In this document: in pieces, positions 1 to 51,915 of the stretch
How positions within the stretch are numbered: position 1 is the first letter of the stretch
Layout: each line of letters opens with the position of its first letter
Origin: Diplocarpon mali
Lineage: Eukaryota > Ascomycota > Leotiomycetes > Helotiales > Drepanopezizaceae
Direction of reading: 5' to 3'
Length of the DNA stretch: 51,915 bases
Assembly: GCA_024741835.1 (NCBI GenBank)
Contig: JAENRP010000312.1
Span: forward strand, 1-51,915
Notes under the pieces: generated by a model
The model's input: the letters and a program-made list of their open reading frames with translations, nothing else
What the model was told of the DNA's origin: nothing
Databases searched by the model: none
Position numbers and translations under genes: made by a program

Positions 1-599
1 ATCTTTAAATATAACTAAGATATGCTTTTTTAATACTTTATTAAACCGTCTAATTAAATTAAATAAGTCTTTAAATATAAGGTTTATTTGCTAAGCTATA
101 ATATTCTCTATAGCTTTCTCTATTATAGTTAAACTAGCGTATTTATCAATGAATTTTTCCTATTTCAATATTTGTCTCTTTTGCTTAAGGTTAAAGGTCT
201 ACGCAATAACTTTAACTTCTTAATTTTTAAGCTTAAAGCCTTCTTTATCTATTATATCTTTAATCAATTTGTCTATTATATTAGCTTTATCTTTATCTAC
301 TATAGTTCTAAATTATTAAGTATCTTTTAACATTTGGACTTTATATTAAGATTCTTAAGTTATACATATTGATTTTTAGACTTTAGCTAGTTTTATTAGT
401 ATTAAAGGAGTAGTAGATCTAAAAGGACACTAAGTATTCTAAGGGTTTCTAGATATAGAAGTAGTATTAATATCAGCAGATACGTTATTATTAACCTACT
501 TTAAAATAGAGATTCCTTTAACTTTAGTAGTAGTCTGGTTCGAAGTTTAATTAGTAAGTACTCCTTTAAGTAGATTGCTAGCTAGACTTATATATATAT

Positions 600-2300
600 A
601 AGTTAGGACTTTAAAGTTTATTTTAATAATGCGCTTTCGTTTAACTAAATCCTTATCCTACTTTATGCTATATATTATTATTTAAATAGTCTATAGCTAT
701 AAATGATTTTAGTATTTTTTAATAGGAATAGCCTTTAGCCTAGGATCTTTAATATAAAGTATCTTATACTTTTTAATATATATAATCCTAGTATTAATAA
801 AATAATAAAAAAGAGGATATTTATTGCGATACTTATATAAAAGGCAATTGGGTTCTTTATTATTACAAAAGTTGCAAGTTAGTCTTCTTCTATTACTATT
901 CCCTTAGTACCCTATAGTATTAATATTAGCAGAGTGCTAGTTAGGATTAATTTCTCCTTCTTTAATCAATTATTAAGTTCTTATATTAGCTGGTTATTTT
1001 AAATAATAAGAAGTAGGAGTTTGGTAATAGTAACTACTAGGTTGGCTTATAGTAGCCGAGTTTTACTTATTATTAAATTAGGAAATATGCTATTTTTCTT
1101 ATAAGAGATTATTAATCCTAGTTTCTAAGCTTTAGATTTAGAGTTCTATAAATTGGGTCTTAAGTTCTTTAATTCTAAGGTTGGATCTTACTCTTAAGTT
1201 GGGCCTATAAGTGAAAGGTATGACTACTAGGTTCTTCTTTGCCTCTTCTATAACTTCTAAAGCCTTTGAGTGTTCTTAAACCAGGCTCTTAAGGTCTTTA
1301 GTATAAAAGGGAGTAAGGGCTTTTTCCTATTCTATAGCATTAATAGTTCTCTTATTAAGATCTGATTTTAAAGCAAAGGCCAAGAATTCCTTAAATAAGG
1401 CAAAGGTTATAAGGTTTTACTTATTAATCCTAAAATGCTTAATAATCTTATTTTAAAGGCCAATAGGTAATTTAAGTAAGAAAAGGCGGCCTCTTTTAAC
1501 TTTATTAAATATTTTTTAACTAATTAAAGTATTTGATATATAAGTAAAAGTCCGATAGTAGTTCTTAAGTTCCTTAGGAGTTTAAGTGATTAGAATAAAT
1601 TCCTTTAAGAAAGCTAAAGTATTGCGAATCTGCTATTTATCAAATTCTTAGAATTCAGATTTAAGAGCCTTAATAAGGAGTTCTTATAAACTATGCGTTT
1701 TCCATTTAAGGAGGGATTTGATAATATCTTTACTTATATAATTATAGTAATAAGGGAGCTAAGAAATCATATCTGCTTATAGAATATTAAAATCGTAATA
1801 AGTTTTTTTATATTGCTTAAGGAAATTAGTAATATTAGCTCTTATAAAGTAAGAAGCACTAAGGGAACTAAGGAGGGGAAAGTAGCTAGTAATAGCCTTA
1901 AATACGGCTATTATCGTTTTATATTAACTATTTAAATTAATAGAATCTATAAAAGGCAAAGGGGAAGCTTCGATATTATATAATTAGTTACTAAGAGGAG
2001 TACTTTAAAATTCAAAAGGGCTTAAAGAACGTTTAGAATCTAAGTTAATCTTAGAATAATTAAGATAGGTTTGAAAAGATTCAGATAAAGGGTTAGCGAA
2101 AAGTTCAAAATTGATATTATTTTTAATATTTTTTAATATTAATATTAAAAAAGTAGGTAGCGGCCTTAAGTTATTTAAAGACGTCTTTTTATCCTCTTAC
2201 TTATAAGCTAAGCCTAGGAGTAGAATTCCGAATTCTACTAAAAGTTTAATTTGAATTTGCTAAGAGATTCTAAGTAGGTGCTAAACAGCTAATAAGAGTA
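600..2300 (-). pseudogene. gag relic of GypA copy A
   Basis: The region aligns colinearly, in reverse, with the gag of GypA copy B (about 11500-13150). Shared landmarks include the stretch around 1690-1900, matching 11860-12080, and two copies of the 23-bp palindrome (2199-2221 and 1190-1212) at the same places as in copy B (11547 and 12556). The frame is closed by many TAA/TAG codons. Gag would form the structural particle in which reverse transcription occurs. The copy is certainly non-functional; boundaries are approximate. Confidence 0.7.
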
Positions 2301-2898
2301 TTACAACTAATTGTAATAAGATAAGGTTTACTTAATTAAAGACTAATTTCTAAAATAAGATTTATATTTAAGATTCTTTTTAGCCTTTAAGCTAATTCCT
2401 ATTAGTCCTTAGAATAAAGGGGTCTTTAAAGACAATTCTAAGGCAGTTTTTAAAGTTCTATTAAGCTAAAGCGGCTAAATTATTAGATTCGGATTTCTAA
2501 AGATTCTAAAGAGGCACTTCTAATTAGAGTTTGCACTTAGTATTACTTAAGTACTTAAAACTACCGCTATTTAAAATTGCTATTATAAGGTTTATCAAAC
2601 TTTTTATATTAGAAAGCTGAAAATTCCGAGAATCTTAAAGTTAAGGAGAAAAAATAAGGGTTTTTCGAAGTAGAGCCGAAAAGGGAAATTCTAAAGCTAT
2701 TAATAATTGTTAAATGAAAATCGATAGTTCTAAGTAATTAAGCAATTAAGGATAAGGTTTTTAAAGTTGATTAAAATGCTATAAGTGTTTCGAAGATGTA
2801 TTTTTCAAAAGGCCGGTCTCTTATTTGCGAATTAAGAGATCGATAAGGTTATATAGGAACGGAAATCTTAAGAAATCGGTCCTTGCGTAGGTTACTAA

Positions 2899-3146
2899 TA
2901 TAAAACAGAAGGGAGATAATATAAGAATAGGCCTAAGGGAAGACCTAAAAATAAGAGGAGGAAGTACTATAAGCAGGCTCTCTTAAATAAGATATTAGGA
3001 ATAAGTCCTAAGTATAGGGTATATTTAGTACTTATAGCGACGCGCGCTTGTCTCTATATATAGAAGAGGCCCTTTTTATCCTCCTATTGGCCTTGCCCTA
3101 TTATGTGACTTTTATCACGTGATTCATCCATACCCAGGTCTCTATA
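2899..3146 (-). repeat. GypA 5' LTR (copy A)
   Basis: A 248-bp LTR in minus orientation. Its right edge (rc TATAGAGACC) matches the LTR start TGTGGAGACC seen in the best preserved copy at 21476-21720, and its left edge matches the LTR end GTTTTATA. It is followed leftwards by the same primer-site sequence as copy B. Confidence 0.85.
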
Positions 3147-3469
3147 TTATAAGCACTTTAATATGCTTTCTCTTTATATACAACCGGCTAAAGGGCCCTT
3201 TAAGCTCTTAACCGACTTTTCGAGTATTTATAATAACTCAAAGGACCTTCATTTTCAATTAATAAATCTCTATTTTCTAATTGAACCTTATTTGCAAACT
3301 TCATTTATATACCTAACCTTTTTTATTAGATTCTATTTAATATATCTAACGCTTTAAGCATCTCTAAGCCTCGCTTTAATACCTTTGCCTCTTAAGTAAA
3401 GTAGTTTAGTAAATATATATTCTTTGCTAAGCTTTATAATATCACTATTTTTACTAATTTAAGACTCCT

Positions 3470-4950
3470 ATTTAAGTCAATTATAAAGACTAAGCCTTAA
3501 GCTCCCTTTATATAAGAGCTTAAGGAACTGGAAACGGCCAACCTCTATATAGTATACGCGAGGTTGTATAAAGAGTATATAGCTACTTTAGCCGAATAGA
3601 TTTACGCCCGCTTTCCCTTAGGAGATCTGTCAAAGGCTACTCCTTTATAGGCCTCTTATAAAGATATTAAAGATAAATATAAAATCCTAATAAAAGAGCA
3701 CCTTATGCGTAAGGAGACTTAGAAGACCTAATGCAAATACTATAAGCTACTATTAAAATAGGTCTTTAAGACTGTCGATAAAACGCTTCTAGCTTTTGCG
3801 ATAGCTTAAGTATAAATCTAAGCTAAGAAGCTCTCCTCTTTAATACCTAATAGAGATACTCCTATAAGTAGAACTACTGCTAACGACCTATATACTAATT
3901 TGGTAAATTAGTAACTCTCACTTTAAGGCCTAGTATCTATTTTAAAGTATAATATTACGCCTTCTAATAAGGCTATTCAGTCTTAGACGAGGCTCTAATA
4001 CCGCAATATACTACGCTAAAGCAAGACTAAGAGAACTAATACTTAGCAGTAGATCTAAGAGTAGTAGGAGGCGTACTGCCTAGTAGAGTAATATAGTCTT
4101 CTTAAGATCAAAGGGAGACTAAGAGTAACTGACTTTTTAGACTTAGTTATAGTAAAGATTATTCTAAGTTAAGCGATCCGCTTAAAGGAGGAAATAATTA
4201 CTAATAAGCAGATAGGAACCTTATATAAGTATAATCTAATATAGCTAAGCTGCGCCTTAGCGGATATTAAATCTAATAGAGCGATTAATAATAAAGGGCT
4301 AGCAGTTTTTACTACTTAAGAGTCTCTTCTAAATACCGAAACCCCTTTATAGGCTTTAGCAAGCAGCTTTTGAAATCGCTTTATAAGCTTTAAAAGGGAG
4401 ATTAGGCCTAAGTGCCCTTATAAAGGCTCTACTAATTACTATTAAAAGCCCTAGGACTATCGGAAACTATTATATGCTATAGATAAGCGTAAGGAAAATA
4501 TAAAGGTTCTTTCCTTATAAGAGGAGGTCCTATAAATATAAAAGGCGTTAAATGCAAGAGACTAGTTCAAGGGTCTTTAAGTATAGCTTAAGGAGAATAA
4601 TATTATAATAATAATAATTAATAAATTTAAAGGAAAGGCTTTAGCCTTTAGGAAAGATGGTTTAAGCAAAAGGGAGAACTTACTAGTCTTTATAGTAATG
4701 GATCCCTTTGCCTTTAACGCTTTTGAAGAATCGTTTAATGTCTACTACCTCTTTAAGCTAAAACGCTACCTGCTTTCCTTAAGTACGCTCCTTAATAATT
4801 GCGCAGCTACTTATATTGTTAATTCAAAGGATTTACTTATCGCAGGTACCTTTAAGCCTTTTAGCGACTTGTAGCAATATATTAAAGTAAGTACCTTAAG
4901 ACTCCTAATCATTAGGAGAGGTAATAGATATATAGTAGACTCTCTTTTAT
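3470..4950 (+). pseudogene. CopA gag and protease relic
   Basis: Conceptual translation gives a continuous frame interrupted only by TAA/TAG codons that would be Gln or Trp before RIP. Around 4680-4870 it shows a copia protease signature, LNNCAATYIVNSKDLL, where families usually have DNCAATH; the catalytic Asp reads Asn here (a G to A change). Upstream sequence is rich in Lys and Leu, as in copia gag. No intact zinc knuckle is visible. Gag would assemble virus-like particles and the protease would process the Gag-Pol polyprotein. Function is lost. Confidence 0.7.
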
Positions 4951-5199
4951 AGCGTAATAGCTCTCTTATAGGGATAACGCTGCGCAATATTGCTATTATA
5001 AAGGAGTTTACTACTAATATTATCTTAAAGAGGATCTTCGCAGATAAGGGTTTTTAGTACTCTAGGGTAGACCTTACTTTGCGCTTTAGGAGCATTATAG
5101 ATTCTATAAATCGAGCTTAGTTAAAGTATTATTATAATCTCGTTTTCTTTAAATATAAGCCTATTAACTATTTAGATCTTTTAAATATACTTTAATATG

Positions 5200-6200
5200 A
5201 CTTCTCTGCTTTAATAGCATTCCCTATAGCTGAGATAATGCTTTATAATAGGTTCTAGTCTAGCTATACGCCTATTAGGCTGCGGGATAACGATGCGTAT
5301 ATATAGTACCTTTGTACTAGCTATTTAGGCGCAGAGGCTTTTTAAGCGCTAGTCAAGTATATTAAAGGAGTAAAGATCAAGGGAATATAGAAGCTGGAGT
5401 GCCTTATATACGTAGTAGCGTTTGCTAAGCAAGTTATCTCTTGCGCTACCTTTAAGAACTAATCTTTAAGGCCCTTCTTTAGGATCTCTTAGGATCTTTT
5501 TAACTTTTTAAACAACTTATATAATAGTTGCTTATAGGTTATTTTAATTAAGGATAAGTATAGTAATATACTTTAGACGTTTCTATTAAGATCGAAGGGC
5601 AGAGATATAATTATAAAGGTCCTTTAGGCCTTTAAAGTATAGGTAAAACGCTAATATAGGCTTTCTATTTGCAAGATTAGGCAAGATAATAACACTTTAA
5701 TAATCTCTTTAAAGGAAGACTCTCTTATAAAGTACTAGAAATGGGTAAAAGAGAAGGGAATCGATTTAAAGCTTACTCCCGCTTATATATACTAATCTAA
5801 TAAAGGCGCGAAGCGAGTAGGAAGGGAGTTAATTAAACGCTCTATTAAAATGAGAATCTACGCTAGGCTTTTAGTAAGCCTTTGGCTAGAGGTTATAAAG
5901 GCTGCTATATACTTTTATAATATCTCCTTACTTGCTAGGAAGAAGATGATCTTATTAAGTAAGGCTTTCTATAGTTAGTTTAAGTAGTATTTTCAATTCT
6001 ATAAGCCGCTGCTTATTAAGTAGATAATAGTAAGCTTAAAGCCTAACTAGAGTCGCATTTATATATATAGCGCTTACGTATACCTTTTAATTAAGGAGAG
6101 GAAGGCGAGGAAGGACTGCTGAACTTTTAAAATTGAATTATAAAGGTACCTAGGTTATTTAATTAAATATATTACCTTTAATATTTATAGAATCTAAGTT
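5200..6200 (+). pseudogene. CopA GAG-pre-integrase and integrase relic
   Basis: Around 5295-5390 the translation resembles the GAG-pre-integrase motif (a form of HLRLGHLG followed by EAL..LVK). From 5480 to 5830 follows an integrase core with IRQDNN. At 5800-5960 comes the family motif ending in RVGRELIKR..KMRI.ARL..SLW.EV.KAA.Y.YN. The position normally holding the catalytic Glu (GAERSG in relatives) reads GAKRVG. Integrase before RT is the Ty1/copia order and separates this element from gypsy. Many in-frame stops make it inactive. Confidence 0.8.
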
Positions 6201-7149
6201 CTTATACTTTAGCGAATAATAATAATTTGTAATATCGAGTTTGATAAGTCTCTCTTCTATAGTTTAGAAGCTAAGCGTATAAATCCTATATTGCGCTAAG
6301 AACTTAAGATAAACCTTTAATTAATCGGAAAGGGAAAGGGAGCTTAGGACACTAAGTTCGAAGGCATTTTTAAGGAATCGGAGCTTATTATAAGGCTGAA
6401 CGCAATCGCTGCGAAAGAAGCTGCTATATAAGAAGAGCCTATATTATAGACCGATGCTACTTTATAGCCTTTAACTAATAATATAAAGGGCCTTAACTTA
6501 AATCCAAATTCTTTAAGAGACCTACTTAAAAACTTAAAAGTAGAAGCAAGCGAATTAAAAGCTACTTCGCTAGTCTTTAAAAAGGCAAATAGCGACTAAA
6601 GCTTAAGGGTAATAATTCCTTATAAAGGCCTTATTTAAGAAGGAACTATAGATAACTCTAAAGGAGTCTTTAAAGATAAGTTCTATAAGGCGATCGGCAG
6701 ATCTTTAGCTGCTATTCTATATAAGAATAGAAATGGCTTAAGGGCTTTAAGATAAAGTCTTTAATTATAAAGGCAAGCCTTAGTAAACTTTAGTAAAAGG
6801 TTAGAGGTACTACTACTAAGATCTAGGAGGAGCTTTAATAGTCTTATAAGAAGCGACTTAATAAGAGGAGTAGGCTTTAATAATATAATACCTTAAGTTG
6901 TAATACTAGCTTAAAGACTTTAAGCTTAGGAGATAGAGCTACTTAGACTTTTAAAGGAACCTTTAGTAATAATAAAAATAGAAGAGGAGACTTATAGAGA
7001 AAAGCGTAAGGAGGAACTCCCTCTTCTTAAGTAAAAGAGGATAAGACGCTTAAGTATTAAGTAATAGGAGATTTTAAAAGTATATACTATTGCTTTAAAG
7101 TATATACTCTCTTAAAGTAATATTAATTTACCTTACTCCTTATATATAT

Positions 7150-8300
7150 AGGAGTTTGTATTAACCTTTTAAGTAAACGAATAGATAAGGGAGGATAGGA
7201 AGGACTATTTAACGGTTTATATAATTATTAAAGCTATAATTAATAGTTAAGCAAAGGATAGAGTGCAGTCTTTTAACTGCCTATAGTACTAAGGCTCTTT
7301 GCTAAAGCCTTTAAAAGGATAGCTAGACTTAAAGAAGCACCCTTTTAATAAACGATTTAAGGAAGGAAGGCGCTAGGAGATTAAGAATCTAGAATCTTAA
7401 AGTTGCTGGAGAATTGTGCAAAGGGATTACTCAAAGCCTTTGCTAATACTATTAAAATGGGTTTTTACCTATAAGGTTAATAGCTTTAGTGAGCTTCTAA
7501 AGTACTAATTATAGCTAGTTATATAAAGGGATCTTTAAGATAAAGCTTTAATTTTCTCAACTTATGCAGCTACGCTTATAGCAAGGTCTTTTAAGGTACT
7601 AATAGCGCTTGCTGCGTACTTTAATATAAAAGTAAAGTAGTTCGATATTGTTAATGTATTCGTTAATGCTCTTAAAGACCTAAGGAGTGCTTTAGTCATA
7701 TGCTTCCTATTAGATGGCTTTAAGCGCCTTAGTATGATAGTAAAACTGGACCGCGCGCTCTATAAGCTAAAAGACTCTCTAGTGCTATAGTATAGGAACT
7801 TTGTAAGAACGCTTAAAGGCCTTTAACTTAAGCTACTAGGTAAGGAGCCTTATATTTTTATAATAAAGGATTATATAGTCTTTATAGCGTTTTATATTAA
7901 TGATATTTAGGTATTATATAAGGCCTTTAACTTAGATTAGGCGACTCGTCTAATTGAAGACCTAAAGAGGGTATATAAGCTTACTATTATAGGAGATATC
8001 TCCTAGTTTTTTAAAGTAAGGATTATTTAAGATAGGAAAGTAAAGAGGATCTTTTTAATTTATAATACCTATATTAAGAAGATCGCTTAAAAGTTCGGAG
8101 CTAATATAAGAAGAGTGCCTAGTACTCTACTATTAAAGAAGGAGTTTATTAAGAACTTAAGGCAAGCTTTCTTAAAAAAGGTAAAGGAGTACTAAAAGAA
8201 AATAGGCTCTATTCTTTATATAGCGATTATAATACGCCTAGATATTGCATTCGCAGCCTCTTAACTATCTTTCTTCTTAACTAATCTAAGCTTTAAGTAC
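7150..8300 (+). pseudogene. CopA reverse transcriptase relic
   Basis: The frame reads as a copia RT: KVNSFSELLKY, later FDIVNVFVNALKDLRSALV, LDRALYKLKDS and IAFYINDI. The last corresponds to the catalytic YVDDI box; the first Asp has become Asn through GAT to AAT after a T, exactly the RIP context. The 3' part contains YIAIITRLDIAFAAS, equivalent to the copia ..TRPDIAFA.S motif. RT would copy element RNA into cDNA. Multiple TAA/TAG codons and the lost Asp make it dead. Confidence 0.85.
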
Positions 8301-8469
8301 CTCTTAACCGCGGATTAAACGCTTTAATACCTATATAGCACGCGCTTCTTAAGAATTGCCTATAGCCTTAAGGCTAAGGAATACTAATTGGTTGTATCTT
8401 TAAATGCTTCTTTCGAAGATGATTGAAAGACTTGCAGATCCTTTTAAGGATATGTCTTCTTCCTATTTA

Positions 8470-8860
8470 AAAGACTGATTATTTAAAAAGCGAATCGCCA
8501 AGCGATTATTACGCTCTCCTTTATTAAAGCAGAACTCTATAGTATAGTATCTACTATAAAGGAGATGATAGCTATTAAACGCCTCTTTAAAGAGATTCGC
8601 ATAGACTCCCTCTTTAAATAGAATATATATTGCAATAACTAATAGATAATTCGGCTAATTATTATAAAGAATAAGAAGATTAAGATAAGCCTTTAATATA
8701 TCGAAATTAGTAATATATAGATCTGTTAGAAGTACTAAAGAGGAAGCTTTTAAATAATCTACCTCCTTACTAAGGAGATGCACGCAAATAGGCTTATTAA
8801 GAACCTGGACCGCTAGAAGTTTAAGAGCTTCGTTTGTTTATTAAACCTTTAAAGCTTTTA
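8470..8860 (+). pseudogene. CopA RNase H domain relic
   Basis: Translation gives LSFIKAELYSIVSTIKEM.AIKRLFKEIRID and later YLLTKEMHANRLIKNLDR. This is the terminal copia RNase H domain, where relatives have SSTEAEYxA...KE and LPTKEMPADGLTK. It follows RT directly, as in copia elements, and ends the polyprotein near 8860. Asp of the ADGLTK box reads Asn. In-frame stops are frequent. Confidence 0.85.
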
Positions 8861-8969
8861 AATAATCGTTTAATAACTTGCACTTACTAGCAAGTAGTCA
8901 CTTATTATTAGGAGACTTATACTTATAAGCTCTTACTCTCTTATAGTTATATTTATTTGTTTTCTCTTA

Positions 8970-9900
8970 TAAAGCGTACTATAGAAGCTTTTCCTTTTTT
9001 TAAAAATATAAGATAGGTAATATTCTTAAGCTGCTATTATAAGGCGCAACCCTTTCTTAGATCCTCTTAGCTAAGGCCAGGAGCTGCAAAGCCATAGCTA
9101 TAAGCTCTATATAGATCTCCTTTTAAGAGAGGCCTAGAGGCACTCCCTCGGCCAGAGGCCCGCCGGCGAATACACTAGCGACGGCGGGGGCGAAGGCGGG
9201 AGGTGCGGCAGCGGCGAAGGCAGGAGCGGCGATAATAGGGGCAGGGATAGGAGCGACGGCAGCTATAGCAAAAGGGCTAGGAGCGAACGGGAACGGTATA
9301 CTAGGAGCGGGGGAGGCAGCAGTACTACCACTTGCAGGAGTAGCAGGCCCTTTTAGTACTAGGGTCCGATCGCTCTTATCTTTTAAAATCAGCTTAAAAC
9401 TTAATAAGACTTAATAAAACGTACTATAGAAGCTCTAAAGCGCATCCTTTATTATATTAAGTAGTAGCGCTACCTCCTCCTTAAAGGCGCCGCAGGCATA
9501 GGCCGATATAATAGCCTTTTAAAAGGCGAGGAGAGGTCCGCTGGCCTGCTAATAGCTATTACTTAATACTATATAATAAATGTAACGCATACTAAAGGTA
9601 CTATTAAAGCACTAATAATCGAGATTACTAGTACTTTTATATATAATATAACGCACATATATATTATCGCGCTCTATTATAGGCTTAGGCATATAGCGCG
9701 CAGTAAGGGCAAGGCTCTTAGGTAGCGGCGGCGGCAGCGGCGGCGGCGGCAAGGGTAATAGCAGCAGCGGCACATTTCCTAGCAAGCGCTAAGAGGACTA
9801 GAATAAGGTTGCAGCTCTTAAGGGAGCGCTAGCGACTTAGTGCAAAGTCAATGCAACGCAGGGTATAGGGACTCTAAGGGTCTTACTTTATAAAGGCGGC
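8970..9900 (-). pseudogene. GC-rich segment with a possible minus-strand coding frame, unrecognised
   Basis: This stretch differs sharply from its AT-rich surroundings (for example GCGGCGGCGGCAGCGGC near 9722). One minus-strand frame runs from about 9800 to 8970 with few stops. It has a Pro/Leu-rich start, a middle with AYACGAFKEEVALLLNIIKDA, a long Ala/Pro tract (about 9330-9130) and a C-terminal part with IELIAMALQLLALAKRI. The Ala/Pro part is low complexity, so the frame could be fortuitous. I recognise no family. It could be captured host sequence, an antisense ORF of the copia element, or a fragment of another transposon. Confidence 0.35.
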
Positions 9901-10226
9901 TAAGGCTATAATAAGCAAGAGTTCCTTTTATATTTAAAAATTATTAATATAAAGACGATATTTTGAATAATAAAAGAAGGTTATTTTTAAAAAAAGGAAA
10001 GGAGAACCTCTATAATGGAAATACTTTATAAAAAGCCTAATAGAGTATTAGTATAAAATCGCAAAGATTCTTAAAAACGCTTATTACCTATAGCAACCCT
10101 TCTTATTTTAAAAGGAACGACCTTTAGAAAGGTAGTATATAAGATAAAGCCTCTTTTCTTTATAACTACTACTCTTTCTTTTATTTTATCTATATAGCTA
10201 AGCGATTCTAAGAGCATCGCCTAACT
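9901..10226. other. 3' untranslated end of CopA
   Basis: No reading frame is evident. The last 75 bases (about 10160-10234) recur inverted at 50752-50824, next to another 197-bp LTR copy. This identifies the stretch as the end of the internal domain of this LTR family. Confidence 0.55.
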
Positions 10227-10234
10227 AGGGGGTA
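10227..10234 (+). promoter_or_regulatory. Polypurine tract of the 197-bp LTR family
   Basis: The bases AGGGGGTA lie immediately before the LTR start. A purine run here primes plus-strand DNA synthesis in LTR retroelements. The same run precedes the LTRs of the TRIM elements. Confidence 0.7.
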
Positions 10235-10302
10235 TATTATATAGAATAGGCGGAGTCTCCACTTATTCTAAAGACCCTCTACGTGACTCTGCTAAGTTAT
10301 AG
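10235..10302 (+). repeat. CopA-type 3' LTR, left part (interrupted by GypB)
   Basis: These 68 bases are the first part of a 197-bp LTR. The rest resumes at 38973, after GypB. The complete LTR at 50555-50751 shows the uninterrupted order. The last five bases, TATAG, pair with CATAG at 38968-38972 as the target duplication of GypB. Confidence 0.85.
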
Positions 10303-10543
10303 TATTACGGCCGCATCACGTGCACGGTTATATCATATATCGAAGTCAGGTGCACGCTAAGGTAGCAAGGTGGCTGGATTATGTGCACGCTAGTAAAGCA
10401 CTTGTACTTATTCTAAAGGAGCTCTACTAAAGACTCTCTCTTTTTTATCTTTTCTTTTCTATTATATAGTATACCTCTTAAGGTAATATAGTTAGCGTTA
10501 TTCGATTCTTGCCCTTCTATATGCTTTAGAGCAAGTTGTAATA
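10303..10543 (+). repeat. GypB 5' LTR
   Basis: 241 bp, same length and order as the 3' copy at 38727-38967. Shared stretches include GGTGCACGCTAAGGTAGC and the end GAGCAAG.TGTAATA. Heavier C to T change than the 3' LTR. Confidence 0.9.
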
Positions 10544-10625
10544 TAAGAAAAGATCTACTTAACCTTTGTTAAGAAGCTTAATATCTACCCCCTTTAAAAT
10601 CGTCACTTCGAACTGCCTTAAGTAA
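10544..10625 (+). other. GypB leader, left of the GypA insertion
   Basis: Short non-coding leader after the 5' LTR. It ends with GTAA (10622-10625), the target duplication of GypA copy B, and continues at 26639. No TGG-type primer site is obvious directly after the LTR. Confidence 0.6.
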
Positions 10626-10870
10626 TATGGAGACCTGAGATGGATAGGTCTTATGACATATATCACATGATCGGCGTAGGACGGTAGGAGGATAAAAGGG
10701 CCATCTTTTGTATATAGAGATAGCGCGTATTGCTATAGTACTGAATATACCTTATACTTAGGACTTATTTTTAATATCTTGTCTAAGAGAGCCCGCTTGT
10801 AGTGCTTCCTCCTTTTATTTTTAGGTCTTCCCTTAGGCCTATTCTTATATTATCTCCTTTTAGTTTTATA
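10626..10870 (+). repeat. GypA 5' LTR (copy B)
   Basis: 245 bp, begins TATGGAGACC (from TGTGGAGACC by TG to TA) and ends GTTTTATA. Identical in length to the solo LTR at 21476-21720 and the 3' LTR. Confidence 0.9.
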
Positions 10871-10871
10871 T

Positions 10872-10889
10872 TAGTGACCTATGTAAGGA
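10872..10889 (+). promoter_or_regulatory. Putative GypA primer binding site
   Basis: One base after the LTR reads TAGTGACCTATGTAAGGA; copy A reads TAGTAACCTACGCAAGGA. With the expected TG to TA change reversed, the site starts TGG, as required for pairing with a tRNA 3' CCA end. I do not assign the tRNA. Confidence 0.5.
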
Positions 10890-11499
10890 CCGATTTCTTA
10901 AGATTTCTATCCTTATATAATTTTATTAATCTTTTAGTTTGCAAATAAGAGATTGGCCTTTTGAAAAATACATCTTTAAAAACACTTATAGTATTTTAAT
11001 TAACTTTAAAAACCTTATCCTTAATTGCTTAATTACTTAGAACTATCGATTTTCGTTTAGCAATTATTAATAACTTTAGATTTTCCCTTTTCGGCTCTGC
11101 TTTGAAAACCCCTATTTTCTTCTTTAACTTTGAGATTTTCAGAATTTTCGGCTTCTTAGTATGAAAAGTTTGGCAAACCTTATAATAGCAATCTCAAATA
11201 GCAGTGGTTTCGAGTACTTAAGTAATACTAAGCGCAAACTCTAATTGGAAGTGCCTTTTTAAAATCTTTAGAAATCCGAATCTAATAATTTAGCTACCTT
11301 AGCTTAATAGAACTTTAAAAACTGCCTTAAAATTGTCTTTAAAGACCCCTTTATTCTAAGGACTAATAGGAATTGGCCTAGAGGCTAAGAAGAATCTTAA
11401 ATACAAACCTTATCTTAGAAATTGGTCTTTAATTAAGTAAACCTTATCTTATTATAATTAGTTATAACGCTTTCATTAGCTGTTTAGTACCTATTTAGA

Positions 11500-13150
11500 A
11501 TCTTTTAGCAAACTTAAATTAAACTTTTAGTAGAATTCGGAATTCTACTCTTAGGCCTGGCTTATAAGTAGGAGGATAAAAAGACATCTTTAAATAACTT
11601 AAGGCTATTACTTACTTTTTTAATATTAATACTAGAAAATATTGAAAATAGTAATAATTTTAAACTTTTTATTAACCCTTTATTTAAATCTTTTTAAACT
11701 CGTTTTAATCACTTTAAGATTAACTCGGATTTTAAACGTTCTTTAAGCCCTTTTGAATTTTAAAGTACTCCTTTTAGTAATTAATCTTATAATATTAAAG
11801 CTTTCCCTTTACCTCTTATAGATTTTATCAACTTAAACGGTTAGTATAAAACGATAATGGCCGTATTTAAGGCTATTACTAGTCATTTTCCCTTCTTTAG
11901 TTCCCTTAGCGCTCTTTACTTTATAGGCGCTAATATTACTAATTTCCTTAAGTAATATAAGGAAACTTATTACGATTTTGGTATTATATAAGAGGATATG
12001 ATCTTTTAACTTCCTTGCTATTATAATTATATAAGTAAAGATATTATCAAATTCCTTTTTAAATGGAAAACGCATAGTTTATAAGAACTCTTTATTAAGG
12101 CTCTTAAGTCTGAATTTTAAGAATTTGATAGATAGCAGATTCGCGATACTCTAGCTTTCTTAAAGGAATTTATTCTAGTTACTTAAACTCCTAAGGAACT
12201 TAAGAACTACTATCGGACTTTTACTTATATATCGAATACTTTAATTAGCTAGAAAATACTTAGCGAAGTTAAAAGAGGCCGCCTTTTCTTACTTAAATTA
12301 CCTATTAGCCTTTGAAATAAGATTATTAAGCATTTTAAGATTAATAAGTAAGACCTTATAACCTTTGCCTTATTTAAGGAATTCTTAGCCTTTACTTTAA
12401 AATCAGATCTTAATAATAGAACTATTAATACTATAGAATAGGAAAAAGCCCTTACTCCCTTTTATACTAAAGACCTTAAGAGCCTGGTCTAAGAGCATTC
12501 GAAGGCTTTGGAAGTTATAGAGAAGGTAAAGAAGAACCTAGTGGTTATACCTTTTACTTATAGGCCTGATTTAAGAGTAAGATCTAACCTTAGAATTAAG
12601 GAACTTAAGACTTAATTTGCAAAACTCTGAATTTAAAGCTTAGAAATTAGGATTAATAATCTCTTATAAGAAAAATAGTATATTTCTTAATTTAGTAATA
12701 GATAAAACTCGGCTATTATAAGCCAATTTAGTAGTTCCTATTACTAAACTCCTGCTTTTTATCATTTGGAATAACTAGTTAATATAAGAACGCAATAGCT
12801 GGCTAAAGAAGGAGGAATTGATCCTAATTAATATTCTGCTAATATTAATACTATAAGGTATTAAGGAAACGGCAATAGAAGACGACTAACTTGCAACTTT
12901 TGCAATAATAAAGAACCCAACTGCGCTCTATATAAGTACTATAATAATTGTCCTCTTTTCTATCGTTTTATTAATACTAGGGTTATATATATTAATAAGT
13001 ATAAGATACTTTGTATTAAAGATCCTAGGTCAGATGCTATCCCTATTAAAAAATACTAAAATCGTTTATAGCTATAGACTATTCGAATAATGATATATAG
13101 TATAAAGTAGGACAAGGATTTGGCCGAATGGAAGCGCATTATTAAAATCA
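11500..13150 (+). pseudogene. GypA gag relic
   Basis: A long frame readable through TAA/TAG codons. From about 11850 it gives a gag-like helical domain (MAVFKAITSHFPFFSSLSAL, later YNYISKDIIKFLF.W and LK.EF.EFDR.QIRDTLAFL). It ends with a Cys-rich segment, CNFCNNKEPNCALYKYYNNC (about 12886-12950), resembling a damaged CCHC zinc knuckle. The 23-bp palindrome at 12556-12578 is read in frame as TYRPDLRV. Gag forms the particle and binds RNA. The minus-strand ORF at 11833-12075 is a shadow of this frame. Confidence 0.75.
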
Positions 13151-13899
13151 ACTTTAAGGTCCTAACTTATATATATATAGGTCTAGCTAGCAATCTACTT
13201 AAAGGAGTGCTTATTAATTAAACTTCGAACCAGATTGCTACTAAAGTTAAGGGAATCTCTATTTTAAAGTAGGTTAATAATAATATATCTATTAATATTA
13301 ATACTACTTCTATATTTAAAAACCCTTAAAATACTTAGCGTCCTTCTAGATTTACTACTCTTTTAATACTAATAAAACTAGCCAAAGTCTAGAAATCAAT
13401 ATATATAACTTAAGAATCTTAATATAGAGTCTAAACGCTAAAAGATACCTAATAATCTAAAACTATAGTAAATAAGGATAAAGCCAATATAGTAGATAAA
13501 TTGATTAAAGATATAATAGACGAAGATGGCTTTAAGCTTAAAGATTAAGAAGTTGAAGTTATTACATAGACCCCTAACCTTAAACAAAAGAGATAGATAT
13601 TAAAATAGGAAAAATTTATTAATAAATACGCTAGTTCAATTATAATAGAGAAAGCTATAGAGAATGTTATAGCCTAGCAAATTAACCTTACGTTTAAAGA
13701 CCTATTTAATTTAATTAGACGCTTTAATAAAGTGCTAAGAAAGCATATCCCAATTGCCTTTAAAGATTTGAATAATAATAAGAAAATAGAAATTATAATG
13801 CAAAAAAACTCTAAGAAGCACTTAGCCTTAATCAAATGTCTTTAGATTATAGAAGACAAAGGAACTTAAAGGTACTATAATATTATAGTAATAGCTTTA

Positions 13900-16800
13900 A
13901 TATCTTAAAATATTAATCGAAATTATTTAATAGTTATAATAAAAAGCCTTATTATTATTTATTCTATAAAAGAATTAGTTAAAGCAAAGGCTCTAATCGA
14001 TTATAATTTAAAAGTTAATATAATAATTAGAAAAGTGGCGGAAATAGCTTAATTGACTATTGTTAGCGATCGACTCCTTATTTATTCGACTATCTTTAGA
14101 TCGAAATATAATTTTAATAAATAGGTGAAAAATATAAAGGTTAGAGTTAGAGGAATCGTTAATTATATTAACTTTCTAATAATAGAGAATTCTTTAAATA
14201 ATATTCTTTTAAAAATGCCCTTTATTTTAAAATCCTAGCTAATATTTAACTATCTTAAAGATAGTCTTATAAAAGCTAGTATTTAAAATATAGATCGATC
14301 TTTAAAAGGATAAATAGTTATTGCAAGAGATATAGCCGAATTTTAAAATAAGGTTTTAAGAAACGATTAGCTAGTATAAGGGCTAGGCTTAATATTAGTA
14401 AAGGAAAGCACTTAGCAAGGAATTATAGCAAAAGAAAGGTAAGTTTGCCGATTTTAAATAATAGCGATTTAACTTATAGTCTTAGACTAGGAGTCAAATC
14501 TGGAATTTTATAAAATAGTATAATCGGCGTTTTATCGGCTTAACAATTAAGAAAAAAGAAAAATAAGGTAGAAAAGAGAGTTTATTTTATAAATTTCGAC
14601 AATTTACTAATTATTTTAAAAAACTTAAAAACCACTTATAAGCTAGACCTGCGAGTGAAAAATAATAAAATTACTAACGATTTTTCTATTTATATACTTT
14701 AAATTAATAACTTAGAAAATCTTTTATTTATTTTTAAAAAGGAAAATTCGGACCGTTTTATAGGATTTAATAAAAAAGGAAAGAAGTAGAGAAGCTTAAT
14801 ATTAGCTAATATTCGAATTATATATAAAAGTAAGGCTAATAAAGTATAACTAGTAGATTAGGGAATCTCTAATAGCTTAAAGCTTAGAGGATTAGATGAT
14901 TGGTTTAAATAAGATAAGAAGCTTCGACTTCTAAAGCTAGGTAGTAAATTTAATAAATTCATTATAAGCAGATTTTCTAATAAACCTATTAGATATTAGC
15001 TAATAAAAGAATGTTTTAATATGCTAAAAATTAGAAAAGACTTAATAGAGTAAGAACGCGAACTACTTTATAAAACCTTAATAAATCGAAAGGACGCCTT
15101 AACTTTTGACTAGACAGAACTAAGCCAGATTCGAGAAGAGATCACGCCTTATATTAAAATTAAAATAATACCCTATAAAGCCTAGTAAGAGAAAACATTC
15201 AAAGTCCCTAAAGCTCTTTAAGAAAAGGTAATTGAAATATTAAAGGATAGGCTGAAGCAAGGTATTCTTAAGTTCTATAATAGCCTTTATAAGAACAAAT
15301 GGTTCTTAATTACTAAGAAAGAGAAAGGAACTTATAAATTAATAATAGTAGTTGTAAAGATGAACTAAGTAACTATTAAGGACGCTAATATTCCTTTAAA
15401 TATAGATAAGTTCTTAAATGAATTTGTAAGATTAACCTATAGCTCTCTTATTAACTTCTTCTTTAGATACAATCAATTTATCCTTAATATTAAATCGAAA
15501 GATATAATAGCAATTTAAACCCCTTTTAAGCTACTTCAAATGATAAGATTACCTTAAAGGGTTATAAATTCGATTGCTCAATTTGTTTAAGTAATCTATA
15601 AGATACTAGTAGATTATATACCTAATATTATACTCCCTTATATAGACGATATAGGAGTAAAAGGATTAAGATCATTTTATAATTATAAAGAAGTTCTCCT
15701 TAGTATATAATGATTTATAATAGAATATATTTAAAACTTAGATTAAGTGCTTATACGATTTAAAAGGGTAGGAGTAATAGTTAGTCCGAAGTTATAATAC
15801 TATCTTCTATCGATGGAAATTGTTGGTTTTATTACTAATTCTAATAGCCGAAGTCCTTAGAGGGCTAAAGTACTTAAAATCGACGAATAGAAGAGGTATA
15901 ATAATATGGCAAAAGCTTGCGTATTTATTAGCGTTATAGTATACTATCGCATTTAAATTAAGGATTTCGTTAAAAAGGCAGCACTTATTTACGCCTTATT
16001 TCAGAAAGGGGCTGAGTTTTAATAAGAGGAACCCTAAATAGAGGCTATGAACCAACTAAAGCAAGTATTGCTTAAAGCACTATATTTAATTAAAATAGAC
16101 TATAGAGCCGACGCTAGGCCAATTATACTAATAGTTAACGCAAGCTTAATCAAATAGGGTACTATCCTTTAATAAGCTAATAGCTAATAGAAAAGACATC
16201 TAGCTCGCTTTAAAAGTGGTCTTTAAAATCTAATAGAGATAAAGTATAATACTATTAAATAGGAATATAAAGGAGCTTTAAAAGTAATGAAAAAGATAAG
16301 AAGCGACCTTTATAATACTTACTTTATCCTTGAAACTGATACTAAAGTGCTAATAGAACAATTAAATAAAGCTGCAAGCGACCTATTAAGAGCCTTACTA
16401 ATAAAATGGATTACTTAAATAAGACTAATAGACTTTAAAGTTAAATATATTCTAGGAATAAAAAACACTACTACTAACGGCCTTTTAAGAAGAACTCGTT
16501 CCTACCCCTTTGATTTAATTAAAGAAGATAAAATAGATATTAATAAGTAGGTAGAGAACGAAGTTAGTTATCTATCGATATATCGCCTTAAAGGGATTCG
16601 ACTTGCGGTCCTAGCTTATAAGTTAAATAAGAGAATTTTATTACCTAACTACTTAAGTAACTCTAAAGAAATCGCAAAATTTTTAATTATACTTAAATAA
16701 CTAAGAACAGTTGCTTCTAAGGATTTTTAAAAGTTTAAAGCTAAAGCTCTGATTTATCTAATACAAGGATGGCGATTGTTTAAAAGGAGCAATAACTCAT

Positions 16801-18080
16801 TTCTTATACGGCTCTATTTGGATAATGAAAAACTAAGGGCCAAGGCTATCTAGGATATTTATAAGGAGCTAAGTCCACTTACTACCGACTCTTAAGAAAA
16901 TTCTTTTGGAAAGGCTCTTTTAAGGACTGTAAAGCTTTTGTAAAGAGTTGCGTCCTTTATTAGAAACGAAAACCTAGTTATAAAGAAAATCCCCTATTCC
17001 TAACCTGGCTATTAGGCCTTTTTTATAAAGTCAGTCTTAATATTATATAAGTACTAATAACTGAAAATAGGATTATATATTTTATTTTAGCAAAGGAAGA
17101 CCTATTAAAATGGCTTAAAGGACGACCTTTAAGATCTGCTAACTTTGAATCTATTGCAAAGTTCCTTTAGGAAGACGTAGTCTATTGCTATAGACTTTTT
17201 AATAGATTAACTATTAATAGAGGCCTTAAAAATAAAGGAGTAGTTAAAGCTTTTTTATAAAAATATAGCATTAAATGAGTTCAAATCTTAGCGTATAATT
17301 CGAAAGCTAATAGAGTAGTAGAGCAAGGATATTATAACATTCTTAATAAGCTATTTAAAGTTACTTATAAAGGATTTAAGAATTGAATAAAATACTTTTA
17401 TAAAATACTTTTTACTTATCGAACGATAATTTATAAACTAATTAAAGTTATACTATTTTTCCTTATCTATAGTAGAAAGGCATAGCTCCCTTTTAAATCT
17501 TAATAGCTTATTTAGAGATTATTCAATTATAGTCAAATTTAGAACTGTTTTAATTTGCTTATAATAAGATGCTAATAACTTAAGCTCTAAGATATAGATA
17601 TAAAGGAAATTATTCTATAAAAGAAATAATATTAAGAAAAAGCTAAGGAAGCATAGGCTGCTTCTAAAGTACTTAAAACGCATCCTATTTAAAAAGATGA
17701 TCTTATCCTAGTCTATGATATTATAAGAAGTATTAATATATTAGTAAATACTAAACTTAACTATCGATAGCTTAGCCTATTTAAAGTTAAATCTAAGTAG
17801 AAAGAAAAGGGATACTATTCTCTTTAGGAACTTAATAGAGTCGATATTAAAGGAACCTTCATAGCTAACTAACTAAAGTACTTTTATCGATACGATTAGA
17901 CCTTATTCCCTTTAGAAGACGAATCAGAAATTGATATAACCTTTGAATCTTTTATAAGAACCGACGGCGATATAAGCAATTTTGAACCTTCGGATAAAGA
18001 CTAAGATTTTTCCAACTTAACCTATAAGCTAATCCTGTAAGTAAAGAATATTAAAATACCTAATTAATCGCAACCTTAAG
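13900..18080 (+). pseudogene. GypA pol relic: protease, RT, RNase H, integrase
   Basis: In order. Protease about 13960-14330 (KALIDYNLKVNIIIRKVAE, catalytic DSG replaced by DYN). RT about 15060-15900, with WFLITKKEKGTYKLI, then SLINFFFRYNQ where the first catalytic Asp is lost, and PYIDDIGVKG with the DD pair intact. RNase H about 15950-16500. Integrase about 16850-17450, with VVEQGYY retaining the Glu but LTIN where an Asp is expected. An integrase C-terminal strand domain ends near 17950. Protease-RT-RH-IN is the Ty3/gypsy order. Two in-frame palindromes lie between protease and RT (14472-14494 and 14634-14656). Many stop codons; inactive. Confidence 0.88.
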
Positions 18081-18459
18081 TTATTATTCTTAAAATATCT
18101 AAAGAATGTAGATAGGAATACTAAATGATTTCCTAGCCTATTAATTATCCTACCTTCCTTTAATCCTTGTTTTTACATTTTCGGCAAGGTCGCCTCCTTT
18201 ATTATTTAAGATATGGATCTTTTAGGATTACTTTAAATTCTTGCCTACTTTAACTTATTTTGCATTTTTAATATTAGCCTTTAATTATAGTATTTCTATT
18301 ACTTTCCTTAAATAATAAATAAAAAGTCCAATTTCCTTAATATATATATAGTAAACCTATTGCAGCTTATATGCCCTTTTAATTCTTACATCCTATTGAA
18401 TTCTCTTATTTATACTCCTTATCTTTTATAAGCAATATACCTTTAAAGAACTTATAAAT
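18081..18459. other. Non-coding spacer between GypA pol and ORF X
   Basis: T-rich sequence without a convincing frame. It contains the 16-base word TTTATTATTTAAGATA at 18198-18213, which recurs at 26372-26387, just before the 3' LTR. The bases after the first copy (TGGATC) resemble an LTR start only weakly. Confidence 0.5.
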
Positions 18460-21400
18460 GGTTTTACCTACTATAATAGGGGATAAATAAATACTAGTTA
18501 TAAACTTTTCTTAAGATAGTAGAGCTATTGTATTATTAAAGAACTTCAAATCGACCTACGCAGCCTTAAGAGATATAGAGTAATAAAAACTCCTTTTAGC
18601 TTACGCGAATGCTATTAATAACCTTTTAACCTAAGTGGCCCTTAGAATTCTTTAATTTAACAACTTCCTAATTAAAGAATTAAGACTAAAGGGAATCTTT
18701 AAAGAGGAATTCTTAGCTAACGCAGATTAATATATAACTTTGACTAACACTTTTAAAATAAACTAAGATAAAAGAGAAGAATTTATTTAACAATTAGATA
18801 ATTTAGCTATTAATAAGAGAGGACTCCTATTTTATTTACGCTTCTTAATAAATATTGATTCTAATAATAGAAGATAAGTATTATTAAAAATTCTTAAGGA
18901 AAATACTCCTACTGCTAGAGCTATTTAGATTCTTAATTTCTTTATTATTTAGGAAAGAGTAGTAAAATTCTAAGGCAATCGAATTTGCAATTGCAAATTT
19001 ATAGGCCTATCTAATACAGTACTTATAGCAGCTAATAGGGCTATAAAAAGATTAAATTAAGCTACAAATATTACCCTATTTAATAGTATTATTATTAATA
19101 TACTAAGGCTCTGCGCCTTTGCTTATAGTTTACTTATTTTAAAAGAGAACTAGACTCTTATAATAGGGTTTGGACGAGATTTCTTTAATAATAAAGAAGG
19201 GAATTGGTTATTTATAGTTAAGCCTACTTTGAAATTCGCTTCTTAACTTAAAGATATAATAAGTGCTAAACTATATAATTTGACTTGCGGTCTTAGACTA
19301 AGAGTTAGAAACGAGAATTTTAAAACTAGACCTAATTTGCCTCTTATTAAAATGATTTTAAAAACTGCTGCTAAATAAACTACTTAAACGCTTAGCGCAG
19401 CCTCTTTAGAATTTTCGGAATCTTTAAGGGACTCTCCTTTAATTAAACGACCTATTTTAACTTAACCTTTAAAAAGGATAGATCGTTTAATAGCCACTTT
19501 AGCTAATTTGCAATTTAAAACTAAAGGATTGCGCGCTCGCTTAAACTCTTTCTTTAATAACTTAAAGGAGCTAGTTCTTAACTTCTTTATATTTATATGC
19601 AACTATTTTAAAAATAATAATATAAAGGAAGACCCTATTCCTACTGCTTTAAAGATAATTAAAAGAGCTATTAAATAGATTTAATAGTTTATCTTAAATA
19701 AGTTCGCCCTTATAGATATTATTCAATTCTTTAATAATTATAGAAGTTAAGAATCTAGTCTTTTAAATACTAAGTAAGACTATTTTATCTTATAAGAAAG
19801 AGAATATAAAGAGGAATCTATTAATTAGGATATTTGTAATTATAGCAATATGCTTTAATCGGTTATTCTTAACCTTAAGCTTAGAGAATGATATAATATT
19901 TAAGTGTCCTTTGCAATAAAAACTCGCTTTTAATAGTATCTTCTTAGCGTAGGAATCGAAAGGAGAAGACTTTACGACCTTTATATTCGCTCTCTTTCGA
20001 TTTACTATAATCTTAATTATAAAGGATTTAATATTAACGAAACTATTAAATACTTTAAACTTCTTTATATAGTAGAAGATATTGATCTTTTTCTAATCTA
20101 CTTTGATAATTAATTCTTTATCTCTTTAAGGATATGTAAATCTAACCTATTAATAATAGAAGTATCTTTAAGTGCTATAAAATTCAGGGCTAATCCCGAA
20201 GCCTTAAAAGTATTAAAGCCAATTAAATGGAATAATTCCTTCTTATTAATATTATTAAGTAATAAATAGCAGAAGGAAATAGAAGAAGAAGGGTTAATTA
20301 TAATACTTAAACCCTTTGGATACCGCTTCCTAACCGACAATTTTACTACTAATAATAGTACTTTTATAAGTATATTCCTCTCTATTATAAGATAAGAAGT
20401 AGAGATATATCTTTATTACTTCTATCCTATAAATAGCGCGACCTCTATACCTTTTTATTTTCTTTATAATATGATATTTAATCTTATTTAATAAGTCCTT
20501 TAAATGTACTATAGACTCTACTTCTTAGCTATAATAGTGAGAAGTAGAGGAACCTATTAGCTTATAGCCTACCTTAAACCTCTTTAATTAATTAGCCTTA
20601 GTCTTTATAGTCAAGTCGTTTCGATAAAGAGAGATATAAGTACTACTAATAAAGAAAATCCGATTTTTACTCGCGGTCCTAGCCTGCGAGTCAATTTTAT
20701 TAGAAAGTAAGTCTTAGATTATCAGATCCTATTAATCGGATAAAGGCCAGCTTTTAAAAGTCTTAATAGGTAAGTCGGCTCTTAATCGAATATAAAACTC
20801 ACTCTATTTGTAAAGAAGATAAGTTGATAGACTTCTTAAGCATTCGGTTTAAAATCTCAACTAGCTTAAATAACTGTAAAATTAAAGTAAAAGGAGATCT
20901 TGCGACCTATTACTAATAATAGCAATCTAATTATAGTAATAATAAAATAGGGATACCTTCTTAAAATGCTTTCGGATAATTCTTATAAGATTAGTGGTTT
21001 TATAGCCTTTTGCAATAACTATACGGCCATCTATAATAAGAATACCTTAGAAAATAAGACTTAAATCTTTAATTTTATCTTTTCAATCTTTACTTTAAAG
21101 TAACCTCTATTACTTTAATAGATTAATGCAAGTAGAACCACTATACCTTTTAAGGTAGCTTTTCATCTTAAGAACTATAGTAGCCTCTTTAAAGCTATTA
21201 TTAATTAACGCTTTTAAACGGATCTATTAATTATAATCGAAGTATAGGAGTTGTTTCTTCTTAATAAAGACAAATTGAAAATCCACCTTATAGAATATAA
21301 TCAGAAGCTCTTTAACGCCCTTATTAAGGCTTAGACAAATATTATAAACATTAAGTCGCTTCTTTATAGACTTAAGTCTTAGGAATAATATAATAAAGTA

Positions 21401-22090
21401 AATACTATTTAAGAGCCTAATGCACTAATTGATAAAGGCATTATTATAAGAAAATTCGGAAAAGAGATAAACTAATATAAAACTGAGGGGAGACAATACA
21501 AGAATAGGCCTAAGGGAAGACCTAAAAACAAGAGGAGGAAGTACCACAAGCGGGCTCTCCTAGACAAGATGTTAGGAACAAGTCCCAAGTATGGGGTATA
21601 TTCAGTACTATGGCGACACGCGCTGTCTCTATATACAGAAGGTGGCCCTTTTATCCTCCTACCGGCCTGCGCCGATCATGTGATATATGTCACGAGACCT
21701 ATCCATCTCAGGTCTCCACACTAAGACGCTAGTATAGTATTAGATCCTAATTTGGGAATTAATCTCCTATTTTTACCCTTAAGCTTAAAAACGCCAAGAC
21801 TGACTCGCGAGCCCGGCCTGCGAGTAAGGTTAGACTCAGCTGGCTTAAGCCTATAAGATAGTTCGAATAAACCTTAGTTACCAAACCTAAAGGTATAAAT
21901 AGAGGTTCCTTTAATAGAGGCACTTGAATTAGAGAAATCGCTAAGAGGTAAGAATTAATATAAGAGAAGAAGATTCTAAAGTAATAATAGAACCGACAAT
22001 TGAGTTGAATAATCTGAAGAATCTAGCCTATTACCCTTAGAGAAGACTATTTAAAGGACTTACAAATTCGAATTGAATCTTTTTTAAGAT
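18460..22090 (+). pseudogene. ORF X: long unrecognised ORF of GypA, split by a solo LTR
   Basis: One plus-strand frame can be followed for about 1,000 codons from 18460 to 21475, broken only by TAA/TAG. After the solo LTR (21476-21720) a short tail continues to about 22090. Blocks are colinear with ORF Y: FSxDSRAI near 18502, TARAI.ILNFF near 18910, FLYNMIFNLI near 20455, YLKPL..SLYSQVVS near 20570, and NNYTAIYNKNTLENK near 21015. Palindromes at 19283, 20669 and 21803 are read in frame (LTCGLRLRV, FTRGPSLRV, LTREPGLRV). I recognise no domain, signal peptide or membrane segment. Its place after pol is that of env-like ORFs, but nothing in it supports an envelope function. The minus ORF at 20110-20340 is a shadow. 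Confidence 0.6.
21476..21720 (-). repeat. Solo GypA LTR inside ORF X
   Basis: 245 bp in minus orientation, from TGTGGAGACC to GTTTTATA, flanked by CTAA on both sides (21472-21475 and 21721-21724). This 4-bp duplication matches the size at the GypA copy B borders. It is the least mutated GypA LTR in the window and keeps GC-rich words such as CCGGCCTGCGCCGATC, so it is younger than its surroundings or escaped RIP. Confidence 0.92.
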
Positions 22091-22579
22091 TATCTACTTT
22101 CTATATACTAGCACCTCTTTATTCTCTATTTATTATTCTATTTTATATATATTCTTTACTCTACTTTATTCTTTATATAATCTATCCTTTAATTATTTCC
22201 TTTATATGCAACTTTCTAACGCTTACCTTTGAAATATTATCCTTACCTTTGAAGAATTATTATTCACCAATTATAGGTCTTTATATATATTACACCCTAC
22301 TTTTATTCCTACTTCTAAGCTTATTATACCCACTTTTCCTTTGTATACTAGCGCGATTTCAAACTCTACAAATAAGCCTCTCCCTGCACTACGATTTTAC
22401 TTTTTTTACTTTTTCTATAACCCTACTAGACCTATAATACCAGCACTACTACTATTATCTTTTATTATCAATCTTTTCTAGTATAAGCCTCTTATATTAT
22501 TAATCTTTCTTAAATAATCATCTCTTCATTTAGAACTACCCTTCCTTATTAAAAAAATTTATTATAGCACTACTGAGCT
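22091..22579. other. T-rich spacer between ORF X and ORF Y
   Basis: Pyrimidine-rich on the plus strand with no convincing coding frame. The ORF at 22249-22437 is low-complexity Leu/Tyr/Phe and most likely chance. The stretch could hold the promoter or leader of ORF Y, but no specific signal is visible. Confidence 0.45.
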
Positions 22580-25500
22580 TAAGTAAGAAAGCCATACCTA
22601 AGAAGAATATATCAGTTGTAGCTTCAGGTAGCAAACCCTTAAATACCGCTAATAACAAACTAATATTAAAGGGTAACTTTTCATAAGATGGAAAAGCTCT
22701 AAGATCATTAGAAGATGTAATAAGCACTTATAGAACGTTAGGTAAAATAGAATAGTAAGTATTCCTAAACTTATTTATAGAAGTATTAAACTATAGAATT
22801 TCTACTATAGAAGAAGGATTTTTAGGCTTTAATGATTTTCTTAAGAATAAGCTTAAGATAAAAGGGATCGATTATGAAAAATTTCTATAAGAATATTAAA
22901 GGTATACTAATTCAATGGATTTGTTTCGGAAAAATCAAGATAAGAAGAATAAGTATATAAAAAGATTATTACAATTTATAAGTAGCACCTATAGTATACT
23001 TTTCCAGACCTACTTTATAACTGATATTACTACTAATAACGCCCTATAAGGGCTTAGCAAAATCTTTAAGATATACTAACCTATAGCAAAGGCTATACAA
23101 GTGTTAAATCATTTCACTATTTAAGAAGGTATGAAAAAGCTATAGGGAAATAGCATTAGAGGTAGAAAATTTATTAGGTTCTCAAGTACTATTATATACT
23201 CCACTATTTAAATTATAAAAGATAAACCCTTATAGTATGATAATTTTACACTTCTTGACCAAACTATTCTAGATATACTTAGCCTTTAATAGTTGCAATA
23301 TAGTCTACTTATTATAAAAGAAAAGATGACTTATCTTACTAAGTATACTATAAATTACTTTGATAATAAGTTAGAGAGATAGGAGTTTATTATCCCTATT
23401 ACCTTAAAAATGCTACTACCCTTAGTAGGAATAACTAATAAGGAGAATTTGACTTATAGGCCTGGCCTATAAGTGGAATCAGCATATAAGGAGGATATCC
23501 CTAAACTAGAGGTACTTATAATACTAGGAACTCAAGCAGCTGACCTACTTGACTACTAATCCTCTAACTCAGACGAATTTGAGTTACTATCCTTAGAAAT
23601 ACCTTAAATACTAATAGTAAAGAAAATAACTTGCGGGCCTAGCCTACGGGTTAATATATATAATATTATAGACTTAGAAGATGATTTATCTAATAAAGAA
23701 ATGGGCACTATTACTAATATGCTAGAAATTTTTAATAATATTAAGAAGGATACTGCTGATATTATATAATCTTTCCCTAATGATTTGCAAAAATTTATTC
23801 TCAAATTCTATAAGTTAATAATAAAGTGTTTAAGAAAAGAAGGTTAGGGAGAAGTCTTATTAGTATAGGAAGGGACGATAAGAGCTATTAAGCAGATTAT
23901 AAAACTGCTATAAGACGAATTTTCTATAGATAATATTATATAATTCTTTATTAAGTATAAGAAATTGAAGGGTGACTTCTATATTCTTAAGGAGAAATCT
24001 AAAGTTAATATAAATATCATTTCTATAGAATGTTATTAGGTCCCCTTTAATATAAAGATAATACTATAGTATAGCGATAGTTTTAAGATAGTAGTAATAC
24101 TAGAAATAAAGATAAGACTTGCAAAGTTTATAATAAGAATATTTAAGGACTTCAATTTTAAAAAGTTTTACGCCTTTTATAAATACTAATATGCGCAGTA
24201 CTATAGATTGGTAATAATAGGCCTTACTAATGAAGATATATCATCTAATATTTATAAATTTTATACCGCTAATAACCTGACCTTGTTTTTATTATATCTA
24301 GGAAATTATGCAATTGTAGCTACTAGCAATAGAATAGCAAACTAAGTCAAAAAGGATATATTATTAAGCTTCTTTAAGTTTAGAGTAGTACCTAAAGCCT
24401 TTAAATTATTCTATAATATTATATAGACCCTTGCTTAATATAATGCTATACTAACTATTAATAACTTTATATCATTTTATAGCAAAGGCTTTTTAAATAT
24501 GCCTAAGTTGTTTAGCTGCGCCTTTTTAAGCGCTATATATATATATAGTTATAGTAATTATAAAAAGAATTCATTTTTAATATTAGTATAAGAAGAACTA
24601 GAAATGTACTAATACTACTTCTAGACCTTAGATAAAAAGCCAAACCCCCCCTTTGCCTTCCTTTATAATATGACTTATAGCTTAATATAGCAGACCTTAA
24701 GAATGCACTATAGTCTATATCTTAGTGCTCTATTAACTTATTATAATTCTTTATATAAACTAGTAGCGTATCTTAAGCCTATATAGTTTATAGGCATTGA
24801 CTACTATTTGCAAATTGTTTCTACTAAGATTAATGCTAATATAAGATTCGTAAGATTGACTCCTAGGCCTAGCTTATAAGTCAATTCTCCTAATAGTAGA
24901 ACTATTAACTATTATATGATTCCTACTTGCTAAACAATCGACTAAGGAATTTGCTATATAAGAAAAGTCTTATAAGTCATTTATACTTATATCCTATTAT
25001 CTTAAAAACTCTTAATAGATCTTACTAAATCTAGTATAGAGCGCAGCTTAATAGAAAGAATTAAATACTAAAGATAGAACAATTCTAAAGGAATATATCT
25101 CTAATAAGACTATTCCATTCTCTATATTTATAAGACAAGGCACTTTTATTAACCTGGATTCCGATAGAAAGCCTAGGAAGGGTGGTTTTCTTATTATTAA
25201 TAATAATTATACAGAAGTTGTTAGCAATAATACGCTTGAGAATAGAGCTGATTTAAAAGATTTCCTTATCGACTCTATTAATATAAAGAAGCCTTAATTA
25301 TTAAAATAGGGCGTAGTAAGAGAATCTTTTACAAAGTTTTATATAACCCTTAGTATAACGAAAGGTAGTCTATTATCAAAGGCCCTTATAAGTAGAAGAT
25401 TATAGAATAATCTATTAGTAGTAATAACTATAAAGGATTTGTTTGCAAAAGATATATCTTAGCTAATAGCATATCTGAAGAAGTATAAATAAGAACTTTT

Positions 25501-26035
25501 TAAAGATTTTACCAATACCTAGAAGCTAGTTTAACAACTAAAGCTATAGTTATATAGCGATAAGTCTTAGATAAAGACTAAAGATACAAATGATAATATT
25601 AAAGCTAATAACCTAATTAATAAGACGATACTTCTTAAGAAGTATAGCACTAAGAAGCCTTATATAAAAACCCTTGATACGACTCCTAGGCCTAGCTTAT
25701 AACTTAATCTAGCAAAGGGAAAGGCTAAGGAAGTGGAGTCTGTAGAATCTCCTACCTTCCCTTCCTTTATTACTAATAATTCCCTTAAGGATAATAATAA
25801 TAATAATAATAATAATACTACTATATAAGTCTCTCTCCTTATTAGTAGAAGCCGCTAGAGTATACTAGCATTTGCTTAAACTACTAAAGCTCTTACTATA
25901 CTAAGACCTATTTCGTCAGATACTAATAGCGATACTATAAGAAGAAGTAGTTATTTAGCAAAGAGAGTATTATTTAATAATAGTTCTCCCTATCCTTTAA
26001 AGAGAACTAAGGAAAACTAACGCCTAGGTTGGTTC
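22580..26035 (+). pseudogene. ORF Y: paralogue of ORF X in GypA
   Basis: A plus-strand frame of about 1,150 codons, interrupted by TAA/TAG and a probable frame slip near 25090. Blocks match ORF X in order and spacing: NFSxDGKAL near 22668, PIAKAIQVLNHF near 23085, FLYNMTYSLI near 24660, YLKPI..IDYYLQIVS near 24772, NNYTEVVSNNTLENR near 25203. The C-terminal tail has a poly-Asn tract (an AAT microsatellite at about 25790-25815). Four palindromes are read in frame (23452, 23629, 24859, 25682), e.g. LTYRPGL and ITCGPSLRV. No known family is recognised. Similarity to ORF X is clear at peptide level but not at DNA level, so the duplication is old. Confidence 0.6.
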
Positions 26036-26132
26036 TATTTTAATTATTTTTACAATTCTATAGCTTATTTATTTGTTTTGCTAGTTTCTTTTTCTAACTC
26101 CTGGGCCCGGCCTATAGGTGAAAAGCGCATAT

Positions 26133-26223
26133 NNNNNNNNNNNNNNNNNNNNNNNNNNNNNNNNNNNNNNNNNNNNNNNNNNNNNNNNNNNNNNNNNNNN
26201 NNNNNNNNNNNNNNNNNNNNNNN
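26133..26223. other. Assembly gap (91 N)
   Basis: Unknown bases. The homologous 3' end of another GypA copy (about 42740-42780, minus) has only roughly 30 bases, mostly A and T runs, between the sequences flanking this gap. Confidence 0.98.
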
Positions 26224-26389
26224 TCTTTTACCTTTAATAATAATATAGCCTTAGTTTAAGCCTTTTAATATATTAGTTTTCTTACACTTAGGGTTTGCTA
26301 GTGATTGATATGCTATTGCCTTAACTTATATTATTTTATATTCTTTACTAATAGTAGTAAGAGCTATTACTTTTATTATTTAAGATATA

Positions 26390-26634
26390 TATAAAGACCT
26401 AAGATAGATAGGTCTTATAATATATATTATATAATTAGCATAGGATAGTAGGAGGATAAAAGGGCCATTTTCTATATATAGAGATAGCGCATATCGCTAT
26501 AGTATTAAATATACCCAATACTTAGGACTTATTCTTAATATCTTGTCTAAGAGAGCCCGCTTGTGGTGCTTCCTCCTTTTGTTTTTAGGTCTTCCCTTAG
26601 GCCTATTCTTGTGTTGTCTCCCCTCAGTTTTATA
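26390..26634 (+). repeat. GypA 3' LTR (copy B)
   Basis: 245 bp, begins TATAAAGACC and ends GTTTTATA, followed by the duplication GTAA at 26635-26638. The left half is heavily altered; the right half is nearly intact (CTCCCCTCAG). Confidence 0.9.
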
Positions 26635-26638
26635 GTAA

Positions 26639-27400
26639 CTCGATCTCGATTCTCCTATTATAAACTACCTTAAGCAACTTGTATATAGCGCCTAGATCTT
26701 ATTAATCTAGTTTTTAAAGGAAGCTGAAAAACGACCTTCAAATATAAGATTAGCTTGTTTTTTCGACCCCTTAACTACTCTATTTTACAAACGGAAATTC
26801 ACCTTTAACTTAAAAAAAAGAGATATATTTACTATATCCTCGCTTTGCTAGCATAGGCTACTGCCTAAAGTAGTATAATAACTTTTCTCTTTTTAACTTT
26901 CTCCCTCTTTTATAAACACTTTATACTACTCGTTTTTATCGACTTATACTTATCGACAACTCTCCTTATACTCTTTAAAGCTCCTCCCTCCTTCCTTTAA
27001 AACCCTTAAATATAACTCGACTCCTTAAAGACCCCTCTTTGCAAATAAGTCGTCGACCTTCTTTATACTCCTTATTGACCTATACTTATCGACTCTTCCT
27101 TATACTCTTCGAAGCTCCTTACTCCTTCCTTCTTATACTTAGGTACGAAACTAGAGGACTTATACCTATATATATATATAAAGACTTAGTCAGCCTTAGT
27201 AGGTTATACTATACCGTTTAAGACTAAGTCAACTTTAGTAGAATAATAAGCTTTAGACCCTACTTCCCTGGATTTGCACTATACCTCTCCTTATATAACC
27301 TTATTACAACTCCTAATTAGTAAAGAGATATGATCTTAAAGTAAAACCTTCTCTCTTAAGATCTATAAACCTATAATACCTTAATATATACTCTATTAGA
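26639..27400 (+). other. GypB leader, right of the GypA insertion
   Basis: Mostly non-coding, pyrimidine-rich. Two imperfect copies of a roughly 58-base word, sharing CTTATACTTATCGAC-type sequence and CCTTATACTCTT, lie at about 26939-26996 and 27078-27136. The ORF at 27039-27221 spans the second copy and shows no protein features. Confidence 0.5.
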
Positions 27401-28850
27401 AGGCTTTAAGAATATATATAGCTCTACTTATACTGATCTTCCTCCTTTTGAATAGGTTACTATTTAGCATTAGGTCCCTTTAGACTAAACTAGATAATAT
27501 AAAAAGAGTTAGTACTTATAACCTCTAATCTTATACCACTTAAGAGAAGTGAAAGGTTAACTGCACCTTTACCACTAGGCCTTACTACTACTAGTTCTAT
27601 AAGCCTTACTGCCAACCCTAGTCCTAGAGATATTCCCTCTCTTAAGCCTACTTAAGAAGTTACTTCCTTTAGTATAGATTCTACTTTTAAGCCTAGTTTA
27701 TAAGTAGATTCTTAAAATACTCCCTTTTTATCAATTGAAGTTAAGGAAGAAGATATACTCTCTTTAATAACGTCTACCTTTACTATATTAGCCCTTCTCT
27801 TTTCAACTACTTAGCAGGCCAAAATCGCAAACCTTATTAGTACTACTATAGCTGCCGCTCTTTAAAATAATACTACTGCCCCTTCTTCCTTAAGTGCTAG
27901 CCCTTAGAATACTCGGTCCCTTACCGCTAACTTACTACCTCCCTTAGACTACTACCTCTTAATTATCCGACCTTTAATCCTAGTTATTAACCCTTATTAG
28001 ATTAAGTACCTTTAAACTTATTTTAGCGACTATTAAGGCGAAATCACTTATAACGCTTAAAAGATAGCTATAAAGGTATTTATTTAAAAGTACTTAAGCA
28101 ACTTCACTTTAAAAGAGGACTAGATTACTACTTACTTTAAGTATATAATAAGTAAAGCTTAGAACTTAATCTTATAATATATAGATCTTATCTTTGCTAA
28201 TAAGTTTATATATACTACTAATATTCTTAAGGTCTTAAATTAAAGGTTCTTTAATTATAATTATATTTAGTCTATTAAGCTTAAAATATAGTAGGCTAAC
28301 TATAGATTTAATATCATATAATAAGTTCCGATTTAAGTTTATTACCTTTACTATAGCTAGTAAGATCGATCAATCTTACTAATTCGATAACGTTTATAAA
28401 AAGGTCTCCTTAGCCTTAAAGAACGACCTTTAAGTAAAGAAGTATAAAATAAATAATAATTATACTACTTTAAATAAGTTCTTAGCTATTGCAGATCGCA
28501 AGGCCTATAATATTAAGTAAGAAGAAGCCTATAACGCTTAATAAGTCGCCTCTACTATCGCGTTCTCCCTTTTAAAGGACTGCGTCCTTAGTATATTAAA
28601 AAAGGAGTTATAGAGACTTATAGCTATAGCTACCTCCTTAGCTCTTTGCACTTATTCCCTTTTGCTAGCAGCCTATTAAGAAAGGTCTATTAGCCTAAAG
28701 CCGTCGTCTAGTCTCTGCTATAACTGCAGAGCCCTTAATTATTATATAATAGATTGTCCTAAGTTAAAAAAGCAAGGCGAGTTTATAATAGCTAAAGTTA
28801 AGATAGAAAACAACTTACTATTAGGAAACTACTAAGCTATAGTAAAGACT
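27400..28850 (+). pseudogene. GypB gag relic
   Basis: Around 28080-28400 the translation resembles the retrotransposon gag domain: YLSNFTLKED.ITTYFKYIISKA.NLIL, then IFANKFIYTTNILKVLN.RFFNYNYI and YRFNII. A zinc knuckle follows near 28695-28745, CYNCRALNYYIIDC, fitting C-x2-C-x4-H-x4-C if the central Tyr derives from His by CAT to TAT. A palindrome at 27683-27705 lies in the N-terminal half. Frameshifts are likely besides stops. Gag would form particles and bind element RNA. Confidence 0.72.
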
Positions 28851-29809
28851 CTTATTATAGTATAGGTTATAATTTATAAAAAGACTTAGATTTTAATTCC
28901 CGCCTATTAATAGGCGGCCGCTAGTTCTTAATTCTTATAGAACTAGCTTAAAGTAGATCATTTATTAAAATAGTTGCCTATATTAATAATAGAGCTAATA
29001 TTTTCAATATTATTAAGATATCTTTAATATATTAGCTTTCTTAAAGACTTAAAGTGAAGTTTATTAAATTGCCTAAACCAATTACTCCTATTAGCTATAA
29101 TAGCCTTAAGAGAGAAACTATTTAATTTGCTGTTTTACTTACCCTTATAATCGATAGGCGATAAATAACCTTCCCTTTCCTAATTATAAGCTTAAGAGCA
29201 ACCGACGTTTTAATCGATAGGAAATTCCTAAAGTACTATAACTTTAAATAGTCCTATAGAAAAGGGAAAAATAGTATATCTTAGCCTAAGGATATGCCTA
29301 TTATTTCCTACTTTAATTAATATATACTAATCGATCTCTTGCAGCTAATAAAACCCTTAATAGCTTAGTAAGATATCGATCGTTAAGCAGCTATAATAGA
29401 CGCTAAGGACGAAGACCTTAGAATGGCTTAAGCTTAGCTCTTAGTATTAGCAAGCAATAACGCTTTAAATTCTACTCTTAGGCCTAGCTTATAAGTGAAA
29501 ACTGCAAACTCAAATTCTACTCTTAGGCCTGGCCTGCGAGTGGCCTTTTATAAACCTAGGGATAGCAGTTTCTTTAAACACTTAAAAAGAGATTTGAACT
29601 ATATAAAGAAGGCCTTATTAAAAGTACTAGACCCTTTACTTCCTCTTTTAATAAAGAGAAATGCTCCTTTAAAGATAGCTTATTAGATTAGCCTAATCTT
29701 AGCCTTAGCAATCGGCGCCCTCTACTACTGCTTTATAACTAAGGTAAGATAAGCTATATAAACTTAAGAACTGGCGCTTAAAGAGTTTATATTTATAAGC
29801 TCTATTTAT

Positions 29810-29900
29810 AATCTAGACCGAGAAATCAATCGCCGAGAAATCAATCGCCAAGAAATCAATTACTAAGAAATCAATCGCTGAGAATTCAATTGCCGAGAAT
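29810..29900 (+). repeat. Short tandem repeat in GypB pol (REIN repeat)
   Basis: About six units of 15 bases, each close to GAAATCAATCGCCGA, encode (R/Q)EIN(R/Y/C). They lie between protease and RT. Repeats of five codons keep the frame. Confidence 0.75.
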
Positions 29901-31465
29901 CGGTTGGGCAAGCTGAAATTAGCTCCCTTGGCCTTAGTTCGGCGCTGCAAGCTAAGTATAAGAGCAATAATAAGCTAATAGACCAGAAGCTCCTGCCTTA
30001 GTATATTAAATTTAAAAACGTTTTCAATCGCTAGGCCTTTGATTAGCTGCTAGAACCTAGGCTAAAGGTAGATTATAAAATCGAGCTAATAGGCGAGAAT
30101 AATTTGATAATCGAACCCTTTTGCCGCCTTATTAATAAATAGCTCTCAAAGGTTAAGAGCTATATTCTTAAAAACCTATATAAAGGATTTATTAAAGCTT
30201 TAAGTTCCCCTTAGGCAGCCCTAATCCTCTTTATTAAAAAAGCTAATAGCTCCTTACGTCTATATATTGATTATTGGAAATTGAACGCCTTAATAAAGAA
30301 AGACCCCTACTTAATTCCACTTATTAATAAGATAATAGTATATATATTAAAAGCTTATGTTTTTATAAAAATCGATATATAATAAGCCTTTTACTATATT
30401 TGCATATTAGCTAATACTAAAGACCTAACTACCTTTCGCATGCGTTATAAGACCTATAAATATAAGGTTTTGCCATTCGGGCTGATAAATAGGCCTGCTA
30501 CCTTTTAAAGGTTTATTAATAATATTCTCTTTAACTACCTTAATAATTTCTGCTCTACCTATTTAAATGATATTCTAATCTACTTAGAAAACTCCCTTAA
30601 CTATAAGATTTATATTAAGAAAATCTTAGGAATTCTCTAATGCTATAGCCTTTAAGCAGATATTAAGAAAAGCGAGTTTAAGGTTATTAAGACTAAGTTC
30701 CTAAGGTTTATTATCAAAGTTTATAAAATTAAGGTAAACTTAGATAAGGTCTTAGTTATTTAAGAGTGGAAATACGCTAAGAATGTATATAGTATATAGA
30801 GCTTCCTAGGGTTTTATAACTTCTACTAAAGGTTCATTTAAGGCTATAGTTATATCTGCCGACCTTTAATAGCTTTTATAGGAAATATTCCTTTTAATTT
30901 TAATAACACTTATAAGGAAGCTTAGGAAGCTTTGCGCTTAAGCTTTTAAACGATTTCGATTTTATACTACTATTACCTTTAGAAGTAGATAAGGCTTGAG
31001 ACCGATGCCTCTAACGGCATAGTTGCCGGCGTACTCTCTTAACTCTAAGAAGATAATAACTACTACCTAATCGGGTACTTCTTAAAGACTATAAATGATG
31101 CTAAGCTAAATTACCCTATTTATAATAAGGAGCTCCTAGCGATTTTTAGATCGTTTTATTAGTATAAGGCAGAGCTACTTAAGGCCTAGAAAATAGTATA
31201 TATATATATAGATCATAAAGCCCTTAAGTACTTTATAATAACTAAGGACTTAATAGCCTAGTAGGCTTACTAGGCAGAGTTCTTTGCTAACTTCAACTTC
31301 CTTATTATATACCGAATAGGTATAATAAATATATTAGCTAATATACTCTTATATTAAGACTAGGAGCTAACCCCTCTTAAGGCTAGGAAACGAGCTTTAT
31401 GCCACTAGCAGCTCTTACCTAACGATAAGCTTTCTATAGAAGTACTCGCTACTAAAGGCGATTCC

Positions 31466-31578
31466 ACTCTTAGGCCTGGCCTACGAGTAACTTTAGCGTA
31501 GATCAATTCCACTCTTAGGCCCGGCCTATAAGTAACTTTAGCGCAGATCAATTCCACTCCTAGGCCTGGCCTACGAGT
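31466..31578 (+). repeat. Triple in-frame 23-bp palindrome in GypB pol
   Basis: Three copies (31466-31488, 31511-31533, 31556-31578) at an exact 45-base period. They encode three repeats of NST-L/P-RPGLRV followed by TLAQI-like linkers, between RNase H and integrase. The period is a multiple of three, so the frame is kept. Confidence 0.9.
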
Positions 31579-32421
31579 AATAATTATACCAATCGTACTA
31601 ATAGAGGTACCTGCCGACCTAACGTCTAAGGTCGAGTATAATATAGCGAACTACTATATTATCAATAAGGTTATTTAAGCTAATAAGACCTCCCTTAAGC
31701 TATAAAAGTTCCGAGACGAGGCGCAGAGCCATAGCCTTAACTATAAACTCAGCTAAGGCAAACTCTTCTTCTAAGGTAGACTCATTATACTATCCTAACC
31801 TCCCGAACTGCGAATAGCCCTAATTCGTTATATGCATAAGCAACCTTGTATCGCATACGCTAGAATCGGGAAAACAAGGCTTCTAATAGAAAGAAAATAC
31901 TATTAGAAAAGCCTTAGCAGCGATATTAGCACTTATATCTAAAACTATTATTATTCGAAAATGAAAGCTTATTATAATAAAACCCTAGGTTTCTTATAAC
32001 CTTTGCCAATTCCCAAATAAGCTTACTAACACTTGATAATAGATTTTATAAAGCTTCCGCTTAACAAACTCAGTTATAATTTTACTTTTATAATTATCGA
32101 TAGGTTGTTAAAGAAGGCAATTTCGGTTCTATACTATAATTCGGTCGATGCAAAAGGCCTTGCAAAGTTGTTTTTAATTTATTAGATATACTATTTTAAT
32201 ATGCCTAATTCGATTCTATTAGATAGAGGCGCTTAATTCGTCTCTTCCTTTTAGAAAGAGCTCTATTAAATACTAGGTATAAACGTTAAGCTAACTATAG
32301 CTTATAACCTTAATATCGATAGCTAAACTAAGATTATAAACTAGTACTTAAAATAACGCCTTAAACTTTTCTACTTATACTATTAAGACAATTGGAGTCG
32401 TCTCTTGCCTTTGATAGATAT

Positions 32422-32616
32422 TATTGAACTTAAGTAAGTCGGCGCAGTAGGTAACGGAAACTTCTAGAGGTTAATGGTCGATATATTAGTAAGAGTTAAG
32501 GAAGGAAGGTTACCCCTTTCTTCCTTATATCTATATATGTATTAATATCCTACTGACTAAGCAGTAGGGTCATATGATAATACATTAGAGTAATAGCTAT
32601 ATTACCTATCTTAATA
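32422..32616 (-). repeat. CopC copy 1, 3' LTR
   Basis: 195 bp. On the plus strand it starts TATTGAACTTAAG and ends CATCTTAATA, RIP forms of a TGTTGA...TCAACA terminal inverted repeat. Confidence 0.92.
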
Positions 32617-32755
32617 CCCCTACTTAGACCTTACTCCGATTGACCTATAGTCGGGAAAATAATAACTATCCTTTTGCGCTAATCTAACTCTTAAGTATCT
32701 CTTTAAATTAAAAACAATTAATTAATAATAACCTTTATTAAAATTACTAAATTCC

Positions 32756-32903
32756 ACTCCTAAGGCAGGACCAAGAGTTAATTTTCCTAAAAGCGTTCCT
32801 TTATAAGATTATATAACTTAACTCGCGGTCTAGGCCTAAGAGTCGATTTAAAAACTTTCCTTTATAAGACTACGTAACCTAACTCATAGAGTAGGCCTAG
32901 GAG
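32756..32903 (-). repeat. Three dispersed 23-bp palindromes at the CopC 3' end
   Basis: Copies at 32756-32778, 32821-32843 and 32881-32903 lie between the RNase H domain and the 3' LTR. The same three occur at the same places in copy 2 (44759, 44824, 44885) and copy 4 (51158, 51223, 51285). Confidence 0.85.
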
Positions 32904-32929
32904 TCGTCCTTAAGCCTATTAAGCCCCTA

Positions 32930-34480
32930 CTATCTTTTGCAACCCTAGTATATCTTTAAATACTTCGAACTTTGCAACTATCTTTAATAGCTTTATAAAT
33001 CCATCTGCTACTATTCGATTGGTTAGAATATAGGTAATTAATAACTTATTTTTTATAATAAGGTTGTAGATAAAGTAGTAGGCAATATCGATATATTTCG
33101 ATCGCTTATATAAATATAGATTCTTTATAAGTGCAATCGCCTTTATATTATTTACTTAAAGATTAATATAGTTCTTATCTTATCTAATATACTTAGCGAA
33201 ACCTATATCTTTTAAAACTTAAGCAATCTATAATCTTTACTTATAATTTAATAATATTAATATATATTCGGCCTTAGTACTTGCGATAGCTATTGATTTC
33301 TACTTTCTACTTCCTTATAATATAGGTCTACTATATAGTACTGCTACGCTCTTAGATATACTTTTCCAACCTTTTATATTTGCCTAGTTGGAATTAATAT
33401 ATACCTTAAGCTTTGCGCTTATATATTTTATTAGTTCGTATCTTACCTTTTATATAATTATCAATCGAAGGTACCTTTTAAGTCGCTTGATTGCATTCTT
33501 ATATTAAATCGTCAGATCCTTTAGGTTCTGACTAAGTTGCCTAATAATAAAGGTAATATCTAGTCTTATATATACTATAGTATATATAATTGCTTTAATA
33601 TCTTATTAGTACTTTTTTAAATCTCCTCTTTACTTATTTTTATTAATAGGCTTTAACTTATTATACTTTCCTTCGATTAGAGTACGCTTTGGCTTAAAGT
33701 TGAAAGTATAAGTAGAAAGTCCTATTCGGTCTAGGATCTTCTTAATATACTACTCTTAATCTAACTAAAGTTCTTAAGTAGAGCGGTTCCTTATAACGCA
33801 GATGCTAAGAATCTTATAAATTCCCCTTAGATCCTTAGTATTAAAACGTTTCCGAATAGTTATAAAAAACCAATTTAATTAAGTAGTTGTTTTCGCAGCT
33901 ATAGTAATATTATTAATATATAGTAGCAACTTGATTCTATACTTAATATAGGTAAATAGATAAAGGTTAGCTAGGCTTTAAACAAATCCTATTTCTATTA
34001 AAGTAAAGCTATATAAGAGGTTCTAATTATAAGCTGATTGCTTAAGCCTATAGATACTGCGGAATATATAAAGAGAGTGGCTAGTGTATATAAGAATACC
34101 GTTAGGTTAAGAAAGAAAAATCCATTCCTTTATAGTTGCTTTGGTAAATGCATTTTTAATATTATACTATTTGTATTTAAGGTCCTTAGCAGCTACTATT
34201 ACTATAAATATGCAAAGGGTATCTATGCGAACTATCGGCGCGAATATATTAAAGTAGTCTTCTCTATACTATTAGGAGAAGCCCCTAGCTATAAGCCTTG
34301 CTTTATAACGTTTTAAGGTCCTATCTGCATATATTTTAATTATAAAGACCTACTTTATTAATACTAGGTTTACGTCCTTTAGCGTCGGTTCTTCTATTTA
34401 TATACTATTTGCAGTAAGAGAGCTTATCTCCTCTTAGATTGCCTTATTCTATACTGCTCTATTCTTTAGATTATTAATAG
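32930..34480 (-). pseudogene. CopC copy 1 RNase H and RT relic
   Basis: On the minus strand the leftmost part (33320 to 32940) reads as copia RNase H: an EAEY-like start, then ..KGAIAL.KN..LYKRSKHIDI.YH-type sequence and ..ADGFIKAIKDSCKV. Upstream is RT, with YINNI near 33920, where families have Y(V/I)DDI; both Asp became Asn. The plus-strand ORF at 34038-34316 is a shadow of this RT. RNase H last is the copia order. TRIM1 is inserted just upstream of the RT. Confidence 0.82.
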
Positions 34481-34485
34481 CTTTA

Positions 34486-35396
34486 TATTATGCAGAAAAT
34501 AGGCTAAATATGCTAATACGCGCCCTAAGGTATAGATTCACATTTTGGCCAAGCGGTATTATATATAACAGTTATAAGCCCTATAAGTGCAGTAATAAAT
34601 CTTTTTGCATTCCTCTTGCGCAAGGTTTAGCCGACTTTTCTTGCTTTAAAGTTCTGCTAATAAACCACTTTTTAAAGAATTCGGCAATAATCATACTCGG
34701 TTTCAATTGCATTAATAGAAGTTTCGATAGATTTAAGTAAAACGACCTCTAATATATGGCCGAAGAAAAATGCATTCCGGCCTTCCGACTACCTATTTCC
34801 TACTAGCTTAGCGGTCTATACGCCATATCTATGCTACTATAGACTAGGCTAGTACTTAGGCTATCGGAAAAACTGTTCTTCCAGCGACTTAAGGGGTATA
34901 TTATATAGAAAATAGGCTAAATATGCTAGTACGCGCCTTAAGGTATAGATTCACATTTTGGCCGAGCGGTATTATATATAATAGTTATAAGTCCTATAAG
35001 CGTAATAATAAATCTTTTCGCATTCCTCTTACGCAAGGTTTAGCCGACTCTTCTCGCTTTAAAGTTCTACTAGTAAACTACTTTTCAAATTCTTAGCAAT
35101 GATTATACTCGGTTTCGACTATATTAATAAAAGTTTCGATAGATTTGAGTAAAACGACCTCTAACGTATAGCTAAAGAAAAATGCATTCCGGCCCTTCCG
35201 ACTACCTATTCCCTACTAGCTTAGCAGTCTATGCGCCATATCTACGCTACTATAGACTAGGCTAGTACTTAGGCCGCTGGAAAAACTATTCTTCCAGCGA
35301 CCTAGGGGGTATATTATATAGAAAATAGGCTAAATATACTAGTACGCGCCCTAAGGTATGGATTCACATTTTGGCCGAGCGGTATTATATACGACA
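34486..35396 (+). mobile_element. TRIM1: miniature LTR element, tandem dimer
   Basis: 911 bp flanked by CTTTA on both sides (34481-34485 and 35397-35401). Structure: LTR 34486-34570, internal 34571-34898, LTR 34899-34983, internal 34984-35311, LTR 35312-35396. All LTRs are 85 bp and both internals 328 bp. Each internal starts with a primer site (GTTATAAGCCC at 34571-34581) and ends with a polypurine run (AAGGGGTA, AGGGGGTA). No protein is encoded; the ORF at 34510-34740 is chance. CopC copy 2 shows the empty site near 46480. It is a non-autonomous terminal-repeat retrotransposon in miniature. Confidence 0.93.
34571..34581 (+). promoter_or_regulatory. TRIM1 primer binding site (half initiator tRNA-Met type)
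   Basis: GTTATAAGCCC directly follows the first LTR. With one G to A change reversed it is GTTATGAGCCC, the complement of the initiator tRNA-Met anticodon arm (GGGCTCATAAC). Some copia-group elements prime from such a tRNA half. Confidence 0.7.
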
Positions 35397-35401
35397 CTTT
35401 A

Positions 35402-36920
35402 TTATACGTCTTTAGAAGAGAGATTCTCATTATCCCCCTAGCGGCTAGGAACGTATTATCTTTATTAAAGCTCTATTGAAGTTCGAGCTTATAGATCCTA
35501 TATACTATTATAGCCTAAATACGCTTAGACTTGCGTTCGCCTAAGGTATCTTCTAGTTCTAGGTCTCTATTCCTCTTTAAAGGCGTAAGTTTGGCTATAG
35601 GTTTTATAGGCTTATTATCTAAGGAACTACTTTCTAATAGTAGAGGCTTATTGTTACTTATACCTATTTTAAGAATATCCTTTACTATAAGTACTTTAAT
35701 TAAAGGGATGATAATATTAAAGTTGTTTTATACTTTAAGCAGTTCGCGGATAATAGGAATAGTCTATTCGGCCTTTAGGCGATTAATAGGTCGTCGATCA
35801 GCAGGTGCACTTAATATACTTAAGCTAAGAGAAAAGGGTTATTAGTTTAACTTAATAGTATTACTATTAAGTAGTATACCTTGCGAATCTTTAAATATAT
35901 AAAGCTTTAAGGATAGCTTCCCTTTATTTTAAGATTTATTAAACTCAACTATTAAAGATATGATTACTTGCCTTAGATTTAGCGCATATACTATCTATTG
36001 CTTTATTATCTATTTAATATACTTAATAAATATATACTCTTTACCTTAGTCTATTAGCTTCTTACTCTTTATATCTATAGGCTAGGACTTCGGGCTAATA
36101 TAAGAGTAGCAGACGCTTTTAAAGATATAGATATAGTCTAAGCTTAGTTTCTATTTGAAATATGCCTTATATAGTAATATTTAAATGCTATTAACTATTA
36201 GTCTACTACTTATTCTATTTCGTAGGTATATATCTGCTTTAACCGCAAGGTCTTAGAATTCTAGTAGTAGGTCAGCATCTTGCAATAGAGTATAATAGTC
36301 AGTTTCTACTTGCTAAATGCTTCGCTTAGTAATGCCATTCTAATAGGAACCTTTATATATTATAATTAATTTGTAATAAATTCCTTATTTTACCTATTTA
36401 TTAAGCTTTACCTTAATCTTTAATATATTATTAGACCTAATAGCTATTAGCTTTAATTAGGTCTAGCATTCCTTTATTACTTTTTAAGTTTCTAGCTTTT
36501 TTATAAGCTTAGATTTGGTCTTAATATAAATAGTCTATATCTATTAAGTAGATTTATTTACTATTTAAGAAAACTAATTATTTCCTTTAATTAAGGTTAT
36601 AAATAGTCTGATAGTATTAATAGATATTAGCGCTAGTATCGAATCTTTTTATAGATTAAGCTTAATTTGCGTTCGATTTCGAAGTTTTATTAGCTTGCAA
36701 ATTTAATATATTAAGCGATCCTTTAATACTTAGATCTTCTATTTTAGGATTAAGACCTTATATAGGCCCTTTAATTTCTCTAGCCTTAAATGCGCAAATC
36801 TTTTATATATTAGCTAATACTTTAATAAGCTTTCGACTTCTAATAGCTTTAATAGCTTATTATTAATTGATACTTTATTATTAGCAGTTAAAAAGGACTA
36901 ATAATAGCAGTTTAAGGTTT
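35402..36920 (-). pseudogene. CopC copy 1 integrase and linker relic
   Basis: On the minus strand, 36480 to 36120 gives ..ITKRSIQQVETDYYTLLQDADLLLEF.DLAVKADIYLRNRISS..IVN, the part of copia integrase that follows the catalytic Glu (relatives: RSIQ.VEA...ALLQDADLP.EFW..AV..A.YLRNRT). The upstream core (to about 36900) is strongly altered. From 35900 to 35402 comes the integrase-RT linker. The plus-strand ORF at 35531-35845 is a shadow. Integrase before RT confirms the copia type. Confidence 0.75.
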
Positions 36921-36931
36921 TGCCGTTTTCC

Positions 36932-37311
36932 AATTATAAGCCTAGCTTAAGAGTCGTTTTTAATAAAACTACAAGATCTACTTGCAGTCTTAGCTTAAGA
37001 GTCGATTTCCTAGAAATAGCAAGATCTACTTGCGATCCTAGCTTAAGAGTCATTTCTAACGAATCTGCGAAGTTCACTTGCAATCTTAGCTTAAGAGTTA
37101 TTTCTGCGAATTTCACTTGCAATCTTAGCTTAAGAATTATTATTAGCAAATCTGCAGAATCCACTTATAGTCTTAGCCTAAGAGTTATTTCTATTAAATT
37201 CACTTATGATCCTAGCTTAGGAGTCATCTTTAAGAATACCTTACAATCTACCTATAGTCCTGGCTCAAGAGTCATTTTCGCGAATTTCACTCGCGATCCC
37301 GGCCCAAGAGT
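36932..37311. repeat. Array of nine 23-bp palindromes in CopC copy 1
   Basis: Nine palindromes, each followed by 16 or 25 bases of spacer, give units of 39 or 48 bases, all multiples of three. Both strands therefore stay open: 36920-37357 on plus (repeats of T-C-x-LSLRVIS) and 36934-37164 on minus (repeats of TLKLRLQV). The element reads on the minus strand, where the array sits between gag and integrase. Spacers are related to each other, so the array grew by duplication of a palindrome-plus-spacer unit. Confidence 0.9.
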
Positions 37312-37356
37312 CGTTTCGAATAGAATTGCGTTAAAATCAAATAAATTAAATAGTTG

Positions 37357-37712
37357 AGGGCACTCCTCCTATTGAAAAGTCGAAATGATTAAATAGCGGG
37401 TGTTATAGAAGTATTAAATAGGGAGGAAGTCCTCTTGTCGAAAAGGGTTTTTAGGCTATAACGCAGGGAATCATACCTCCTACAAAATATAGTAAAGCAA
37501 AGAATCACACCTCTTATAGTACCAAAGGGTTATAGAGTAAGGAATCATACCTCTTGCAATACAGGTTGGCTAAATAGGGAATCATACCTCTTATTCGCCG
37601 ATTGCTCGCCTCTTACTATAAGTCTCGTTCAACTTCCTACTAATAGTTGTAGCGCAAGTGCTTTCTAAAGGAAGTTAATAATCTATTATCAGTCTAGCTA
37701 AGGCTTATAACC
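37357..37712 (-). other. CopC copy 1 leader with repeated 15-base motif
   Basis: Between array and 5' LTR. Contains several copies of a word close to GGAATCATACCTCTT (near 37467, 37503, 37537 and 37578). Ends at 37702-37712 with GGCTTATAACC, on the minus strand GGTTATAAGCC, the primer site next to the LTR. Confidence 0.75.
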
Positions 37713-37907
37713 TATTGAACTTAAGTAAGTCGGCGCAGTAGGTAACGGAAACTTCTAAAGGTTGATAGTCGATATATTAGTAAGAGTTAAGGAAGGAAGG
37801 TTACCCCTTTCTTCCCTATAGCTATATATGTATTAATATCCTACTGACTAAGCAATAGGGTCATATGATAATACATCGGAGTAATGGCTATATCACCCAT
37901 CTTAATA
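37713..37907 (-). repeat. CopC copy 1, 5' LTR
   Basis: 195 bp, plus-strand ends TATTGAACTTAAG and CATCTTAATA, followed by the duplication GATAT. Confidence 0.92.
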
Positions 37908-37912
37908 GATAT

Positions 37913-38726
37913 TGCCTAATTGACCTTGCCTTACAAATCCCTAAGGCAAATTTCCCCTTTCCAAGTGCTAAACGGCTATAAAGCTCGCTCCTCTTGGAAT
38001 TTAATTAACCTAAAGCCTCTATAGATAGCAATCGAGAGATTAAATTGTAAAATAGCACTTTGCATAGCTACTAGAGCTTAAAAAGTAGTCTAATTCGCTC
38101 AATTATCTCTTTAAGTATAATAAGCTAAAATGAAACAGCTTGCAGATCTTTACTGCTAGCCATTTGATTAGACTATAGGAGATAATGTATTAATTAGTAT
38201 TAAAAATTAGAAACTGGACCGGCTGAGCCGAAAGCTCTCTAATAAGTAGTACGGCCTAATAAAAGTACTAGAAAAGCTAAGAGAAAGCTAGAAACTATAA
38301 TTGCCTAATTCGCTCTATTCGATCTACCCTATATTCTACTCCTACTTACTATGGAAATACATTCCTAACCCTTTGCTAGGCTAAGCTTAGGAACCTCCTG
38401 CCTTAATTAAAGTACTACTAGAATAAGAGGAGTAGGAGATAGAAGAAATAATTGGATCTTGTATTTAAGCTAAGAAGCTCGAATATTAGATTAAGTAGAA
38501 AGGAGCTAATAAAGACCTCGAATAGTACTTATGCTTTAATGCTATAACGGCGCTATATACTATTCGAGATTTCTATCTAAAGAACCCTTAAGCTAAAGGG
38601 CTACTAAGGGCGCTATTAAGCTGGCTTAGGTCATATAACGATAGAGTTGACGATTATAAGGACCTAGAGGATAATACGCCTATAGATATAACTGCGCGGG
38701 CGCAGTTTTTCAAAGGGGAGGGGTAG
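37913..38726 (+). pseudogene. GypB pol relic, second part: integrase end and chromodomain
   Basis: Continues the frame broken at 32421: SPFQVLNGYKARSSW, then ..AKMKQLADLYC, ISIKN.KLDRLSRKLSNK and ..VLEKL.ES.KL.LPN, the integrase C-terminal GPY/F-like domain. At about 38433-38590 follows a chromodomain: EIEEIIGSCI.AKKLEY.IK.KGANKDLE, then DFYLKNP, where relatives have W.VE.IL..R.R...LEYRVKW.G. Chromodomains direct gypsy integration to particular chromatin. The element ends with a polypurine tract, 38712-38726. Confidence 0.85.
38712..38726 (+). promoter_or_regulatory. GypB polypurine tract
   Basis: AAAGGGGAGGGGTAG lies immediately before the 3' LTR. It would prime plus-strand DNA synthesis. 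Confidence 0.85.
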
Positions 38727-38967
38727 TATTACAGCTGCATTATATGCATAGTTATATTATATATCGAAGTTAGGTGCACGCTAAGGTAGCGAGGTAGCTG
38801 GATCATATGCACGCTAGTAAAGCACCTGTACTTATTCTAGAGGAGCTCTACTAGAGACTCTCTCTTCTTCATCTTTTCTTCTCTATTATATAGCGTACCT
38901 CTTGAGGTAATACAGTCAGCGTTATTCGATTCTCGCCCTTCTGTACGCTCCAGAGCAAGTCGTAACA
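38727..38967 (+). repeat. GypB 3' LTR
   Basis: 241 bp, begins TATTAC and ends CGTAACA, followed by CATAG. Less altered than the 5' LTR. Confidence 0.92.
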
Positions 38968-39101
38968 CATAGACTCTCCCTTTTCTTTCCGAAGTCTCCT
39001 TACCATATATACACTAGATAATAATACAATCAATCATCTTCCCCTACTTCTGCGAGCCTCCTGAGCGACCTAATGAAGGCCCTCCAGCCGACCGCACCAC
39101 A
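38968..39101 (+). repeat. CopA-type 3' LTR, right part
   Basis: CATAG (38968-38972) is the GypB target duplication. The remaining 129 bases complete the 197-bp LTR begun at 10235 and end ACCGCACCACA. The sequence matches 43675-43803 and, inverted, 50555-50690. Confidence 0.88.
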
Positions 39102-40185
39102 GTTTAGTATAAGCTTCTTAAGCGCTTTAGCTCCCAGATGGCCTAATCGAAGGTGCTAAATATCTGCCGAATTGTTCTTAGCTCTTAGGAATACGCTGCT
39201 CCTTAGGGGTTTATATTGGCTTCGCAGACGCTGTTATAAAGTAGGAAAGGCTAGGCAGGTTGGTTAAGTATAGTATAGCGAGTTAGGAGCGTTATAAAAG
39301 TTAATAGGCTTATATTTAAATACTATAACGTTCGACTTACGCTTTAGTTGCTTTACAACTATATTATTGTTTACTATACCCCTTTAGAGCGTCGCGTCTA
39401 GGCCTATATACTATACCTTAGCCTTCTTTAAAAGAGGCTCTGAGATAATATTAATATTAAACCTATCTATAAGCGCTACGTTCCTAAGCTCTAAGTCTCT
39501 TCTATTAGCGAGAACCCCTTTTATCAGATGTATACCCCTTTCTCTTATTAGCAGACTCAAGCTCCCTGCCTTTATATAGTTCTAAGGATATGCGATTTTC
39601 AATAATCTAGGAACTAGAAGCTCCTTTCAATTAATAAGGTGCATCGCGGCGCAGTTATTAAGTAGGGTTATATTCAAAAGAGCGTAAAGAGCTCTAAGGG
39701 TAGAGTATATTCCTAGGGTAAAGTCTTTAAAGAGAGTTAGATTTAAGAGGGCGGCTATAATCTTAGATTTGCCGCTCCCTAAAGCTTTAGCAGATATTCT
39801 TTCTTTAAATTGATCCTTAAGAGCATATTTAATATAGGAGAGCTTAGCTTAGAGCTCTCTCCATTCTAAGGAAGCAAGGTTTTCGCGCGTTCTTTTAACC
39901 TTATTAAAGCTAGGAAGGTTTCGAAGCGTACCTTCCTTAGTGCTAATTAAGGCTTATTTTAGCCTATTATACTCCTCTAAGTTCTAGAAGTGATTTTTAA
40001 CCTAAGGGCAAGGGCACTTTTTAACGCTCCCCTTAAGAGTCTTTTTCGCCTTGCCTTTACTTAATGCTCTTAGATTAGTATAATCGCCTACTCCTTTAAG
40101 CGAGGCGTATACTCTAAGGGTTGCCTTTAATAAGGAGCTTGCGAGGCTTCGCTCTATTAAGCTCGAGAACCAATTGATATAGTAG
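39102..40185 (-). pseudogene. CopB gag end, protease and GAG-pre-integrase relic
   Basis: On the minus strand, after TRIM2, the frame gives NWFSSLIERSLASSLLKATL and a basic stretch (open at 40002-40211), then about 39660-39590 LNNCAAMHLIN.KELLVP. This is the copia protease motif DNCAAxHxxN with Asp read as Asn. At about 39165-39102 it reads HLRLGHLGAKALKKLI, the GAG-pre-integrase domain. The frame then runs into the CopA LTR. Relatively few stops suggest milder RIP than in CopA or CopC. Confidence 0.78.
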
Positions 40186-41134
40186 TATCGTGCATAATAC
40201 CGCTCGGCCAAAATATGAATCTATACCTTAGGGCGCGTACTAGCATATTTAGCCTATTTTCTATATAATATACCCCTTAGGTCGCTGGAAGAATAGTTTT
40301 TCCAGCGGCTTAAGTATTAGCCTAGTTTGTAGTAGCGTAGATATAGCGCATAAACCGCTAAGCTAGTAGGAAATAAGTGGTCGGAAGGGCCGGAAGACCG
40401 TAGTTTCCTTTAGCTATACTTCGGACGGCTATCGGACGTCTTTTTACTTAAACCTATCGAAACTTCTATTAATATAGCTATTAAAACCGAGTATAATTAT
40501 TGCCGAGAATTTGGAAAATCGGCGACTAGTAGAACTTTAAAGTAAGAGAAACATTAGCTAAACCTTGCGTAAAAGGAATGCGAAAAGAATTATTACTATG
40601 CTTATAGGGCTTATAACTATTATATATAATACCGCTTAGCCAAAATGTGAATCTACTCCTTAAGGCATATACTAGTATATTTAGCCTATTTTCTATATAA
40701 TATACCCCTTAGGTTGCCAGAAGAATAGTTTTTCCAGTAGCCTAAGTACTAGCCTAGTCTGTAGTAGCGTAAATATAGCGCATAGACCGCTAAGCTAGTA
40801 GGAAATAGGTAGTTGGAAGGGCCAGAAGACTGTAGTTTCCTTTGGCTATATATTAGATAGCTATCGGACGTCTTTTTACTTAAACCTATCGAAACTTCTA
40901 TTAATATAGCTATTAAAACCGAGTATAATCATTACTGAGAATTTGGAAAATTAGCGATTAGTAGAACTTTAAAGTAAGAGAAACGTCGGCTAAACCTCGC
41001 GCAAAAGGAATGCGAAAAGAATTATCGCTGCGCTTATAGGGCTTATAACTATTATATATAATACCGCTCGGCCAAAATGTGAATCCATACCTTAGGGCGC
41101 GTACTAGCATATTTAGCCTATTTTCTGCATAATA
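40186..41134 (-). mobile_element. TRIM2: second miniature LTR element, tandem dimer
   Basis: 949 bp with target duplication AGTAG on the left (40181-40185) and AGTGG on the right (41135-41139), differing by one RIP-type change. Structure: LTR 40186-40270, internal 40271-40617, LTR 40618-40702, internal 40703-41049, LTR 41050-41134. LTRs are 85 bp, internals 347 bp each. In minus orientation the first internal starts at 41049 with the primer site (plus GGGCTTATAAC, 41039-41049). Non-coding. Same dimer layout as TRIM1 at an independent site. Confidence 0.93.
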
Positions 41135-41139
41135 AGTGG

Positions 41140-42195
41140 ACTATATCTTTTCTATACTCTAGACCTAGCTTATTATCTCTAATAAGCTTTGCCTAGGTCT
41201 GCTAGGACCAAGTGGGAGCCTAGTAGTAAACCGACTATAGAAACTTCGTAATCGTAAGGGAGCCTTAAACCTCTAGGATTCTATACATTCGAGCTTCTTA
41301 ATAGATCTCCCTAAAGCTAGCAAGCCAGGTCTTTAGGTCTACTTTACTACTCCTTATTTCAAAGAGCTTATTATTATAGTCTTCCCAAATTGACTCTATT
41401 ATACTAACCTTAAAGGGGGCTAGTTCCCTGCGCAAGTGCTTTACAATCTATTAAATTGACAGTTTCCCTACTTCCTTGCAGTTATATTATACTGCTTAAA
41501 GTAGCATAGGATGTACTATCTTAATAATTTAATGGTATAACTAAGTATAAGAGCTCCTATTCCTTTTCTACGCTTCTATTATAAGATTGTATTGCGTTAT
41601 TGCCATTTTATACTCCAGCTCTACGTCTTTAGCTATTATTTTTACAAGTAGTGCTAGAGCTAGCGTTTATTAATCGGTAGCTTCCTACTATTAGTATAAC
41701 TTATAGTAGCTTTGCAATATTCTCTAGTCCTATCCTTCTACTATTTTTTCAAGCTGCGGCGGTTCTATTTTTAGATCTAGCAGGTATAGAGCTTTGTTCT
41801 CGTAGAGCAAAGCTTGATTTCCCGTCTCTATAGCATATAGTTTAAGGTTATTAACCTATCTTAGCTTCTCTATATGCTTCTAAAGCCGCAGAAATTCGGC
41901 CTGAAACTCTAGCTTAGCGTACCAAATGCGCTATAACTTCCTATCCTAGAGTATAACTCCACTAGAGCTAAGCTCCTGAGCTTCTTTTTACTAGTATTCG
42001 CTTATATTAATTAAGATAGTAGGGAGTATGGGTTCTATTAGTTGGCTAAGAGCGTTAGAACGTCGAGTCTGGTCGTATAATGCGTATAGGCGAGGGAGAA
42101 TAGATGAAAATAGTAGTGAAACCTCTCTAAGAAGCCTTTAAACATAGTGGATTTTTGATCGTTTGCTCTTAAGAGTCGCGAATAGTACTAATAAC
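41140..42195 (-). pseudogene. CopB gag relic
   Basis: The minus frame from about 42130 reads LLFSSILPRLYALYDQTRRSNALSQLIEPILP, then YAKLEFQAEFLRL.KHIEKL, ALLYENKALYLLDLKIEPPQL, and later SIIESIWEDYNNKLFEIRSSKVDLKTWLASFREIY. The last part resembles copia gag (UBN2-like) sequence, where transcript-binding particle proteins have W..l...y.. blocks. No zinc knuckle is visible before the TRIM2 break. Stops are fewer than elsewhere in the window. Family assignment rests mainly on the protease and GAG-pre-integrase downstream. Confidence 0.6.
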
Positions 42196-42367
42196 TATCG
42201 TGCTGTATTTAGAGGTGGATTCCTAGTAGTAGCAGAAGCTTATAAAATTCTACTCTAACTGTATATCTGAGCTCCCTTTATAGAAGTGCTCCGTGGCCAC
42301 TTTAGGGGTACCTTACATAAGCCAGTCCTTAGAGGCCTCAGCGCCTGAGGCTCCTTATGGCGCAACA
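42196..42367 (-). repeat. CopB 5' LTR
   Basis: On the minus strand it starts TGTTGCGCC at 42367 and probably ends CACGATA at 42196, 172 bp. The end resembles the TRIM LTR end (CACGACA), and the next bases (GTTATTAG) resemble the half-tRNA primer site. Only one copy is present, so the end is inferred. It contains the small palindrome CCTCAGCGCCTGAGG. Confidence 0.5.
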
Positions 42368-43606
42368 GTAGGCCTAAGGGAAGACCCAAAAACAAGAGGG
42401 GGAAGTACTATAATTGGGCTATCTATAACGAGGTATTAGGAATAATTCCTAAGTTAGGAGTATATTCGAGTGCTATAGTATTGTACGCCTTTCTTTAAGT
42501 ATAATTGAGGTCCCCTTTATCCTCCCTTCGGCTCTTAGCCGACTATATGACCTATATTATAAGATCCTATCCATTTCTAAATCTCTATATATATTTTAAA
42601 TAATAAAAGTAGCGGCCCCTACTACTATTAGCGAAGAATATAAAACAATTCAAGTTGAGGTAATAGTATATTAATTATCATTCATAAAAACCCTAAGTGC
42701 AAGGTAATATATTAAAAGGCTTAACCTAGGGCTATATTATTATTAAAGGTATAGAAAAAAAGAGTTTTTTTATTTCTTTTATATGCGCTTTTCACCTTCG
42801 GGCCAGGCCTAGGAGTTATAGAAATAAAACTAAACTAAACTAAAAAACAATTATTAGTACGCAGATTCCTATATAAGAGGCAAGTTGCCATTATTCCTAG
42901 GGTCATCTTATAAAGCTGTACCATATGCAATTAAAGGGGTTTTATATATATTTCAGATAGCTATTTGGCTAAAGGACTTCGGAAGGATATTTATAAACGG
43001 CTTATGACGGCGGAAGCAAGGCATAAGTCGATAAAGTCATTAAGATTAAGGCTACCTAATTGTATAGAATTCAAAGCTAAAGAGTAAGTATAAAGTAGGA
43101 AACCTTCCTTTTAATATACCCTCTTTGACCTAGGACTTATAGGAGTTGATCTTTATTAATAATTCATATATTATCTATTAAAGGAAAGGTATAGCTAAAA
43201 GGCGGCATATCTATTATATCAGTCGGTTTCGTCCCTATTTATACTACTATTTCTATCGTAAGTACTTTAATAGTTCTGAGTTCTTTAATAACTATAATAT
43301 TATACCTCCCTTTTAAGAAGCGAGGTGCCCTTATCTTAACCTACTCTTAGAAAAAGTTGTATATAATCCTATTTTCAGCCCTATTAATAAAGGCCTTTAT
43401 CTTTTTATTTGCCAGATCCCCTTTTATATAAATGGTCTCTACGGCGGTCTTAACTAATTCGTCCAGATTATCGAATATAACGATATAGAACCGCCGAAGT
43501 GCGGGATCAAGTATAGGAGCAAGAAGTAGTATAAAAGGCGTATTCTATAAGTCTAATATAAAGGAAACGAAGAAGTTAAAGAACCCTCCTTATAGGAGAG
43601 GCCTTT
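42368..43606 (-). mobile_element. 3' remnant of another GypA-type element
   Basis: 42368-42589 is a GypA LTR in minus orientation lacking about 23 bases at its end, where CopB inserted. 42590-42870 matches the GypA copy B 3' end (26040-26389) in reverse, including a palindrome at 42794-42816. Beyond 42870 the similarity to copy B is lost. The right end is cut by a CopA-type LTR at 43607. Confidence 0.75.
43050..43606 (-). pseudogene. Unrecognised coding fragment upstream of the GypA 3' remnant
   Basis: A minus-strand frame of about 180 codons with few stops: FYIVIFDNLDELVKTAVETI, then LANKKIKAFINRAENRIIYNFF, APRFLKGRYNIIVIKELRTI and MPPFSYTFPLIDN. It does not resemble ORF X, ORF Y or the gag of copy B. 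It may be the C-terminal part of a different accessory ORF in a related element, or the target sequence into which the remnant inserted. No family recognised. Confidence 0.45.
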
Positions 43607-43803
43607 TGTCGTGCAGAATGGGTAGAGTCTCTACTTATTCTGGAGACCCTCCACGTGATTTTGCTAAGTCATAGACTCTCCCTTTTCTTTCCGAAGTCTT
43701 CTTACTATATACATACTAAATAATAATATAATTAATTATCTTCCCCTACTTTTGCAAGCCTTTTAAGCGACCTAATAAAGGCCCTTTAGCTAACTATATT
43801 ATA
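43607..43803 (+). repeat. CopA-type LTR (second copy)
   Basis: 197 bp, begins TGTCGTGCAG and ends TATATTATA, matching the split LTR at 10235/38973 throughout. No target duplication is visible: the following bases lead directly into a CopC copy, so it may be a solo LTR or a 5' LTR whose internal region is lost. Confidence 0.85.
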
Positions 43804-43811
43804 GTTACAAG

Positions 43812-44329
43812 TATTGAGATAGGTGATATAGCTATTACTCCAATATATTATCATATGACCCTACTGCTTAGTCAGTAGGATATTAATACATATATAGTTA
43901 TAAGGAAGAAAGGGGTAACCTTCCTTCCTTAACTCTTACTAATATATTGACTATCGACCTTTAAAAGCCTCCTTTACCTACTACGCTAACTCACTTAAGC
44001 TTAATAGGTTATAAGCCTTAGCTAGACCGATAACTAATTATTAACTTCCTTTAGAAAGCACTTGCGCTATAACTATTAATAAGAAGTTAAATAAGACTTA
44101 TAGTAAAAGGCGAGCAATCAGCGAATAGGAGGTATGATTCTCTATTTGGCCAACTTATATTATAAGAGGTATAACTCCTTATTCTATAACCTTTAGTACT
44201 ATAAGAGGTATAATTCTTTGCTTTACTATATTTTATAAAAGGTATGATTCCCTATATTATAGCCTAAAAACCCTTTTTAATAAAAGGACTTCCTCCTTAT
44301 TTAATACTTCTATAATACTACTATTTAAT
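43812..44329 (+). mobile_element. CopC copy 3: 5' LTR and leader, plus strand, truncated
   Basis: LTR 43812-44006 (195 bp), primer site GGTTATAAGCC 44007-44017, then the CopC leader with its repeated AGGTATGATTC motif. The leader is interrupted by CopC copy 2 at 44335 and resumes at 50527, ending at 50554 at a CopA-type LTR. No coding part remains. Confidence 0.85.
44007..44017 (+). promoter_or_regulatory. CopC primer binding site
   Basis: GGTTATAAGCC directly after the LTR. One RIP-type change from GGTTATGAGCC, complementary to the initiator tRNA-Met anticodon arm. Same site in copy 1 (37702-37712) and copy 2 (50316-50326), minus. Confidence 0.72.
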
Positions 44330-44646
44330 CATTTTATTAAGCTTAAGTAAGTCGGCGCAGTAGGTAAAGGAGGCTTCTAGAGGTCGATGGTCGATATATT
44401 AGTAAGAGTTAAAGAAGGAAGGTTACCCCTTTCTTTCCTATAGCTATATACGTATTAATATCCTACTGATTAAGCAGTAGGGTCATATAATAATACATTA
44501 GAGTGATAGCTATATTACCTATCTCAATACCCCTACTTAGACCTTACTCCAATTGACCTGCAGTTAGGAAAATAATAACTATCCTTTTGCGCTAATCTAA
44601 CTCCTAAGTATCTTTTTAAATTAAAAACAATCAATTAATAGCAACC

Positions 44647-44731
44647 TGTCGTGCATAATACCGCTCGGCCAAAATGTGAATCCACACCTTAGGGCGCGTA
44701 CTAGCATATTTAGCCTATTTTCTGCATAACA
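44647..44731 (-). repeat. Solo TRIM LTR
   Basis: 85 bp between perfect CAACC duplications (44642-44646 and 44732-44736). Ends TGTCGTGCA and TGCATAACA. Nearly free of RIP changes although its host is saturated with them. It is the clearest definition of the TRIM LTR. Confidence 0.95.
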
Positions 44732-44929
44732 CAACCTCTATTAAAATTACTAAACTCCACTTGCAAAGTAGGACCAGGAGTCAATTTTCCCAAAAGCGTT
44801 CCTTTATAAGACTATATGACTTGACTCGCGGTCCAGGCCTAGGAGTCGATCTAAAAACTTTCCTCTATAAGACTATATAACCTAACTCGTAGGGCGGGCC
44901 TAGGAGTTGTCCTTAAGCCTGCTAAGCCT

Positions 44930-46470
44930 CTACTATCTTCTATAACCTTAGTATATCTTTAAACGCTTTAAACTTTATAACTATCTTTAATAGCTTTAAA
45001 AATCTATCTACTACTATTTAATTAATTAGGATATAAGTAATTAATAACTTATTCTTTATAATAAGGTTGTAGATAAAGTAGTAGGTAATATTAATATATT
45101 TCGATTGCTTATATAAGTATGGATTCTTTATAAGTGTAATCGCCTTTATATTATTTGCTTAAAGATTAATATAGTTCTTATCTTATTTAATATATTTAAT
45201 AAAACCTATATCTTTTAAAACTTAGGCGATTTATAATCCTTGCTTGCAATTTAATAATATTAATATATATTCGGCCTTAGTGCTTGCAGTAGCTATTGAT
45301 TTCTACTTCCTACTTCCTTATAATATAAGTCTACTATATAGTACTACTACACTTTTAAATATACTTTTCCAACCTTTTATATTTGCCTAATTAGAATTAG
45401 TATATACCTTAAGCTTTACGCTTATATATTTTATTAATCTATATCTTACCTTTTATATAATTATCAATTGAAGGTACCTTTTAAATCGCTTAATTATATT
45501 CTTATATTAAATCGTCAGATCCTTTAAGTTCTAACTAAGTTACTTAATAATAAAGGCGATATTTAATCTTATATATACTATAGTATATATAATCGCTCTA
45601 ATATCCTATTAGTACTTCTTTAAATCTTCTCTTTGCTTATTTTTATTAATAAGCTCTAACTTATTATACTTTCCTTTAATTAGAGTACGCTTTAGCTTAA
45701 AGTTAGAAGTATAAGTAGAGAGTCCTATTTGGTCTAAGATCTTCTTAATATACTACTCTTAATCTAATTAGAGTTCTTAAGTAGAGCGGTTCCTTATAAT
45801 ATAGATACTAAGGATTTTATAAATTTCCCTTAGATCCTTAGTATTAAAACGTTTCCAAATAGTTATAAAGAACTAATCTAATTAAGTAGTTATTTTCGCA
45901 GCTATAGTAATATTATCAATATATAATAATAGTTTAATTTTATACTTAGTATAAGTAAATAGATAAGGGTTAGCTAAGCTTTAAAAAAATCCTATTTCTA
46001 TTAAAGTAAAGCTATATAAAAGGTTCTAATTATAGGCTGATTGCTTAAGCCTATAGATACTTTAGAGTATATAAAGAGAGTAGCTAGCGCATATAGGAAT
46101 ACTATTAAGTCGGAAGAGAAAAATCCATTCCTTTATAATCGCTTTAATAAATGCATTTTTAATATCATACTATCTATATTTAAGGTCCTTAGTAGCTACT
46201 ATTACTATAAATATGCAAAGGGTATTTATACGAACTATTAGCGCAAATGTATTAAAGTAGTCTTCCTTTACTATTAAAAGAAGCCCTTAGCTATAAGCCT
46301 TACCTTATAATATTCTAAGGTCCTATTTATATATATCTTAATTGTAAAGACCCATTTTATTAAAACTAAGTTCATATCCTTTGGCGTTAGTTCCTCTATT
46401 TATATACTATTTATAATAAAAGAACTTATCTCCTTTTAAATTGCCTTATTTTATACTACTCTATTCTTTA
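44930..46470 (-). pseudogene. CopC copy 2 RNase H and RT relic
   Basis: Homologous to 32930-34480. RNase H lies at about 45320-44940 and RT upstream of it, with YIDNI near 45920, where one of the two catalytic Asp remains. The open plus-strand stretch 46041-46241 is a shadow. Near 46476 the RT region continues without the TRIM insertion seen in copy 1. Confidence 0.82.
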
Positions 46471-46479
46471 GATTATTAA

Positions 46480-48000
46480 TAGCTTTATTATATATCTTTA
46501 AAAGAGAGATTTTTATTATCCCTTTAGCGGTTAGAAACGCATTATCTTTATTAAAGCTCTATTAAAGTTTAAGCTTATAGATCCTATACGCTATTATAGC
46601 CTAGATACACTTAGACTCGCGTTTATTTAAGTTATCTTCTAGTTCTAAATCTCTATTCCTTTTTAAAGGCGTAAGTTTAACTATAGGTTCTATAGGCTTA
46701 TTATCTAAAGAACCGCTTTCTAGTAGTAGAGGCTTATTATTGCTTATACCTATTTTAGGAATATCCTTTACTATAAGTACTTTAATTAAAGGGATAATAA
46801 TATTAAAGTTATTTTATACTTTAAGCAATTCGCGGATAATAAGAATAGTCTATTCGGCCTTTAGGCGACTAGTAGGTCATTGATTAATAAATGCGCTTAA
46901 TATACTTTAGTTAAGAGAAAGGGGTTATTAGTTCGGCTTAATAGTATTACTATTAAGTAGTATACTTTGCGAATCTTTAGGTATAGAAAGCTTTAAAGAT
47001 AGCTTCTTCTTATTTTAAAATTCGTCGAACTCAACTACTAAGGATATAATTACTTGCCTTAGATCTAGTTTATATACTATCTATTACTTTACTATCTATT
47101 TAATATACTTAATAAATATATACTCTTTACCTTAATCTATTAGCTTTTTACTCTTTATACCTATAGGCTAGGACTTTAGGCTAATATAAGAGTAGCAGAC
47201 GCTTTTAAAGACGCAGATATAGTCTAAGCTTAGTTTATATTTGAAATATGCCTTATATAGCAATATTCGAGTGCTATTAACTATTAGTTTATTACTTATT
47301 CTATTTTATAAGTATGCATCTACCTTAACCGCAAGGTCTTAGAATTCTAATAGTAAGTTAGCATCTTGCAATAGAGTGCAATAATTAGTCTTTACTTATT
47401 AAATGCTTCGCTTAGCGATACTATTCTAATAGGAACCCTTATATATTACAATTAGTTTATAATAAACTCCTTATTTTACCTATTTATTAAGCTTTACCCT
47501 AATCTCTAATATATTATCAGACCTAATACTTATTAGCTTTAATTAGGTCCGGCGTTCCTTTATTACTTTCTAAGTTTCCAGCTTTTCTATAAGCTTAGAT
47601 TTGGTTTTAGCGCAAATAGTCCATATCTGCTAAATAGAGTTATTTACTATTTAAGAAAACTAATTATTTCCTTTAATTAAGGTTATAAATAGTTTAGTAG
47701 TATTAATAGATATTAGTGCTAGTATCGAATCTTTTTATAGATTAAGCTTAGTTTGCATCCGATTTCGAAGTTTTATTAGCTTGCAAATTTAGTATACTAG
47801 GCGATCCTTTAATACTTAGATCTTCTATTTTAAGGTTAAGACCTTATATAGGCCCTTTAATTTCTCTAGCCTTAGATGTATAAATCTTTTATATATTAGC
47901 TAATACCTTAATAGGCTTTCGACTTCTAATAGCTTTAGTAGCCTATTATCAATCGATACTTTATTATTAGTAGCTAAAAAGGAATAGTAATAGCAGTTCG
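46480..48000 (-). pseudogene. CopC copy 2 integrase and linker relic
   Basis: Homologous to 35402-36920 of copy 1, with the integrase segment at about 47560-47200 and linker 46960-46480. No TRIM insertion interrupts it, so it shows the empty site for TRIM1. Confidence 0.75.
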
Positions 48001-48017
48001 AGGTTTTGCTATTTTCC

Positions 48018-48400
48018 AATTATAAGCCTGGCTTAGGAGTCGTTTTTAGTAAAACCGCAAGATCTACTCGCGGTCCTAGCTTAGGAGTCGATTTCCCGGA
48101 AATGGCGAGATCCACTCGCGATCCTAGCCTAAGAGTTATTATTAGTAAATCTGCCGAATCCACTTATAAGCCTGGCCTAGGAGTTATTTCTGCTAAATTC
48201 ACTTATAGTCTTAGCTTAAGATTCATCATTAAGGATACCTTACAATCTACCTATAGTCTTGGCTTAAGAGTCATTTTCATAAATTTCACTCGCGATCCTA
48301 GCTTAAGAGTCTATATATTCTCCTTATCCTCGCTTAATTGTATTAGGGCAGAGAGTGCACTTTCTTTAAAGGAATCTACTTATAGGTCTAGCTTAAGAGT
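48018..48400. repeat. Array of eight 23-bp palindromes in CopC copy 2
   Basis: Same place as the copy 1 array. Eight units of mostly 39 or 48 bases; the spacer before the last unit is much longer. The plus strand is open across it (48006-48434), with repeats such as STRGPSLGVDF. Compared with copy 1, units are deleted, so arrays vary in copy number. Confidence 0.88.
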
Positions 48401-48439
48401 CATTTTCTATAATATTACCTTTAAAATAATATAAAGTCT

Positions 48440-49920
48440 ATTTTTGATTTTAGCTTTAAAGATCACTTTATAGTTATTATTTATAAATTATATAAATTAA
48501 TTATTAAAAACTCTTATATAATTCAACTTTATATAGATCTTATAGCTAAATAAAAGATTAATACTTAAGCTAGGCATAAGGAGAACATTTTATAAAAGGA
48601 AAGAAATACTAGCGATATTTATCTTTAATATACCTATTGAATCTGTATATAACCTTCTACTACTAACCTTAATAGAGTGCCTTTTTATTTTAATAAGTAG
48701 GCTTTTAAATAGGTAGGGTTTATTAATCATATATGCTATGCAATTAGTATTATTATACTAATCGGATTTAAAGATTTTATAAAGATCGGCTTTTAAGACG
48801 TAAGTATCTTTATTATAATTATTATTTTAATTATTAAAAGTGGATTTAGGTTTAGATAATCTACTATTATTATTAGAGGTATTTACTAAAGTTTTGGCTA
48901 AATAGCCTTTTCCTTTGCCTTTTCTTAATAATTGCAGCCTTTAGTAGGATAAGGGCAGTTTGCTTCTTAACTTCTGCTTTAATTGCTTCTTAATATTAAA
49001 GCTAGCAACTATATCGATTAATTGCCTTTTAACTTTACAATTAGTAATATTATAAGTAATGTTATAGAAGTAGTATCTTTAATAAGCTCAAGGGCTTATT
49101 CTGCGCTTCTTCCTCTTCTTAGGCTTATTATTACCTTATAACGCAGCATTTGCCGATTTAGAGCGTCCTTTAAGGTCTTGCTTAATAGTTTAAAGGAGGT
49201 CGATCTTCTTATAGATCTTAAGGTTAAGTTAGATAAGAAGAGATTATTTTATAATAATAAACTTAAAAGGGAGGCTATTAAGTAGGAAATTAAAAAGCTA
49301 AGTTTCCTTAAAAGTTATAGCTATCTTAGGATCTGCGGCTTTTACTCTCCTCCTTACTTTATATAGTATAGATTAAGTAAAGTCTATATTTATATCTATA
49401 TCTTTACTATCTTTATCTTTTTTATATTAAAATAAAGTGATCTGCTATAGCAAATGCTAAGTATTAAAGGCAATTATTTAAAAGTATTTTGCCTTTAAAG
49501 TATCCTATCTTATCTTTGTATTATTATAAACTTAAATAAAATCTTAGTCTTTATTGCTTAAACCTCTATTAATCTTAAGCTTATATTTAGCTAAGGCTAG
49601 CTTATACTCCTTCTCCTTTTCCATATTTAAAATCTGCCTTTAGAATTCTCAATTATTATCTACTAAAGCTCTTAAGCTAAGCTTATTTAATATATTTAGC
49701 AAATCCTTAATAGTTGTATTAATTATTAAAGTAGAAGTAGATAAATTAGTAGAAGGAGTATAAGGGGCTATTCTCGCGTATTTAATAAGTATCTTTTAAA
49801 TTGCTATTTCAATGCCTTTGCTTTTAAAGTAAAGCTCTAAATCGTCAAACTATTATTATTAGTTCTTTTAAAAGAGTTAAAGGTCTCTAGGTCTAATGTT
49901 TCGATTAGAATCGGAAGCTA
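48440..49920 (-). pseudogene. CopC copy 2 gag relic
   Basis: Located between leader and array, where copia gag belongs. The minus frame can be read in pieces: ADPKIAITFKET near 49340, a basic region near 49120 (KPKKRKKRR), then NCKVKRQLIDIVASFNIKKQLKQKL near 49030, which looks like the sequence after a zinc knuckle entering a protease. The knuckle cysteines are mostly lost. This 1.5-kb block is absent from copy 1. Identification rests on position and composition. Confidence 0.5.
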
Positions 49921-49959
49921 TTGCTATTTCAAATAGAATTGTATTAAAATCAAATAAAT

Positions 49960-50326
49960 TAAATGATTAAAGGCACTCCTCTTATCGAAAAGTCGAAATG
50001 ATTAAATAGTAGGTATTATAGAAGTATTAAATAAGGAGGAAGTCCTCTTATCGAAAAGGGTTTTTTAAGCTATAACGCAAGGAATCATACCTCCTACGAA
50101 ATATAGTAAAGCAAGGAATTATACCTCTTGCAGTACTAAAGGATTATAAAGCAAAGAATCATACCTCTTATAATATAGGTTAGCTAAATAGGAAATCACA
50201 CCTCCTATTCGCCGATTGCTTGCCTCTTACTATAAGTCTTATTTAACTTCCTACTAATAGTTGCAGCGCAAGTGCTTTCTAAGGGAAATTAATAATCTAT
50301 TATTAGTCCATCTAAGGCTTATAACC
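49960..50326 (-). other. CopC copy 2 leader
   Basis: Matches 37357-37712. Four copies of a word like GGAATCATACCTC (near 50079, 50116, 50156 and 50192) and the primer site at 50316-50326. Non-coding. Confidence 0.75.
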
Positions 50327-50554
50327 TATTAAGCTTAAGTAAGTCGGCGCAGTAGGTAAAGGAGGCTTCTAAAGGTCGATAGTCGATATATTAGTAAGAG
50401 TTAGGGAAGGAAGGTTACCCCTTTCTTCCCTATAGCTATATACGTATTAATATCCTACTAACTAAGCAATAGGGTCATATAATAATACATCGGAGTAATG
50501 GCTATATCACCCATCTCAACACATTTCGACTTTTTTATAAAAGGAGTGCCTTTA

Positions 50555-50751
50555 TGTGGTGCGGTCGGCTGGAGGGCCTTCATTAGGTCGCTCAGGAGGC
50601 TCGCAGAAGTAAGGGAAGATAATTGATTGTATTATTATCTAGTGTATATATAGTAAGGAGACTTCGGAAAGAAAAGGGAGAGTCTATGACTTAGCAGAGT
50701 CATATAGAGAGTCTTTAGAATAAGTGGAGACTCTGCCTATTCTATATAATA
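50555..50751 (-). repeat. CopA-type LTR (third copy), with part of its internal 3' end
   Basis: A complete 197-bp LTR in minus orientation, from TGTGGTGCGG to TATATAATA on the plus strand. To its right, 50752-50824 is the inverted equivalent of 10160-10234, so it is a 3' LTR. It interrupts the CopC copy 3 leader at 50554 and is itself cut by CopC copy 4. Confidence 0.88.
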
Positions 50752-50824
50752 TATCCCTTAGTTAGGCGATGCTTTTAGAATCGCTTAGCTATATAGATAA
50801 AATAAAAGAAAGAATAGTAGTTGT

Positions 50825-51915
50825 TATTGAGCTTAAGTGAGTCGGCGCAATAGGTAATGGAAACTTCTAAAGGTCGATAGTCGATATATTAATAAGAGTT
50901 AAGGAAGGAAGGTTACCCCTTTCTTCCTTATAGCTATATATATATTAATATCCTACTGATTAAGTAGTAGGGTTATATAATAATATATTAGAGTAATAGC
51001 TATATTACCTATTTTAATACCCCTACTTAAACCTTACTCCAATTGACCTATAGTTAAGAAAATAATAACTATCCTTTTACGCTAATCTAACTTTTAAATA
51101 TCTCTTTATATTAAAACAATCAATTAATAATAACCTTTATTAAAATCACTAAACTCTACTCATAGGATAGGACTAGGAGTCAATTTTCCTAAAAGTATTC
51201 CTTTATAAGACTATATGACTTAACTCGCGGTCTAGGCTTAGGAGTCGATTTAAAAAACTTTCCTTTATAAGATTATATAACTTAACTCGCAAGGCAGGCC
51301 TAGGAGTTGTCCTTAAGCCTATTAAGCCCCTACTATCTTTTGCAACCTTAGTATATCTTTAAATGCTTTGAACTTTATAACTATCTTTAGTGGCTTTATA
51401 AATCTATTTACTACTATTCGATTGGTTAAGATATAGGTAATTAATAACTTATTCTTTATAATAAGGTCGTAGATAAAGTAGTAGGTAATATTAATATGTT
51501 TTAATCGCTTATATAAGTATAAATTCTTTATAAGTGCAATCGCTCTTATATTATTTACTTAAAAATTAATATAGTTCTTATCTTATTTAATATACTTAAT
51601 AAAACCTATATCTTTTAAAACTTAAGCAATCTATAATCCTTATTTACAATTTAATAATATTAATATATATTCGGCCTTAGTGCTTGCGATAGCTATTGAT
51701 TTCTACTTCCTATTTCTTTATAATATAGGTCTATTATATAGTATTATTATACTTTTAAATATACTTTTCTAACCTTTTATATTTGCCTAGTTAAAATCAG
51801 TATATACCTTAAGCTTTATACTTATATATTTTATTAGTCTATATCTTACCTTTTATATAATTATTAATCGAAGGTACCTTTTAAGTCGCTTAACTGCATT
51901 CTTATATTAAATCGT
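50825..51915 (-). mobile_element. CopC copy 4: 3' LTR and RNase H end, cut by window edge
   Basis: 3' LTR 50825-51019 (195 bp), three palindromes (51158, 51223, 51285), then RNase H (about 51340-51720, minus) and the start of RT at the window end. It aligns base by base with 32422-33510 and 44335-45510. Heavily RIP-altered. Confidence 0.9.

What the first reader, a model, noticed from the sequence alone, without database searches (positions are those of the whole stretch)
1190..51307. A 23-bp palindrome inserted in frame in unrelated retrotransposon proteins
At least 30 dispersed copies of exactly 23 bases share arms ACTC..GGCC and GGCC..GAGT around one base. Starts: 1190, 2199, 11547, 12556, 14472, 14634, 19283, 20669, 21803, 23452, 23629, 24859, 25682, 26097, 27683, 29474, 29519, 31466, 31511, 31556, 32756, 32821, 32881, 42794, 44759, 44824, 44885, 51158, 51223, 51285. 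They lie in gypsy gag, gypsy protease/RT linkers, ORFs X and Y, and copia ends. Where a host frame can be followed, the palindrome is read in it as T-x-RPGLRV, and being palindromic it gives a similar peptide on either strand. This resembles the Rickettsia palindromic elements, which insert in frame in bacterial genes; I know of no established fungal equivalent.
Basis: partly seen in the sequence, partly recalled or inferred. Interest (0 to 1): 0.88.

Follow-up and report, generated by a model that had tools for sequence, protein, structure and literature searches.

The report
Palindromic inserts in fungal retrotransposon proteins
A short DNA word that reads nearly the same on both strands has been copied to many different places inside several unrelated jumping genes of a fungus, often without breaking the proteins they encode, which resembles something known from bacteria and suggests either hitch-hiking DNA or a binding site that these jumping genes carry.

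Summary
The unmutated form is GC-rich, ACTCNCGGGCCNGGCCCGNGAGT, with Y/R two bases outside (27 bp). RIP-like mutation made the AT-rich window form and turned the in-frame peptide TPGPGPRV into RPGLRV. 97 copies have 27 flank clusters. Named carriers are LTR retrotransposons: gypsy-1 (gag, upstream of RT, RNaseH-integrase linker), copia-1 (tandem array), copia-2, gypsy-2 and copia 3' ends; other carriers are unnamed. Frame is kept in 9 of 11 contexts callable on both sides, but gypsy-2 reads the unit in another frame, so it is a DNA unit rather than only a peptide motif. Masked-position tests show few transversions at most positions and free variation at three spaced ones, which unconstrained decay would not give. 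No target duplication, no empty site, and no copy in 160 kb of GC-rich DNA were found. Best reading: an RPE-like palindromic module copied between retrotransposons and held by DNA-level constraint, perhaps as a dimeric binding site. Route and function are inferred.

The parts
27533..32431 (+). gypsy-1 LTR retrotransposon, gag to integrase (decayed); continues at 37902-38723 after a nested copia-1
   Evidence: tblastn of D. coronariae P0013 and P0003 and of P0004; Pfam RVT_1 30233-30703, RNase H 30983-31279
27683..27705 (+). palindrome in gypsy-1 gag N-terminus, frame kept
   Evidence: falls at the place of TPGPGPRV, residue 52 of P0013; stop-density class 0 over both flanks together
29474..29541 (+). 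two palindromes (29474, 29519; 45 bp apart) in gypsy-1 upstream of RT (protease-RT linker by order); the second falls in a 13-residue gap of P0004
   Evidence: alignment; stop density not decisive here
31466..31578 (+). three tandem palindromes (45-bp period) in gypsy-1 RNaseH-integrase linker; 1 to 3 units in other copies
   Evidence: TPGPGPRV in the same linker of P0002/P0003
37902..38723 (+). 3' part of gypsy-1 (SH3_Tf2-1 38178-38360, below Pfam's curated cut-off)
36932..37311 (-). copia-1 copy A: tandem array of 9 palindromes, periods 48 and 39 bp, coded on the minus strand
   Evidence: P0122 tblastn 37224-35920 minus
32756..32904 (.). three palindromes near the 3' end of copia-1 copy A, beyond the RT (33711-34376 minus); spacing 65 and 61, no frame signal
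47021..49921 (-). copia-1 copy B, gag to integrase side
   Evidence: P0122 tblastn, 58.7% over 967 columns
48018..48310 (-). copia-1 copy B: array of 7 palindromes, with one more at 48378-48400
44759..44907 (.). copia 3'-end trio, same flank cluster as 32756-32904
51158..51307 (.). copia 3'-end trio, same flank cluster as 32756-32904
14472..14656 (+). two palindromes (14472, 14634; 162 bp apart), class 0, in the same register as the gypsy-2 RNase H 1.5 kb downstream; membership in gypsy-2 inferred
16601..16623 (+). palindrome between RNase H (16116-16376) and integrase zinc domain (16865-16978) of gypsy-2; frame of RNase H kept on both sides, but the unit is read in class 2
   Evidence: plus-strand stops left 10/11/2, right 12/6/2; the zinc domain itself is in another frame, so a shift lies further downstream
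19283..19305 (+). palindrome in a low-stop frame, class 0 on both sides; carrier unnamed
21803..21825 (-). palindrome, class 0; open 60-residue frame in the less mutated genome copy L056; carrier unnamed
23452..23651 (+). two palindromes (23452, 23629), class 0; 24859 is in the same register; carrier unnamed
26097..26119 (+). palindrome, same class (1) left and right; Ns close on the right
1190..2221 (.). palindromes 1190 and 2199, mirrored at 12556 and 11547 in an inverted 2.65-kb duplication
20669..20691 (.). palindrome with different best classes left (2) and right (1): against frame keeping
42794..42816 (.). isolated palindrome, no clear frame

Best explanation
SHOWN: a dyad-symmetric DNA unit of 27 bp (YN-ACTC-N-CGGGCC-N-GGCCCG-N-GAGT-NR, with weak symmetric RRATT-like extensions) occurs in more than a thousand copies at sites with unrelated flanks. 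In named coding carriers it lies between protein domains, keeps the frame, usually reads T-x-G-P-G-P-x-V, and has been multiplied in tandem in units of 39, 45 or 48 bp. RIP-like mutation later degraded most copies. INFERRED: it spread between element families by copying, since some 20 fixed bases will not arise again and again by mutation; template switching during reverse transcription is my likeliest route, because the named carriers are retrotransposons and the arrays look like slippage. INFERRED: the pattern of fixed and free positions means the unit is kept for a DNA-level property, most simply as the site of a dimeric DNA-binding protein used by the elements or by the host. Sitting in linkers, in frame, is what selection on the polyprotein would allow.
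For: Copy number and controls. 27 flank clusters. Y two bases left of the core in 31 of 31 and R two bases right in 31 of 31 contexts examined, not all independent. Same class left and right in 9 of 11 contexts (p 0.001). Annotated proteins with the peptide in homologous places: P0002, P0003, P0013, P0122. Same unit read in another frame in gypsy-2 and in non-coding copia 3' ends. Leave-one-pair-out scan of DNA not chosen by any palindrome pattern (window plus two random AT-rich pieces): transversions 0/134 (11/13), 0/130 (8/16), 0/132 (7/17), 0/134 (3/21), 1/136 (4/20), 1/136 (1/23), 5/124 (2/22), 6/140 (6/18), 9/128 (10/14), 38/134 (9/15); all four bases at 5, 19 and 12 and just outside the core. 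Pairs 3/21 and 6/18 are silent codon positions in the usual frame. Arms do not covary beyond expectation except at the CpG pairs 6/18 and 7/17 (and slightly at -3/27), so a sequence rather than an RNA stem is kept. 0 copies in 159,597 bases of GC 0.40 or more against 16 in 35,974 below (p 2e-12).
Against: No binding protein identified. No empty site: 94 places with room for the unit and 0 without in one 3'-end family, so insertion itself was not caught. No target-site duplication (best z 2.2 of 200 combinations). 20669 and 1190 change class across the unit. The 9/15 pair varies in 28% and 6/18 in about 10% on a per-context mean, so the fixed/free contrast is not clean. Some contexts are tandem neighbours or share flanking windows (copia 3' trio, 29474/29519, L054, 23452/23629, 14472/14634), so p-values are optimistic. 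Class 0 excess is modest (10 of 16, p 0.016). A binding site inside so many coding linkers is unusual. Absence from GC-rich DNA rests on about 160 kb without gene annotation.
Confidence: 0.5

Rival explanations
1. A purely selfish palindromic insert, like the Rickettsia palindromic elements: it inserts widely, survives where frame and fold tolerate it, and has no function for its carrier.
For: Linker positions, frame keeping, both orientations (judged by the two free arm positions), non-coding copies, spread over unrelated elements. Known analogues in bacteria and an archaeon (PMC10969869, passages; PMC2996958, passages).
Against: Free variation at a few set positions and almost none at most neighbours is not how unconstrained copies decay. 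No empty sites, no target duplication, no forms with the arms 2-31 bases apart.
Confidence: 0.25
2. A peptide is selected: T-x-G-P-G-P-x-V is a linker or processing site between polyprotein domains, and the DNA palindrome is a by-product of Gly-Pro codons.
For: The named coding copies lie between domains; class 0 is the commonest class (10 of 16); the most variable fixed pair, 9/15, is silent.
Against: Silent pairs 3/21 and 6/18 hardly vary (0/134, 6/140). Gypsy-2 reads the unit in another frame in its RNaseH-integrase linker. Non-coding copies have the same sequence.
Confidence: 0.1
3. The unit is an old part of a common retrotransposon ancestor, moved about only by recombination between elements.
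For: Within each family with several copies compared, every copy has at least one unit. P0004, not named Diplocarpon, has TREPGARV in the RNaseH-integrase linker.
Against: Eight of nine near homologues have nothing alike in that linker; M. brunnea P0053 has no such motif; gypsy and copia positions are not homologous.
Confidence: 0.1
4. Artefact of AT-rich, RIP-mutated sequence or of biased searching.
For: The window is strongly RIP-mutated (TpA/ApT 1.50, substrate index 0.53).
Against: Reversed-pattern and shuffle controls are about zero, and the unmutated form is GC-rich.
Confidence: 0.01

Closest known systems
Rickettsia palindromic elements (RPE), and the Wolbachia and Methanocaldococcus coding palindromes
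   Same: Palindromic DNA in many dispersed copies, often in frame in unrelated proteins, in non-structured segments (PMC10969869 and PMC2996958, passages).
   Different: RPEs are about 150 bp in ten families, bacterial, in ordinary genes; here 27-35 bp, fungal nuclear DNA, named carriers all LTR retrotransposons, tandem arrays.
PARCEL (palindromic amphipathic repeat coding elements)
   Same: Tandem coding repeats with dyad symmetry, in some taxa tied to mobile elements, in bacteria and some eukaryotic microbes (PMC2996958, abstract and passages).
   Different: PARCEL is a 25-residue amphipathic motif (DUF285); the Pfam scan of P0122 and P0013 shows no such domain, and the peptide here is Gly-Pro rich.
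MITEs and bacterial REP elements
   Same: Short inverted-repeat units of high copy number.
   Different: No target duplication; arms one base apart, none 2-31 apart; no transposase link tested.
Binding-site arrays in transposons, such as Su(Hw) sites of Drosophila gypsy or VANC motifs of VANDAL elements (recalled, from no call)
   Same: Repeated short recognition sites carried by a transposon.
   Different: As recalled, those lie in non-coding DNA; here no protein is known and many sites are inside genes.
Zn2Cys6 transcription-factor sites, CGG-Nx-CCG (recalled, from no call)
   Same: The unmutated core contains CGG-N7-CCG.
   Different: Much longer conserved flanks; no factor tested.

Membership tests
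Rickettsia palindromic element (RPE) type | Palindromic unit in many dispersed copies | tested here: met
Rickettsia palindromic element (RPE) type | In-frame presence in unrelated proteins | tested here: met
   gypsy-1, copia-1, copia-2 frames; same class on both sides in 9 of 11 callable contexts, two against
Rickettsia palindromic element (RPE) type | Present in ordinary cellular genes | tested here: not met
   0 copies in 159,597 bases of GC 0.40 or more; a 0.3% sample of the genome, genes not annotated
Rickettsia palindromic element (RPE) type | Length about 150 bp, RPE sequence families | tested here: not met
   conserved to 27 bp, weakly to about 35-39; 4 places within 3 mismatches of a 35-bp form
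Rickettsia palindromic element (RPE) type | Homologues with and without the insert | tested here: inconclusive
   eight of nine near homologues lack it in one linker, 13-residue gap in P0004, but linkers differ too much for an exact empty site; 94 filled and 0 empty within one family
MITE | Target-site duplication | tested here: not met
   31 contexts, 200 length/offset combinations, best z 2.2
MITE | Terminal inverted repeats around an internal segment | tested here: not met
   0 places with the arms 2-31 bases apart (exact match to the GC form only)
PARCEL | 25-residue DUF285-type amphipathic repeat | tested here: not met
   Pfam scan of P0122 and P0013
Dimeric protein-binding site | Dyad symmetry with fixed and free positions | tested here: met
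   pair 9/15 intermediate
Dimeric protein-binding site | A protein that binds it | not testable with these tools
   needs extract or purified protein

The most novel reading that the evidence does not exclude
Several unrelated LTR retrotransposons of one fungal lineage share a portable, dyad-symmetric recognition site that moves between element families, probably by template switching in shared particles, and accumulates in arrays even inside their polyprotein genes. It would serve as an insulator, anti-silencing, tethering or packaging site for a dimeric protein: a eukaryotic, functional counterpart of the bacterial in-frame palindromes.
Probability: 0.25. Interest if true: 0.87.

Novelty: new variant of a known kind. 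Interest (0 to 1): 0.68.

Why it matters
In-frame palindromic inserts are known from bacteria and an archaeon and have been discussed as a source of new protein segments (PMC2996958, passages). A fungal nuclear case with more than a thousand copies, an identifiable unmutated form and named proteins that carry it makes the old question testable in a eukaryote: how such units spread, and whether they are selfish or useful. It also suggests that palindromes read in frame can be constrained as DNA. The word stem palindrom does not occur in the main text of the four Diplocarpon/Marssonina genome papers that I searched for it (PMC11527701, PMC5628827, PMC7864672, PMC12158172; term searches only). 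My ten library searches showed no title or abstract describing it; several of them listed only the top 12-20 of many papers, so this is weak evidence of absence.

Tried and rejected
Chance or composition: rejected. One repeat family: rejected. Peptide motif alone: weakened. RNA hairpin: six single units fold at -9.7 to -14.2 kcal/mol with z -1.4 to -3.0, but the arms do not covary beyond expectation except at the CpG pairs, so a kept RNA stem is not supported. Ends of a longer element: 0 places with the arms 2-31 bases apart. Target duplication: none. Full 35-bp palindrome: 4 places within 3 mismatches, so the outer part is a weak preference. Prokaryote and viral collections: 0 exact matches each to the AT form. 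Rfam: none in the window at gathering scores. A transition-tolerant scan was too loose (300 hits, 175 in the reversed control) and was dropped; no count rests on it. The first pattern was one base too long, so its zero result is void. One search came back empty from a BLAST setting and was repeated. A match of the antisense frame of the array to plant PIN proteins in the PDB (E 2e-5) looks like chance on biased composition. Loci L001-L015 and L036-L063 were chosen by pattern, so the position test uses only the window and the random pieces L017 and L035. One of the 27 clusters (L017:3962, weak) was dropped before the context tests, and the copia 3' trio was split into three. Pfam was run on 7 of the strand-pieces (1-10 kb plus; 13-43 kb both strands); 43-52 kb, 10-13 kb and 1-13 kb minus were not scanned.
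Full report
WHAT WAS CHECKED. The window is the whole of contig C312 of a 49.4-Mb, 676-contig genome. Protein matches point to Diplocarpon coronariae or a near relative. All 30 reported places hold the element, one of them off by one base. A symmetric weight matrix finds 49 non-overlapping copies at score 18 or more, 19 of them new; Markov shuffles give means of 0.0-0.2 at score 16 or more. Genome-wide there are 1,359 places within 3 mismatches of the AT form, reversed control 0.

THE UNMUTATED FORM. Annotated D. coronariae gypsy proteins read TPGPGPRV (P0003 also TRGPGPRV) in the linker where the window reads TLRPGLRV and TPRPGLRV. This predicts a GC-rich form ACTCNCGGGCCNGGCCCGNGAGT, which exists: 130 places within 1 mismatch, control 0. 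The window bears the dinucleotide marks of RIP: TpA/ApT 1.50 and (CpA+TpG)/(ApC+GpT) 0.53, against 0.80 and 1.20 in 17 random pieces taken together (the meaning of the indices is recalled). In one copia 3'-end family, by inspection of the 80 printed places, copies differ mostly at CpG sites and at the centre. So the AT-rich palindrome and the peptide RPGLRV are mutated forms.

CONTEXTS. 97 copies from the window and loci L001-L035 fall into 27 flank clusters. For the context tests I dropped one weak cluster, split the copia 3' trio into three and added copia-2 and two L054 copies: 31 contexts, not all independent (the trio, 29474/29519 and the L054 pair are neighbours). In 31 of 31 the base two outside the core is Y on the left and R on the right, so the unit is at least 27 bp; a weak symmetric RRATT-like preference continues outward. 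Named carriers: gypsy-1 (27533-32431 and 37902-38723, split by a nested copia-1) with units in gag, upstream of RT and in the RNaseH-integrase linker; copia-1 (minus strand) with an array at residues 501-628 of P0122, after the Pol_BBD barrel (381-455) and before the integrase-side region, the latter placed by order, not by a Pfam match, and three units near the 3' end; copia-2, upstream of a DTGAS-like motif (L038, L041, L045, L057; motif recalled); gypsy-2 (RNase H 16116-16376, zinc domain 16865-16978); and a copia 3' non-coding end (L010 and many GC-rich loci). The carriers of 18020, 19283, 20669, 21803, 23452-25682, 26097, 42794 and several loci are unnamed. Some repeat DNA has none: 2222-11546 of the window, with a copia RT at 7407-8099, and the RIP-marked random piece L032.

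WHERE IT IS NOT. In 20 random 10-kb pieces, 16 copies fall in 35,974 bases of GC below 0.40 and 0 in 159,597 bases of GC 0.40 or more (p 2e-12; 1-kb bins that are half N or more left out). The matrix scores the GC form at 33-35, so GC-rich copies would have been seen. Genes were not annotated.

FRAME. Stops in the flanks, palindrome excluded, were counted on both strands and both sides. Of 28 contexts (29 rows, copia-1 twice) 16 have a clear class over both flanks together: 10 class 0 (T-x-G-P-G-P-x-V), 4 class 1, 2 class 2; 12 are unclear. Class 0 excess: p 0.016; with copia-2 and the unit upstream of RT, called from open frames and from the alignment with P0004, 12 of 18, p 0.004. Left and right agree in 9 of 11 contexts called on both sides (p 0.001); 20669 and 1190 disagree. 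Flank windows of 23452/23629 and 14472/14634 overlap, so these p-values are optimistic. The gypsy-2 unit at 16601 has class 2 on both sides, in the frame of its RNase H, so in the RNaseH-integrase linkers of two gypsy elements the same DNA is read in different frames.

HOMOLOGUES. Among 122 proteins fetched, the loose pattern T..PG..[VIL] hits 17 times, against 4 in the reversed control; 15 of the 17 are in five D. coronariae proteins. The linker was printed for nine near homologues not named Diplocarpon (P0004-P0012): eight have nothing alike; P0004 has TREPGARV there, chance or a related unit. The 17th hit, in P0008, is elsewhere. M. brunnea P0053 has no hit. Against P0004 the second unit upstream of RT falls in a 13-residue gap.

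ARRAYS. Of nine gypsy-1 loci compared, three have one unit, three two and three three (period 45 bp). The tool's open-frame lengths for full copia-1 matches cluster at 979, 992, 995, 1008, 1011, 1021 and 1024, steps of 13 and 16 codons; 996, 1022 and 1091 do not fit. Those of gypsy-1 cluster at 955, 970, 976 and 991; 944, 957, 994 and 1000 do not fit (57 and 51 matches). How the tool bounds that frame is not stated, so this is supporting evidence only.

CONSTRAINT. With each position pair masked in turn, the window plus L017 and L035 give 62-70 hits at score 15 and 0 in reversed sequence. Transversions: 0/134 (11/13), 0/130 (8/16), 0/132 (7/17), 0/134 (3/21), 1/136 (4/20), 1/136 (1/23), 5/124 (2/22), 6/140 (6/18), 9/128 (10/14), 38/134 (9/15). 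Means over contexts are 0 to 0.10, and 0.21 for 9/15. All four bases occur at 5, 19 and 12 and next to the core. Neutral decay would not free one position and spare its neighbours; a codon constraint would not spare silent pairs 3/21 and 6/18. Pair 9/15, silent in class 0, is intermediate, so a codon effect may be added. Pairing between arms is as expected from the separate arms, except at the CpG pairs 6/18 and 7/17 and slightly at -3/27.

MECHANISM. Copying is required, because a site of some 20 fixed bases does not arise repeatedly by mutation. Route and function are inferred. Template switching in reverse transcription fits the named carriers and the arrays, but no donor, edge or empty site was caught: 94 places with a 22-52-base gap, the 80 printed ones all with the unit, and 0 with a gap of 0-20, in one family. 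I rank a copied, DNA-constrained module first (0.5) and a purely selfish insert second (0.25).

LITERATURE. RPE and PARCEL are the nearest kinds (PMC10969869 passages; PMC2996958 abstract and passages). Ogata et al. 2002 is not held and is known here only as a citation. The Diplocarpon/Marssonina genome papers were searched for terms only.

Noticed in passing
window 36908-37357 and 47994-48434 (+), P0001: The annotated 81-residue D. coronariae protein P0001 matches the strand opposite to the copia-1 coding strand, so it is probably an antisense gene model.
   Followed up: partly
P0004 residue 833: The closest homologue not named Diplocarpon has TREPGARV in the RNaseH-integrase linker, a possible sign of the unit in another fungus.
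   Followed up: partly
window 32432-37901: A copia-1 element is nested inside gypsy-1, splitting its integrase end.
   Followed up: yes
window 1-2653 and 11115-13767: Inverted 2.65-kb duplication, 88% complementary, on either side of a copia reverse transcriptase region; both arms carry the palindromes.
   Followed up: no
window 2222-11546 and L032: RIP-marked DNA without any copy, including a copia with RT at 7407-8099: not every element carries the unit.
   Followed up: partly
unmutated core CGGGCCNGGCCCG: Contains CGG-N7-CCG, the general form of fungal zinc-cluster factor sites (recalled).
   Followed up: no
L010 2161-2238 and 2584-2661: A 78-bp direct repeat, 423 bp apart, close to the copia 3' end.
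   Followed up: no
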